Assembly: GCF_900116635.1 (NCBI RefSeq)
Contig: NZ_FPBJ01000003.1
Span: forward strand, 1-64,000
Origin: Xenorhabdus koppenhoeferi
GTDB lineage: Bacteria; Pseudomonadota; Gammaproteobacteria; Enterobacterales; Enterobacteriaceae
Length of the DNA stretch: 64,000 nucleotides
Direction of reading: 5' to 3'
Position numbers and translations under genes: made by a program. This document shows, in pieces, positions 1-64,000 of the stretch (positions are counted from its first letter, which is position 1; each line of letters starts with the position of its first letter). Under the pieces are notes generated by a model. The model was not told the DNA's origin, did no database searches, and saw only the letters and a list, made by a program, of their open reading frames with translations.

Positions 1-34
1 AAATATCGTGGCGGCGGTATGCAGGCGTGCTCAT
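1..34 (-). CDS. possible 5' end of a transposase (cut by window edge)
   Basis: Reading leftward from an ATG at 34, eleven codons are visible (MSTPAYRRHDI) before the window ends. The RRHDI start resembles the N-terminus of some IS5-family transposases. Eleven residues cannot establish this, and I see no clear terminal inverted repeat between here and hexR. In E. coli zwf lies next to hexR; the visible start does not look like Zwf. Treat as a weak guess about what lies to the left. Confidence 0.18.
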   Translation of the reverse strand, partial: MSTPAYRRHDI

Positions 35-219
35 GGTTAGTTCACTCTGTTTATGGAATGCAAATCTTATTATCGCACAAAATAATTTATGACGACATTA
101 TCTAAGTTACCCGGTTTTTACCACTGCCAGCCTTCAATAACAAGTAGTATATTTTCATGAGAATGACATAGATTTCTCCTGTTAATGAAATCGTTAAAAA
201 CGAGGTTAAACCGCGTCTT

Positions 220-1068
220 ATGAACACATTGGAACGGCTCCAAAATAGTCTTGATGTTTTGAGTAAGTCAGAAAAAAAAGTTGCGCAGGTCATCCTTGCC
301 TCACCCCAGACTGCTATCCATTCAAGCATCGCTACTCTGGCCAAAATGGCGAATGTGAGTGAACCTACGGTTAATCGTTTTTGTCGTCGTCTGGACACCA
401 AAGGATTTCCCGATTTTAAATTGCATCTGGCACAAAGTCTTGCCAATGGTACTCCCTATGTAAATCGCAATGTGGAAGAAAGTGACAGCGTCACATCTTA
501 TACCAATAAAATTTTCGAATCAGTCATGGCAAATTTGGAAACGGTTAAAACTAATCTGGATATCGCGGCAATTAACCGGGCAGTTGATCTGCTGACCCAA
601 GCCAGAAAGCTCTCTTTTTTTGGCTTGGGATCATCGGCGGCGGTAGCTCATGATGCGATGAACAAATTCTTTCGCTTCAATATTCCGGTAACCTATTTTG
701 ACGATATTGTGATGCAACGAATGAGCTGCATTAACAGTACCGAAGGAGATGTTGTTGTGCTGATATCCCATACAGGACGAACGAAAAATCTCGTGGAAAT
801 AGCCAAACTGGCCCGTGAAAATGATGCGACAGTGATAGCCATTACTTCAACAGGTTCCCCATTGGCACAGGAAGCTACCCTCTCTATCCTTCTGGATGTC
901 CCTGAAGATACCGATATCTATATGCCGATGGTTTCCAGAATTGCGCAACTTACCATCATTGATGTGCTGGCTATCGGTTTTACACTGCGCCGAGGCTCAA
1001 AATTCAGGGATAACTTGAAGAGGGTCAAAGAAGCATTACGTAATTCCCGGTTTGATAAACATCAATAA
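220..1068 (+). CDS. hexR: HexR, RpiR-family transcriptional repressor of sugar catabolism
   Basis: A 282-residue DNA-binding regulator, nearly collinear with E. coli HexR (289 aa). The N-terminal RpiR helix-turn-helix (about residues 1-75) contains NVSEPTVNRFCRRLDTKGFP. The C-terminal SIS sugar-phosphate-binding domain (about 120-260) contains FFGLGSSAAVAHDAMNKFFR and VLISHTGRTKN. Known HexR proteins sense 2-keto-3-deoxy-6-phosphogluconate and control zwf, edd-eda and other central carbon genes. It lies 214 bp upstream of pykA in the same direction, as in E. coli. The ATG at 220 gives the family N-terminus. No convincing HexR operator was seen upstream. Confidence 0.95.
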   Translation: MNTLERLQNSLDVLSKSEKKVAQVILASPQTAIHSSIATLAKMANVSEPTVNRFCRRLDTKGFPDFKLHLAQSLANGTPYVNRNVEESDSVTSYTNKIFESVMANLETVKTNLDIAAINRAVDLLTQARKLSFFGLGSSAAVAHDAMNKFFRFNIPVTYFDDIVMQRMSCINSTEGDVVVLISHTGRTKNLVEIAKLARENDATVIAITSTGSPLAQEATLSILLDVPEDTDIYMPMVSRIAQLTIIDVLAIGFTLRRGSKFRDNLKRVKEALRNSRFDKHQ

Positions 1069-1213
1069 ATCATAAAATAGACTGTGTTTTTGTTCACTAT
1101 TTATCAATTCTCCAGACTGATAGCATAGAAAGGTTTCCCGCATCTACATCTTCTACAGTGCGGGGTTGATAATCAAGAAATTAAATGGTTATCCTACGAT
1201 AATCGGAAACTCA

Positions 1214-1260
1214 TATACCCAATGGATTTCGAATTGTAGTTCGAAAAACGAAGGGATACT
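1214..1260. repeat. short ERIC-like remnant upstream of pykA
   Basis: About 47 bp beginning TATACCCAATGGATTTC, the same terminus as the full ERIC elements elsewhere in the window, and running into a GTTCGAAAAACGAAGGGATA segment that resembles the opposite terminus. It reads as the two ends of an ERIC element with the middle deleted. It ends about 20 bp before the pykA start, so it lies in the pykA leader. Confidence 0.5.
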
Positions 1261-1282
1261 TCACAGGTCAACGGAGTAATAC

Positions 1283-2725
1283 ATGTCCAGACGGCTCAGA
1301 AGAACGAAAATCGTCACTACACTTGGCCCAGCAACAGATCGTGATAGCAATTTAGAAAAAGTTATCAGTGCGGGAGCCAATGTCGTCCGCCTCAATTTTT
1401 CTCATGGTACAGCAGAAGATCATATCCAACGTGCGAATAAAGTACGTGAAATAGCTGCCCGCTTAGGCTGCCACGTTGCCATCTTAGGTGATCTTCAAGG
1501 ACCCAAAATACGCGTATCCACTTTTAAAGAAGGAAAAATTTTCCTCAACGTTGGGGATAAATTCCTGCTGGATGCCAATCTGGGTAAAGGAGAAGGAGAT
1601 AAAGAAAAAGTCGGTATCGACTATAAAGGTCTTCCATCTGATGTTACGATCGGCGATATCCTGCTATTGGATGACGGGCGGGTTCAATTGAAAGTGCTGG
1701 ATGTTCAGGGCATGAAAGTCTTCACAGAAGTTACGGTAGGAGGCCCGCTTTCTAATAATAAAGGGATTAATAAACTGGGTGGCGGGTTATCAGCCGAAGC
1801 GCTGACTGAAAAAGATAAGGAAGATATTATCACTGCGGCCAAAATTAGTGTTGATTACCTCGCCGTTTCTTTCCCCCGTTCAGGTGAAGATCTGAATTAT
1901 GCCCGCCGACTCGCGCGTGATGCAGGTTGTGAAACCCAAATCGTCGCTAAAGTGGAACGCGCTGAAGCTGTCAGCAGTGATGCGATTATTGATGAAATCA
2001 TTCTGGCATCTGATGTTGTTATGGTTGCCCGCGGTGATTTGGGTGTCGAAATTGGTGATCCTGAGCTGGTTGGTGTACAGAAAAAGCTGATTCGCCGTGC
2101 CCGTCAACTGAATCGTGTCGTAATTACCGCCACGCAAATGATGGAGTCCATGATAACTAACCCAATGCCAACCCGTGCTGAAGTCATGGATGTTGCCAAT
2201 GCAGTATTAGATGGCACTGATGCCGTTATGCTCTCTGCCGAAACTGCGGCGGGTCAATATCCGGCAGAAACCGTTGCTGCAATGGCACAAGTTTGTTTGG
2301 GGGCTGAAAAAATGCCAAGTATTAATGTTTCCAAACATCGCTTGGATATGACATTCGAAAGCATTGAAGAAGCTATCGCGATGTCAACCATGTATGCGGC
2401 TAACCACCTGAAAGGCGTCAAAGCAATTATCGCTATGACTGAATCTGGTCGAACAGCCCGCATGATGTCTCGCATTAGTTCAGGTTTGCCCATCTTCTCT
2501 ATGTCACGCCATGAATCTACCTTAAACCGCACTGCCCTTTACCGCGGTGTCACTCCCGTTTATTGTAGCTGGCATACTGATGGCATCGCTGCCGCAAACG
2601 AAGCGGTAAACCGCCTGCGCGATAAAGGTTATCTTTCTTCAGGTGACCTAATCCTGGTAACGCAGGGTGATCAGATGGGAACTATCGGCAGTACCAATAC
2701 CTGCCGTATACTTGAAGTAGAATAA
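1283..2725 (+). CDS. pykA: pyruvate kinase II
   Basis: Pyruvate kinase (480 aa, the same length as E. coli PykA) transfers phosphate from phosphoenolpyruvate to ADP in the last step of glycolysis. The N-terminal barrel segment begins [18 protein letters not shown]. The active-site region contains [11 protein letters not shown] and the substrate loop [11 protein letters not shown]. The C-terminal allosteric domain ends near [14 protein letters not shown]. The ATG at 1283 follows GGAGTAATAC and matches the PykA N-terminus. It follows hexR and is separated from downstream genes by a hairpin. The sequence favours the PykA over the PykF isozyme. Confidence 0.97.
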
Positions 2726-2743
2726 TCATTCATAAAATATATA

Positions 2744-2773
2744 TAGGGTCGTATTATCATGACCCTATTCTTT
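2744..2773 (+). terminator. rho-independent terminator after pykA
   Basis: A 7-bp stem TAGGGTC/GACCCTA with a 10-nt loop is followed by TTCTTT, 18 bp after the pykA stop. The T-tract is short, so strength is uncertain. Confidence 0.65.
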
Positions 2774-2926
2774 CCACAATAAGCATATCATATATTTCGT
2801 GTTTTTTATTTTCTTCCAAGGTGTTATTGGCTGTCCTCGTTATCGTAATATAAAAACTAACCACCTCATCAAACTACGCTATTTCACTATGCCCTATAAA
2901 TTTCACATTGCAGCTTGCAAGATTAA

Positions 2927-3121
2927 AGTAATTTATTATTTTCCTATAGAGGTTACCCCAAGTCACAAAGAAAGGATAAGGTTATTAATACAATAAATAA
3001 ATTTGGTTTAAAAAACAGAGAAAGTCATAAACCCATACAACTATCTGGAGGGCAACAACAACGGGTTGCTATTGCCAGAGCAATGATTCATGTTATGGAA
3101 CAGGTAATTTATTGGAAATAA
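2927..3121 (+). pseudogene. relic of a MacB/LolD-like ABC transporter ATPase
   Basis: A stretch between stops translates to a fragment containing [23 protein letters not shown] and then [16 protein letters not shown]. This order matches the region around the ABC signature in MacB/LolD-type ATPases (a P.YRG-P...R segment, the helical subdomain, then [14 protein letters not shown]). There is no Walker A upstream, and Walker B is gone: the frame leaves homology after the MIHV segment and ends at TAA 3119-3121. No start codon with a ribosome-binding site is present. It is a dead fragment in the 550-bp gap between pykA and lpxM. The rest of the gap (2774-2926 and 3122-3278) shows only AT-rich DNA and one inverted repeat. 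Confidence 0.7.
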
Positions 3122-3183
3122 TAAAACAAACAATAAGTTAATATATTTATTAAAAATGTTACTGCAAATATTTAATAGCTTAT

Positions 3184-3217
3184 CCCCCTAATAAAAGAAT
3201 AATTATCTATTAGGGGG
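3184..3217. other. perfect 10-bp inverted repeat between pykA and lpxM
   Basis: CCCCCTAATA pairs exactly with TATTAGGGGG across a 14-nt loop. It lies about 60 bp beyond the lpxM stop and could terminate lpxM transcription, but there is no good T-run on either strand. Confidence 0.5.
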
Positions 3218-3278
3218 GAGGTTTAATCAGTCAAGAAAAATAAATTTTTACACACCCTTTATTTCAATAAGCCTCGAG

Positions 3279-4247
3279 TTAAAGATCTTCTCTCTTATAG
3301 GGTTCAATATCCCCTTCTTTCCGCGTCTTAAGCAGTTTTAATATCCATGTATATTGTTCAGGATTAGGTCTAACCATCTCTTCTAGCTCATGATTCATAC
3401 GACGAGCAATATACGCATTATCCTGCCCTGCAATATCATCCATTGGTGGCCGGATATAAATATCCAGTTGATGGGTTTGGCTGTTATAAACAGGAAATAA
3501 TGGAACAACAGCTGCGCGGCAAACTTTCATTAAACGCCCGACCGCAGGTAATGTCGCTTTGTAAGTGGAGAAAAAATCAACAAATTCGCTGTGCTCTTCA
3601 CCATGATCCTGATCGGGCAAATAATAACCCAAAAATCCCTCACGTACCGATGCAATAAAAGGCTTAATACCTGCTTCACGGGAATGCAAACGGCCACCAA
3701 AGTGTGTGCGAACTTTATTCCATAAGTAATCAGCTACAGGATTGCTCTGATGGTTGAACATGCCTGATATTTTGTAACCACGTGCCGCCAAAAGCATAGC
3801 TGGAATATCAATCGCCCACCCATGAGGAACCATGAGAATGATATTTTTTCCTTGTGCTTTTAAATCATCAAGAATTTCAGCACCATGCCACTGAGTTCGC
3901 TTTAACGTCGATTTAGTACCTTTTAGGCAAAGTTCTGCCAACATAACAAATGACTGAGGAGCGCAAGCAAACATTTGGTCAATTACGTCTTCCCGCTGCG
4001 GGTCTGTTAATTCAGGAAAGCAATAAATCAGATTTATTTTTGCCCTACGACGAGCACTTTTTGCTTTTCTGCCAGCCCAAACACCTATCTTCGCCAGTAA
4101 TGGATCACGCCATTTTACTGGAATATAAGCTAACCCGGCCAATATTCCCACACCAGTCCAAAGCCCCCAATAACGAGGAAGCAAATAAGAGCAATGAAAC
4201 TTAGGGATATACCCCAATTTACTATCTGTATCTTTCTCTTTATTCAT
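3279..4247 (-). CDS. lpxM: lipid A myristoyl/lauroyl acyltransferase LpxM
   Basis: This inner-membrane acyltransferase (322 aa) adds the last secondary acyl chain to Kdo2-lipid A in the cytoplasmic leaflet. It has an N-terminal hydrophobic anchor (about residues 28-45) and the catalytic HX4D motif as HGWAID (His142, Asp147). It continues with conserved lysophospholipid-acyltransferase segments such as YYLPDQDHGEEHSEFVDFF. Length and N-terminus match E. coli LpxM/MsbB (323 aa). It sits next to mepM in the same direction as in E. coli, but a strong terminator between them suggests separate transcription. Confidence 0.95.
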   Translation of the reverse strand: MNKEKDTDSKLGYIPKFHCSYLLPRYWGLWTGVGILAGLAYIPVKWRDPLLAKIGVWAGRKAKSARRRAKINLIYCFPELTDPQREDVIDQMFACAPQSFVMLAELCLKGTKSTLKRTQWHGAEILDDLKAQGKNIILMVPHGWAIDIPAMLLAARGYKISGMFNHQSNPVADYLWNKVRTHFGGRLHSREAGIKPFIASVREGFLGYYLPDQDHGEEHSEFVDFFSTYKATLPAVGRLMKVCRAAVVPLFPVYNSQTHQLDIYIRPPMDDIAGQDNAYIARRMNHELEEMVRPNPEQYTWILKLLKTRKEGDIEPYKREDL

Positions 4248-4292
4248 GAGCTAACTCTGATGATTCCAATGCTCGTTTTCGAGACTCAAACT

Positions 4293-4344
4293 TCTAACAA
4301 AAAATAACACAAAAGCGGATGATACCAATCATCCGCTTTTGTGT
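4293..4344 (-). terminator. strong rho-independent terminator after mepM
   Basis: ACACAAAAGCGGATGAT (4307-4323) and ATCATCCGCTTTTGTGT (4328-4344) form a perfect 17-bp stem with a 4-nt loop. On the minus strand the stem is followed by a T-rich tract, as expected for termination of mepM before lpxM. Confidence 0.85.
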
Positions 4345-4370
4345 CTGTCAATTATCCGGCATTAATTCAT

Positions 4371-5684
4371 TCAATCTAGTAATAATTGAGGTTTAACATC
4401 CTTAACTATTGCAACATATTCAGCTCGCTCTTTACCATTTAATCCACCAGAACGTGGTAATTTTGCCGTGAGTGGGTTAACAGGTTGCTGATTATCCCAA
4501 AATTCAAAGTGCAAATGTGGCCCCGTTGAACGACCGGTATTACCTGATAAAGCGATGCGTTCACCGCGCTTCACTTTCTGGCCCTGTTTTACCAATAATT
4601 TTCTCAAGTGCATGTACCGGGTAGTGTATTGATGCCCATGGCGAATGGCGATGAAATTACCTGCTGCTCCATCAAACTTAGCTACAATGACTTCCCCATC
4701 ACCGACTGCCAGAACCGGAGTTCCTATAGGCATGGCAAAATCAACCCCTCGGTGTGAAGTGATCCGCCCTGTTACTGGGTTTAAACGACGCGGATTAAAA
4801 CTGGATGATACTCTGAATTGTTTCGTTGTAGGGAAACGCAAGAAGCCACGTTCTAAACCAGAAGCATGACTATCATAAAAACGACCGTCATCAGCACGGA
4901 AAGCATAATAATCACTTCCGCCACTTTGCAGGCGAACGCCCAATAACTGGCTCTGCTCACTCCTCCCATCAAGCATTTCACGGGACATCAGGACAGAAAA
5001 ACGATCGCCTTTACGTAATTTACGAAAGTCTATCTGCCATTGCAGAGCCTTAGTAACCTCCCGGGCTTCGCTGCCGCTTAATCCAGCAATAAGGGCACTG
5101 CCATTAAAACTGCCGTCAACAGTGCCTCGGATAACACTATTTTTCCACTCGCCTTTCTGAAACTCTTTTGTTTCGCTAAACGTATCCCCTTCACGGGTAT
5201 AATCGCGTGTCTCTCGACGTGATATATTCCACGTCAGCGTTTTTAAATTACCGTTTTCATCAATCGACCAAGATAGCGATTGACCAATTCCTAAATTACG
5301 CAGCGCTCTATATTGATTTGCTAACAAAGCCACATCTGAAGAATCAATCCCAAATTGGGTCAAAATGGAACTTAAAGTATCACCATTGGAAACAACATAT
5401 TGATGAGGGATATTTGCTGTTGTATCTGAACTACCCTCTTCATCATTAATTCCCTCATCAGGCAGTTGTTCATTGATATCGCCGACCTCATCATCGTTAG
5501 CATCAGAGATATGATTAGGCGTACTGAGAATAATACTACCTGTCCGTTCTTCTCGCTCATGATAAACAACAGGCCGCCACACTGCGACCGCCAGAGTGAC
5601 TAACGTCAAAGACCCAAGCATAATCTTGTGTGGTTTAGGTAGGTTGTTGTATACCAAAGCGATAGTTTTAACTATCTGCTGCAC
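4371..5684 (-). CDS. mepM: murein DD-endopeptidase MepM (M23 family)
   Basis: This 437-aa periplasmic, membrane-anchored zinc metallopeptidase cleaves D-Ala-mDAP crosslinks to allow peptidoglycan growth. The N-terminus (MQQIVKTIALVYNNLPKPHK followed by a hydrophobic segment to about residue 40) is the family's anchor. A LysM/OapA-like domain begins near YVVSNGDTLSSILTQFGI (about 96). The C-terminal M23 domain has HRGVDFAMP, YMHLRK and GPHLHFEFW, the metal and catalytic residues. Length and N-terminus match E. coli MepM/YebA (440 aa). It lies 20 bp downstream of znuA, so it may be co-transcribed with zinc uptake, which fits a zinc-dependent enzyme. Confidence 0.95.
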   Translation of the reverse strand: MQQIVKTIALVYNNLPKPHKIMLGSLTLVTLAVAVWRPVVYHEREERTGSIILSTPNHISDANDDEVGDINEQLPDEGINDEEGSSDTTANIPHQYVVSNGDTLSSILTQFGIDSSDVALLANQYRALRNLGIGQSLSWSIDENGNLKTLTWNISRRETRDYTREGDTFSETKEFQKGEWKNSVIRGTVDGSFNGSALIAGLSGSEAREVTKALQWQIDFRKLRKGDRFSVLMSREMLDGRSEQSQLLGVRLQSGGSDYYAFRADDGRFYDSHASGLERGFLRFPTTKQFRVSSSFNPRRLNPVTGRITSHRGVDFAMPIGTPVLAVGDGEVIVAKFDGAAGNFIAIRHGHQYTTRYMHLRKLLVKQGQKVKRGERIALSGNTGRSTGPHLHFEFWDNQQPVNPLTAKLPRSGGLNGKERAEYVAIVKDVKPQLLLD

Positions 5685-5704
5685 TAATAAAATTCCTTAT
5701 TGTA

Positions 5705-6661
5705 CTAATTCAGGCAGCTCAAATATTGTTTTGACAACTGAGTTATAAATTTTATGTAGCTGCCTTTGTCCAATACAATGCCACTCCCTAATGGGTCAAG
5801 TGTCCCGATCTTCACACCGGTATCTTTTGCTATGGCATGAATAACGGCAGGCCTGAATTGAGGTTCAGCAAAAACACATCTTGCTTTCTGCTCAACCAAT
5901 TGTGTTCGTATATAGTGTAATCTTTGCGCCCCGGGCTGTATTTCAGGATTAACAGTGAAAACCCCTAGTGAAGACAATTTATAATGTTTTTCAAAATAAC
6001 TGTATGCATCATGAAAAACAAAATACTCCTGCTTTTGTACAAGCTTTAAAATACTAGCAATATTCTTATCAGATTCTATAAGCTGTCCATTGAATTTACG
6101 TAGGTTTACTTCTAGTTGCTGTTTTTGTCGAGGGTAACGCTCAACCAGTCGATCATATATTGCCTGAGCTGCTTTCTCTGCAATCTCGGGAGAAAGCCAA
6201 ATATGCATATTATATTCACCATGATGGTGATGTTTGTGATCAGTTTCATGTTTATGCTGATGCGATTCACCTAAATCATTATCATCACCCCTATTTTTCA
6301 ATAACAGTGGTTTTATAGTAGATAATTCAGCCAGTGCCAGTTGTTTATTACTGTCTATTCTAGAAATCGGTTTTGCCAAAAATGTTTCCATATCTGGGCC
6401 AATCCAAACCATTAAATCAGCTTGATTTATTTTTCTGACATCCAGGGGCCGTAAAGCATAATCATGTGGAGATGCGCCATCAGGTAAAAGCACTTGAGTA
6501 CCTGTTACACCATCAGTAATGGCCGCGGCAATAAAACCTAGCGGACGAATAGATGTAACAACCTCTGCCTGCGCAGCGTTGTTCACTCCAGCCAGCAGAC
6601 CAGTCACCAATGCGATTTTACGAAAAAATTTATGCACGTATTTCTGTGGGTTGTGTAACAT
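5705..6661 (-). CDS. znuA: zinc ABC transporter substrate-binding protein ZnuA
   Basis: This 318-aa periplasmic zinc-binding protein delivers Zn(II) to ZnuBC. It has a signal peptide with a hydrophobic core around residues 13-30 and a likely cut after AAQA (residue 32). The cluster A-1 (ZnuA) fold follows: a conserved ASPHDYALRP metal-ligand segment (His66), then a histidine-rich loop at about 134-147 (HQHKHETDHKHHHH), NMHIWLSPE and FHDAYSYFEKHY. The ATG at 6661 (MLHNPQKY) is the longest plausible start. It is transcribed divergently from znuCB over a Zur box. Confidence 0.95.
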   Translation of the reverse strand: MLHNPQKYVHKFFRKIALVTGLLAGVNNAAQAEVVTSIRPLGFIAAAITDGVTGTQVLLPDGASPHDYALRPLDVRKINQADLMVWIGPDMETFLAKPISRIDSNKQLALAELSTIKPLLLKNRGDDNDLGESHQHKHETDHKHHHHGEYNMHIWLSPEIAEKAAQAIYDRLVERYPRQKQQLEVNLRKFNGQLIESDKNIASILKLVQKQEYFVFHDAYSYFEKHYKLSSLGVFTVNPEIQPGAQRLHYIRTQLVEQKARCVFAEPQFRPAVIHAIAKDTGVKIGTLDPLGSGIVLDKGSYIKFITQLSKQYLSCLN

Positions 6662-6690
6662 AATATGAATATTCCATGCAGCAACTTGAT

Positions 6691-6712
6691 ATTTGTTATA
6701 TTATAACATCTC
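6691..6712. promoter_or_regulatory. Zur operator between znuA and znuC
   Basis: ATTTGTTATATTATAACATCTC closely matches the enterobacterial Zur box (GAAATGTTATAATATAACA on the opposite strand), with the near-palindrome TGTTATATTATAACA at 6694-6708. It lies in the short divergent znuA/znuC intergenic region. Zinc-bound Zur should repress both transcripts here. Confidence 0.85.
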
Positions 6713-6737
6713 AATGTTTCTGCAAGACACTTTTAAC

Positions 6738-7496
6738 ATGCCAACTATGATTACCCTAAAAAATGTTACGGTTGAGTTTGGTAACCGCAAAGTATTAAAC
6801 AATATTTCTTTCACTCTCAAACAAGGCAAAATCCTGACACTGATTGGTCCAAATGGAGCTGGAAAATCAACGTTGGTTCATGTTGTCCTGGGTTTAATTT
6901 CCCCTGCTTCAGGGATTATCGAACACAACCAAACACTGAAAATTGGTTATGTTCCGCAAAAACTTAGCCTTGACCCCACATTGCCCCTGACTGTTAAGCG
7001 TTTTATGATGCTAAGACCTGATGTAAAATCGGCAGATATCATACCGGTATTAGACCGGGTCAAAGCTGCCCACTTATTAGATCAGCCGATGCAAAAGCTA
7101 TCAGGCGGAGAAACTCAACGAGTTTTGCTTGCCAGAGCGTTGCTCAACCACCCTCAACTTCTGGTACTTGATGAACCAACACAAGGCGTAGATGTCAACG
7201 GCCAGCTGGCACTCTATGATTTAATTAATCAAATCAGAACTGAGCTTAATTGCGCTGTACTTATGGTATCCCATGACCTGCATTTAGTGATGGCGAAAAC
7301 AGACGAAGTTTTATGCCTTAATCAACATATTTGCTGCTCTGGTACTCCGGAAGTGGTGTCTATGCATCCAGCATTCATTGCCATGTTTGGTCGTCATGGT
7401 GCCGAGCAACTGGCAGTCTACCGACATCACCATAATCATCATCATGATCTGAGAGGAAAAATTATTTTGAAAAATGGTGGAGAACCACGTCGATGA
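6738..7496 (+). CDS. znuC: zinc ABC transporter ATPase ZnuC
   Basis: This 252-aa ATPase subunit drives the ZnuABC importer. Walker A is GPNGAGKST, the signature is [15 protein letters not shown], and Walker B is [12 protein letters not shown] with the H-loop in VSHDLH. I chose ATG 6738 (MPTMITLKN) because the upstream in-frame ATG at 6693 lies inside the Zur box; 6747 is also possible. The C-terminus carries a histidine-rich run (HHHNHHH) before the stop. The stop overlaps the znuB start by 4 bp. Confidence 0.93.
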
Positions 7497-8278
7497 TTGA
7501 ATTATTACTTCCCGGCTGGTTAGCCGGTATTTTATTGGCAATTGCCGCAGGGCCTCTTGGTTCTTTTGTCGTCTGGCGCAGAATGTCCTACTTTGGTGAT
7601 ACATTAGCACACGCATCACTACTGGGTATCGCGTTTGGCTTCTTATTGAATGTGAATCCTTTTTATGCCGTTATTGCCGTCACATTGATATTAGCCATTC
7701 TTTTAGTCTGGCTGGAAAAACGTCCTCAGCTGGCAGTTGATACATTGCTGGGCATTCTGGCTCACAGTGCCTTATCTCTGGGTTTAGTTGTTGTCAGTTT
7801 TATGACCAGTGTACGGGTCGATATGATGGCTTATTTATTTGGCGATTTATTGTCTGTCACTTATGAAGATCTCTGGCTGATTGCAACAGGTGTTGCGATT
7901 GTTACCGGATTGCTGACATGGCAATGGCGTGCGCTGTTATCAATGACAGTTAGCCAAGATTTAGCTTTTGTTGATGGGATTAAAATTCAGCGCCTGCGGG
8001 TTCTATTGATGTTAGTGACAGCATTGACCATTGGTCTGGCGATGAAATTTGTCGGGGCGTTGATCATCACTTCCCTACTGATTATCCCGGCTGCCACCGC
8101 ACGCCGATTCTCTCGCACACCAGAACAAATGGCGGTTTTTGCTATTATTGTCGGTATGTTTTCTGTCACGGGAGGGTTAACATTATCCGCATTCTATAAT
8201 ACCCCTGCCGGGCCTTCGGTAGTGCTTTGTGCGGCAATGTTATTTGCGTTGAGTTTAACATGTAAGGCAAGAAGCTGA
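7493..8278 (+). CDS. znuB: zinc ABC transporter permease ZnuB
   Basis: This 261-aa ABC-3 family membrane protein has about seven to eight hydrophobic helices and forms the zinc channel with ZnuC. Family segments include [20 protein letters not shown] near the N-terminus and KFVGALLI-like and [10 protein letters not shown] segments near residue 200. It overlaps znuC by 4 bp, indicating translational coupling under Zur control. A hairpin follows the stop, marking the boundary with the biosynthetic cluster. Confidence 0.95.
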
Positions 8279-8303
8279 TTATTGGTGAAATAAGCTAAAG
8301 ATT

Positions 8304-8340
8304 GACTACCTCCCATCCCATAGGCCGGTAGTCTGTTTTC
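8304..8340. terminator. terminator between convergent znuB and the cluster thioesterase
   Basis: GACTACC (8304-8310) pairs with GGTAGTC (8327-8333), followed by TGTTTTC for znuB. On the other strand the cluster's last gene ends at 8342, so the hairpin may serve both directions. Confidence 0.6.
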
Positions 8341-8341
8341 A

Positions 8342-9082
8342 TCATATGCCCGAAAGTACAGATGCAACAATCTCTATCACTTTTTCTTTATTTTGATCGA
8401 TAAAGAAATGATCTCCTGATACAGCCTGTACCGTTAAGTCTTCACTGGTTAATTCTGACCAAGCATAAAGTTCAATCGGTTTAACATCTGGATCAGCATC
8501 CCCATTTAAAACTGTTATCGGGCTTTTCAGGACAAATCGCTCTGGTTGATAGGTTTCAGCCATTTTGAAATCCGCCCTCAAAACTGGTAGCAAGATATCC
8601 ATCAGTTCGTCATTCAACAATACTTCATCAGTAGTACCATTCATTTTCTGTAATTCACGGATAAACTCATCACGCGGTAAATGATGAGTATAAGGATTAT
8701 TATCTTTCAAATGTGGTGCTGGACACCCTGACGCAAAGAAGTGAGCCGGAGTGGGGTAAGCGCGGGATTGTAACTGACAGGCAAATTCAAATGCCACCCG
8801 ACATCCCAAACTATGACCAATAAAAATATAGGGAGTTTGCGTGATAAAGGTAACATTAACCATTAATTCATTGACCAGCGAATATAAATTTTCATACAGG
8901 GGTTCACCAACCCGAGTTGTCCGTCCCGGCGGCTGCACAGCGACAATTTCAATATCATCATGAAAATAAGTTGCCCAATCATGATAGGTTCTCACTGATC
9001 CTCCTGCATATGGAAAGCAAAAGAGTCTCAGCCTCGGTTTGCTGATCGGTTTGTGTATAATCAACACATTATTATTTTCCAA
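8342..9082 (-). CDS. type II thioesterase (alpha/beta hydrolase)
   Basis: This 246-aa free-standing thioesterase is of the GrsT/SrfA-D type. Those enzymes clear mis-primed or stalled thioesters from carrier proteins and sometimes release products. The N-terminus has LFCFPYAGGSVRTYHDW and the typical PPGR segment. The nucleophile elbow is GHSLG with Ser91, and the likely triad partners are an Asp in GDADPD (196-198) and His225 in GDHFF. It is the last gene of the operon, 65 bp after the C-A-PCP gene. No megasynthase here carries its own TE, so this protein might do the release as well as editing; that is inference. Confidence 0.92.
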   Translation of the reverse strand: MENNNVLIIHKPISKPRLRLFCFPYAGGSVRTYHDWATYFHDDIEIVAVQPPGRTTRVGEPLYENLYSLVNELMVNVTFITQTPYIFIGHSLGCRVAFEFACQLQSRAYPTPAHFFASGCPAPHLKDNNPYTHHLPRDEFIRELQKMNGTTDEVLLNDELMDILLPVLRADFKMAETYQPERFVLKSPITVLNGDADPDVKPIELYAWSELTSEDLTVQAVSGDHFFIDQNKEKVIEIVASVLSGI

Positions 9083-9147
9083 ACTCCACTCCTGTATTCC
9101 TAAAACCGCGTATTGATATGCACCGCGTTATTATGATGCTCATTATG

Positions 9148-12100
9148 TCAATGCAACTGCTGCTCCACTAACGCAATCAAATTTGTCAGAGAGGCTTGCG
9201 GGTAAAAGGCTTTGAGTTTTATCTCAATGGAGAAATGGGCGTTGATTTTCGCCAACAAACGCGCTGCCATCAGAGAATCCCCCCCTAATACAAAAAAATT
9301 ATCCTCCAGAGAAACAACATGGTGATTCAGTATCCCGCTAAAATAGGATAGAACCTGCTCTGCTACTTCAGAATTCAGTTCAAATTCCATATGCGGTTCT
9401 TCAACAGAAGGAACCTGATTCAGCCCTAACGTCAATAATGCAGCAGTGTCAATTTTGTTGTTAATTGTATAGGGAATGGCTTCAATTACCCGCAATTGTG
9501 TTGGGATCATGTAGTTCGGTAATTGGCCCTGCAAATGCTGTTTGACCCTATCAATAAGTTCTCGGTCAGTTCCTGTAAACACTGAAGATACAACCAGATA
9601 ACCACAAAGCCGTTCATGGGGCTGTTTTTCAACTATAACCACAGCTTTATCAATATCCGGTATCTGCTTAATCCATGATTCAATCTCTTCCGGTTCAATT
9701 CGATAACCTCGGAGTTTAAGCTGCTTGTCTTTCCGTCCCAGACACAATAATTTGTTATCTTTGATAAAACAGGCCAAATCCCCTGTTTTATAAAGGCGTT
9801 CTCCATTAATCTTCGAGAATGGATCATCAATAAACGCATCGGCTGTTAAATCGGGACGTTGCCAATACCCTTTAGCCACCCCTTCTCCCCCAATGAACAG
9901 CTCTCCCATCACACCCAGTGGTTGATGACACCCCCGCTCATTAAGGACATACATTCGTGTATTGGCGATAGGCGATCCTATCGGTAACACCCCCTGATGG
10001 CTGTGTATGTCTTCATCCGCGAGACTCAAACGCTCCACGCAGCAACCCACAACAGCCTCCGTCGGGCCGTATTCATTAAAATAGACACTTTCAGGGGCAA
10101 TCATCTTGAGATAATCCAAATGAGCACGACTCATTTGCTCACCACCGACCACAATCACCTTAATATCCAGTGGAGATTGTTTGTGGTTTAAATTAAGTGC
10201 CAAATGTTCCAGTTGTGAAGGTGTAGTTTTCATTAAACCTAATGGCTTATTTAGCTCAAGCAAACGCAATAATGCCTCATCCTGCCTCTCCTGTGATTCA
10301 AAAAGCATCACATGCCCCCGAGTCATCAATGGCAGGAGCAAACTGGTTATGGTGGCATCAAATCCAAAAGACGTGGTTACGGGCACTCCCTGACCGTCTA
10401 AGTCATTCGCACCTGTCGGCATATAAGTTCGTGCGGCCCAGTTAAGATAGTTGTTAAGACCTTTGCGATAAATTTCAACCCCCTTAGGCTTCCCTGTCGT
10501 ACCCGAGGTATAAATCATGTAACAAAGATCGTTTTTTTCCTCAGTACGTTTCCAACGAAATATTGAAGAAATACAGTTAGTATAATTATCACCACTCCCC
10601 GTTTCCCATTCATTTTTCAACTTAACAACAGGGATATTGAAATGTGTGATTGCCTCCAGCAAAGACACATTCTCACCCGCAGCTTTTTCCTCTATCACGA
10701 TGGCATCGGGACAGGCATCCTCAACAATCAGGCACAATCGATTGAGGGGTAAGTCACTATCCACGGGTATCCATATTATTTCTTCGGTCAAGCAGGCGAC
10801 AACCGTCGCTAACGCCAAAGGGCTGGCACTTGAAAAAATCACCACCTTCGCCTGGCGTGATGTATCTGCAATAATATGAGTACGCAATTCATCTGCGATC
10901 TGTTGACTCAAACCATGCAATTTCTCATAGCTGAACCTCTCAGCATGTGATCCCTGCCAATATTCAATCGCCGTTAGCCCGGGTTCATTATTCAATTGTC
11001 GGAAAAAGTGCTGACAAAAATCGTCCTGAAAGACAACATCAGTCTGGTTGAATGCCACAACCTGACGTTGATAATCCACTTCATTCAACAAAGATAGTGC
11101 TGACACCTCTTGATCAACATTAAGCATCATTGCTGTGCATATTTGCTGATAGCTGTCGCTTAATACTTCGGCATAATCGGTCACAACATGTGCGTATTGA
11201 TATTCAAAACATATCTCTACGGTATCCAGATGATTAATCACAAACAGCGTTAATGGGAACTTCCCCCCCACAGGCGTCAATTCATGCTGACGGGCCTGTG
11301 TTCCTGATAATGACCAGTCTCCCTGACCCACAAAATAGTTGTACATCACATTAAATAACGGAGCCTGAGTGATTTGTTGTGCATTGCTGACACTGCGTAC
11401 AATATGGTTGTAAGGAAATTGCTGGTGTTCGATGCCGTTGTAAAGCTGGTGACTAAGCTGAGCGGCGATATTGGCAAACGTGATTTGCGGATGGAAAACG
11501 ATTTTAATCGGTAACACATTAATAAAATAACCTATCGTTTTTTCCAAACGAGGATCATCGCGCAAAGACGTGGGCACACCGAAAACAATAGTTTGCTGGC
11601 CTGTCAGCCGATACAGCAAAGAAGCATATACAGTGAAGTAACCCAGTGCCGGTGAAATGCCCAAAGTAGCGGCACAATGATTAAAAGACGTGACCAAAGA
11701 AGGCGTTAATTGATATCGAACCATCCCCCCTTGCTCATTTTTTGATGGTGCAGGGTTGCCAATAGACAGTTCCAAGCGTCCATCAACCCCCACCAGCTCC
11801 TTCAACCAATAGTCTTCATCATCGTTCAAATATTCACCATTGAGCAATTCATTCTGCCACGCGGCAAATTCAGCGTATTCAAGGCACTCATCACCTGTAT
11901 CTCTGGATAGACTCTCCCCTGCATAGACGGTAGCAATATTATTGAGAATCAATGCCACTGAGTCATTGTCACAAATCAGGTGATGGAGGCAGAAATGCAG
12001 AATATGGCTCTGCTCTCCCAACTTCACCAGAGAGAAACGAGCCAGACCCGGTTGATTCAACGTAAACGGCGTTTCCAAATTTCTTTGACAATGTGCCAAT

Positions 12101-12438
12101 GCCAGTTGCAGCCGATCATGGTCATTCAGTGCGATATCCTGCTCAGATAGATCCACAACAGTAACGGGCAGCTCAATCTCAGGATAAATGTGCTGGACTA
12201 ACCCTTGATCGCTTTCGACAAATGCAGTGCGAAAAGCTTCACTGCTTTGTACCGTCTGCGCAATCGCGTCCAGCAACCTGTTTTGATCCAGTGAGCCTGT
12301 CAATTCGTAGGTTACAGGTACAATGTACAGCTGTTTTTCGGTCAGTTGCTCTGCCAGCCACAAATCTTGCTGACCCGCAGATACCAAGACTTCATCAATC
12401 TCAAAAGCTGCAAATTTTGCGTCTCTTATCTCGCTCAT
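9148..12438 (-). CDS. single-module NRPS, C-A-PCP
   Basis: 1096 aa. The condensation domain (about residues 12-440) has SAGQQDLWLAE and the catalytic HHLICDN (about 152). The adenylation domain (about 470-1000) has intact cores: YTSGTTGKPKGV (about 643-654), NEYGPTEA (about 790), YKTGDL, and NNKIDTAAL with the A10 lysine. The carrier protein has LGGDSL with the phosphopantetheine serine near 1053, and the protein ends soon after, with no TE or reductase. My hand-read specificity code is D-A-T-K-V-G-E-V-G-K. This differs from the classical Asn code (D-L-T-K-L-G-E-V-G-K) at positions 236 and 299, so Asn or an Asn-like residue is predicted. It overlaps the Rieske gene by 4 bp and is probably the terminal module. 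Confidence 0.95.
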   Translation of the reverse strand: MSEIRDAKFAAFEIDEVLVSAGQQDLWLAEQLTEKQLYIVPVTYELTGSLDQNRLLDAIAQTVQSSEAFRTAFVESDQGLVQHIYPEIELPVTVVDLSEQDIALNDHDRLQLALAHCQRNLETPFTLNQPGLARFSLVKLGEQSHILHFCLHHLICDNDSVALILNNIATVYAGESLSRDTGDECLEYAEFAAWQNELLNGEYLNDDEDYWLKELVGVDGRLELSIGNPAPSKNEQGGMVRYQLTPSLVTSFNHCAATLGISPALGYFTVYASLLYRLTGQQTIVFGVPTSLRDDPRLEKTIGYFINVLPIKIVFHPQITFANIAAQLSHQLYNGIEHQQFPYNHIVRSVSNAQQITQAPLFNVMYNYFVGQGDWSLSGTQARQHELTPVGGKFPLTLFVINHLDTVEICFEYQYAHVVTDYAEVLSDSYQQICTAMMLNVDQEVSALSLLNEVDYQRQVVAFNQTDVVFQDDFCQHFFRQLNNEPGLTAIEYWQGSHAERFSYEKLHGLSQQIADELRTHIIADTSRQAKVVIFSSASPLALATVVACLTEEIIWIPVDSDLPLNRLCLIVEDACPDAIVIEEKAAGENVSLLEAITHFNIPVVKLKNEWETGSGDNYTNCISSIFRWKRTEEKNDLCYMIYTSGTTGKPKGVEIYRKGLNNYLNWAARTYMPTGANDLDGQGVPVTTSFGFDATITSLLLPLMTRGHVMLFESQERQDEALLRLLELNKPLGLMKTTPSQLEHLALNLNHKQSPLDIKVIVVGGEQMSRAHLDYLKMIAPESVYFNEYGPTEAVVGCCVERLSLADEDIHSHQGVLPIGSPIANTRMYVLNERGCHQPLGVMGELFIGGEGVAKGYWQRPDLTADAFIDDPFSKINGERLYKTGDLACFIKDNKLLCLGRKDKQLKLRGYRIEPEEIESWIKQIPDIDKAVVIVEKQPHERLCGYLVVSSVFTGTDRELIDRVKQHLQGQLPNYMIPTQLRVIEAIPYTINNKIDTAALLTLGLNQVPSVEEPHMEFELNSEVAEQVLSYFSGILNHHVVSLEDNFFVLGGDSLMAARLLAKINAHFSIEIKLKAFYPQASLTNLIALVEQQLH

Positions 12439-13652
12439 GCCTGATTTACCTCCTTCCCACCTTGACGCAAAATAGCCCCCAAGTTGCGATGTAACTGACC
12501 AATCAGAGATTCTGCTTCACCATAGAGCAAGCTGGGTGCGCTACTGACTTCCAAATTTCTTTGGACTTGTTCAATAGCCTCATAATCCTCTTCCAGGGCT
12601 TCCGCCAGATATTCCACATCCAATTGGCATACCTCACTTATCTCTGCGTCAGTTTTATGAATAAAATTGAATGTCTTAGACCAGGTTTGATTCGCTGACA
12701 CAGGATGATAAAAAGAGACAAAAACATGATAGGGCTGCACCCCTATAATCACATTCGGAAACAGCAAATACGTGGCAACCATTTCCCGGCGAGTTTTATG
12801 TGGTGTTTGCCGACGAACCTGCGCCAAATTTTTCAGTGGGGTCAGAATCCGGCCATGCTGCGCAAAAGAATCCAGCGAGTAGAGCTGACCATTCAGTGTA
12901 GGAGCGAGACTATTCCGGTGTAAGGATTGGACATGATAATATTCGATAAAATTTTCAATCAGTAATTTCCAGTTGGCCCTGACCATCCTTTCACGGCAAT
13001 TCAGCAACTGGTGTTGTTCAAAACCGATAGCAGACATCTGATCTTCAATGTCAGCAAACCAATGTTCCAAAGAAAAACCGTGGTTAGGTTCACCGGGCAT
13101 CTGCCACAACATACTGAATTTTTTCTGGGCAACAATTGAGGTCAACGAACGATATTGCTCGGGTATTTCCGGAAAAGCTTCCTTCCAGCGTGCGGCGATC
13201 AGATTACCCTGATGGCTGAATGACCAACTGTGGTAAGGGCAGATAAAGGCCTTTTTGCACCCTTCGCCATGATGTTCAAGTCTGGCTCCACGGTGTGGGC
13301 AGACATTTTCAAATACAGCACAGCGATCATCATCGACTTTACTCACAATCATGGGAACACGCCCTTGATAATCGACTGTAATAAAGTCACCGATTTTCTC
13401 CAGTGATTGGATAGGTGCTATAAACTGAGGGATCTTTTTCCACAGCGTCTGCTGTTCATTATTAAAATAATTCTGACAAATATAGTGCTTAATTTGGCTC
13501 TCATATATTCCAACCGGTTCAGTCGAAATATACGAGTGACGCTGCTCAATAATATCGATGAAATAATCAGCATAAGGAGAAAATACGTCATTCAGAACAC
13601 TTTCTCCGCCTTCGGGTAATTTGCCTGTCGCATTGATGTTAGTATCACTCAT
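12435..13652 (-). CDS. Rieske non-heme iron oxygenase (CntA-like)
   Basis: 405 aa. The N-terminal Rieske [2Fe-2S] domain has CPHRGARL (Cys118, His120) and CPYHSWSF (Cys138, His141). The catalytic domain has NFIEYYHVQSLH, giving iron ligands His240 and His245 with Asp356 as the likely third. The residue bridging the two iron sites is Glu237 rather than the more common Asp, as in carnitine monooxygenase CntA. It should oxidise a pathway intermediate, but no reductase or ferredoxin gene lies in the operon, so electrons must come from elsewhere. It shares one base with the upstream gene and overlaps the downstream NRPS by 4 bp. The substrate is unknown. Confidence 0.9.
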   Translation of the reverse strand: MSDTNINATGKLPEGGESVLNDVFSPYADYFIDIIEQRHSYISTEPVGIYESQIKHYICQNYFNNEQQTLWKKIPQFIAPIQSLEKIGDFITVDYQGRVPMIVSKVDDDRCAVFENVCPHRGARLEHHGEGCKKAFICPYHSWSFSHQGNLIAARWKEAFPEIPEQYRSLTSIVAQKKFSMLWQMPGEPNHGFSLEHWFADIEDQMSAIGFEQHQLLNCRERMVRANWKLLIENFIEYYHVQSLHRNSLAPTLNGQLYSLDSFAQHGRILTPLKNLAQVRRQTPHKTRREMVATYLLFPNVIIGVQPYHVFVSFYHPVSANQTWSKTFNFIHKTDAEISEVCQLDVEYLAEALEEDYEAIEQVQRNLEVSSAPSLLYGEAESLIGQLHRNLGAILRQGGKEVNQA

Positions 13653-14665
13653 TAAGCATCTCCTTCTACCAAAATAGTATTCGCGAATGTCTGAGATTGG
13701 GTTATATATGTGTTGTAAAAATCAAAATAGCGATAAACAAATTCCAGATTTGGCGTGGCAATATTGACACGTTGACTCAATTCAATAAAGGAAGCCAGTA
13801 AAGTATCGGCTTCTGTCTCTCTGCCATTGATGACATCCAGCACCAAAGAGGAATTAACATCGGGAATTGACAGGAGATACCCTGTGGATTGATGTCGGAA
13901 ATGTTCACTATCTTTGACATATCCGGTTTTTTCACCAATAGCAGTGCATTCATCAATGATCGATTGAATCACTGTTCGGGAACCAATATTACTCATCGCT
14001 GTCTGTACTCCGGTGCGGATTAATCCGCATACAGACGCTGCCGCATTAAGTGTGTTTTTGGCAAAGACCTTATGTATGATATCTTCGCAGTCTTCAAAAG
14101 GTATTCCGGCTTGATTGAGTAAATCCAAAACCGCCAAAATATCAGCTTCTGCCTGTTCGGTGAGTTCAACGCAACCAAGATAACTGGTTTTCAAGAACAT
14201 CACTTTCAGGTTTTGTTTGCCATGCAATACCACTGAAAAATTGAGCACGCCACGGATCACCGTGACACCTAATTTTTCGTCAATAAAGGGCTGTTCTGTG
14301 GCAAAACCATTTTGAAAAATAACAACAGGGCTGCGAAGCCGATATTTATAGCGCGACAATTGCCGACAAATGTACTGATTGGAAACTGTCTTACTACACA
14401 CATACAATTGATCAAAATCTTTTGACAGAAAATCAGCATAGTCAGTGAAATGACCATCAATAATAATACTGTCGGAGTTTTCACTCACGACCTGTCCATG
14501 ATTTTCATTATCACTGAGTAGTATTTGACGAATTTGGCGGATAGGATGTGCCTGATTTCTGATACCCCGTGAAGATAATAAGAAAACCTGACACCCTTGT
14601 TTTTTACATTGATAAGCTAAATAACATGCAACGGCCCCTGTACCGATAATGCCTATCCTGAGCAT
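13652..14665 (-). CDS. ketopantoate reductase-like (ApbA/PanE family) oxidoreductase
   Basis: 337 aa. The N-terminal Rossmann fold has GIIGTGAVACYLA (residues 5-17). The C-terminal helical domain has the catalytic Lys203 and Asn207 (KNTLNAAASV) and the GRETEAD segment with the conserved acidic residue (about Glu285). Family members reduce alpha-keto acids to alpha-hydroxy acids with NADPH. Placed inside a natural-product operon, it more likely reduces a pathway keto acid than supplies pantoate. It sits between the MFS gene (1-bp gap) and the Rieske gene (1-bp overlap), so it belongs to the same transcript. Confidence 0.88.
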   Translation of the reverse strand: MLRIGIIGTGAVACYLAYQCKKQGCQVFLLSSRGIRNQAHPIRQIRQILLSDNENHGQVVSENSDSIIIDGHFTDYADFLSKDFDQLYVCSKTVSNQYICRQLSRYKYRLRSPVVIFQNGFATEQPFIDEKLGVTVIRGVLNFSVVLHGKQNLKVMFLKTSYLGCVELTEQAEADILAVLDLLNQAGIPFEDCEDIIHKVFAKNTLNAAASVCGLIRTGVQTAMSNIGSRTVIQSIIDECTAIGEKTGYVKDSEHFRHQSTGYLLSIPDVNSSLVLDVINGRETEADTLLASFIELSQRVNIATPNLEFVYRYFDFYNTYITQSQTFANTILVEGDA

Positions 14666-14666
14666 C

Positions 14667-15917
14667 TTATTTCCCCCCTATAGCTAATAACAATTTTCTT
14701 GTCGTAATAAGCAAGGGAGGTAATATCAGTAGGGTGATCCCAATAAAATAAAGATCCATCGGGTTATTCTGCCCCCAAATCGCCCATCCTCCCTCTTGAG
14801 CCAGCAAAATTTCCAAAACAATCCCAGTGATAAGATAAATAATAAAACTACTGAATGTCTTCACCAAATTACGCAGGGCAAAAACGCGGCCATGATATAT
14901 TTTCGGCACAACGGTCTGCCATAATGTTTGCATTTTGATAATGCTTATCCGCATTGTGATAAAACTGAGTGCAATACAAATACCGGAAATATAAACATTT
15001 TTTATCTGCGTCAATACCACAAAACCAATCGCAAACAGAAACTCCAGCCACAATAACGGCATATGCTTCAATATCCCGGGCTGCCAGGCCGATATCAAGC
15101 TGACAATCACCATAGATACCCCACCGATAGACATCATGTAACCCGCGTCTGCGACAGAAAAATAGGTTGTGAAATAAGGAACAATGGTGATTAATGTCCC
15201 CCCAACCAAAATGCCTTTAAATAAAGTGTACGCGATCATATAGGTCATTTCTGGTGATGCCTTAACCAATCGGACACATCCCATATCAGGAAAGATGATT
15301 TTCCAGTTCAATTTAGATAATGTGCCATTATCGGACGGCAGAAACTGCACAGCACTTATCCTGAACAACAGTCCTGCGGCAAATGCGCTGACCATAAAGG
15401 TGAGAAGATCAACCGTCAGCACGATGCCTAACCCATAGTGAGAAAACAGAAACGCACCAACAACCGGAGCCAACATTTGTGGCAATGAATCGCTGAGACT
15501 GCCCAACGCATTTGCACGGTTTAATGAAGATTGCGGTACCAGCCGATAGACCAGCGTGCTGTAACAATCAATCTGTAACGCTGTCAGTACACTGGTCAGA
15601 GCGATGTAAAGATAAACCACGATGGTATTGATGTAACCAAAGTAATTGAACAAAAGCACAATTGCCAGAGCCAGGCCCGCAATACCTTCCGTCAGTAATA
15701 ACACTTTGCGTTTATCGTAATGATCAATCACATAGCCTACTAACGGCATCAGTAAAAAGGCCGGAAGCACCAAGACTAAATACATATTCGTATAAGCCAT
15801 GACTGACATTTGTTCCTCAAGCAGCCATAACCCGAACGCAAATTCCGTCAGCTCACTGCCAAAAATCGATACGGCTATGCCAATCCAAAGCGGATAGAAT
15901 CCATGTACACCCTTCAT
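14667..15917 (-). CDS. MFS exporter of the biosynthetic cluster
   Basis: A 416-aa major facilitator protein with about twelve hydrophobic segments and the MFS loop motif GYVIDHYDKRKVLLLTEG between helices 2 and 3. It resembles the DHA3/EntS-type group that exports peptide natural products and siderophores. The start ATG overlaps the stop of the preceding megasynthase by 4 bp. It is inferred to export, and give self-protection from, the product; no other resistance gene is evident in the operon. Confidence 0.88.
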   Translation of the reverse strand: MKGVHGFYPLWIGIAVSIFGSELTEFAFGLWLLEEQMSVMAYTNMYLVLVLPAFLLMPLVGYVIDHYDKRKVLLLTEGIAGLALAIVLLFNYFGYINTIVVYLYIALTSVLTALQIDCYSTLVYRLVPQSSLNRANALGSLSDSLPQMLAPVVGAFLFSHYGLGIVLTVDLLTFMVSAFAAGLLFRISAVQFLPSDNGTLSKLNWKIIFPDMGCVRLVKASPEMTYMIAYTLFKGILVGGTLITIVPYFTTYFSVADAGYMMSIGGVSMVIVSLISAWQPGILKHMPLLWLEFLFAIGFVVLTQIKNVYISGICIALSFITMRISIIKMQTLWQTVVPKIYHGRVFALRNLVKTFSSFIIYLITGIVLEILLAQEGGWAIWGQNNPMDLYFIGITLLILPPLLITTRKLLLAIGGK

Positions 15918-18900
15918 TCAGCCATTCCCTTTTTTTTACGACGACGAGCCTGCAATACAGGTCTTTCTTCTCTTTTTTCTGACGATATATGGCTATCTGG
16001 TACAACTGATACAGGTATTTCTCTGTTCGTCATCAACATGGACTCGATCCATTCGATAAGGTCAGCCAAGGTTGAGCAAGCCATAAATTCTGGCAATTTG
16101 AGGGTAATTCCGTGTTCCTTTTGCAGTGCAGACAAAATTTTAATCGCCGTTAACGAGTCTCCTCCCAACGCGATGAAACTATCGTTCATATCCAGCTCCC
16201 GTTGCCCAAGATGAGCCAGCAATAAACGACCCGCAGAACTGTTCAGATCTACTGGTGAGGATGGCTGCTCAACACGGTTGCCATCATGGGACGGTAAAGG
16301 ATGATTTTGTGAAATATGTCCCGGCAACGGGAACTGCTTTATCGATACTTTGCCATTAGCTGTTTTCGGGAATTCAGGCAGATATACAATGGTATGTGGC
16401 TGCATATAATGAGCAAAATGTTCACTGATAAACCGACGTATCCGTTCACTTAGCGCTTTTTGTTCGGCCTTATCTGCCTGAGTCTTCACATAACAGAGTA
16501 ATTTTGTGTCCGCGACAGGGATACTCACATCAATCACGTTGTTTGTCGTCAGTACAACCTGTTCAATTCCTTCCCACTGGGCAATGGCACTTTCTAACTG
16601 AGTGGGTTCAATGCGATATCCCCGCACTTTGATCTGAAAATCGGTACGCCCCAGAAATGACAGGCTTCCCTGTTCATCCATGCTGACCAAATCACCGGTT
16701 TTGTACATAAGTGGCGCGGCATGATGACATGCTTCTGCCGGAATATAAGGATCAGCCACATATTTGGCCGCGGTCAGGGCATCATTACCAAAGTATCCCT
16801 TAGTTACCAGCGGACCACCGATATACAGTTCCCCCGGCTCGCCACGGGTCACGGGTTGACCAGACTCATCCAACACATAGAATCCCGTATTGGGCAATGG
16901 CTTGCCAAGCAGCACCGTTTCACCTATGGGGGTATCAGTCATTACCACGGAATCTGTAGCGGTAATGGTGGTTTCAGTCTGTGCATAAGCATTGGAGAAA
17001 ATGACACCTTCAGGCACGCACTGTTGCCATTTTTTCAACGTTTGTGGATCAACTTTTTCAGTTCCCACTAAAATGCGCCGTAAGTGGGATGGATAATCCA
17101 TAGCAGGATCTGCCAGACTATCTACCCATCCCTGCCAATAGGCAGATGGTAAATCAGCCAGAGAAACTTGTTGTTCAATCAATAATTGATTGAAGTCAGC
17201 AAAAGTATCCGGTGGTGTATCACCGAAAAAGACAACACTCCCTCCTGCAACCCAAACAGGGAACAGTTCTTCAAGAACAATGTCCCAGCATAAATCGGTA
17301 AATTGAAGCATTCTGTCTTCTGGATGAATATCCAAATACTCCTTCATCATCAGACAATGGTGAGCAATCGCGCCATGAGAATTCATCACACAATTGGCTT
17401 TTTGGGTACTCCCTGAAGTACAGGTAATGTAAGCTGTCTGGCCGGCTGGTATCTCTTTTCCGGGGTTTTGCAGCAATGTGCTATTTTTCTCAGTAACTCC
17501 GCATTGACGCAATAACGTTTCTTCATCGTAAAAGTTGAAAGACCGGACATGAGAAAGCGTTTTCAATAACGAAACAAGCGTATCATTTCTCACCTCGTTG
17601 CCATCATTCAGAGCGCCATAATCCCCGTCGATAAGGGCAAATCGCGGGTTCAGTTCTGAAAGCAGGAATTCAATCTGGGTATCAGGCAATTTTTTATCAA
17701 CAGGCACGTACACACCCCCCGCTTTCAGTACAGCTAATACCGAGACAGCCAAAGGAATTCCACGGCGTACACTGACAAAAACCGGTTCTTCCGGCTGTAG
17801 CCCCTGATTCAATAGAGAATGAGCTAACGCATTTGCCTGTCGGTTTAATTCAGCAAATGAAAGCTGACGTTTCCCTGCTTTCAAACTGACATCAATTAAT
17901 GCGCATGCCTGTGGCGCATCAACAACACCTTCCTCAAATAAAGCATGGATCGGTGCTCTGTACAGCAGATCTTTCCGCAATGGTCCAATCGCTATGGAAG
18001 GCGTATCCAGCGAATTCAAATAAGCAATAATATCTGCTAACGTCAATATGTCAGATTCAGGGAAATTAATGAGATAATGCAATAACTGGATCAGCTTGCC
18101 TGACAGCGTTTTGATTTGTTCCTTGCTGTAGGCTTGCGCTGCATACTCCCAATGGAGATATAAATCATCTTCGCTATGAAACACATCCAAAGATAATTGA
18201 CCTACAATGTAACGCTTAGGGTTATCCAACAGTAAAAACCAACTGTCACTGTCATTAAGTTTGAGTTTACGGGGACTAAAGTTGAAATCATAATTGAGAT
18301 AACGTGTTACCTTGTCCGAACGATACCCCAGACTGCAATTTTGTATCGTCAAATCGTCAACGGTAATATCCTGATTGGAAAAAATATCCAGTAATTGTTC
18401 ACACGTCAGATCAAAATATTCACTGAAATGTTGTTCATCCCTGCGGGTATTCACCCGAACAGGCAACATTGCGGTCGTTAAACCTACCAGATTGTCGAAG
18501 TTATCAAAATTACGCCCTGATACTGAAGTAGACATAACAAACTGAGATTGCTTAAGCACCGTCCCCAGAAAAATAGAATAGACGGTATACATCAACATAT
18601 AAGGTGTTACACGTTGTTTAGCAGCATAAGCCAGAATTTCAGAGGTCAGTTCAGGCGGCAATTTATCAAGGTGGAAACCACCCGTAGCAAGCACTTCTTC
18701 CCCCCCTGTCAGTACCGCAGGATCGGGCGCCGGTAAATTAGCCAGGTCCGTCTGCCATCCAGACAGATACTTATGCCAGAATGATTTTTGATGAATAAAC
18801 TCTGGTATTTTTTTGAATGCAGCCAGACGGTTCAGATACTCCTCGTATTGCATTGCGGGAGGTAAATCACGGTTTCCATGATAAGCCGCCGCCAATTCAT

Positions 18901-21592
18901 CAATAAGCACATCTAAAGAGATACCATCCACAATCGTATGATGGGCAATCAAAAGGATCATATCCACACGGTGATGCCTGGATGCGTACGATGCCAAACA
19001 AGCTTTATCCCAAACCGGCCGGGATAAATCAATCTGAGCAACATGCACTCTGAACATCGGCCCACAATCAAGCCTAAATTCCTCATCCAGACACATTTGC
19101 TGCCATTGAAAAAACTGTTCTGGTGAATCAATGCTCGCCGTCTCGGTATGTATTACGGCATGATGGTCAAACTGACCGGCTACCGTTCTAAAGGTTTCGG
19201 GACAAAAAATCTGGCGCAATTGTTGATGGCGATTGAATAAGTACTCAATAGTGCTGTTGAAACGGTGTAGATCTAACCCATCGGTGATCACAAGTTGGAC
19301 AAATTCATTGTAAGACCTTGATGCCGCAGGATCGTACCAGCTGGACATCGCCAGATTTTTTTGCAACTTAAATTCGGGCAAAGTAATGATGCTGGCTTTT
19401 ACTTCGGTAGTGGCATCCGATTCTGTGGATACGTTCAACAATCTGGGTTTGCCGGAAATTGCCTCAACGGATTGTTCAAAAGCATCGAAACACGCATTCA
19501 GCACGCTATCATCATGAGCAGTGGAGAGGAAACAGGTACGTCCTTCCCAAGTATAAACCCCGTTCATCAGCAAGTGATGGAAAAACAGTTCGTGTGTTTT
19601 CTTCTGTCTGAACTTAAATAATGAACCAAAATTTGCCACTTCTATACCGCAATTTGCCGCAGTGAACAAACCATTAAGCCGTTCAACAAAACCTGAAGTT
19701 CTGTCGTTCAAATCTGTTTGTAACGCTGGTCCCGCTGCTTTCATCCGCAATAACGTTGCTTCGGCCGCTACCATCGTCAGAGGATGTTTACAGAACGTTC
19801 CGGCAAAAAAGGTCGTTTCATTCGGCGGATAAGATGTGTCACCGAATTGCCAGAAACCCCCGTCAAGATAATCCATTATTGCCGAATTCCCCGCTAAGAT
19901 GCCAATCGGCATCCCCCCACCGATGACTTTGCCATATGTCACCAAATCGGCCTTGATCTGATAGTAATGCTGCGCTCCCTCTGGGTGATAACGAAACCCC
20001 GTGATGATTTCGTCAAATAGCAGTACAACGTTCTGTTGCGCAGTGATTTTCCGCAACGACTGAATAAAAGGTTTTGGTCGTAAATTGATATTACGTGATT
20101 GAACGGGTTCAACCATCACCATGGCAATTTCATTCCCGTGCGCTGCAATATAGTCCAGACTTTGTTGCTCTCCATAATTGAGAACCACAATATCCTGTCC
20201 CAACGTTTCAGGAATACCGCTGGATTGAGGATATATCTCGCCCTGTTTCATGCCCCCCATAAAAAGGATTTCCGTATAGTGACCATGATAGGCATTATTA
20301 AAGATAACTATCTTTCTTTTCCTGCTGGCCGCTCTGGCTACCCGGCAGGCCAACATAATTGCCTCTGTGCCTGAATTGGTGAAAGAGACTCGTTCAACCC
20401 CCGTAATTTCGGATATTAAATCCGCAACAACCATAGCTGACTCATCAATCGGCCCGAGATGAAAACCACGTTGCAGCCGTTTTTGCAACGCGCCCTGAAT
20501 AAAATCAGGATTATGTCCAAAAAAGTTAACACCAAACCCCATCGCAATATCGATAAAAATATTGCCATTTAAATCAGTAAAGTGTGCTCCTTTTGCCGTT
20601 TTTCCTACAATCGGATAACACAACTCTTTGAGTTTACTGTTAAATTGAATAGAGTTTCGATTATCACAAAGCACTTTCCGGTATTTCTGTACCGCCGCTT
20701 TGGAAACACTGGTTTTCGCATTGTACTGCTGAATAAATGCAGTTGTTTCAGCATCATCTGGCCCGGATACCGAAACCTCAACGGGTTTATAAGTAAATTT
20801 AGCTTTTTCACCAGACGTTATTTGTTCTCCAGATGATGTTGATGGTTTGCTCACCGCAGATGGGGACTGTTCAGGCAGAACCGCCGGTTCATTAATAGAG
20901 ACTGGTGCCTGTTGTTGGGGGCTTGGTTGAGTGCTGCTTTCAGATAAAACTTTTTTTGTCTGAACAACCTTGTCTGTCTGAACAACACTGCCTGCCGCAA
21001 TAACAGGATTCCCTCCCCCAAGATTCTGTAATACCGCCAGCTGCTGTTGGAACAATTGCTGCATGGCATTTAACTGGGATGCCATAATGCTCTGTTTGAT
21101 CTCACTGCCTGAACAGTTCCCTATACCTGATGCGTATTCAATGCTTGGTGTATTCTCAATGATGGGATCAGCTTCACGGCGAATAATATTCTGTTCGTCG
21201 GACATGATTGTTGCTGGCGCTACAGCAGGCGATATGGGAGGAAGCGTTATATCATTTTCAGCAATCACCATTGTCTGTGTCTGTGCTTGTAAACTCGGCT
21301 CAGGGACAAAAACTGTAGGTGGCTTATCATTCGCATGATCAACCGTAATAGGTTGCGCTTGATTGCTGATAAAATCAGCGACTTTATTAAGATTCGACAA
21401 TCCCTTGAAAAACTTTCCAATGCCTATATCAACCCCATATTGGGATTTAATATTGTTTTTCAGTCGAATCAACGTGAGAGATTCAATACCCATCGCCAGA
21501 AAATCAGTATCTGTAGGCACATGCTCACTCGCTAATTCTGATTGTAACCAGCTTTGCAGAGAGTGTTTAATTTCATTCGGCAGTTGAGTCAT
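15914..21592 (-). CDS. hybrid PKS/NRPS: ACP - aminotransferase - C - A - PCP
   Basis: 1892 aa. An ACP opens the protein (MGIESL, Ser about 36). A low-complexity Gln/Pro/Ser linker runs to about 290. Then comes a class III glutamate-semialdehyde-type aminotransferase (about 300-730) with TNSGTEAIMLA, LLFDEIITGFRYH and the PLP lysine in TYGKVIGGGMPIG (about 555). The C domain (about 740-1190) has HHTIVDG (about 885). The A domain (about 1215-1760) keeps YKTGDL, KVRGYRIEP and the A10 NGKVSIK. Its A3 loop, however, reads CTSGSTQKANCV where TGKPKGV is expected, and A5 reads AYAQTET instead of YGPTE. The PCP has GGDSL near 1811. The protein ends in a basic tail (RARRRKKKGMAE). The order matches the second half of mycosubtilin MycA, where the aminotransferase converts a beta-keto thioester to a beta-amino thioester. 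Confidence 0.95.
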   Translation of the reverse strand: MTQLPNEIKHSLQSWLQSELASEHVPTDTDFLAMGIESLTLIRLKNNIKSQYGVDIGIGKFFKGLSNLNKVADFISNQAQPITVDHANDKPPTVFVPEPSLQAQTQTMVIAENDITLPPISPAVAPATIMSDEQNIIRREADPIIENTPSIEYASGIGNCSGSEIKQSIMASQLNAMQQLFQQQLAVLQNLGGGNPVIAAGSVVQTDKVVQTKKVLSESSTQPSPQQQAPVSINEPAVLPEQSPSAVSKPSTSSGEQITSGEKAKFTYKPVEVSVSGPDDAETTAFIQQYNAKTSVSKAAVQKYRKVLCDNRNSIQFNSKLKELCYPIVGKTAKGAHFTDLNGNIFIDIAMGFGVNFFGHNPDFIQGALQKRLQRGFHLGPIDESAMVVADLISEITGVERVSFTNSGTEAIMLACRVARAASRKRKIVIFNNAYHGHYTEILFMGGMKQGEIYPQSSGIPETLGQDIVVLNYGEQQSLDYIAAHGNEIAMVMVEPVQSRNINLRPKPFIQSLRKITAQQNVVLLFDEIITGFRYHPEGAQHYYQIKADLVTYGKVIGGGMPIGILAGNSAIMDYLDGGFWQFGDTSYPPNETTFFAGTFCKHPLTMVAAEATLLRMKAAGPALQTDLNDRTSGFVERLNGLFTAANCGIEVANFGSLFKFRQKKTHELFFHHLLMNGVYTWEGRTCFLSTAHDDSVLNACFDAFEQSVEAISGKPRLLNVSTESDATTEVKASIITLPEFKLQKNLAMSSWYDPAASRSYNEFVQLVITDGLDLHRFNSTIEYLFNRHQQLRQIFCPETFRTVAGQFDHHAVIHTETASIDSPEQFFQWQQMCLDEEFRLDCGPMFRVHVAQIDLSRPVWDKACLASYASRHHRVDMILLIAHHTIVDGISLDVLIDELAAAYHGNRDLPPAMQYEEYLNRLAAFKKIPEFIHQKSFWHKYLSGWQTDLANLPAPDPAVLTGGEEVLATGGFHLDKLPPELTSEILAYAAKQRVTPYMLMYTVYSIFLGTVLKQSQFVMSTSVSGRNFDNFDNLVGLTTAMLPVRVNTRRDEQHFSEYFDLTCEQLLDIFSNQDITVDDLTIQNCSLGYRSDKVTRYLNYDFNFSPRKLKLNDSDSWFLLLDNPKRYIVGQLSLDVFHSEDDLYLHWEYAAQAYSKEQIKTLSGKLIQLLHYLINFPESDILTLADIIAYLNSLDTPSIAIGPLRKDLLYRAPIHALFEEGVVDAPQACALIDVSLKAGKRQLSFAELNRQANALAHSLLNQGLQPEEPVFVSVRRGIPLAVSVLAVLKAGGVYVPVDKKLPDTQIEFLLSELNPRFALIDGDYGALNDGNEVRNDTLVSLLKTLSHVRSFNFYDEETLLRQCGVTEKNSTLLQNPGKEIPAGQTAYITCTSGSTQKANCVMNSHGAIAHHCLMMKEYLDIHPEDRMLQFTDLCWDIVLEELFPVWVAGGSVVFFGDTPPDTFADFNQLLIEQQVSLADLPSAYWQGWVDSLADPAMDYPSHLRRILVGTEKVDPQTLKKWQQCVPEGVIFSNAYAQTETTITATDSVVMTDTPIGETVLLGKPLPNTGFYVLDESGQPVTRGEPGELYIGGPLVTKGYFGNDALTAAKYVADPYIPAEACHHAAPLMYKTGDLVSMDEQGSLSFLGRTDFQIKVRGYRIEPTQLESAIAQWEGIEQVVLTTNNVIDVSIPVADTKLLCYVKTQADKAEQKALSERIRRFISEHFAHYMQPHTIVYLPEFPKTANGKVSIKQFPLPGHISQNHPLPSHDGNRVEQPSSPVDLNSSAGRLLLAHLGQRELDMNDSFIALGGDSLTAIKILSALQKEHGITLKLPEFMACSTLADLIEWIESMLMTNREIPVSVVPDSHISSEKREERPVLQARRRKKKGMAE

Positions 21593-21596
21593 TACA

Positions 21597-24500
21597 TTAC
21601 ATTCCCTTCATAATTTCTGATTGGGCTTGGAAAATCGCGTTCATACAGTCAATTTGTTGCTGCATAATGGCGAGAGGCTCACGAGCAGTCGGGTTTAAAT
21701 GATCATCAGGTTGTTGTGGCTGTAGCTGGTATTTTAATCTGCTTGATGGCAATACAGCAGCTTCAGTGAACCAATAATCGTCTGTCAGTAATGTTCTGGC
21801 CGGCAATAGCGCCGGCTTGAACGTAAACGGTACATACATTGTCAACCAATCTCTTGGTGAACCCGATAAATGCTCACTCGCCAACAACGCGACCAAATCG
21901 TCATAATTGAGCTGCTGGCTTGTTGAGGAGGAGCAATATGCTGAAGCAAAGCGATGTTGCGGAGCTTCATCAAGCAATGTGCCCAGCATACTTTTAGGGC
22001 CAATCTCAATTATTTTCAGCCCTGTCATGGCGGTTAATTTCTCTAGATTACTGCGGAACAGTACTCGTCCTAACATATGCTGTTGCCAATATTCAATTGT
22101 GGCGAAACAGTCTGTTTCCGGCTGGCCCGTCAGATTGGATAAAATAGGTATCTCTGCCACCTGAAGAGGAATCCCTGCGAGAAACTGACCAAATTCCTGA
22201 GCCGCGTTGTTCATCATGGGAGAATGGAATGCCCGATTGGTATTGATAAAGCGAACATGGAAACCAGATTGTTCCAGTTGCTGCTGAAAATGCTCAAGCG
22301 CACTACGCGGGCCACTAATAATTGTATTAGTTTCACTGTTTTCGGCTGCAATAGTCAGATCACTGAGCCATTCTGTTGCAATAAACCCACTAACTTGCTC
22401 CGCCGAGCCGTTCACCATCATCATGGCACCTCGGGGATCGCTCATTTCCATCAGTTGAGCTCGTTTAATGATGATCCTCAACCCTTCCTTCAGTGAAAAT
22501 ACATTAGCGACACAAGCGGCGACATACTCACCAAGACTATGACCAAGCAGAATATCGACACGCCCGATAGCAGGACGCAAACATTGGTACAAGGCATATT
22601 CGAAAGCAAACAAAATTACCTGAGCAAACTCGGTACGGTGGATTGTTTGTTCATCCACTGAGTCCGTCAGGAGTTTTTTTACTTCCACTTTAACTTGACC
22701 GGTTTCATGGGCAATTTCAGAACACAATTGGTCAATGTGATCAAGCCAGCGTGCAAATGGCATATGATGACGATACAACTGTTCCGCCATTGCTACCGAT
22801 TGAGTTCCCTGTCCGGCAAAAACCAACGCCAGTGTTGTCGCCGGATTTTCACTGGCTTCACTGGCACGATAGCCAATAACTTCTCCTCTGGCCATTGCCG
22901 ATAGCTGCTCAATCAATTGTTCAGCACTATTGACACCCAACGTACAAACAACCGGTAACACCGTACGCTGCGCCAGCGCCTGACAAAAGTGTGTCAGTAC
23001 AAATTGTTGCTGTCTCACCTGCTGCTGCACATGAACCAATAAACCAGCGGCTACAGCCTGCAAATGCGCTTGATCGCATCCACTCAAAACACAAGGCAAC
23101 GTTTCATCTGTTTGTTCTGTACTTATTTTCTCTGTATGAGAAAGACCATCATAAGGAAGCACGTTTCTATTTTCACTTTTAATGACAACATGTGCTCCAG
23201 TGCCACCCATACCAAAAGCACTGACAGCCAAACACGTTTTTTCAGCACTCAATGGCTGCCTAATCGTCGGGATTTCCAGTTGGCCTTCAGTCAACGAGAT
23301 CCGAGGATTAAGCTGCTTAAATGTGGCTACTGGCGGCGCTATTCTGTACTTATCAATTAGCAGTAATTTGATCAATCCGGTTATACCTGCTGCGGCTTCA
23401 AGGTGACCGATATTGGCTTTGACCGCGCCGAGATAACAGGGATTCTTCATTTTTTCGTCACGAAAACAGGCGCTAATCCCAGACAGTTCGATAGGATCAC
23501 CCAAGCGCGTGCCGGTGCCATGTGTTTCGATATAAGCGATATCACTCGCCTTTATACCTGCATTCGCCCAACACTGCTCCAGCAATCTTTGCTGGGAAAG
23601 CGGGTCTGGTGCCGTTATACCGTTACTGCGGCCACCATGATAAACTTCGGAAGCCAACAGAGTTGCTTTGACATCATTTCGATCACGAATAGCCAGATCA
23701 TGACGTTTAAGGATCACCACTCCAGCACCCTCCCCCAAAACCGTTCCGTTCGCCTCGGCATCAAAAGGGCGGCATATCCCATCACAGGATAATACTTCCA
23801 ATTGATGCATTTCCCTGAAATGGGCCATATCCAATTGCAGATGTACACCTCCTACAATGGCCGTATCACACTCACCTCTTTCAATACTCAGACGCGCCTG
23901 GTGCAATGCCACCAATGATGATGAACACAATGTATCGACAATTAACGAAGGCCCCCTTAAATCCAGGAAATACGACAATCGATTGGCGCACACACTATTC
24001 TGATTGTTGATTGCGCTGCTTGGATAACCTTTTTCCCCTGTCTCGGTTTGATAATCATGCAACAATTGCCGATAACCATTTTGGCTGATGCCGATAAATA
24101 CACCTGTTCGGCTTGCTTTCAAATCATTCAGGCTCAGGTTGGCATGTTCAATAGCCTCCCATGCCACCATCAACAATAATCTGTGCTGAGGATCCATCAA
24201 TCGGGCATCCTTCGGGTTGATTTGAAAGAAGCTATGATTGAATTGGCTGATACCGTCACAAAATGCCCCGCTTAATGGGATGCCTTCAGCGGCAAACTCC
24301 GCCAGCAACGGAGCCATAAAGGAGCGTTCTTCTGGACAACGATCAAACATGTTTTTTCCGGCGAGTAAGTTTTCCCATAGCTGTTCACCGTTTTCTGCGC
24401 CGGGAAAACGTCCGGCATAGCCAATAATGGCAATATCTGCATGATATTTTCCCAAAGGCAACTGGCCGACGGGATCCGCAAGATCAGAAACATTTTCTGC

Positions 24501-26540
24501 CATTCGCAGCCCGAGCTTTTGCCAAAGCTGATGGATTGATGAACTGGAAAACAACTCAATTTCTGTAACGGGTTGACCGAAAAACTGGCTTAGGCTCTCT
24601 GCCAATTGAACTATCGTCAATGAATTGTAGCCAAAGTCGAATAAAGATCGTTGGGCATCATCATCTGACCATTTTTGGTCTCTGATCTGGCTAATAATGT
24701 GAACGAAGGTTTCCCAGCTAAGGGATTCTGTCGGCAGAATGTCCTGAGATAACACTGACGAAATAAGATGATTTGCTGAAATTTTCAGAAATGAGTGACA
24801 TGCCGGATTAACGTGGAAAGGTATCCCGGTATCATATAGCGCACTCATTACAACATGATAATTTTCGCGTACAGTACGCTGTGATACCTTAAATGACGGA
24901 GTAACTTCTCCCTTTTCCATAGACAATGGTGTTTCGGTCAGTGCAACTGCAACCAACTTATGGGAGGCTTCCGTCATCTGATGATTATGTTGTTGCAATA
25001 CCTGCAAGACATGTTCCTGCAAACGTGACGAATGCTGAAATTCACACTCCTCATTGAACCGCTGACGGCGAAGTTCAGGATTGATAAACAATAATGCAGT
25101 GGCGTATGGGCGTTGTTCAATTTCAACAATGACGTGACTGATAATATCCGTCTTTTCAAACAGGCTCTGTTCAATCACATCGCAAGAAACCTTTTCACCA
25201 TTGGACAATTTTTTGACTGAATCCAACCGCCCCAAGAGTACCAGTTCTCCCTGGATTATTTTGCCGAGATCGCCCGTTCTGAACCATTGTTGTTTGAAGC
25301 TGCGCTGAGTCGCGGCTTCATCCGCATAATAACCCAGCATAATATTCGGCCCTTTTGCCAGAATTTCCCCGGTGTCTTCATCAATGCGGAGAGTGACATC
25401 CGGTAAAGGATAGCCTACGCTGTTGGTAACCCGGCAGTTTTCCCCCGTAAGCGTCAAACACGGGCTTGTTTCCGTCAGCCCCCATCCTTCAACAACCTGA
25501 ATATCACAAAGGTTGAAATAATCTTCAACCTCCGCAGGCAATTTGGATGCAGCCGAAAAAATCATTTGCAATGAAGGAACCACTGCGCGGTAAAAATCGG
25601 CGGACTGTTTCATTTTATTGGCAACCACCGTCAGTATTTTAGGCACACTAAAAAATCGAGTGGGTTTCAACTGACTCAGATTACTGCACAATTGAGCAAC
25701 ATCCATACCCCGGCTGTTATCAATATGCAGCACCGCCTGACTAAACAGGGCCGTGTATTTTTCAAATAATCCGCCAAAACTATGATGCCACGGTAGATAA
25801 CTGAGAAAAGACTGCGGGCCATCAAAATGCCATAATGTTTCTAAAGCGCGTTGCTGTGAAAGAATATTGGCCTGACTCAGCAGCACACCTTTGGGCTTTC
25901 CACTGGAGCCTGAAGTAAACATTAAACAGAACGCTTGTTCAGCCTGAGCTGCCTGCAAATCTGTCACAAGCAAGTTGATTAACCCAGCCTCCATTCCTTC
26001 ATGGCTGACCGCTGTCTCCAGAGTAGATTGACAGGTGTCACTATCAACGGTGGCAAAATCAGTAAAAACGTCGGAAACCTCCAAGGTTATAACATTCCAT
26101 AAAGGATGTTGCGGTAAGGATTGAGCCTGATCGGCGGTTTCTGTAATAACCACAACGGGTTCTGACAACGACAGGCAATAATCAATCATTTCCGCCGAAT
26201 AATTAGCATACAGTGGCGTATAAATCGCGCCTTTAATCTGACAGGCAAGTTCAATCGCTAATAATTCCCAGCGATTCTGTGAAATTGTCACCACCCGTTG
26301 ACCACGAACAACCTTCAGTTCGCATAAACAGCGATAAACATGAACAATGCTGCGCAGTAATTGGCGCCAACTTAACTGACGCCCAGCCTGCATATCGTGA
26401 AACCGGATGGAATCAACATTATTGAGTGCTTTTTTCAGTAATACCAAAATAAGAATATTATCTGTGTCAAGCCCCCGAAGACAGGTTTGCCATTGCTCAA
26501 CAAAGCGATCATTTCCTGTATTTTTATCTTTTTTAAGCAT
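21597..26540 (-). CDS. hybrid starter/PKS: acyl-AMP ligase - ACP - KS - AT
   Basis: 1647 aa. The N-terminal acyl-AMP ligase (about 30-570) resembles long-chain fatty-acid CoA ligases: FTSGSSGKPKGV (about 207-218), LPWHHSFGGL, FRTGDLG and LGRLDSVKKLSNGEKVS. An ACP follows with FGYNSL (Ser640, with Asn replacing the usual Asp of DSL). The ketosynthase (about 700-1120) has all three catalytic residues: Cys in DTLCSSS (about 872), HGTGT, and NIGH. The acyltransferase (about 1240-1540) has GHSLGEY and RAFHS, which points to malonyl. There is no KR, DH or ER, so the beta-keto group should survive for the aminotransferase of the next protein, four bases downstream. It ends in a short Gln-rich helical tail that may dock with that ACP. 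Confidence 0.95.
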   Translation of the reverse strand: MLKKDKNTGNDRFVEQWQTCLRGLDTDNILILVLLKKALNNVDSIRFHDMQAGRQLSWRQLLRSIVHVYRCLCELKVVRGQRVVTISQNRWELLAIELACQIKGAIYTPLYANYSAEMIDYCLSLSEPVVVITETADQAQSLPQHPLWNVITLEVSDVFTDFATVDSDTCQSTLETAVSHEGMEAGLINLLVTDLQAAQAEQAFCLMFTSGSSGKPKGVLLSQANILSQQRALETLWHFDGPQSFLSYLPWHHSFGGLFEKYTALFSQAVLHIDNSRGMDVAQLCSNLSQLKPTRFFSVPKILTVVANKMKQSADFYRAVVPSLQMIFSAASKLPAEVEDYFNLCDIQVVEGWGLTETSPCLTLTGENCRVTNSVGYPLPDVTLRIDEDTGEILAKGPNIMLGYYADEAATQRSFKQQWFRTGDLGKIIQGELVLLGRLDSVKKLSNGEKVSCDVIEQSLFEKTDIISHVIVEIEQRPYATALLFINPELRRQRFNEECEFQHSSRLQEHVLQVLQQHNHQMTEASHKLVAVALTETPLSMEKGEVTPSFKVSQRTVRENYHVVMSALYDTGIPFHVNPACHSFLKISANHLISSVLSQDILPTESLSWETFVHIISQIRDQKWSDDDAQRSLFDFGYNSLTIVQLAESLSQFFGQPVTEIELFSSSSIHQLWQKLGLRMAENVSDLADPVGQLPLGKYHADIAIIGYAGRFPGAENGEQLWENLLAGKNMFDRCPEERSFMAPLLAEFAAEGIPLSGAFCDGISQFNHSFFQINPKDARLMDPQHRLLLMVAWEAIEHANLSLNDLKASRTGVFIGISQNGYRQLLHDYQTETGEKGYPSSAINNQNSVCANRLSYFLDLRGPSLIVDTLCSSSLVALHQARLSIERGECDTAIVGGVHLQLDMAHFREMHQLEVLSCDGICRPFDAEANGTVLGEGAGVVILKRHDLAIRDRNDVKATLLASEVYHGGRSNGITAPDPLSQQRLLEQCWANAGIKASDIAYIETHGTGTRLGDPIELSGISACFRDEKMKNPCYLGAVKANIGHLEAAAGITGLIKLLLIDKYRIAPPVATFKQLNPRISLTEGQLEIPTIRQPLSAEKTCLAVSAFGMGGTGAHVVIKSENRNVLPYDGLSHTEKISTEQTDETLPCVLSGCDQAHLQAVAAGLLVHVQQQVRQQQFVLTHFCQALAQRTVLPVVCTLGVNSAEQLIEQLSAMARGEVIGYRASEASENPATTLALVFAGQGTQSVAMAEQLYRHHMPFARWLDHIDQLCSEIAHETGQVKVEVKKLLTDSVDEQTIHRTEFAQVILFAFEYALYQCLRPAIGRVDILLGHSLGEYVAACVANVFSLKEGLRIIIKRAQLMEMSDPRGAMMMVNGSAEQVSGFIATEWLSDLTIAAENSETNTIISGPRSALEHFQQQLEQSGFHVRFINTNRAFHSPMMNNAAQEFGQFLAGIPLQVAEIPILSNLTGQPETDCFATIEYWQQHMLGRVLFRSNLEKLTAMTGLKIIEIGPKSMLGTLLDEAPQHRFASAYCSSSTSQQLNYDDLVALLASEHLSGSPRDWLTMYVPFTFKPALLPARTLLTDDYWFTEAAVLPSSRLKYQLQPQQPDDHLNPTAREPLAIMQQQIDCMNAIFQAQSEIMKGM

Positions 26541-26583
26541 TGCATTAAACCAAATAAAAAGAATTAAACAAATACATTACTAT

Positions 26584-27546
26584 TTAAGGCAATACATTAA
26601 TGCGACCGGGTAACATCATATGTTTGAAATCACGTAATCTTGTTAATATTTGAGTGCGTTTCAACCAGCGATCAGTGCCATCATATTTAGGTTGATACGC
26701 CTTGCGGCCGTGAGCACAGCGGTAATTATCAATAAAAGCAATTTCTCCGGGACTTAAGACCAAATCAAATACGGTCGCCTCAGTTAAGGTTTCCAATTCG
26801 TTCACAGCCTCACGCTCTTCATTATTCAAGGCATCTTTATCCAGATAAAGTGGGTCATAACGCATATGGATATGATTGCCACTGCCCGTAAGAATGGGAC
26901 AAATGGTATAATTTTCATCGCGCTCTTCTTTCGACAGACAAGGTCTATCATTAAAAATACGGAATTTATTTTTTTTGAGGATAGTGACGGTTTTCTCACT
27001 AAGTTTGGAAAAATTGGGTACTGATACACAGGTCGGAATACGATAATTGTTGCGGATACACATAAAACCAAGATAATCCGCACGATAATCCAACGAAGTA
27101 TCTTCAGTGTGTAATAATAAATTTACCGCACCAGTACCCAATTGTTTATTGGCATCCTGTTTGATGGGGAATATTTCCTGAACCAACTTACCTTCTTGTA
27201 AGTCAGAAAAACCAACCACATCACCACATAAGCTCGACATCAAACAACAATAATAATCATAGTGGCTATTCGTATTGTAAACATCCTTCCAATGATTTGG
27301 TGTTGCACCCATTGTCTCTGACATATCAGGGTACCCCTTGATGATCACCAAAGGATAATCCTGATAACGGAATTTCTTTAATTCAATGCGCAATCGAGCG
27401 GGTAAGGACTCTACCCATTCTGGCAAAACACTGACAAAATCGTGATCATCGGTAGAGTGATAACGTGCTTGCAGTTTCCCGATAAGTGACTGAATCTCAT
27501 CCACTTCTGATATTGATAATTCAATTGAATATACAAATGGGTTCAT
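26584..27546 (-). CDS. clavaminate synthase-like Fe(II)/2-oxoglutarate amino acid hydroxylase
   Basis: 320 aa. The iron site is visible as His146-x-Glu148 (LLLHTEDTSLDYRADYLG) and His279 (DNYRCAHGRKAY), with Arg293 placed to bind 2-oxoglutarate. The HxE form and the flanking YLGFMCIRN segment are typical of the AsnO/VioC subgroup of the TauD superfamily. Known members beta-hydroxylate free L-Asn, L-Arg or L-Lys for incorporation by NRPSs. It lies between the aminotransferase (25 bp) and the first megasynthase (43 bp). Substrate is inferred to be a basic or amide amino acid; the downstream Asn-like adenylation domain makes beta-hydroxy-Asn one possibility. Confidence 0.9.
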   Translation of the reverse strand: MNPFVYSIELSISEVDEIQSLIGKLQARYHSTDDHDFVSVLPEWVESLPARLRIELKKFRYQDYPLVIIKGYPDMSETMGATPNHWKDVYNTNSHYDYYCCLMSSLCGDVVGFSDLQEGKLVQEIFPIKQDANKQLGTGAVNLLLHTEDTSLDYRADYLGFMCIRNNYRIPTCVSVPNFSKLSEKTVTILKKNKFRIFNDRPCLSKEERDENYTICPILTGSGNHIHMRYDPLYLDKDALNNEEREAVNELETLTEATVFDLVLSPGEIAFIDNYRCAHGRKAYQPKYDGTDRWLKRTQILTRLRDFKHMMLPGRINVLP

Positions 27547-27571
27547 TGTTATTAATCCTCATTGCCATAAA

Positions 27572-28741
27572 TTACCGTAATGCAGCCGCGATCCTTTCGA
27601 ATCCCCGTTCAATTGCCTCCATCGACGCAGCAAAAGAAATACGTAGATGTCCATGATAAAGACAGGCTTCTGAGGGGATCAGAGCAACCCCGGCCTGAGT
27701 AAGCAGGTATTCACATAATTGAGTGGTGTTTCGACAACGTTCATCAAGGTATTTTTCGACATTTGGGAATAGATAAAATGCACCATTGGGTCGCTCACAT
27801 TCAAAAAGTTCTCGAGCATACTGGTATGATAAATCCCGTCGTTGTTTAAGTAGTTCTAACCGTTCTTGATATAAATCTGCCGGCATTTCAAGTGCTGCAA
27901 TAGCACCGTACTGAGAAAAAGTGCAAACATTATCCGTCATATGGCCGTGCAAATCAGATATCCGGCTGATTAATTCAGGATGAGCAACCGCATAGCCAAC
28001 ACGGTATCCCGTCATAGCAAAACTTTTGGAAAATGTTTGTACCGTTATAATGTATTCGTTATCGTCAATTGCAGCTAAGCTATGATGCTCAGTATCAAAT
28101 ACAATTTGTTCATAAGCTTCATCAGATAACACGAAAATCTGTTTTCCTTTGACAGATTGACACAATTTCTGCAATGCTGATTTCGAGTAAACAGCTCCAG
28201 TTGGATTATTCGGTGTATTGACAATAATTAGTTTTGTTTTGTCCGTTATTGCCTGTTCAATTTTTTCTACATTCAGATCCACACCAATATTTTCAATTAA
28301 AATCGCTTTCCCACCAGCTAATTTTACAGCTTCAAAATATGTGGCCCAACAAGGAACAGGAATAATTACCTCATCACCAGAATTAATTAATGAATGGATT
28401 ATCTCATAAATAACTTGCTTTGATCCATTAGTGACAATAATATTTTCAGGCGTTGCTTTTATTTTATTATCTTCTAATATTTTTCGGCAAATTTCCTCTT
28501 TTAATCTTGGTTCACCATTAAGCCAACTATAACGGGTTTTACCTTCAAGTAATGCACGAATAGTTTCATTTATAATTGTAGTATCCGTACTAAAATCTAG
28601 CTCACCTTCATTTAACCCAATAATATCATGGCCTTCATTTTTTAATTTAGTGACAATATCAGCCAGCCCTACAGTGACTGAAGCATTAATATTTTTTGAT
28701 CTATCCGAAATACGCGATAAGAAATTTCTATCGTTTATCAT
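27572..28741 (-). CDS. class I (AspC-like, fold type I) aminotransferase
   Basis: 389 aa, the usual length for class I-gamma aspartate-type aminotransferases. It has NTPNNPTGAVYS (substrate/PLP contacts), LSDEAYEQIVF, and the PLP lysine Lys239 in TFSKSFAMTGYRVGY. A conserved arginine near the C-terminus (HLRISFAAS) should bind the substrate carboxylate. It is the second gene of the operon, between the aminomutase and the hydroxylase. It may transaminate a precursor amino or keto acid. In capreomycidine and streptolidine pathways a PLP enzyme partners a VioC-type hydroxylase, but this protein looks like an ordinary aminotransferase rather than VioD. Confidence 0.9.
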   Translation of the reverse strand: MINDRNFLSRISDRSKNINASVTVGLADIVTKLKNEGHDIIGLNEGELDFSTDTTIINETIRALLEGKTRYSWLNGEPRLKEEICRKILEDNKIKATPENIIVTNGSKQVIYEIIHSLINSGDEVIIPVPCWATYFEAVKLAGGKAILIENIGVDLNVEKIEQAITDKTKLIIVNTPNNPTGAVYSKSALQKLCQSVKGKQIFVLSDEAYEQIVFDTEHHSLAAIDDNEYIITVQTFSKSFAMTGYRVGYAVAHPELISRISDLHGHMTDNVCTFSQYGAIAALEMPADLYQERLELLKQRRDLSYQYARELFECERPNGAFYLFPNVEKYLDERCRNTTQLCEYLLTQAGVALIPSEACLYHGHLRISFAASMEAIERGFERIAAALR

Positions 28742-28773
28742 TATAAATATCTCTGTTTATCAAAATGTGAATA

Positions 28774-29952
28774 CTACTCGATATTTTTAGAGGGAATTAT
28801 TTTTTCATTATTATGCTTATCAGCTAAGTGGTCAAATACGGAAGGAGGTTTGATATATTCGGTAATATCTAAATTTTCTTTTTTATAATTCCTAGCAATA
28901 ATATTACCATCTTCGTGAGCAGTGATATATTCCCGATTAACAGCCAATTTACCTAATGTCGTTGTCACAACATATTGCGGTACACTAAAACCAGTTTCAA
29001 AACCTATCATCGCATCCATAATTTCCTTCCCTTTCTCCAGGGTCGTCATGAAATGGGAAACACCTGATACGTTATCGCAATGATATAAATAATAAGGACG
29101 AACCCTGATTCTCAAAAGTGCCTTAAGCAAGGATCGCATTGTTTCCACATCATCATTGATGCCTTTTAACAAAACAGACTGATTCTGTACTGGGATACCA
29201 TGCCGTAGCAACCGATCACAGGCCCTGGCCGCTTCTTTAGTAACTTCTTTAGGATGATTGAAATGTGTATTCAGCCAGATTGGATGATATTTTTCCAGCA
29301 TCTGGCAAAATTTTTCTGTTATTCGCTGGGGAGCAAATACGGGATAACGGGTTCCAATACGGATGATATTAATATGACTGATACTTCTCAACCGTTTAAT
29401 AATAGCTTCAAGAAATTTATCATAATGAATTAGAGGATCACCACCCGTAAGGAGAACATCGTCAATTTCGGGATGACTCTCAATATAAGCGAAATCTTCT
29501 TCATATGATGCGGCGAGATCTGAACCAAAATAGGTGCCATTAACATCTGTTGTATGAAACTTACGTGTACAATGCCGACAATAAACAGGACAAGTATCGG
29601 AAACCAGTAAAACAATTCTGTTTGGGTATTTATGGATAACTCTGGCTGTCTTAAGATTAGAAGTATCCCCTACCGGATCATTATCAGAGTTTACCTCGGT
29701 TCTCATTTCACTTAAATGAGGAATTGTTTGTAATCGAATTGGACAATTAGCATCATACTTATCCATCAGAGATGCATAATAAGGTGTACTCTGCCATAAG
29801 TACTTTCCTTTAACAGCTTCAATGGCTTTCTTTTCATCATCCGTTAACTCAATCCATTTTTCTAAACCTTCAGACGTTTTAATTAAGTTACGCAACTGAA
29901 ATTTAGGATCATTCCACTCCTCATGACTGAACGATTCTTTACTTAAAAACAT
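28774..29952 (-). CDS. lysine 2,3-aminomutase-like radical SAM enzyme
   Basis: 392 aa from ATG 29952, preceded by GAGGAAGATGAT. An in-frame GTG at 30021 would add 23 residues but lacks a ribosome-binding site, and the shorter form aligns end to end with clostridial lysine 2,3-aminomutase. The [4Fe-4S] motif is Cys121-x3-Cys125-x2-Cys128, followed by the carboxylate-binding Arg130. Asp293 is kept at the site that binds the lysine side-chain amine, but the second Asp (330 in the clostridial enzyme) is Thr330 here. The PLP lysine is probably Lys335 (LGK). It should make a beta-amino acid; Lys, Arg or another substrate is open. It is the first gene of the operon. Confidence 0.9.
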   Translation of the reverse strand: MFLSKESFSHEEWNDPKFQLRNLIKTSEGLEKWIELTDDEKKAIEAVKGKYLWQSTPYYASLMDKYDANCPIRLQTIPHLSEMRTEVNSDNDPVGDTSNLKTARVIHKYPNRIVLLVSDTCPVYCRHCTRKFHTTDVNGTYFGSDLAASYEEDFAYIESHPEIDDVLLTGGDPLIHYDKFLEAIIKRLRSISHINIIRIGTRYPVFAPQRITEKFCQMLEKYHPIWLNTHFNHPKEVTKEAARACDRLLRHGIPVQNQSVLLKGINDDVETMRSLLKALLRIRVRPYYLYHCDNVSGVSHFMTTLEKGKEIMDAMIGFETGFSVPQYVVTTTLGKLAVNREYITAHEDGNIIARNYKKENLDITEYIKPPSVFDHLADKHNNEKIIPSKNIE

Positions 29953-30086
29953 ATCATCTTCCTCATATGCTTCTGAACACTGTTTCAGTGTCGGTTCTGA
30001 ACGTATAATCACAAATTGCACATTGATTCATAGGAAGACATGATACTGTGTACTTTAATCATCTCTTAGTCAATGTAAGGATAGAA

Positions 30087-30115
30087 GTTATAATGGTAAA
30101 AAATAATAATGTAAA
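30087..30115 (-). promoter_or_regulatory. candidate sigma70 promoter of the biosynthetic operon
   Basis: On the minus strand TTTACA (30115-30110), a 17-bp spacer and TATAAC (30092-30087) form a good -35/-10 pair, about 130 bp upstream of the aminomutase ATG. The surrounding 30022-30342 gap is very AT-rich and holds no other gene. No operator was recognised. Confidence 0.4.
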
Positions 30116-30342
30116 TAAACCACATAGCTTTTACATATTTAAAATAAATCCATCCATTAAAAATAAAAATTATTCTAAAAAATAAACAGTCATACAAAAA
30201 ATATAATCCACTTAAAAAGATTAAACAGAAAATTTAAAAGAATATTATATTTTAACATTGACCTCCTATCGGAAGAAATTTACATAATAGCTACCAGCCA
30301 GCACTTCAAAGAACTGAACTGGTATATTGCCGTGGTGATGGC
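30116..30342. other. AT-rich spacer between the cluster and ruvB
   Basis: No ORF of note, RNA gene or repeat is visible. It marks the right junction of the cluster with the conserved chromosome. No integrase, tRNA or direct repeat was seen at this edge. Confidence 0.6.
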
Positions 30343-31350
30343 TTATTCGCCCTCTTTACTTAACCGAAAATGTCGGTAAGCATGATTGGTTGCAATTCGC
30401 CCTCTTGGTGTGCGTTGAATAAATCCTTGTTGGATCAAGAAAGGCTCTAAAACATCTTCTATGGTTTCTCTTTCTTCACCAATCGCCGCCGCCAAGTTAT
30501 CCACCCCAACGGGACCGCCCATAAACTTATCAATTATGGCAATCAACAATTTACGGTCAAGATAATCAAACCCTGCCGAATCCACATTCAGCATATCAAG
30601 AGCCTGAGCCGCAATATCGTTATTCACAGTTCCATCGCCCTTGACCTGAGCAAAATCACGTACACGGCGTAATAAGCGGTTGGTTATACGGGGAGTACCC
30701 CGTGAACGCATTGCGATTTGTCTTGCTCCATTGTCCGAGACACTCAACCCCATATAATGGGCGCTTCGGGAAACAATACTCTGTAAATCATCAACATTGT
30801 AAAACTCAAGACGTTGCACAATGCCGAATCGATCACGCAGTGGTGAAGTTAAGGAACCGGCACGGGTCGTTGCACCAATCAGTGTGAACGGAGGAAGATC
30901 AATCTTAATCGAACGGGCAGCCGGCCCTTCCCCAATCATGATATCCAATTGGTAATCTTCCATTGCGGGATAGAGAATCTCTTCAACAACCGGCGATAAA
31001 CGGTGGATTTCATCAATGAATAGAACATCGTGAGGTTCCAGGTTGGTCAGCATGGCAGCGAGATCCCCCGCCTTTTCCAGCACCGGGCCAGATGTTGTGC
31101 GGAGATTTACGCCCATTTCATTCGCTACGATATTTGCCAATGTGGTTTTGCCCAATCCAGGGGGACCAAAAATCAATAAATGATCCAGTGCATCCCCACG
31201 TTGCCGCGCCGCCTGAATAAAAATTTCCATCTGCTCACAAACATGAGGCTGCCCAACATATTCAGATAGAAATTTTGGCCGAATAGCGCGATCAATGGCT
31301 TCATCATCTTGCAGAACTTCTGCTGAAACCAGACGGTCAGCTTCAATCAT
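30343..31350 (-). CDS. ruvB: Holliday junction branch-migration ATPase RuvB
   Basis: This 335-aa hexameric AAA+ motor drives branch migration with RuvA. Walker A is GPPGLGKTT, Walker B DEIHRL, sensor 1 GATTRAGSL, and a C-terminal winged helix ends near [18 protein letters not shown] 31350 (MIEADRL) matches E. coli; the GTG one codon upstream is less likely. It is last in a ruvC-ruvA-ruvB order, 34 bp after ruvA. Confidence 0.97.
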
Positions 31351-31364
31351 CACTTAACTCCTGC

Positions 31365-31400
31365 GATTATAGAACTGCACGAGATTATAGAACTGCACGA
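31365..31400. repeat. 18-bp perfect tandem duplication at the 3' end of ruvA
   Basis: GATTATAGAACTGCACGA occurs at 31365-31382 and again at 31383-31400. On the minus strand the first copy read encodes the last ruvA codons and stop; the second copy falls just after the stop and is silent. Confidence 0.9.
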
Positions 31401-32002
31401 AGCGCTTCACGAATTAGCGTTTCACAATCTGCACCCGGTTTAGCCACTTTACTCACCATCCGGCTGGCTTCTTGCGGTTTGTATCCCAGAGAAACTAGTG
31501 CTGCGGAAGCTTCTGCTTCAATATCAGCATCAGAATTCGCTTGTCTGGTAGCAGCAGGCAAACTAATGTCACTACTTTGACTAAACAGATCGCCATTAAG
31601 CCCTTTAAAGCGATCTTTCATTTCGACCACCAACCTTTCAGCGGTTTTTTTACCCACTCCCGGTAATTTAACCAATGAAGCAATAGCTTCCTGTTCAATA
31701 GCCGTAACAAATTGCTGGGCAGACATGCCTGACAAAATGGCCAGAGCCAATTTCGGCCCAACACCATTTACTTTAATTAATTCACGAAAAAGAGCGCGTT
31801 CTTGTTTGTCATTAAAGCCGTATAATAACTGGGCATCTTCACGCACAATAAATTGCGTAAATAAAATAGCTTCTTGACCAATTTCAGGCAGTTCATAAAA
31901 ACAGGTCATTGGCATATGAACTTCATAACCGACACCATTCGTTTCCAGTAACACCAATGGTGGCTGTTTTTCCAACACGGTTCCTCTCAAACGCCCTATC
32001 AC
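31385..32002 (-). CDS. ruvA: Holliday junction DNA-binding protein RuvA
   Basis: 205 aa, near the E. coli length (203). It binds four-way junctions as a tetramer and loads RuvB. The N-terminal OB fold begins [12 protein letters not shown]. Tandem helix-hairpin-helix motifs include [13 protein letters not shown] and [16 protein letters not shown]. The C-terminal UBA-like domain (about 155-203) contacts RuvB and contains [15 protein letters not shown]. It lies about 80 bp downstream of ruvC; yebB, present in E. coli between them, is absent. Confidence 0.96.
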
Positions 32003-32082
32003 TGTTTACCCCCTGAAAATGAAAAATAAATCGTTCCGCTAGCTTATAGCACAAAAAATGCTGGACGTATATCCAGCCTCGT

Positions 32083-32604
32083 TTATTTCAGACGGCCCCT
32101 CGTTAAATTTAATCGCACATCCCCGACCTGCAGCAAATTTTGACTGAGATGGCAATGTGTAATCGCGATAGCCAACGCGTCAGCAGCATCGGCCTGAGGG
32201 TTAGCAGACAATTTCAACATCGAACGAACCATATGCTGGATCTGACTTTTTTCGGCTGCTCCTGTCCCCACTACGGTTTGTTTAACCTGACGAGCAGCAT
32301 ATTCAAATACGGGAATAGATTGGTTTGCGGCGGCGACAATGGCGACACCACGCGCCTGCCCCAATTTCAAAGCTGAATCTGGGTTTTTTGCCATAAAAAC
32401 CTGCTCGATTGCAAAGGCACCGGGCTGAAATTGTGTGATGATTTCGGTGATACCGGCATAGATCCTTTGTAAACGACTGGGTAAATCATCGACTTTTGTT
32501 CTAATACAGCCACTGCCAAGATAGATAAGTTGCCGCCCCTGCTGACGGATAACGCCATACCCTGTGACTCTGGAACCGGGGTCAATACCAAGAATAATCG
32601 CCAT
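32083..32604 (-). CDS. ruvC: Holliday junction resolvase RuvC
   Basis: 173 aa, the E. coli length. It cleaves Holliday junctions symmetrically with RuvAB. The RNase H-like acidic residues are visible: Asp7 in [13 protein letters not shown], the Glu in [11 protein letters not shown] (about 66), and the Asp pair in [13 protein letters not shown] (about 138-141). It lies about 100 bp downstream of yebC on the same strand. Confidence 0.97.
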
Positions 32605-32709
32605 ATCGAACTATTCGCCTGGATGTATGCCTATGATATGGGATAAAACGTTAGAGAAAGTACTCTGATATTAGAAGCACTTTCTCTACGCTGTGAACCC
32701 TGAAATTAA

Positions 32710-33453
32710 TTACAGCAGTGCTGCAATTTCATCAGAGATTTCACCATTATGATAAACTTCTTGAACATCGTCAGAATCTTCAAGCATATCGATCAGACGC
32801 AGTAATTTAGGTGCAGTTTCTGCATCCAATTCTGCTTTGGTGGATGGGATCATAGATACTTCTGCACAATCCGATTTGAAACCCGCTGCATCCAGTGCAT
32901 CCTTCACGTCACCAAAAGTTTCTGGTGTAGTATAGACGTCAATCGCACCATCATCATAAGTTTCAACATCATCAGCACCCACTTCCAATGCTGCTTCCAT
33001 CACCCTATCTTCATCCAGGCCCGGAGCATAGGAAATCACCCCTTTTTTGGTGAACAAATAAGAAACAGAACCATCTGTACCCAAGTTACCGCCGGTTTTG
33101 GTGAACGCATGACGAACTTCAGAAACAGTGCGATTGCGGTTATCACTCAGACACTCCACCATCACCGCTGTACCACCCGGGCCATAGCCTTCATAAATGA
33201 TGGTTTCCATGTTATCTGCATCATCGCTGCCAACACCACGGGCAATCGCGCGATTTAAGGTATCGCGAGTCATGTTATTAGACAGTGCCTTATCAATGGC
33301 GGCACGCAAACGTGGGTTAGAAGTTGGATCTCCACCCCCCAGACGCGCAGCCGTCACCAATTCACGGATAATTTTGGTAAAAATCTTACCGCGTTTTGCA
33401 TCCTGTGCTGCTTTGCGGTGTTTCGTATTGGCCCATTTACTATGACCTGCCAT
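32710..33453 (-). CDS. yebC: YebC/PmpR-family protein (TACO1-like)
   Basis: 247 aa from the ATG at 33453 ([20 protein letters not shown]), the invariant family N-terminus. A longer frame to 33495 lacks family support. YebC proteins are described as transcriptional regulators, and more recent work links them to relief of ribosome stalling; which applies here cannot be seen. The family segment [14 protein letters not shown] is present. It sits upstream of ruvC as in E. coli. Confidence 0.95.
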
Positions 33454-33476
33454 GAAAATATCTCCGATAAAACGTC

Positions 33477-33508
33477 TATACCCATCATTTTTCAAATTGC
33501 AGCTTAGT
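33477..33508. repeat. partial ERIC-like terminus upstream of yebC
   Basis: TATACCCATCATTTTTCAAA and the following TTGCAGC resemble the TATACCC...TTTCAAGTTGCAGC terminus of the ERIC elements in this window, but the rest of the element is missing. Confidence 0.35.
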
Positions 33509-33546
33509 AGATAGACTGCACCTTAAAATTTATTGGAAACAATAGA

Positions 33547-33981
33547 CTAAATAACAAATTCTTCAATTGCCTGCCGATTGCTCCATGACTTGGTCAATTC
33601 AGCAGCTTCTTCAGCCACCAGCCATTGATAAGCCAGATGTTCAGTCAGCAGGATCATTCGCTCTTCTGGTAACGCCAGCGAGAACCAATGTTCTTTATTA
33701 CGTGTCACTCCTGATGCATATCTATGTCTTAAGTGCGGGAAAATCTCATAATAGAGACTGCGTTGGCAGTCTATCAGCTCAAGATTTTCCTTAGTAATAT
33801 CAATGCCAATCTCTTCCTGAACTTCACGCAACGCCGCTTGCAACGGTTTTTCTCCCTCTTCAAGGCTACCTGTTACGGACTGCCAGAATTCGGGATCATC
33901 ACGTCGCTGTAACATCAGCACCCTTTTGCTGTCAACAGCGTAAATCATAACCAATACAGATTCAGGGCACTTATAAGCCAT
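33547..33981 (-). CDS. nudB: dihydroneopterin triphosphate pyrophosphohydrolase
   Basis: 144 aa with the complete Nudix box GSLEEGEKPLQAALREVQEE followed by IGI. NudB removes pyrophosphate from dihydroneopterin triphosphate in folate synthesis. It directly follows aspS and shares one base with its stop codon (TAATG), as in E. coli, so the two are translationally linked. A few residues shorter than E. coli NudB (150 aa). Confidence 0.93.
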   Translation of the reverse strand: MAYKCPESVLVMIYAVDSKRVLMLQRRDDPEFWQSVTGSLEEGEKPLQAALREVQEEIGIDITKENLELIDCQRSLYYEIFPHLRHRYASGVTRNKEHWFSLALPEERMILLTEHLAYQWLVAEEAAELTKSWSNRQAIEEFVI

Positions 33982-35750
33982 TATTCGCTCTCTTTTTTAA
34001 CAACTGAAATAGCCAGTTCTTCCAGTGATGCCGGATTTGCGAAACTTGGCGCATCAGTCATCAGACATGCCGCTGCTGTTGTTTTCGGGAAAGCGATTAC
34101 ATCACGGATATTATCGGTACTGGTCAACAACATGACGAGACGATCCAGACCGAAAGCCAAACCTGCATGTGGAGGTGTGCCATATTTCAGGGCATTCAGC
34201 AAGAAACCGAATTTTTCCTGTTGCTCCTGCTCGTTGATACCCAGAATTCGGAATACTGTCTGCTGCATTTCATTGCGATGAATACGAACAGAGCCACCAC
34301 CTACTTCGTAGCCATTGATAACCATATCATAAGCGTTCGCAATAGCTGATTCTGGGTTGTTTTCCAATTCAGGGGCCGACATATCACACGGAGATGTAAA
34401 TGGGTGGTGCATTGCCGTCAAACCACCTTCTCCATTGTCTTCAAACATTGGAAAATCAACGACCCAGAGTGGTTTCCAACTTGCCAGATCTGTAATGTTC
34501 AGATCACGACCCAGTTTCAGACGCAATGCGCCCATTGCATCGGTAACCACATTTTTCTTGTCAGCACCGAAGAACAGAATATCTCCATCCTGTGCATTTG
34601 TGCGGGACAATAAACCTTCAACCACCTCAGCGGACAGGAATTTGGCAACCGGGCTTTGTACTCCTTCCAGACCGAGAGCACGGTTGTTAACTTTCATCCA
34701 TGCCAGCCCTTTCGCACCATAGATACCAACAAATTTGCCATATTCATCAATCTGCTTACGGCTTAATTCTGCACCACCCGGAACACAAATGGTGGCGACG
34801 CGGCCTTTTGGATTGTTTGCCGGTTCTGCGAAAACAGAAAACTCAACATCTTTAACCAGATCTGCAACATCCACCAGTTCCAATGGGTTACGCAGGTCTG
34901 GTTTATCCGAACCGAAGCGACGTATGGCCTCTTCGAATGTCATGATTGGGAAATTTCCCAAATCAACACCCCGCACTTCCTGCCACAGTTCACAGATCAT
35001 TTTTTCCATAATTTTGCGAACTTGTTCGGCCGTCATAAACGAGGTTTCGATGTCGATTTGAGTGAATTCTGGTTGACGATCTGCACGCAGGTCTTCATCA
35101 CGGAAACATTTCACAATCTGGTAATAACGGTCAAAACCGGACATCATCAGTAATTGTTTGAAAAGCTGCGGAGACTGCGGCAATGCATAAAACTCACCTT
35201 TATGGACACGGCTTGGCACTAAATAGTCACGGGCACCTTCTGGTGTTGCCTTGGTCAGCATTGGCGTTTCTACATCAAGGAAACCGGCATCATCCATGAA
35301 ACGACGGACAAAACTGGTGATTTTTGCCCTAGTCTTCAAACGCTGTGACATTTCTGGACGACGCAGGTCGAGATAGCGATACTTCAGACGCTGTTCTTCG
35401 CTGTTGTTTTGATTGCTATCCAGTGGCAATGGCTCTGAGCGATTGAAAATCGTCAGATTTTCCGCGAAAATTTCAACTTCGCCAGTTGCCATTTCTTTAT
35501 TGATTTGGCTATCAGGACGTGCACGCACAATCCCGGTAATTTGAATACAAAATTCATTACGCAGTTCAGAAGCCTGAGCAAAGGCCTCTTTTTGGTCTGG
35601 GTCAAAGAATACCTGAACGATACCTTCACGATCTCGCATATCAATAAAGATCAAACCACCCAAATCACGACGACGGTTTACCCACCCACAAAGGGTCACT
35701 TTTTGGCCTTCATGGGATCGGCTCAACTGCCCACAATAATTAGTACGCAT
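33981..35750 (-). CDS. aspS: aspartyl-tRNA synthetase
   Basis: 589 aa (E. coli 590), a class II synthetase charging tRNA-Asp. The N-terminal OB-fold anticodon-binding domain begins [20 protein letters not shown]. Class II motif 2 lies around [20 protein letters not shown], and motif 3 around [14 protein letters not shown] bacterial GAD insertion lies between about 280 and 420. Complete, no anomaly. Confidence 0.97.
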
Positions 35751-36018
35751 ACAATATCCTTTTACTCAGCTCGTTATGCTTTCTGCTGCGGAAATTTTGG
35801 CATTGTTCTTTTTAGGAAGAATTGTCAAAAAAAGGCAGACATTATACTGGAAATTCTGACCGGAGATAAGGCTATAACATCGTTCTTACTAAGACAATTT
35901 TTTGCTACCAGATAACATTCATCGCATTTATTATTAAATACTATGATTTATAGCGACAGTTTTCTTTTTGAGGTTTATCATCATCTGGCCGTTTTTGGAT
36001 TAGGCAATGGAGTTAAAA

Positions 36019-36417
36019 ATGGTTAGCTCGCTTTATATTGTATTGGGCGCACTATTATTGATTAAGCTGTCTCTGGATGTAGTCAAATTAAGAACGCAAT
36101 ATCGGATAGCCTATGGTGATGGCGGTTTTTACGAATTGCAAACAGCCATCCGGGTTCATGGTAATGCTGTTGAATATATCCCAATTTCAATGCTGTTATT
36201 GATCATGATGGAGATGAATGGAGCAGCCGTCTGGATGCTACATATTTGTGGATTGGTGCTGCTTTCAGGTAGAGTTTTGCACTGCTTTGGCCTGCGTCAT
36301 CGCGAAATACACTGGCGGCGTATGGGCATGGCCGCAACATATATCTCAATGATAATAATGATTATCACCAACATTTATTATTTGCCGTGGGAGCAAATCT
36401 TCTCTCTATATTCCTAA
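36019..36417 (+). CDS. yecN: MAPEG-family inner membrane protein YecN
   Basis: 132 aa from the ATG at 36019 (MVSSLYIVLGALLL), matching the E. coli YecN start (131 aa). A start four codons upstream is possible. Four hydrophobic helices and the MAPEG-type segment YGDGGFYELQTAIRVHGNAVEYIP are visible. MAPEG proteins include glutathione-dependent enzymes, but YecN has no proven activity. In E. coli yecD and yecE lie between aspS and yecN; both are absent here. Confidence 0.9.
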   Translation: MVSSLYIVLGALLLIKLSLDVVKLRTQYRIAYGDGGFYELQTAIRVHGNAVEYIPISMLLLIMMEMNGAAVWMLHICGLVLLSGRVLHCFGLRHREIHWRRMGMAATYISMIIMIITNIYYLPWEQIFSLYS

Positions 36418-36588
36418 TACCTGGCTCACCATATATGCACCTGTATCTCATTGATTCCAGATAAAGTGTATAAGCCATACATATCAATGCCAACCTATCA
36501 TTACCCAAGGCGGTATTACTGCCGCCAGTGGGTTTCTGCTGATCCCTTCTTTCTGTCCTTTTCTGCATCCTGCATTCTGCTAGAATAG

Positions 36589-38372
<1,784 letters not shown>

Positions 38373-38388
38373 TACCATGATATTGATT

Positions 38389-38414
38389 GTGAACTGCCCA
38401 TTTTGGCAGTTCAC
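38389..38414 (+). terminator. hairpin after cmoB
   Basis: GTGAACTGCC and GGCAGTTCAC form a perfect 10-bp stem with a 6-nt loop, 16 bp after the cmoB stop. There is no T-tract after the stem, so it is only a candidate terminator. Confidence 0.5.
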
Positions 38415-38490
38415 ATCCTCAGGAACTACCCCAAATAAAACCGTATCCCGTAGTCCTCAAACTACAGCCTGAAAACGAACGGGATAAATG

Positions 38491-39243
38491 CTATCTTTTC
38501 CGTTGAATTAAGCTAATCACTCCCTTCATAGACTCAACTAGCTGACCATCAACACAATAGTGAGAATATTCATCGACATCGCAATCATCTGAACTCATCG
38601 TTACCCCAGCTTTCCGGTATTTCATCGAAGAAGGCTTAAGTTGACCTGCCGAACTGTGAACTTCCGTCATACCAAATTCCAGAAATTTACTGACGTTACT
38701 TACCCTGACTCCCGCACCCGGCATAATAATGGGTCCCTGACTGGCTTGAACTAGCTCTTTTAACAGGGGTAACCCCATTTCAGCATTTTGCTGCTGGCCT
38801 GAAGTTAAAATACGCTTTACACCGAGTTCAGTCAGTTGTTCCAGAGCGACATGTGGATCAAAGCACATATCAAAAGCCCGATGAAAAGTAACCTCCATAT
38901 TCCCTGACAACGACATCAATTGTCTCATCCGAAGTCGATCGATATGGCCCACTTCATTCAAAACACCAAAAACAACGCCCGGGAATCCCATATCCCGGAG
39001 ATAGGCGACATCATTTTTCATGACTTCAAAATCAATGTTGTTGTAACAGAAATCGCCCCATCTTGGCCGCACAATCGGATGTACAGGAATAGATATCTGC
39101 TGTATAGCTTGCCGCAATGCTCCTGAGCTAGGGGTCAAACCACCTTCCGGCGGGCTTGCACACAATTCAATGCGATCAGCGCCTGCTTTTTGCGCAATCA
39201 AAGCACAATTTACGCTGTAACAGCAAATTTCCAGCTTTATCAT
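38491..39243 (-). CDS. cutC: CutC family protein
   Basis: 250 aa (E. coli 248), a TIM-barrel protein beginning [20 protein letters not shown] with the family segments [18 protein letters not shown] and FHRAFDMC. It was named for copper homeostasis, but that role in E. coli has been attributed to other genes and no catalytic function is established. It converges with cmoB and is divergent from argS. Confidence 0.93.
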
Positions 39244-39545
39244 TAAAAGCCCCTCATTTCATTATAGCTTCGCAATAGACCATTTATACCCTTCCTTTTT
39301 TAAACGGCTGATTTATTGCCCCTTATTGATTGGCTATTCTGCAACTCGAGATCTTATTGGTTGTTCCAATTCAAACAAACAGATTGGCCGTCCATTAATA
39401 AAGTAATACCACCACCAGCGGCTGATAGTAGCATGCAGGATACTGAATATGATATAAACCCCGTTATTTTCTCATAACCCACGCGTGCGAAAGCATGTGC
39501 ATAATTCAAATGCAGCAATTTTCGTGCGTAACTTAAGGTAACACG
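39244..39545. other. cutC-argS divergent intergenic region
   Basis: This 302-bp region must hold the cutC and argS promoters. I could not pick a single convincing -10/-35 pair and saw no repeat or RNA gene. Confidence 0.5.
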
Positions 39546-41276
39546 GTGAATATTCAGGTCATTCTTTCAGAAAAAATCAGCCACGCATTGATTGCAGCTG
39601 GTGCTCCGGCCGACAGCGAAGCTCACGTCCGTCAATCTGCAAAAACTCAGTTTGGTGACTACCAAGCGAATGGTGTCATGGCGGCAGCTAAAAAAGTGGG
39701 CATGCAACCCCGACAACTGGCAGAAAAAGTCGTTAGTTTGCTGGATCTGCAAGGAATTGCCAGCAAAGTTGAAATTGCAGGGCCGGGCTTTATCAATATT
39801 TTTCTGGATAAAAGCTGGATTTCGGCCAATGTTGAATCAGCGCTGAAAGACGAAAAACTGGGTATCGCTCCAGTCGAATCTCAAACTATTGTTATCGATT
39901 ATTCTGCACCGAATGTTGCCAAGCAAATGCACATTGGCCACATTCGTTCTACTATCATTGGCGATGCGGTGGTACGCACCCTTGAATTTCTGGGTCACAA
40001 CGTTATTCGCGCCAACCACCTTGGTGATTGGGGAACTCAATTTGGTATGCTGATCGCCTATCTGGAAAAAGTCCAGAATGAAAACGCCAGCGATATGGCT
40101 CTCGCAGATTTAGAAGAATTCTACCGTGAAGCCAAGAAGACTTACGATGAGAACGAAGAGTTTGCCGTTCGCGCCCGTAATTACGTAGTAAAACTGCAAG
40201 GTGGTGATGAATATTGCCGTGCAATGTGGCGCAAGCTGGTTGATATCACCATGTCACAAAATCAGGAAACCTATAATCGCCTGAATGTCACCCTGACTGA
40301 AAAAAATATTATGGGTGAAAGTTTGTATAACGATATGCTGCCAGGTGTCGTTGCAGATCTGAAACAGAAAGGCCTTGCTGTTGAAAGCGACGGCGCTACC
40401 GTGGTCTATCTTGATGAATTCAGGAATAAAGAAGGCGAACCGATGGGAGTTATCATCCAGAAAAAAGATGGTGGCTACCTTTACACTACAACAGATATCG
40501 CTTGTGCCAAATACCGCCATGAAGTTCTGCATGCCGACCGCGTCCTTTATTATATCGATTCACGCCAGCATCAACATTTAATGCAGGCATGGACGATTGT
40601 TCGCAAAGCCGGTTACATTCCTGAATCTATGTCGCTTGAGCACCATATGTTCGGCATGATGTTAGGCAAAGATGGCAAACCTTTCAAAACCCGCGCCGGC
40701 GGTACAGTAAAGTTGTCTGATTTATTGGATGAAGCCATTGAACGTGCGCATACCCTGATCCGTGAGAAAAACCCGGATATGCCTGAAGATGAACTGAAAA
40801 AAGTCGTTCAAGCTGTTGGTATTGGTGCGGTGAAATATGCAGATCTTTCCAAAAGCCGTACCACAGACTACGTTTTTGACTGGGACAACATGCTCGCATT
40901 TGAAGGCAATACCGCACCTTATATGCAATATGCCTATACCCGCGTAAACTCTATCTTCAAACGTGCAGAAATTGATGAAAGCAGTCTGACACAACCAGTC
41001 ATTTTGAACGAAGAGCGTGAGCAAGCTCTGGCAACCCGTTTGTTGCAATTTGAAGAAACGATCACGACTGTTGCCCGCGAAGGTACACCTCACGTAATGT
41101 GTGCTTACCTGTATGATTTGGCTGGCTTGTTCTCTGGTTTCTACGAACATTGCCCAATCCTGAATGCAGACAACGAAGAAGTGCGCCAAAGCCGTCTGAA
41201 ATTGGCTCTTCTGACGGCAAAAACCTTGAAACAAGGTCTTGATACTTTGGGTATTCAGACTGTAGAACGGATGTAA
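39546..41276 (+). CDS. argS: arginyl-tRNA synthetase
   Basis: 576 aa (E. coli 577), a class I synthetase charging tRNA-Arg. The N-terminal Add-1 domain precedes the HIGH signature in [20 protein letters not shown]. The C-terminal helical anticodon-binding domain contains [12 protein letters not shown] and ends near LGIQTVERM. The start is GTG or a nearby codon: the listed start gives [15 protein letters not shown], the family N-terminus. Confidence 0.97.
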
Positions 41277-41288
41277 TAACCTTTTGCT

Positions 41289-41319
41289 AAAACTGGCATG
41301 ATTTTTTCATGCCAGTTTT
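41289..41319. terminator. bidirectional terminator between argS and murJ
   Basis: AAAACTGGCATGA and TCATGCCAGTTTT form a 13-bp stem around a T-rich loop, with A's and T's at its ends. It lies between the convergent argS and murJ genes and can serve both. Confidence 0.8.
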
Positions 41320-41405
41320 CCTGCCTACCCAATATTTTCTCCCTCTTTTTGTATTTCCAATAAATAATTGGGCGGCATTTAACAAAGGTTTGATCAGATA
41401 AATAA

Positions 41406-42944
41406 TTAGTTCATTCCCCGAAGAGCAAAATCTTTAAATCGAAAACCCATCAAAGCCAATGCAGCAAAATAACTACCCGCGCCAGCAATCACAACGCCCA
41501 TTAATCGTAGCAGGCGCATTGCCATATTGCCCTGCTCCCACGCTGGCATAAACCACAATACCGTCAGTAATACGCCGACCATAACCAATATCGCCACAAC
41601 CAATTTCAGCAGAAATTCACTCCACCCTGCCAATGGTTTAAAGATCTCACGTTTACATAATTGCCAATAAAGCAGAGCGGCATTAAAACAGGCAGCCAGA
41701 CCGATAGAAAGCGCCAGCCCTGCATGCTTTAATGGGCCAACAAAAACAAGGTTCATTAACTGAGTCAAAATCAGGGTTGCAATCGCAATCTTAACCGGCG
41801 TTTTTATATCCCGGCGAGAATAGAAACCCGGCGCCAGAACTTTAACAACAATCAATCCCATTAATCCAAAGCAGTAAGCGATTAATGCCCGCTGAGTCAT
41901 TTCTGCATCAAAGGCAGAAAAATTGCCGTATTGAAAGAGTGATACAGTTAATGGTTCCGCCAAAATACCTAATGCTACGGCACAAGGTAATGCCAAAAGA
42001 AAGCAGAGACGCAACCCCCAATCCATTAATTTTCTATATTCTTCATGATTTCCACTGGAAAAACTTTTTGCCAGTGAAGGCAGCAAGATCGTTCCTAATG
42101 CTACCCCCAAGACTCCAGAAGGCAATTCCATTAAACGGTCGGCATAATACATCCATGAAACTGAACCTGAAACCAGAAATGAAGCAAAAATAGTATTGAT
42201 GATCAAGGAAATCTGGCTAACAGAAACCCCTAAGATAGCCGGTCCCATCTGGCGTATAACGCGCCATACACTGCTGTCACGAAAAGAAATCCGTGGTAAT
42301 ACCAGCATACCTATTTTTTTCAAATGAGGAAGCTGGTAAGCCAGTTGCAAAACCCCACCGGCAATGACCGCCCAACCCAATGCCATGACCGGCGGATTAC
42401 AGTAAGGTGCAACAAACAGTGAGAAGGCGATCATACTGATATTAAGCAACGTTGGTGCAAAAGCGGGGACAGAAAACCGATTCCATGTATTGAGGATTGC
42501 TCCTGCCAAAGATGCCAAAGAGATCAAAAAAATGTAGGGAAAGGTAATTCTCAGCAAATCACGGGTTAAAGCAAATTTATCCGGTGTATCCGTGAACCCC
42601 GGAGCCGTCACATAGATAACCCAAGGTGCAGCAATCACCCCGATTATTGTGACTATCGCCAGAATCAGTGTCAGCATCCCTGATACATATGCAATAAACG
42701 TACGTGTTGCTTCATCTCCCTGCTGATTTTTGTATTCAGCCAGAATAGGCACAAACGCTTGAGAAAAAGCGCCCTCAGCAAAAATACGGCGCAACAAGTT
42801 CGGCAACTTGAACGCAACAAAAAAAGCATCTGTCGCTACACCAGCACCAAATATGCGGGCAATGATAGCATCTCGAATAAAGCCCAGAACGCGCGAAAAC
42901 ATCGTCATTGAGCTAACCGCTGCCAGTGATTTAAGTAAATTCAT
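41406..42944 (-). CDS. murJ: lipid II flippase MurJ
   Basis: 512 aa (E. coli 511), a polytopic MOP-superfamily protein with about 14 membrane helices that flips lipid II to the periplasmic side. The N-terminus [25 protein letters not shown] and segments [19 protein letters not shown] and [20 protein letters not shown] are family hallmarks, including the conserved arginines of the central cavity. In E. coli murJ lies near rimJ, as it does here. Confidence 0.97.
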
Positions 42945-43083
42945 GGTGTTATTCTAAAAAGTGATTTTTATGCAATGAACATAAAAGATGTAAAGCTATC
43001 ATCAAGATGTCATAAACGTGGTAGATAAAACATTCCGGTGAGATAGCAGCCGTGTTTCAAGTCTAACAGACAAAAATTATGTC

Positions 43084-43211
43084 TATACACAATGGATTTC
43101 AAGTTGCATCGCGACGGCAAGAGAGCAAATCCCCGGGAGCATAGATAACTATGTGACCGGGGTGAGCGAGCGCAGCCAACAAAGAGGCAGTTTGAAAGAC
43201 GAAGTGTATAC
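43084..43211. repeat. ERIC element between rimJ and murJ
   Basis: A 128-bp element with the ERIC core AATCCCCGGGAGCATAG and TGACCGGGGTGAGCGAGCG. It starts TATACACAATGGATTTCAAG and ends AAAGACGAAGTGTATA, imperfect inverted termini. It is nearly identical to the element at 58239. It lies downstream of rimJ in the 43-kb gap (42945-43247), which shows nothing else. Confidence 0.92.
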
Positions 43212-43247
43212 ATTGGTTATATAACTATAGTTTCATAAGCTACAAAC

Positions 43248-43835
43248 TTATAAACCCGTCTTTCCCCACATATCATCAGTCAATGATGTCAGTACATGGT
43301 CTTGCCAGATACCATCAATCATCAAATAATTCTTGGCATAACCTTCCCGTTCAAACCCTAGTTTCTTGAGGAGATTTCCACTGCGATGATTATGTGGCAT
43401 ATAGTTGGCCATAATCCGGTGCATTTTCTGGTGGCACTGCACGTAACGAATGGCAGGTTGCAATGCTTCATACATCAAACCCTGTCCCTGCCGTTTTTCG
43501 CCCAAAGAGTAACCCAGATAACAAGAATAAAATGCTCCACGCACAACATTCGTGAAATTGGCAACCCCTATCACCTCATTTTCATCAGGGTCTAACAGTA
43601 AAAAATTAAATGCAGCCTCTTGCCTTTGCAGCTCGGCAAGATAACTCAATCTATTTGACCATCCTGAAGGTTGATAAAAACTACCATCCCTTGTGGGTTC
43701 CCATGGTTTAAGAAAATCTTTATTTTCCGCATAATATTCAGCCAATCTATAGGCATCACGTTCATATATCAAACGAACGATCATCCTATCAGTAATAAAG
43801 CGAATCTTAGGCGATGCAGAACGATAACCAAACAT
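43248..43835 (-). CDS. rimJ: ribosomal protein uS5 N-acetyltransferase RimJ
   Basis: 195 aa from the ATG at 43835 ([18 protein letters not shown]), matching the E. coli RimJ start. An in-frame start four codons upstream (MGEG) is unlikely. It is a GNAT acetyltransferase of the N-terminal alanine of ribosomal protein S5, with the acetyl-CoA-binding region [15 protein letters not shown]. It is divergent from mdtH, as in E. coli. Confidence 0.95.
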
Positions 43836-44009
43836 GCCTTCTCCCAATCTTTTACCTTGAAAAAATGCTCAATAATTTAGCTCTTATAAGAGTTTTTATC
43901 ACCGTCTCACGATAAAAAAATATCATCTATAATCCTCTACCTTAAGGATAAAATTCAGTCCAGAATAACAAAAAATTATATTTATTTTTTCATATTCTGA
44001 TGGTGCGAA

Positions 44010-45215
44010 ATGTCATTAGTTTCACAAGCTCGTAGCTTGGGTAAATATTTTCTTTTATTCGACAATTTATTAGTTGTTCTGGGATTTTTCGTTGTTTTTC
44101 CCTTAATTTCAATTCGTTTCGTCGAACAACTTGGCTGGGCTGCCGTCATTGTCGGCTTTGCACTGGGTATGCGCCAATTTGTACAGCAAGGGCTTGGCAT
44201 TTTTGGCGGGGCTATTGCAGACAAATTCGGTGCCAAGCCAATGATTGTTATCGGTATGTTATTGCGTGCATCAGGTTTCGCCATGATGGCAATGGCTTCC
44301 GAGCCTTGGATACTAATCCTTTCCTGTGTTTTATCAGCATTGGGCGGAACGCTGTTCGATCCCCCACGGGCAGCGCTGGTAATCAAGTTAACCCGCCCCC
44401 ATGAGCGCGGTCGCTTTTATTCATTATTATTAATGCAAGATAGCGCAGGAGCTGTAGTCGGTGCTCTGCTAGGAAGTTGGTTGCTGCAATATAATTTTGA
44501 TGTTGTCTGCTGGATTGGAGCAATAATTTTTATACTGGCGGCACTATTTAATGCATGGTTTTTGCCTGCATATCGCATATCGACAACCCGAACCCCCATC
44601 AAAGAGGGTATAAACCGAGTCATTAAAGATCGTCGGTTCTTTTACTATGTGCTGACATTGACTGGTTATTTTATTCTGTCGGTACAAGTCATGTTAATGT
44701 TTCCGATTATTATCCATGAAATTTCCGGCACACATACTGCCGTTAAGTGGATGTATGCCATTGAAGCTGTGATTTCTCTGACATTGCTTTATCCTATTGC
44801 CCGCTGGAGTGAAAAATATTTTCGACAGGAACAACGCCTGATGGCCGGGCTGTTTTTAATGAGCCTCTGTATGTTCCCAATTGGTTGGGCAGATCAACTG
44901 CATCTCTTGTTTGGCCTGATTTGTCTGTTCTATCTGGGCATAGTGACAGCAGAACCTGCACGTGAAACACTCAGTGCTTCACTGGCTGATCCACGGGCTC
45001 GTGGTAGCTATATGGGGTTCAGTCGACTGGGGCTGGCGCTGGGAGGTGCATTGGGCTATACCGGCGGCGGATGGCTTTATGACACAGGAAAAACCTTGAA
45101 TATGCCACAATTACCATGGATTTTACTGGGTTTGACAGGATTAATTACTATTTATGCTCTTCATCGTCAATTCAATCGGAAAAAAATTGAACCCATCATA
45201 ATGAGTCAACCTTAA
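44010..45215 (+). CDS. mdtH: MFS multidrug efflux protein MdtH
   Basis: 401 aa (E. coli 402), a 12-helix drug:proton antiporter. The first helix region reads [20 protein letters not shown] and the loop 2-3 motif [17 protein letters not shown] is intact. It is the E. coli MdtH/YceL ortholog by sequence and neighbours (rimJ, yceB); grxB, which lies between mdtH and yceB in E. coli, is missing here. Confidence 0.95.
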
Positions 45216-45216
45216 C

Positions 45217-45264
45217 CATGTAATACATAAATCATGTAATACGTTCATCATGTAATAAATAGTG
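45217..45264. repeat. three imperfect 16-bp tandem repeats between mdtH and yceB
   Basis: CATGTAATA recurs at 45217, 45233 and 45249 with exact 16-bp spacing; the intervening bases vary. The array fills most of the short gap before the yceB ribosome-binding site. Confidence 0.8.
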
Positions 45265-45298
45265 TAAAATCTGCCCGTTGAAAATAAAAGGAGACAAC

Positions 45299-45862
45299 AT
45301 GAGACAGTTTTTATTAGGAGTAGTATTGGTACTGGTAGGGTTAGTCAGTGGCTGTGACCAATTCAAAGAATTCAGCATCAATGAAGGCTTACTCAATGAA
45401 TATTTATTAAAAAGAGTTCATTATCAGAAGCAAATTAGCCTTGCGGGTGCAGCCAAAGCCAATATTACACTAGGGGATTTAACCAGTCAGGTCGGCCGCA
45501 AAGATCCAGAAAAAATTGAACTGTCCAGTCAGGCAAAAATTTAGCTAATCACTTTATTGGGTAATGTCCAGGCTGATATGAAACTTACTATCAGAGCTAA
45601 GCCGATATTTGATGCAGAAAAAGGTGCGATTTTCATTAAGGGACTGGAAATCGTGGACTACCAGACAACACCAGAAAAAGTCGCCGCTCCGATTAAGGTG
45701 TTAATTCCTTATCTGAATACTTCTTTGAGTGAATTTTTTGACACTCATCCTGTTTATGTCTTAAATCCAGAAAAAAGCAAGACTGAAGCAGCCGCATCAA
45801 AATTAGCCAAAGGTTTGGCAGTTAAACCGGGTAAATTAGTTATTGGCTTGGCTGATAAATAA
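45299..45862 (+). pseudogene. yceB: YceB lipoprotein gene interrupted by an in-frame amber stop
   Basis: ATG 45299 follows AAAGGAG and gives MRQFLLGVVLVLVGLVSGC, a lipoprotein signal with lipobox LVSGC (Cys about 18-19). The reading frame matches E. coli YceB (186 aa) throughout but is cut by TAG at 45542-45544 after about 81 codons. It resumes in the same frame with LITLLGNVQADMKLTIRA to the normal C-terminus at 45862. A single base change would restore it, so this is either a recent nonsense mutation or a sequencing error. A truncated 81-residue lipoprotein could still be made. YceB belongs to the DUF1439 family; its function is not established. Confidence 0.88.
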
Positions 45863-45954
45863 TTTTTATTGTCAATGAAATAATAAGGACCTGTTATTAA
45901 CTATAATTGGCCCTTATTTGATCCACAATCTACCAATAATCTCGTCTATTTAAA

Positions 45955-46150
45955 TATACCTGTCGTCTTTCAAGTTGCAGCTTTGTTGGCTGCGCTCACT
46001 CACCCCGGTCACATAGTTATCTATGCTCCAGGGGATTAATGAAAGGCTCCTGCCTTTCACCGGTGGCCAGCCTTTGGCTGGGCAAATTCGTTCCCGACGA
46101 ATTTGTCATTCCCTTGCCGTCGCGCTGCATCTTGAAATCCAATGGGTATA
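45955..46150. repeat. long ERIC element with an internal insertion
   Basis: This 196-bp element starts TATACCTGTCGTCTTTCAAG and ends AAATCCAATGGGTATA, with the ERIC core CACCCCGGTCACATAG and ATCTATGCTCCAGGGGATT in reverse orientation to the copy at 43084. About 70 extra bases (roughly 46038-46110, containing GGCCAGCCTTTGGCTGGGC) are inserted after the core. ERIC variants with an insertion of about this size have been described in other enterobacteria. It fills the gap between yceB and ycdY. Confidence 0.88.
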
Positions 46151-46176
46151 GTTACCAGCCTGATAAAGTGACATTG

Positions 46177-46719
46177 TCACTCAGATTCAAATTCTTCACG
46201 CAACGCTTGCAGTGCTTCACGGGTAACAATTGCCAATGTTCGATAAAAACTGCTAGTTGCATAAGCTTCCACTTTACCGAGAAACTTTCCGCACCAAGGC
46301 AGTAAATATTCATCAAACAAAGTAATTTGGGCCTGAACTTCATCTTCTGCTGCCTGATCTTCCAACCATGACGCAGCCAACAACAAAGAGCCAAATTGAT
46401 CAGCCGGTGCATCAGACAAGGGCATACCCCGCCCTGCTAAAAACTGACGCACTTCACTTTCTTTTTCATCCGTATAATCAGTTCGGCAAGCTGCAACACT
46501 TGCTGACTCTCCGGTAAACAGGGCGTGATAATCCGCTTCGATAACCGACAATTCACTGTTTTGCTGCAATCGCTCCAATAACTCATCCTGCACCAAAGGC
46601 CATGCTTGTTTCAATTTTCCATCTGCAATCATGGTAATGAGAGGTTGCAGAACAGGATCTTGTGGTGCCCGATTAAATAACGTTCCTAAAATACGACAAA
46701 CAATAGAAAACTCGTTCAT
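46177..46719 (-). CDS. ycdY: YcdY, TorD/DmsD-family chaperone
   Basis: 180 aa from the ATG at 46719 (MNEFSIVCRILGTLFNRAPQD), the E. coli YcdY start; a longer frame to 46737 adds six unsupported residues. All-helical TorD fold, with the conserved ADYHALFTGE and LLLAASWLEDQ segments. E. coli YcdY has been linked to zinc insertion into the phosphatase YcdX; ycdX is not present here. It lies 83 bp downstream of ghrA. Confidence 0.92.
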   Translation of the reverse strand: MNEFSIVCRILGTLFNRAPQDPVLQPLITMIADGKLKQAWPLVQDELLERLQQNSELSVIEADYHALFTGESASVAACRTDYTDEKESEVRQFLAGRGMPLSDAPADQFGSLLLAASWLEDQAAEDEVQAQITLFDEYLLPWCGKFLGKVEAYATSSFYRTLAIVTREALQALREEFESE

Positions 46720-46802
46720 AACTTCATCCAATCCCAATAACTTACCTAAATAATGAATTCAGTTATTGTCCCTAATCGTCTGCCTTGCTGTAAAGCAGCT
46801 TG

Positions 46803-47744
46803 TTAATAACCGCTGTTAATATCAACGAGACCAAAAGGTTGCTTACCATTTTCCATCCGTCGGATATTTTCGCAAATAGCATCCATAGCCTCATCAGGAA
46901 TGGTATTTGCTGCAATATGCGGAGTTATATTAATGCGAGGATGAGTCCAGAAAGGATGTAAATTTGATAATGGTTCTTCTACAAAGACATCAAGGGTCGC
47001 ACCAGCAACATAAGCTTTATCAATTGCAACCAGCAAATCCTGCTCGACGAGTTGAGCACCACGTGCAATATTGATTACATATGAATCCGATTTTAACTGA
47101 CTGAATAGTGAAAGATTAAGAATACCGCGAGTTTCCGCTGTATCTGGCAGGATATTAATCAGTACCTTACATTCAGAAAGAAAATCGCCCAATTGCTCTT
47201 TTCCGTAAAAACTTTCGACGTTATCAATTTGTTTTGGCGTTCTGCTCCAACAACGCACATGAAAATCAAACTCCCTCAGTTTTTCGATAACGCTGCGCCC
47301 TAAAACGCCGGCACCCAAGACACCAATAACAAAATCCTTTCTATTGTGTCGAGCCAAAGGTTTCCAAAAACGCTGTTCCTGATACTGCTTATATTCATCC
47401 ATGCGACGGAAATAGTGTAAGACTGAAGTCATCGCATATTCCTGCATCTGCTGCGCCATTCCGGTATCTTCAAGACGTATCAGCGGAACACCCGCAGGCA
47501 GTGTGCCGGGTTTTTTCAACTCTTGCCTGAGAACGGAATCCACACCCGCCCCGAGTACAAATAGACCTTTTATCTCCTGATGATTAGCCAACATTTCATA
47601 AGGAGGAAGCCAAACTAAAGCGTAATCGGCAGGAGCATTATCACCATGAACCCATTGCCGAACTTTAGCTTCAGGTAACCTAGCCTGTATCCCCTGAATC
47701 CATTCATCAGCATTAAAATAAGGGTGGAAGAAAATGATGTTCAT
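46803..47744 (-). CDS. ghrA: glyoxylate/hydroxypyruvate reductase A
   Basis: 313 aa (E. coli 312), an NADPH-dependent D-2-hydroxyacid dehydrogenase. The Rossmann motif GVLGAGVLGRSV, the substrate-binding NIARGAQLV (Arg), an acidic residue in FVEEPL, and the catalytic His in TPHIAANT are all present. It reduces glyoxylate and hydroxypyruvate. Same neighbour order (ghrA then ycdY) as E. coli. Confidence 0.95.
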   Translation of the reverse strand: MNIIFFHPYFNADEWIQGIQARLPEAKVRQWVHGDNAPADYALVWLPPYEMLANHQEIKGLFVLGAGVDSVLRQELKKPGTLPAGVPLIRLEDTGMAQQMQEYAMTSVLHYFRRMDEYKQYQEQRFWKPLARHNRKDFVIGVLGAGVLGRSVIEKLREFDFHVRCWSRTPKQIDNVESFYGKEQLGDFLSECKVLINILPDTAETRGILNLSLFSQLKSDSYVINIARGAQLVEQDLLVAIDKAYVAGATLDVFVEEPLSNLHPFWTHPRINITPHIAANTIPDEAMDAICENIRRMENGKQPFGLVDINSGY

Positions 47745-47975
47745 AAAATCTCATTCCTTTTTGTTTTTCTGATAGAGTCAACCTATTGCCTGGAGGTTGC
47801 AAGTCTCTGATGTAAAGGAGTGAATGAAAATATTGATAATGTTATCTGGTTAACACATTTTTCATGATTCGTTGCAAAAAAAGAGGGTTCCCTTGCGTAA
47901 TTGATTGCCAAGCGCACAAATTGTTTTTTATTTGTCTAATCAGTCAAAAAGCCAGAAAAAATACTTATAAGCATG

Positions 47976-48004
47976 TTGACGCCCGCCCTGCTTTTCCCTA
48001 TAGT
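47976..48004 (+). promoter_or_regulatory. promoter of tRNA-Ser(GGA)
   Basis: TTGACG (47976-47981), a 17-bp spacer and TATAGT (47999-48004) make a near-consensus sigma70 promoter. A GC-rich discriminator (AGCGCCCC) follows, typical of stringently controlled stable RNA genes. The remaining ghrA-to-tRNA gap from 47745 shows nothing else. Confidence 0.85.
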
Positions 48005-48056
48005 AGCGCCCCGTTGCAACAGTGAACACAATCTGGATTCCTGTAGCAACAAAAAT

Positions 48057-48146
48057 GGTGAGGTGTCCGAGAGGCTGAAGGAGCACGCCTGGAAAGTGTG
48101 TATACGTGAAAACGTATCGAGGGTTCGAATCCCTCCCTCACCGCCA
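48057..48146 (+). tRNA. tRNA-Ser(GGA)
   Basis: A 90-nt class II tRNA beginning GGTGAGGTGTCCGAGAGGCT and ending CCCTCACCGCCA with an encoded CCA. The acceptor arms GGTGAGG/CCTCACC pair, the anticodon GGA lies in CCTGGAAAG, and a long variable arm (TATACGTGAAAACGTATCG) is typical of tRNA-Ser. It reads UCC and UCU codons. Matches E. coli serW/serX. A promoter and a terminator bracket it as a single-gene unit. Confidence 0.97.
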
Positions 48147-48154
48147 TATTCTAT

Positions 48155-48192
48155 AAAAAAGCCTGAACATATGTTCAGGCTTTTTTGTTTTT
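48155..48192 (+). terminator. rho-independent terminator after tRNA-Ser
   Basis: AAAAAAGCCTGAACAT pairs with ATGTTCAGGCTTTTTT, followed by GTTTTT. A strong hairpin with a long U-tract 8 bp after the tRNA. Confidence 0.92.
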
Positions 48193-48440
48193 GTTGTCCC
48201 ATCCTAAAATAAGTATCAACGTATATCAGGACTAGACAGTATTAAAAACATTCAATTTTAAATACAGGCCAGCTTTCTATTTACGTTTTACGTTGCATTC
48301 ACAAAACCACCCTGGTTATTTGATTTTTATTTCACCAAGGCTAATCTATTAGTTAACTTTTTGACATATAACACCTTTCTGTTCCGGTGAAAACGATATG
48401 CTGATACCACTTTTTTCAGACTGTCATCGACATCTTATTT

Positions 48441-50162
48441 TTGGTTTCTATTTCAATGAATACTCGTAAAATTAAGGGGATACGTCCATTTAGTGCGTTT
48501 ATTGATTCATGTTGGAAAGAGCCTTACTCTTTTTCCCGTTTTATCAAAGATATCATCGCTGGGATTACCGTGGGCATTATTGCCATCCCACTGGCAATGG
48601 CTCTGGCTATCGGCAGCGGTGTTGCTCCGCAATATGGTCTGTATACCGCAGCTATTGCAGGCATTGTTATTGCTCTCACCGGAGGCTCACGTTACAGCGT
48701 TTCCGGACCAACCGCTGCTTTTGTCGTGATCCTTTACCCAGTTTCACAGCAATTTGGCCTGAGTGGATTACTAATCGCAACACTCATGTCAGGCATTATT
48801 CTGGTCATCATGGGGTTAGCGCGATTAGGCCGGCTTATTGAATACATTCCCTTGTCTGTCACTCTTGGGTTTACTTCCGGTATTGCAATCACTATTGCCA
48901 CCATGCAGGTGCAAAATTTCTTTGGCCTGACTCTGGAACGTGTACCGGAAAATTATATTAATAAAGTCATGGCGCTCTTTCAGGCTTTCCCTTCTCTACA
49001 ACTAAGCGATACCCTCATCGGCTTCACAACCTTGCTGGTCTTGATTTTCTGGCCAAAGTTGGGATTAAAGTTACCCGGTCACTTACCCGCCCTGATTGCT
49101 GGTACGGGTATTATGGGTCTTATGCACTTACTGGGTCATGATGTGGCAACGATCGGCTCATCATTCAGCTATATGCTGGAAGATGGCACACAAGGTCAGG
49201 GTATTCCTCCTATTCTTCCCCAATTCGTTCTGCCGTGGAATTTACCCGATACCCACTCCTTCGATATCAGTTGGAATACAGTATCAGCATTGCTGCCTGC
49301 GGCATTCTCGATGGCAATGCTAGGGGCAATTGAATCACTCTTGTGCGCAGTTATTCTGGACGGTATGACCGGAAAAAAACACCATTCCAACAGTGAATTA
49401 ATTGGTCAAGGCATGGGCAATATTGTCGTTCCCTTCTTTGGGGGGATTACTGCAACAGCGGCTATCGCACGTTCAGCTGCCAATGTGCGCGCAGGTGCCA
49501 CATCGCCAATTGCCGCAGTTGTTCACTCACTGTTAGTTTTATTGACGCTACTGATCCTCGCCCCCATGCTCTCTTACCTGCCGCTGGCGGCTATGTCAGC
49601 AATTTTGCTGATTGTGGCGTGGAATATGAGTGAAGCCCATAAAGTTATAGATTTAATCCGCCGCGCTCCTAGAGATGATATTATCGTCATGCTGTTATGC
49701 CTGTCATTAACGGTACTGTTTGATATGGTAGTCGCAATCACTATTGGGATTGTTCTTGCCTCACTCCTATTTATGCGCAAGATTGCCAATATGACTCGGA
49801 TCAGCGTATCTCCTTTAACAAACAATGATAAAGACCTGCTGATTGTGCGAATTAATGGCCCTCTGTTCTTCGCCGCCGCAGAACGTATTTTTGCGGAGTT
49901 AAGAGAAAAAAGTGTGGGCTATAAAACTATTATCATGCAATGGGATGCTATACCCGTATTGGACGCTGGTGGCCTGCACGCCTTTCAGGGATTCGTCCGA
50001 GAGACAGGAAAAGAGAAACATATCGTTGTGTGTGATATTCCTTTCCAGCCTTTGAAAACACTGGCAAGAGCTAAAGTCGTGCCTATTGAGGGGCAATTAA
50101 GTTTCTATGCTACATTACCTAAAGCGTTGGCAGATATCGAAATAGATTGTAATCCTGGCTGA
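48441..50162 (+). CDS. dauA: DauA, SLC26/SulP-family C4-dicarboxylate transporter
   Basis: 573 aa. The SulP membrane domain (about residues 30-430) has segments [20 protein letters not shown] and [20 protein letters not shown]. The cytoplasmic STAS domain (about 455-570) contains [18 protein letters not shown]. The E. coli ortholog (YchM, 559 aa) imports succinate and other dicarboxylates and interacts with lipid synthesis. The true start may be ATG 48456 (MNTRKIKG), five codons later. E. coli has it between prs and ychH; here it has moved next to the tRNA-Ser gene, on the other side of the kdsA-prs block. Confidence 0.94.
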
Positions 50163-50181
50163 GTTTAAGTGGGTAATTCAC

Positions 50182-50241
50182 GCCAGTACCTTTATCAGAT
50201 CAGCATGTTAATCAAAAAGCCGATCTGATAAAGGTACTGGC
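50182..50241. terminator. perfect 20-bp inverted repeat between convergent dauA and kdsA
   Basis: GCCAGTACCTTTATCAGATC (50182-50201) and its exact complement GATCTGATAAAGGTACTGGC (50222-50241) enclose a 20-nt loop. It sits midway between convergent genes and probably acts as a two-way terminator, although there is no T-tract. Confidence 0.7.
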
Positions 50242-50255
50242 ACTGGATTTAGCTA

Positions 50256-51203
<948 letters not shown>

Positions 51204-51231
51204 TCATAGCTGTGTTGCCTCATAACAAAAT

Positions 51232-52041
51232 TCAATGAAGAACAATCAATCTCCGCTCAATCGAGTGAATCTGCATTTTTATCATTTCTGAGATAGGGTC
51301 CTCAGGGCAGTGTTCCACAAAATAACTCAAATCCGAAACAGCAATATGATTGCAATCAAGCTGAGCATAAATCAGCCCTCGGTCACGGATTTCATACGGA
51401 TCATCGGGGTCAAACATTAGTACGATTTCGCTCGCCCTAAGTGCCAGTTCCATCTTTTTCTCTTCCATCAAGGAAACTTTGATGGTATCGGTGACTTTAC
51501 GTACGATACTAATGTTATCCGCTTCTTGTAAGTCTTTATTTTCCAAGCAAACAGTTGGACCAATATTGCCTTTCAACCAGACATCGAGTATATGTTCGCT
51601 GAGCGTATCGCCATTCATGGGATTAATAAACCATGTTGGCTCATCAACCAAATCCATCTTTAAGATCAACTGGGTCGGGAATATTACCGGCTGTACGGGT
51701 AAAGCCAGCATCTGAGCAATGTGTGAAAAAAGTGTTCCAAGTGCCACAGGCGCGCCTTGGCGTGAACGCAGTATACTATCCAACCACAGAGTATCAGACA
51801 AACAATACACCCCACTTGCCCCACCAAATTTCCATTCACGATAAAACAGTGTCAGCAATGACTGCACCTTTGCTTTGATATCAGTAATTGAAGAAAGCCT
51901 CTGCTGAGCTTCTTCAATCAAAGCAGCTAACTGTTCAGCCACCAATATTTGGGGGAAATCAGGACGAATGGCCTGTGTTACTAGAATAATACCGTCAATC
52001 AGGGGAGCATTATTGAATTCATAATTAACTATGGGTTTCAT
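51232..52041 (-). CDS. sirB1: SirB1 family protein
   Basis: 269 aa, the same length as E. coli YchA/SirB1. It has a transglutaminase-like/TPR organisation, with the N-terminal region containing KFGGASGVYCLSDTLWLDS and a C-terminal TPR-like segment from about 200. Its biochemical function is not established. It overlaps prmC by 17 bp. In E. coli sirB2 lies between prmC and sirB1; it is absent here. Confidence 0.9.
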   Translation of the reverse strand: MKPIVNYEFNNAPLIDGIILVTQAIRPDFPQILVAEQLAALIEEAQQRLSSITDIKAKVQSLLTLFYREWKFGGASGVYCLSDTLWLDSILRSRQGAPVALGTLFSHIAQMLALPVQPVIFPTQLILKMDLVDEPTWFINPMNGDTLSEHILDVWLKGNIGPTVCLENKDLQEADNISIVRKVTDTIKVSLMEEKKMELALRASEIVLMFDPDDPYEIRDRGLIYAQLDCNHIAVSDLSYFVEHCPEDPISEMIKMQIHSIERRLIVLH

Positions 52042-52876
52042 TTTTATTCCATCGACCTATCGTGATACGTTCGTTACCACCATAATCCTGAAAAGTCGCT
52101 ATCTGCTGATAACCTTTCTCCAAAAATAGATTTCTGACAACGGTTCCCTGTTTCCAGCCATGCTCCAATAATAGCCATCCATTTGCTAACAAGAAATGGT
52201 GGGCTTGTTCCACAATTGTTTGCAAATCTGACATACCATTTTGTGCAGCGATCAGTGCAGTGGCCGGTTCAAACCTGACATCCCCTTCGCGCAGATGAGG
52301 GTCAGCCTCATCAATATACGGTGGATTGCTGACAATCATATCAAATTGTCGATGTCCAACTTCAGTAAACCACTCACTTTGCAAAAAATTCACATTGTGG
52401 AAAGACAGTTTTTCAGCGTTGCGTTTCGCCAATGCCACCGCATCAGGATTAATATCGACCCCTGTTACATGGCAATCACAGCGCTCACTTGCCAGCGCCA
52501 GCGCAATTGCACCAGTTCCTGTGCCGAGATCGAGAATCTGCGATGGTGAACCAGGCAATAATTCCAATGCCTTTTCAACCAGACATTCTGTATCTGGGCG
52601 TGGGATCAGCGTCGCCGGTGATACTGCCAGGGGTAGTGACCAAAATTCACGCTCCCCTACAATATAAGCAATCGGCTCACCCTGAATGCGGCGAGCCAAT
52701 AAGCGATCAAGCCGATGGGCTTCCTCCGGTGAGATTAATGTTTCACTGAATGCAATCAAGTAAGTACGGGAACGCCCTGTTACATATTGCAACAAAATTT
52801 CTGCATCGCGCTTAGGGCTGTCACTCTCGGTCAATTGCAGGGCCGCATACTGGAGCCAATATTGATAGTTCATCAA
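52025..52876 (-). CDS. prmC: release factor glutamine methyltransferase PrmC
   Basis: 283 aa. It methylates the GGQ glutamine of release factors RF1 and RF2 using SAM. An N-terminal helical domain is followed by the SAM motif [15 protein letters not shown] (about 116-130) and the catalytic NPPY in [14 protein letters not shown] (about 184). It overlaps prfA, its substrate's gene, by 4 bp and sirB1 by 17 bp. Confidence 0.97.
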
Positions 52877-53955
52877 TCCTGCTCTGACAATGCAGATAAC
52901 TGATCTGCTTGATATTCTGTAATGATAGGCTGAATAAGCATATCCAGTTTACCTTCCATCACTTCTTCAAGGCGATATAACGTCAGGTTAATGCGGTGAT
53001 CAGTAACCCGCCCCTGTGGGAAGTTATAAGTCCGGTTGCGATCTGAACGGTCACCAGAGCCAAGCAAATTTCGGCGCTCAGAAGCTTCGGCCTCCTGACG
53101 TTTCCGCACTTCAGCAGCACGAATACGCGCAGCAAGCACAGACATCGCTTTGGCTTTATTTTTATGCTGAGAACGCTCATCCTGGCACTCTACGACGATG
53201 CCGGTTGGAAGATGGGTAATTCGAATGGCTGAATCTGTGGTATTGACGTGCTGTCCACCCGCTCCAGAAGAGCGATATGTATCAATTTTCAAATCACCGG
53301 GGCTGATTTCCGGTAATTCTGCTTCAGGAATCTCCGGCAGAATTGCCACTGTACAGGCAGAAGTGTGAATGCGCCCCTGTGATTCTGTTTCCGGCACACG
53401 CTGGACACGATGACCACCTGATTCGAATTTCAGATGACCATAAACGTGTTCACCAGAAACTTTAGCAATGATTTCTTTATATCCACCATGTTCACCTTCA
53501 TTGGCGCTCATTATCTCAACTTTCCAGCGGCGGGATTCAGCGTAGCGGCTATACATGCGGAATAAATCCCCGGCGAATATTGCTGCTTCATCACCACCGG
53601 TTCCTGCACGAACCTCAAGAAAACAGTTGCGCTCATCATCCGGATCTTTCGGCAGCAACAACACCTGTAACTGTTGTTCCAACTCTTCATTACGAATTTT
53701 TGCGTCTTTGAGTTCTTCCTGCGCCATTTCCTTCATTTCGGGATCGTCAAGCATCATCTCAGCTGTTTCAATATCATTCTGAATACTTTTCCAGACTTTA
53801 AAACAGTGAGTCACATCGGTAAGTTGAGCATATTCTTTTGATAATGCACGGAAACGCTCTTGATCAACGATAACTTCAGCATCACCGAGGTGAGCCAATA
53901 CTTCTTCATGGCGTTCTTGCAATGCTTCCAATTTAGCGACAATAGAAGGCTTCAT
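52873..53955 (-). CDS. prfA: peptide chain release factor 1
   Basis: 360 aa, the E. coli length. RF1 terminates translation at UAA and UAG. The GGQ motif that triggers hydrolysis is in [18 protein letters not shown] (about 230-245), and the codon-recognising PxT-type motif lies near residue 185 (PETES region). It follows hemA by 30 bp and overlaps prmC by 4 bp. Confidence 0.97.
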
Positions 53956-53985
53956 TCGTAATATCAGACCTTAATTAGAATAGGA

Positions 53986-55248
53986 TTAGTTATGATCCAG
54001 CCCAAGGCTGTCCCGTAATAGATTCAGGCGTTCCAAATCGCCATCACTGGCAGCCTGTTGAAGTGATTTTGTTGGTGTATGGATCAGACGATTGGTCAAT
54101 TGGTGAGTCAATTGGTTAATGATCTGTTCTGCATCTGCACCCTGCCTTATGGACATCAATGCCTTTGCCGTCATCTCAGCCCTAATTTTCTCTGACTGCT
54201 CCCGATATTCGCGGATTGTATTAACAGCCTCTTGGGAACGCAACCAATCCATGAAATGGCTGCTCTCTTGTTGCACAATACCTTCAGCCACAATTGCAGC
54301 GGCTTTACGCTGGGCAAGATTTTGTCGAATGATGGCCTGTAAATCGTCCACACTATACAGATAGACATCACTCAATTTTTCAACATCCGGTTCAATATCA
54401 CGCGGAACAGCTATATCAATCAGGAGCATCGGCTGATTGCGGCGTAATTTCAGTGCCCGTTCAACCATGCCTTTACCGATAATCGGCAGGGGACTGGCAG
54501 TGGAACTAATTACAATGTCAGCTTCTGCAAGCCGAGTATCAATATCCGGCAAAGAGATAACTTCCGCATTGACTTCGCTGGCAAGTGCCTGAGCGCGCGC
54601 TCTTGTGCGGTTAGCGATCATTATGTGGCGTACTTTGTGCTCTTTAAGGTGACGCGCTACCAGTTCAATGGTTTCCCCTGCGCCCACCAACAGGATGCTC
54701 AATTGAGAAAGGGATTCGAAAATCTGCCGGGCAAGTGTACAGGCTGCAAAAGCTACGGAGACAGCATTTGCTCCAATATCTGTTTCTGTTCTGACCCGCT
54801 TGGCCACCGAGAAAGATTTTTGGAACAAGCGTTCCAGTTCACCCGACAGAGATCGATAATTCTGCGACTCGGCAAAGGCCTTTTTCACCTGCCCTAAAAT
54901 CTGCGGTTCTCCCAATACAAGGGAGTCCAAGCCACTCGCAACACGCATCAAATGACTGACAGCATCATTATCCAGATGCCAGTAAAGGCTGGATTTCAGG
55001 TCTTCAGGATTGATCTGATGATAACGGCATAGCCAATCAATTAGCTGCTCTTTAAAATTTTCCTGCTGTTCAACACTGAGATATAGCTCTGTGCGGTTGC
55101 AAGTTGACAGCACAACGCCACCCCGCACCAGCGGCTGCTGGAGCAAGTCATCAAGCGCAAGCCCTATCGTGTCAGGGGAAAAGACCACCCGCTCACGTAA
55201 GGAAACGGGCGCTGTATTATGGTTGATACCGAGTGCTAATAAAGTCAT
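53986..55248 (-). CDS. hemA: glutamyl-tRNA reductase
   Basis: 420 aa (E. coli 418). It reduces Glu-tRNA to glutamate-1-semialdehyde, the first committed step of heme synthesis. The catalytic cysteine is in [12 protein letters not shown] (about Cys50), the NADPH-binding segment is [16 protein letters not shown] (about 185-200), and the C-terminal dimerisation helices are present. It is divergent from lolB, as in E. coli, and heads the prfA-prmC operon. Confidence 0.97.
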
Positions 55249-55468
55249 TTTAACTGCGTTGAGTTATCACAGGGATCAAATTCATGATGATATTAATAAC
55301 TATTCTCATAAACTCACACCCTTCATAAGGACTCTCATTGGCCGAGCATTTTACTTGATGCATCAGTCCAATAAAAGTCAATCGAACGGTTCTGCGTTAA
55401 TTTATTCGAGAATTTTTGCCAAATTTTCGCTAAATTAGCGTGTTGATTATAGACTTGGATGGCACATC

Positions 55469-55490
55469 CTATACCCAATGGATTTCAAGT
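55469..55490. repeat. ERIC terminus fragment just upstream of lolB
   Basis: CTATACCCAATGGATTTCAA matches the terminal bases of the window's ERIC elements; the rest of the element is missing. It falls 30 bp before the lolB start, so it is in the lolB leader. Confidence 0.5.
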
Positions 55491-55521
55491 TTCAAACTAT
55501 CCTATTGCCAAGGGTTATTAT

Positions 55522-56138
55522 ATGAAAATATCCTCATTCCTTCGCCTTCTCCCTCTTTCGGGTGTTTTACTGACTGCCTGTACAGTCACTCAGCCCCCTG
55601 CGGGTACTGGCTCAGAGGATACCCCACAATGGCATGCCCGTGAACAGCAATTGCAAAAACTGGAGCATTACCAGACCCGTGGTTCATTTGCTTATCTGGC
55701 CAATGATAAAAAAGTGTATGCCCGTTTTTTCTGGCAACAATATTCGTCTGATAATTATAAATTGCTACTGTTAAATCCGTTGGGTACAACAGAATTAGAA
55801 TTGTTCGTCGAGCCAAATATGATTCAACTCACGGACAGCGACGGTAAAAAATATCTCAGTAATGATCCTGAGACCTTAATTTATCAACTTACAGATATGA
55901 ATATTCCGCTAGATAATCTGAAGAGTTGGATTATTGGCTTACCCGGCGATGCCAATAATTTTCAACTGGATGCAAATTATCTGCTGAAATCCGTGAGTGA
56001 CCGAAAAAGTGGTGAAGTTTGGCGCGTGAATTATCAAGGATACGATACATCAACAATCCCGGCTTTACCCAATCGGCTTGAACTCACTCAAGGAAAAAAC
56101 CGCATCAAATTAAAAATGGATAACTGGACGATTCAATA

Positions 56139-56139
<1 letters not shown>
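55522..56139 (+). CDS. lolB: outer-membrane lipoprotein insertion factor LolB
   Basis: 205 aa from ATG 55522 ([20 protein letters not shown]); the frame opens 21 codons earlier within ERIC-derived sequence, which is not credible coding. The lipoprotein signal ends at lipobox LTAC with Cys20. LolB receives lipoproteins from LolA and inserts them in the outer membrane. Its stop overlaps the ispE start by one base, so they are coupled. Confidence 0.95.
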
Positions 56140-58066
<1,927 letters not shown>

Positions 58067-58133
58067 TGCTTGAGAGTCTTAGTGCAAATATTAAGCACAA
58101 ACTTATTCAAGTGATTAAATAAATCATTGTCTG

Positions 58134-58170
58134 AAAAACCCCGTTGATACATCCGCACAGCGGGGTTTTT
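58134..58170 (+). terminator. rho-independent terminator after prs
   Basis: AAAAACCCCG and CGGGGTTTTT form a stem with a 17-nt loop, ending in a T-run, about 68 bp after the prs stop. Confidence 0.85.
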
Positions 58171-58238
58171 CAGTTTATTTAACAAACACCATTAATAATT
58201 TCGTAAAAAATAAATAACATTTTTTAATATTTTTCTTA

Positions 58239-58365
58239 TATACACAATGGATTTCAAGTTGCATCGCGACGGCAAGAGAGCAAATCCCCGGGAGCATAGA
58301 TAACTATGTGAACGGGGTGAGCGAGCGCAGCCAACAAAGAGGCAGTTTGAAAGACGAAGTGTATA
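58239..58365. repeat. ERIC element downstream of prs
   Basis: A 127-bp element almost identical to that at 43084, in the same orientation: TATACACAATGGATTTCAAG to AAAGACGAAGTGTATA. One visible difference is AACGGGGTGAG where the other has ACCGGGGTGAG. Confidence 0.92.
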
Positions 58366-59010
58366 AAATAATTATTAATATCAATTTGTTAAATCAGTTT
58401 ATGTGAATTATTTCCACTCAGATACTCTGCTTTATTTATAAACAAATAAAAATTCATATTCTATAAGAATAATATTTCATTTGGTCCGTCCAGTATCACA
58501 ATTCTCTGACAATACTGGTGTCAGTACTGGCATCATTGAAAGGTTGCTGCTAACCTGTGGTGCAATTAATGACGGTAGGTTTTTATTTTCTTATGTCATA
58601 GTGCAGCATAGTGCAGTATGGATAAATAAGTATTATTTCCAACCTGAAAAAATAAACTTTACTAATAAATAAGCTATCGCTACCTAAATTTAAGGCGGGC
58701 TTTTTCTGGCCTAAATTTAGCCAGGGCCGTATCTTATCAGATTATTTCAAGGGGAACTTTTAAAAATGAACATACTAACATCACATTGTATATAAAAAAT
58801 TCAAATCAGTATGGAAGAACGCCGACAGGAAACCATACTTAATCGACAGCAGTAATTATTAATAAGTTAGCAGTCTGATATAAATTTATTTCGAATATTC
58901 AATACATCAGCACCACCCCATTTTATCAATGGAGGCACCGCCGGATGCTGTTTATGCAAAAGCAATATGCTGATCAAAATTAAGAAAAATTATTTTTAAG
59001 GAGATTGCCA
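58366..59010. other. AT-rich gap upstream of the lipase
   Basis: About 645 bp with no recognisable gene. A 63-codon frame at 58481-58672 has no ribosome-binding site or homology I recognise. Upstream of the lipase, AAGGAG at 58998-59003 is a good ribosome-binding site. No convincing promoter was chosen. Confidence 0.5.
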
Positions 59011-61014
59011 ATGAAAAAAGCATTTTTATTCACACCTGCACTATTAGCTCTGTCGATCAATGCCATTTCTACCGCTAACGCCTATGACAAAGTTTATGTC
59101 TTTGGAGATAGTTTGAGTGATGGCGGGAATAAAGGAAGATTTACCACAGATGGCGCGACAAGCCAGTTATATAACGAATACCTTGCGCAACGCATGACTC
59201 GCAGCGATTTAACACCTTCTGGTAAGGGTGGCACTAATTATGCTGAAGGTGGTGCAGCTGCATTAGCGCAATATAGTCAATTTGGCTTTAGTACACAAAA
59301 GCAGGTAAATGATTATCTGAGTTCCCGTAACAACCGTGCAAATTCTAATGGCGTGTATATTCATTGGGTCGGCGGTAACGACCTTGCCACAGCTTTAATG
59401 GCTGGCGCAAAAAAAACAGCAGAAACTAAAAATCCAGAAAAAGGTAAAGAAGTTGCCTATGGTATTGCTCAAGACAGCGCTACCGCAGCTTCTGATCAAA
59501 TAAACTCACTTGTCAAAGCAGGTGCAGGATTAATTATTGCACCGACTGTTCCTGACGTGAGCACGACTCCCAGGTTGCTAGAAACACTACTCAAAACAGG
59601 ATTGGAAGGTAAAAAAGTCCCTAAATCTACAATCGATAATATTTTAAAACAAGTCCACCAAGGACTAAACAAGAATGAAATTTCTAACACTCAAGCTCGC
59701 GATTTTGCTCTCAAAAAAGTTTTTCATGACTTAGCCATGAAAGCTGAAGCATTGCTCCCTGGAGTATCAGCTAAAGAAATTGAAAAAGAGCTTACAGAGA
59801 GCTATGAAAAAGAAAGTCAAAGTGCTTCAAACCTCACCGATCTCTATAACGACTTAGTCGATAAAAAAATCAGCGAAAGTGGTGGCAATATCTTGCGTGC
59901 TGATATTAATGGTCTGCTAAAAGAAGCTATGGAAGACTCAACCAGATATGGTATTGATAATACACTGGGTTATGCCTGCCCATATGGTATGAGCGCAGCT
60001 GAATGCACCGACAAAAAACCTGGATTCACCGGAGACAAAGAATTCTTATTCTCCGATAATTTTCACCCAACCCCATTGGAGCATAAAATTATCGGCCAAT
60101 ACATTGACTCTATCTATAATGCCCCATTACAGGTAATGGCACTGAACCAAGTCAACCGCGCACCCGTGAAAAGTGCTCTCTCCTCCCTTGATGGTCACTT
60201 GCAGCAACTGCGCAATGGCGGCAATGGACAAGGTAAATTTGGTGTTTTCGGTGGCTACACTGGCAGCCAGAATAAAACCTTCACATTGGGAGGGGATTAT
60301 CAATTGATAGATAATTTGTTGTTGGGTGCAATGTACTCTAACTATAAAGACGAACGTACTCCAGTGGCTAACTTCTCTTATGAAGGACGCGGTCATGTGT
60401 TTACAGCGTATGCGCTGTGGAATTATTACAACAACGGCTGGCTGAGTGGCGATGTTCACTATTCACACACCAATTATGACAGTCTGACCCGTAGCATTCA
60501 GCTTGGTGAATACACTCGCAGAGAAACCGGCTCTACCACAGGTAAACAACGGGGAGCGCGTATTACCGCAGGTTGGGATATCCCTGTCACGAATTACCTG
60601 ACCACCAGCCCAATCGTTCAATATGCCTGGGATAAAGGTGATGTCGATGGTTACCGTGAATCCGGTAATAACAGCTCCTCCATGCACTTTGGTAATCAAA
60701 ATTACAGCTCCAAGGTTGGAACTCTGGGATGGCGGGTAGACACTAAACTGGGTCGCTTCAATCCTTACGCCTCTGTCCAGTTTAACCATCAATTTGATGA
60801 CACACACTATAAATTGAGCGGCGCGATTAATAGCTCCAGAACCTCTTTTGTGCAGGAAAGTGGAAAACAGAACACCAATTGGCGCCAGTATACTGTTGGT
60901 GTGAACGCAAACCTGATCAATAACGTGCGAGGCTTTGCATCCGTGACCCGTAATGACGGCAATGCTCAAGATCCTAACTACAATTTCAGTTTAGGGATCA
61001 ACGCCAGCTTTTAA
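59011..61014 (+). CDS. GDSL-family autotransporter lipase/esterase (Lip-1-like)
   Basis: 667 aa from ATG 59011, with AAGGAG eight bases upstream; an in-frame TTG two codons earlier is not needed. The signal peptide runs MKKAFLFTPALLALSINA to a cut after ANA (residue 24). The passenger (about 25-395) has GDSL block I FGDSLSDGG (Ser34), HWVGGNDL, and the block V Asp/His in DNFHPTPLEH. The C-terminal autotransporter beta-barrel (about 400-667) ends in NFSLGINASF with the terminal Phe signal. It should display or release an esterase at the cell surface. It resembles Photorhabdus Lip-1. Between prs and ychH it is an insertion relative to E. coli. Confidence 0.93.
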   Translation: MKKAFLFTPALLALSINAISTANAYDKVYVFGDSLSDGGNKGRFTTDGATSQLYNEYLAQRMTRSDLTPSGKGGTNYAEGGAAALAQYSQFGFSTQKQVNDYLSSRNNRANSNGVYIHWVGGNDLATALMAGAKKTAETKNPEKGKEVAYGIAQDSATAASDQINSLVKAGAGLIIAPTVPDVSTTPRLLETLLKTGLEGKKVPKSTIDNILKQVHQGLNKNEISNTQARDFALKKVFHDLAMKAEALLPGVSAKEIEKELTESYEKESQSASNLTDLYNDLVDKKISESGGNILRADINGLLKEAMEDSTRYGIDNTLGYACPYGMSAAECTDKKPGFTGDKEFLFSDNFHPTPLEHKIIGQYIDSIYNAPLQVMALNQVNRAPVKSALSSLDGHLQQLRNGGNGQGKFGVFGGYTGSQNKTFTLGGDYQLIDNLLLGAMYSNYKDERTPVANFSYEGRGHVFTAYALWNYYNNGWLSGDVHYSHTNYDSLTRSIQLGEYTRRETGSTTGKQRGARITAGWDIPVTNYLTTSPIVQYAWDKGDVDGYRESGNNSSSMHFGNQNYSSKVGTLGWRVDTKLGRFNPYASVQFNHQFDDTHYKLSGAINSSRTSFVQESGKQNTNWRQYTVGVNANLINNVRGFASVTRNDGNAQDPNYNFSLGINASF

Positions 61015-61061
61015 TTCTGTATAAATATACTACCTAAAAACAGAAATAGAACTATTAATCG

Positions 61062-61098
61062 AAATGTAAGGCATGACTATTAATGCCTTGCATTTTTT
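61062..61098 (+). terminator. rho-independent terminator after the lipase
   Basis: AAATGTAAGGCAT and ATGCCTTGCATTT pair (one G-U) over an 8-nt loop and are followed by a T-run. Confidence 0.88.
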
Positions 61099-61315
61099 TG
61101 TCTCTTCTCTACTCAATATTCAAATGAGCACATTAACACCACGTTGAGTCCTCATATATATAGCCTAACGATTTCGCGCGTAACTATAATTTTAATTTCG
61201 GTTTGAATGTCAAATTTTGATAAGATCAATTCAAGATAAAAATTAGAAAATGTACAAAAAGAAAAGCAATTAAGGCGGTAATTTTTTTATCACCTTAATT
61301 AAATTAGTTGCTTTT

Positions 61316-61441
61316 TATACCCATTGGATTTCAAGATGCAGCGCGACGGCGAGGAACGAATCCCCTGGAGCATAGCTAACTATGTAACTGGGGTGAGTGA
61401 GCGCAGCCAACAAAGCTGCAACTTGAAAGACGACAGGTATA
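61316..61441. repeat. ERIC element between the lipase and ychH
   Basis: A 126-bp element TATACCCATTGGATTTCAAG to AAAGACGACAGGTATA with core GAATCCCCTGGAGCATAG and AACTGGGGTGAGTGAGCG. It ends 10 bp from the ychH stop. Sequence differs from the 43084/58239 pair at many positions, so it is a different subfamily. The DNA before it (61099-61315) has only a loose inverted repeat around 61259-61315. Confidence 0.92.
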
Positions 61442-61450
61442 ATATATTAA

Positions 61451-61726
61451 TCATGGGAGTCTATGTTTTTTGCGACGATAACGTTCATCGTAATTTTTTA
61501 ACCACCAATACTTATCAGCCACTTGTTCCCGTCCACCAATACTGGCTCCTGCCAACCAAATTAATGCCCCCACAAACAGCCCCATTAATGCAACGCCCGT
61601 CAATATTTCAGACAACTCCAAATTAAAGACATGACCGAGCAATACATAGGCCAAACTAATAAACATTGCAGCCATTCCCAACCCCATGAGAATGTTACCA
61701 AAGATAAAAGCCTTTTTACGTTTCAT
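61451..61726 (-). CDS. ychH: small inner-membrane protein YchH
   Basis: 91 aa from ATG 61726 (MKRKKAFIFGNILMGLGMAA); two more codons upstream (MF) are possible. Two hydrophobic helices (about 8-28 and 42-62) precede a conserved tail GGREQVADKYWWLKNYDERY, matching E. coli YchH (92 aa, DUF2583). E. coli YchH is stress-induced; its molecular role is not established. Located next to pth as in E. coli. Confidence 0.92.
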   Translation of the reverse strand: MKRKKAFIFGNILMGLGMAAMFISLAYVLLGHVFNLELSEILTGVALMGLFVGALIWLAGASIGGREQVADKYWWLKNYDERYRRKKHRLP

Positions 61727-61947
61727 AAACAACCTCCAATACTTTTTGCGAACGCAATTTGCAAACCCAACGAACTAAAAAGCACGAAAGTAGATAGCTT
61801 TCTTTGTATTAATTATAGACTTAATTTTTCAAAGGTTATTGAGGTGACGATCACAATCCGTACAAACTTTAACCTAATTTTTTACATTATGTCGGAATAA
61901 TATTTATTAATAGTTTGTATTTATCCAAGTAACGGTAGCATGATGAG

Positions 61948-62074
61948 TATACACTTCGTCTTTCAAACTGCCTCTTTGTTGGCGGCGCTCGCTCACCCTG
62001 GTCACATAGTTATCTATGCTCCCGGGGATTTGCTCTCTTGCCGTCGCGATGCAACTTGAAATCCATTGGGTATA
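61948..62074. repeat. ERIC element upstream of pth
   Basis: A 127-bp element in reverse orientation, TATACACTTCGTCTTTCAAA to GAAATCCATTGGGTATA, with core CTCACCCTGGTCACATAG and TATGCTCCCGGGGATTTG. It ends 130 bp before pth. The rest of the ychH-pth gap (61727-62204) shows no gene. Confidence 0.92.
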
Positions 62075-62204
62075 TATCCTTCAAATTATGCCTTTGTTTT
62101 CTGCCTCTAAAAAAATAAAACACATAATGAGTTTTGTACTCAGGCCTTGAGATAGGTAAACTAAGGCCCTTTTTTGTTTTATTGCCAATAAGCGAACCAA
62201 AACT

Positions 62205-62795
62205 GTGAGTAACATAAAATTAATCGTTGGCTTGGCAAACCCTGGAGCTGAATATGTACAGACCAGACATAACGCCGGGGCATGGTTTGTTGATTCATTA
62301 GCACAACGCTATAACCAATCTCTAAAAGAAGAAAGTAAATTTTTTGGCTATACCGCCCGTATCAATATAAATGGGCAAGACATCCGCCTGCTGATACCAG
62401 CCACTTTCATGAATCTCAGTGGTAAATCTGTCCTTGCCCTTGCCGGGTTCTATCGCATCCAACCGGACGAGATTCTGGTAGCACACGATGAATTGGATCT
62501 ACCGCCTGGTGTGGCAAAAATGAAGTTAGGCGGCAGCAATGGCGGTCATAACGGCCTGAAAGACATTCAGAACAAATTCAGCAATAACCCTAACTTTCAT
62601 CGCCTGCGCATTGGTATTGGCCATCCGGGTGATAAAAATAAAGTTGTGGGATTCGTACTCGGCAAGCCACCTGCCAGTGAGCAAAATCTGATTGACGATG
62701 CCATTGATGAAGCATTGCGCTGCACTGATATTCTGGTTAAAGATGGCATGAGCAAGGCAATTAATCGTTTACACGCATTTAAAGCCAGCGCCTGA
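62205..62795 (+). CDS. pth: peptidyl-tRNA hydrolase
   Basis: 196 aa (E. coli 194). It recycles peptidyl-tRNA dropped from ribosomes. The active-site His is in [12 protein letters not shown], with the conserved Asn near LIVGLANPG and Asp in [11 protein letters not shown]. An ATG start follows a GAGTAAC-like region. It is followed by ychF after 112 bp, as in E. coli. Confidence 0.96.
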
Positions 62796-62907
62796 CTGGG
62801 AGTACGTGGCGCAGCGAGTTATTGCATGTATAATAGCGCCAATTTTGTGTAACTCACCAACAAGCCTATTGCTCGTTGGTTTATAAGTGATTTAAGGTGA
62901 TAAATAT

Positions 62908-63999
62908 ATGGGATTCAAATGCGGTATCGTTGGCCTGCCTAACGTTGGGAAATCTACATTATTCAATGCGCTGACCAAAGCAGGTATCGAAGCAGCAAAC
63001 TTCCCGTTCTGCACTATCGAGCCAAACACTGGTGTTGTGCCGATGCCAGACTCACGTCTTGACCAATTGGCTGAAATCGTCAAGCCACAACGTATACTGC
63101 CGACTACAATGGAGTTTGTGGATATTGCTGGTCTGGTAAAAGGCGCTTCAAAAGGTGAAGGCTTGGGTAACCAATTCCTGACCAACATCCGTGAAACAGA
63201 AGCAATCGGCCATGTTGTGCGTTGCTTTGAAAACGACAACATCATCCATGTTTCAGGTCAGGTTGACCCTGCTGCTGATATTGACATTATCAATACTGAG
63301 CTGGCTCTGTCGGATCTGGATACCTGCGAACGCGCTATTCAGCGTGTACAGAAAAAAGCCAAAGGTGGTGATAAAGATGCTAAAGCAGAACTGGAAGCTT
63401 TAGAAAAATGCCTTCCCCACCTCGAACAAGCGGGTATGCTGCGTGCTTTAAACCTGAGTGCAGAAGAAAAAGCAGTTATTCGCTACCTGAGTTTCCTGAC
63501 GCTGAAACCAACCATGTACATTGCTAACGTCAATGAAGGTGGTTTCGAGAATAACCCATACCTTGACACTGTTCGTGCCATCGCAGAAAAAGAAGGTTCT
63601 GTCGTTGTTCCTGTTTGCGCTGCGATTGAAGCCGATATTGCAGAACTGGAAGATGCCGACCGCGAAGAATTCATGGCTGAACTGGGTCTGGAAGAACCGG
63701 GGTTGAATCGTGTTATTCGTGCGGGCTATGAGCTGCTGAACCTGCAAACTTACTTCACCGCCGGTGTAAAAGAAGTGCGTGCCTGGACAATCCCTGTAGG
63801 CGCTACGGCTCCGCAAGCAGCGGGTAAAATTCATACTGACTTTGAAAAAGGCTTTATCCGTGCCCAAACCATCGCGTTTGAAGATTTCATCACTTACAAA
63901 GGTGAACAAGGTGCGAAAGAAGCAGGTAAAATGCGTGCAGAAGGGAAAGATTATATCGTCAAAGATGGCGATGTGATGAACTTCTTATTTAACGTCTGA
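62908..63999 (+). CDS. ychF: ribosome-binding ATPase YchF (Obg family)
   Basis: 363 aa, the E. coli length, complete to the stop at 63997-63999. It is a P-loop protein with G1 [10 protein letters not shown]3 DIAGLVKG and an ATP-favouring NVNE motif in place of NKxD. It also has a coiled-coil arm (about 130-200) and a C-terminal TGS domain. It binds ribosomes and is linked to stress responses. Nearly identical to the E. coli protein. Confidence 0.97.
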
Positions 64000-64000
64000 C

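Follow-up and report, generated by a model that had tools for sequence, protein, structure and literature searches.

Open reading frame calling in the 64-kb window, the whole stretch of DNA that was analysed, revealed ten intact and tightly packed frames without internal stops on the minus strand at positions 8342-29952 (Table 1). Their Pfam domains bear out the original prediction of a packed NRPS/PKS operon with AL-ACP-KS-AT, ACP-AMT-C-A-PCP and C-A-PCP megasynthases, a tailoring set of aminotransferase, 2OG, KPR-like and Rieske enzymes, an MFS protein and a free thioesterase. A motif scan found the catalytic motifs of the KS, AT, ACPs, PCPs, AMT, C1, Rieske, 2OG and radical SAM proteins or domains; the xAFH motif of the AT is that of malonyl-specific domains. 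The C2 domain has HHLICDN in place of HHxxxDG, an observation that counts against the biosynthetic scheme preferred below. Pfam found no terminal thioesterase domain in the last module, and no reductase partner for the Rieske oxygenase is encoded among the ten operon genes. Rfam at gathering thresholds placed a single tRNA in the window, and no match fell inside the operon.

Table 1. Features of the operon and its flanks (positions in the window)
Feature	Position	Strand	Basis or motif
znuB (flank)	7493-8278		
Stand-alone thioesterase, type-II-like	8342..9082	-	PF00975 160 bits; GHSLG
C-A-PCP synthetase (module 2)	9148..12438	-	Pfam + motifs; C2 motif HHLICDN
Adenylation domain 2, code DATKVGEVGK (asparagine-type)	9454..11007	-	code extraction
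Rieske oxygenase, terminal component	12435..13652	-	PF00355/PF00848; CxH-CxxH + iron-site motif
PanE/ApbA-like (ketopantoate-reductase-type) oxidoreductase	13652..14665	-	PF02558/PF08546
MFS exporter (predicted)	14667..15917	-	PF07690; TIGR00900 112.5 bits, under its cut-off
ACP-AMT-C-A-PCP synthetase (module 1)	15914..21592	-	Pfam + motifs
PCP 1	16046..16204	-	PF00550 residues 1797-1849; LGGDSL
Adenylation domain 1, code DIEDLGAITK (arginine-type)	16349..17935	-	code extraction; PMC12283262 consensus
Condensation domain 1	18047..19324	-	PF00668; HHTIVDG
Class III aminotransferase (AMT) domain	19550..20611	-	PF00202 residues 328-681; PLP lysine in TYGKVIGGG
AL-ACP-KS-AT polyketide synthase	21597..26540	-	Pfam + motifs
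Acyltransferase	21963..22823	-	PF00698 residues 1240-1526; GHSLGEY, RAFH
Ketosynthase	23319..24437	-	PF00109/PF02801 residues 702-1074; Cys + two His motifs
ACP 1	24525..24662	-	PF00550 residues 627-672; GYNSL
Acyl-ligase (AL) domain, starter loading (predicted)	24831..26414	-	PF00501, weakly PF23562, residues 43-570
Fe(II)/2OG oxygenase, VioC/OrfP family, TauD-type	26584..27546	-	PF02668
Class I/II PLP enzyme, aspartate-aminotransferase-like	27572..28741	-	PF00155
Predicted arginine 2,3-aminomutase (BlsG type)	28774..29952	-	TIGR04468; radical SAM CxxxCxxC
Probable sigma-70-type promoter	30087..30115	-	TTTACA, 17-base spacer, TATAAC
ruvB (flank)	30343-31353		

Orthologues occur in 10 of the 29 other genomes of the genus, which places the cluster in 11 of 30 Xenorhabdus species genomes with its own included, and all ten genes keep an identical order in 10/10 carrier genomes. 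An X. bovienii megaplasmid carries all ten as well, likewise in this order, and the proteins of one relative (genome G012) are 81-92% identical to those of the window. All 30 gene comparisons gave dN/dS values of 0.039-0.157, indicating purifying selection. Because of these orthologues, the kept gene order and the low dN/dS, the operon is genuine and not a chance find. In 15 of the 19 cluster-free genomes of the genus ruvB and znuB are adjacent; therefore the operon is an insertion between them, as had been proposed. When the six carriers were aligned at the predicted promoter, TTTACA was kept in 5/6 and TATAAN in 5/6; a GAGGAAG was conserved in 6/6 aligned upstream regions. For the first gene, the most likely start is the ATG at 29950-29952 that follows this GAGGAAG, rather than that of the GTG frame reaching 30021, and the operon end originally set at 29952 is retained.

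At what we take to be the pocket positions used for adenylation-domain codes, A1 reads DIEDLGAITK and A2 reads DATKVGEVGK, both unchanged in 12/12 clusters. The A2 code shares eight of ten positions with DLTKIGEVGK, found in a G012 synthetase that we assume, from its position, to be XcnA, the xenocoumacin enzyme that loads asparagine. The second code of this putative XcnA, DPENIGHVDK, would be expected to specify arginine, and it has four positions in common with A1, which counts against the main reading. With the arginine consensus published in PMC12283262 (section 11), A1 agrees at nine of ten positions. The original prediction made no mention of this arginine-type code in module 1, nor of the first three genes as a cassette of their own.

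The window has the features of an iturin-type starter line, AL-ACP-KS followed by ACP-AMT-C-A-PCP with the AMT lysine intact, in the order that serves a beta-amino fatty acyl start in bacillomycin D synthetase BamA. Its alignment with BamA is collinear, with 30% identity over 1091 aa for NRPS1 and 37% over 506 aa for the KS part of the PKS. Unlike BamA, the window line is split over two proteins, has its AT in cis and a divergent AL domain, and is accompanied by an arginine cassette; and whereas an iturin-type line makes a seven-residue cyclic peptide and ends in a TE domain, it has two amino acid modules and no TE domain. From KS to PCP, a FAAL-associated hybrid of Planktothrix agardhii (NZ_LR882964) likewise aligns collinearly with the window (PKS 35% over 923 aa, NRPS1 29% over 1908 aa), but it has a stand-alone fatty acyl-AMP ligase and ACP and a longer peptide line, with no arginine cassette annotated within the stretch examined.

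The original prediction was right about the family of the radical SAM aminomutase and overlooked its type: the protein scored 656.5 bits with TIGR04468, the arginine 2,3-aminomutase model of NCBIfam (cut-off 600). This model matched 190 of 398 genomes of the phylum and exceeded its cut-off in one, the enzyme's own genome, and the matches in 8 of 14 controls were all below cut-off. The enzyme is 56% identical to Kitasatospora BlsG, the member of the same family in blasticidin S biosynthesis; no cytosylglucuronate or nucleoside genes of that pathway are represented among the families of the ten operon proteins. From these matches we infer that it is an arginine 2,3-aminomutase converting L-arginine to beta-arginine.

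Among solved structures the 2OG oxygenase comes closest to chains of L-arginine hydroxylase (E 2e-43), which we take to be VioC, and CmnC is among the PDB matches; the scores of the oxygenase fall below the cut-offs of the VioC (217.5 against 418.6) and GntD (259.3 against 345) models. It belongs to the family of VioC and streptothricin OrfP, with their iron ligands (His-x-Glu) and guanidine-side aspartate (the equivalent of VioC D268) retained. In contrast, the equivalents of Q137 and S224 are altered in the window, four aligned relatives and an Azospirillum enzyme, but retained in the VioC/OrfP-type enzyme of S. globosus, to which the window enzyme is 33% identical and from which it differs in the amino-acid-side contacts and the lid. 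Judged by the roles of D268, Q137 and S224 as substrate contacts in VioC, the window enzyme has preserved the guanidine side of that site but not its amino-acid side, which suggests beta-arginine as substrate and an undescribed arginine-derived residue as outcome. The D270 equivalent is missing from the window and S. globosus enzymes alike, and its loss was therefore dropped as a telling feature.

On plasmid p5 of Azospirillum argentinense (NZ_CP032326), genes for the aminomutase, 2OG and PLP enzymes again lie side by side, with 64%, 49% and 43% identity to the window, respectively. Plasmid p5 likewise has KS, ACP-AMT and C-A-PCP genes, but its KS has no fused AL or AT, its A codes are different, and it encodes a stand-alone A enzyme, an AurF-type diiron oxygenase, a methyltransferase and a MATE exporter. 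A cassette hunt in genome contigs, with patterns suited to close relatives, gave eight loci, all in Xenorhabdus, and a hunt at 1e-120 in the genomes of the class matched 1/369, the window's own. In the Pbo cluster of P. syringae pv. phaseolicola an aminomutase, termed an arginine aminomutase (PMC3639832), also lies beside NRPS/PKS genes; as described in PMC8473136, that cluster has an Ido-like 2OG enzyme and no class I aminotransferase or Rieske gene. It was set aside as a relative, as by these descriptions it seems to share only the aminomutase with the window.

Taken together, these features probably reflect a functional Xenorhabdus NRPS/PKS operon, activated by Lrp in X. nematophila, whose product is a short beta-aminoacyl dipeptide with a cassette-modified arginine. 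The AL domain would load a carboxylic acid onto ACP1, KS-AT would extend it once with malonate, and the AMT domain would convert the beta-keto group on ACP2 to a beta-amine, giving an iturin-like starter. In a module order taken from gene order, C1-A1-PCP would add an arginine-type residue and C2-A2-PCP an asparagine-type residue, and the free thioesterase may edit or release the chain, a thioesterase domain being absent from the last module. The aminomutase, the VioC-like 2OG enzyme and the aspartate-aminotransferase-like enzyme would make the modified arginine loaded by A1, most likely via beta-arginine; the Rieske and PanE-like enzymes may catalyse later oxidation or reduction steps, and the MFS protein may export the product. 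This domain logic agrees with the short, oxidised beta-amino-acyl peptide of about two residues envisaged originally, a product that is itself predicted. A fully specified version, unlikely in all its detail, makes the first three genes a new route in which L-arginine becomes beta-arginine, two rounds of C2 oxidation by the 2OG enzyme, or one round completed by the PanE-like enzyme, give 2-oxo-beta-arginine, and transamination gives 2,3-diamino-5-guanidinopentanoate (beta-aminoarginine), which A1 would place between the beta-amino fatty acyl group and asparagine; in Azospirillum this cassette would serve a different line.

It is also conceivable, if somewhat unlikely, that A1 loads plain L-arginine and that the arginine-derived acid of the cassette is the AL starter or is attached later. 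In its favour, the A1 code is near ordinary arginine codes, KS and ACP-AMT genes lie with the cassette in Azospirillum too, and the AL domain is not close to the fatty acyl ligases of the compared lines. The nearest solved structure to this domain is distant (84.6 bits) and its similarity to the BamA AL is low (25% over 323 aa), so that a fatty acid starter is uncertain, a point against the preferred scheme; AlphaFold models from nine close sequences each were unusable for the AL domain and the PLP enzyme (mean pLDDT 40.1 and 38.2). On the other hand, it is general acyl-CoA ligase models of NCBIfam that give the window AL its highest scores, and the stand-alone adenylating enzyme of Azospirillum is annotated as an amino acid type without an acidic code. 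The Azospirillum A codes, DLFFLCLIAK and DLWQVCMVYK, include no acidic arginine-type code, so a domain of that type is not necessarily what loads the cassette product, which again counts against the preferred scheme.

Under the logic of VioC/VioD, OrfP/OrfR or GntD/GntC, the 2OG enzyme would hydroxylate L-arginine and the PLP enzyme would cyclise it to capreomycidine, enduracididine or a precursor of streptolidine for A1, with the aminomutase supplying separate beta-arginine. We consider this quite improbable. The arginine-type A1 pocket, the arginine hydroxylases (CmnC included) nearest the 2OG enzyme among PDB matches and the 277.2 bits of the PLP enzyme with the GntC model agree with it, but that score is under the cut-off of 415, and the 2OG enzyme is under the VioC and GntD cut-offs, with two VioC contacts changed. 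The PLP enzyme is 24% identical to its S. globosus counterpart. Among solved structures 1j32 is nearest to it (277 bits), and it is closer to aspartate aminotransferases than to 8fft (90 bits), identified as GntC in PMC10367076. According to the same source, OrfR, VioD and GntC share a glutamate and serine pair; the S. globosus enzyme has the cyclase Glu and Ser-Ser, and in the window enzyme, whose N-terminal part aligns loosely, they were not found. Because the PLP enzyme is without the cyclase residues, our initial reading of capreomycidine or enduracididine cyclisation was dropped; unlike the viomycin and streptothricin pathways, the operon has no VioD/OrfR-type cyclase.

The preferred scheme, a cassette-modified arginine in a beta-aminoacyl dipeptide, concerns a cluster that is not wholly new. 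X. nematophila XNC1_2152-2162 was listed in 2017 as Lrp-activated with product unknown (PMC5313471 Table 2), so the original term 'uncharacterised' holds in that our searches found no characterised pathway, but the literature had already recorded it as an orphan cluster. The order and annotations of these genes match the ten of the window; the thioesterase is annotated there as a fragment, and an additional hypothetical gene, XNC1_2152, for which no window counterpart was identified, precedes the aminomutase and is only 3.67-fold changed. All 11 listed genes were higher in the wild type than in the lrp mutant, the ratio declining from 29.5-fold for the aminomutase to 2.5-fold for the thioesterase with one small reversal (PMC5313471), a pattern as for one transcript. 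It is a rather remote prospect that the product has been described before under some name not linked to these genes: in the searchable literature, with patents and most subscription papers outside, the tags were traced to PMC5313471 and its entry 'Unknown', no later product was found for them, and none emerged for Xenorhabdus arginine-derived residues or beta-arginine. Cabanillasin and nemaucin, the latter close to fabclavine, contain four amino-guanidino-butane units (PMC6305712) and were dropped as products, as such units do not fit the operon. A relict or silent operon is very improbable, for although a thioesterase piece beside ruvB in genome G021, which has no aminomutase match, suggests that loss happens, the frames and motifs are intact, selection is purifying and transcripts are recorded in X. 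nematophila (PMC5313471).

Antibiotics are being obtained from Xenorhabdus, and a cluster carried by 11 of 30 species genomes has no product in the literature searched. Its logic is unusually readable, with a starter, two residues and an arginine cassette of three enzymes. If it acts via beta-arginine, this cassette would be a building-block route distinct from those to capreomycidine and enduracididine, and one used more than once because it recurs on the Azospirillum plasmid. An insect-killing bacterium keeps an intact gene set for what appears to be a small fatty peptide, predicted to be built from a modified arginine and asparagine.

Between znuB and ruvB, the window holds ten closely packed minus-strand genes, and Pfam and NCBIfam reproduced the list of domains and enzymes that the original prediction had read from the sequence. 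Motif checks found the Cys and two His of the KS in place, GHSLG and RAFH in the AT, intact serines in 2/2 ACP and 2/2 PCP domains, and the lysine of the AMT domain. The Rieske enzyme has its Rieske and iron-site motifs, the 2OG oxygenase has HTE, and the radical SAM enzyme has CPVYCRHC. The motif of condensation domain C1 is HHTIVDG, and that of C2, HHLICDN, deviates from the usual last Gly. The ACP-AMT-C-A-PCP synthetase (NRPS1) is collinear in alignment with BamA, the bacillomycin D synthetase of the iturin family, and with a Planktothrix hybrid, while the AL-ACP-KS-AT PKS is collinear with BamA in its KS part and with the Planktothrix hybrid in its KS-AT part. Because of this collinearity, the alignments support an assembly line that would open with a beta-aminoacyl start.

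Coordinates of the operon, related loci and neighboring features
Sequence	Positions	Strand	Feature
Window	8342-29952	-	NRPS/PKS operon
Window	59005-61014	+	GDSL-lipase autotransporter (PF00657 and PF03797) adjoining a low-G+C stretch
Window	58001-60000		Low-G+C stretch (0.373)
L068, Azospirillum argentinense p5	2353-19849		Cassette-sharing cluster; carrier plasmid classed as conjugative
L069, X. bovienii CS03 megaplasmid	10024-37804		Operon copy bracketed by IS6 and IS1 transposase genes
L084, Xenorhabdus genome G021	3420-4006		Thioesterase-like pieces adjoining ruvB; genome without an aminomutase match; locus ends there

Read at the pocket positions that we take to be those of GrsA, the A1 code is DIEDLGAITK and the A2 code is DATKVGEVGK, each identical in 12/12 clusters. 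Applied elsewhere in these genomes, this reading gave familiar codes, among them DTSDIGSVIK (putative PAX region) and DFWNIGMVHK. A2 is similar to DLTKIGEVGK of a synthetase sited where xcnA is expected in G012, another Xenorhabdus genome. The second domain of this putative xcnA synthetase is presumably its arginine domain; its code, DPENIGHVDK, has four positions in common with A1 and counts against the arginine reading. A1 matches the main-cluster arginine consensus (D, A/V, E, D, I/V/L, G, A, V/I, T/D, K; PMC12283262) at every position except 236. From sequence, the product logic may be read as beta-aminoacyl-Arg*-Asn, with an unusual arginine cassette of aminomutase, PLP enzyme and 2OG oxygenase.

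The aminomutase scores above the TIGR04468 cut-off (NCBIfam). For the other two cassette enzymes, the comparison was with Streptomyces globosus enzymes annotated vioD and vioC, which, judging by their streptothricin-like context, probably represent OrfR and OrfP. The window PLP enzyme aligned poorly with the vioD-annotated (OrfR-type) enzyme, and in this alignment, which is loose N-terminally, it lacks the Glu and Ser-Ser that PMC10367076 names for OrfR, VioD and GntC; the S. globosus enzyme has them. The 2OG oxygenase retains the iron ligands and an Asp equivalent to VioC D268. VioC Q137 is replaced by Leu and S224 by Pro in the 2OG enzymes of the window, four relatives and Azospirillum, whereas the S. 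globosus vioC-annotated (OrfP-type) enzyme keeps both residues, and the lid is shorter than in the VioC/OrfP-type comparison. If VioC residue numbering and contact roles are as we assume, the site appears to retain the guanidine end and to alter the amino-acid end, which would fit beta-arginine, since the D268 equivalent and iron ligands are kept while Q137, S224 and the lid are changed.

In the plasmid collection, the aminomutase matched 138 records, the best 20 being X. bovienii (87%), Azospirillum (64.5%), Kitasatospora (57.5%), Embleya (56.1%) and 16 others at 49% or less. The 2OG oxygenase matched 105 records; among the best 30, X. bovienii came top (85%), followed by Azospirillum argentinense p5 (48.9%) and 28 others at 33% or less, and the further 75 were all below 60%. 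Of these 105 records, 40 are from Klebsiella plasmids, at <60% identity to the VioC-like enzyme. On Azospirillum p5, the 2OG, aminomutase and PLP genes lie side by side (identities of 49, 64 and 43%) with KS, ACP-AMT and C-A-PCP genes close by, but the A codes of that cluster are not arginine-like. The p5 locus also encodes a diiron oxygenase of the AurF type, and another of its proteins has weak, below-cut-off similarity to the tRNA_SAD domain.

An aminomutase match at 1e-60 was found in 11/99 genomes, host included (11/30 in the genus Xenorhabdus, 0/69 outside), and all ten genes stand in the same order in 10/10 other carriers, a count that omits matches <30% of query length. The host genome (3.18 Mb, against 3.6-5.3 Mb in the other listed genus genomes at least 90% complete), though smaller, has 29 condensation-domain matches. 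ruvB and znuB stand on both sides of the operon in 6/11 carriers, window included; in G026 only the znuB side is visible, the contig beginning just before the aminomutase, and four carriers have neither gene in the stretches examined around the operon. In three of these four genomes, znuB lies within 1.5 kb of ruvB; in G006 it does not. Among the 19 genus genomes without the operon, znuB lies within 1.5 kb of ruvB in 15 and not in three, and G021 has thioesterase pieces at ruvB, possibly the scar of a lost operon. The X. bovienii CS03 megaplasmid has the operon as well, with an IS6 transposase gene adjoining the thioesterase gene, and is likely a vehicle for it. In an unrooted tree of nine proteins (thioesterase omitted, gapped columns dropped, 6750 columns), the four elsewhere-sited copies group together with that of the plasmid (local support 1.000). 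Given the flank survey and this grouping, the operon therefore seems to have been gained, moved and lost.

The dN/dS ratios were 0.039-0.157 in 30/30 comparisons of the ten operon genes with G012, G027 and G004, and 0.018-0.020 for ruvB against two of these genomes; the ratios are rough, as dS is high (up to 1.94). Upstream of the operon, a promoter-like pair and a Shine-Dalgarno sequence are conserved in an alignment of the six carriers at this site, with TTTACA in 5/6. For the X. nematophila version of the cluster (XNC1_2152-2162, 11 genes), PMC5313471 lists the product as 'Unknown' and reports lower transcript levels in an lrp mutant, the wild type exceeding it 3.67-fold for 2152, 29.5-fold for the aminomutase and 2.5-fold for the thioesterase, with values dropping from the aminomutase to the thioesterase apart from one small reversal. 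The same paper, citing another study, states that FliZ also activates these X. nematophila clusters. Because the fold values fall along the genes, they fit one transcript that would begin at the aminomutase.

No product of the cluster was found in the literature searched, with supplements and most subscription papers and patents beyond reach, and the cluster was not found named in the accessible text of PMC9177418, a survey of Xenorhabdus and Photorhabdus clusters. Taken together, we consider this orphan cluster to be real, maintained, apparently mobile and already on record.
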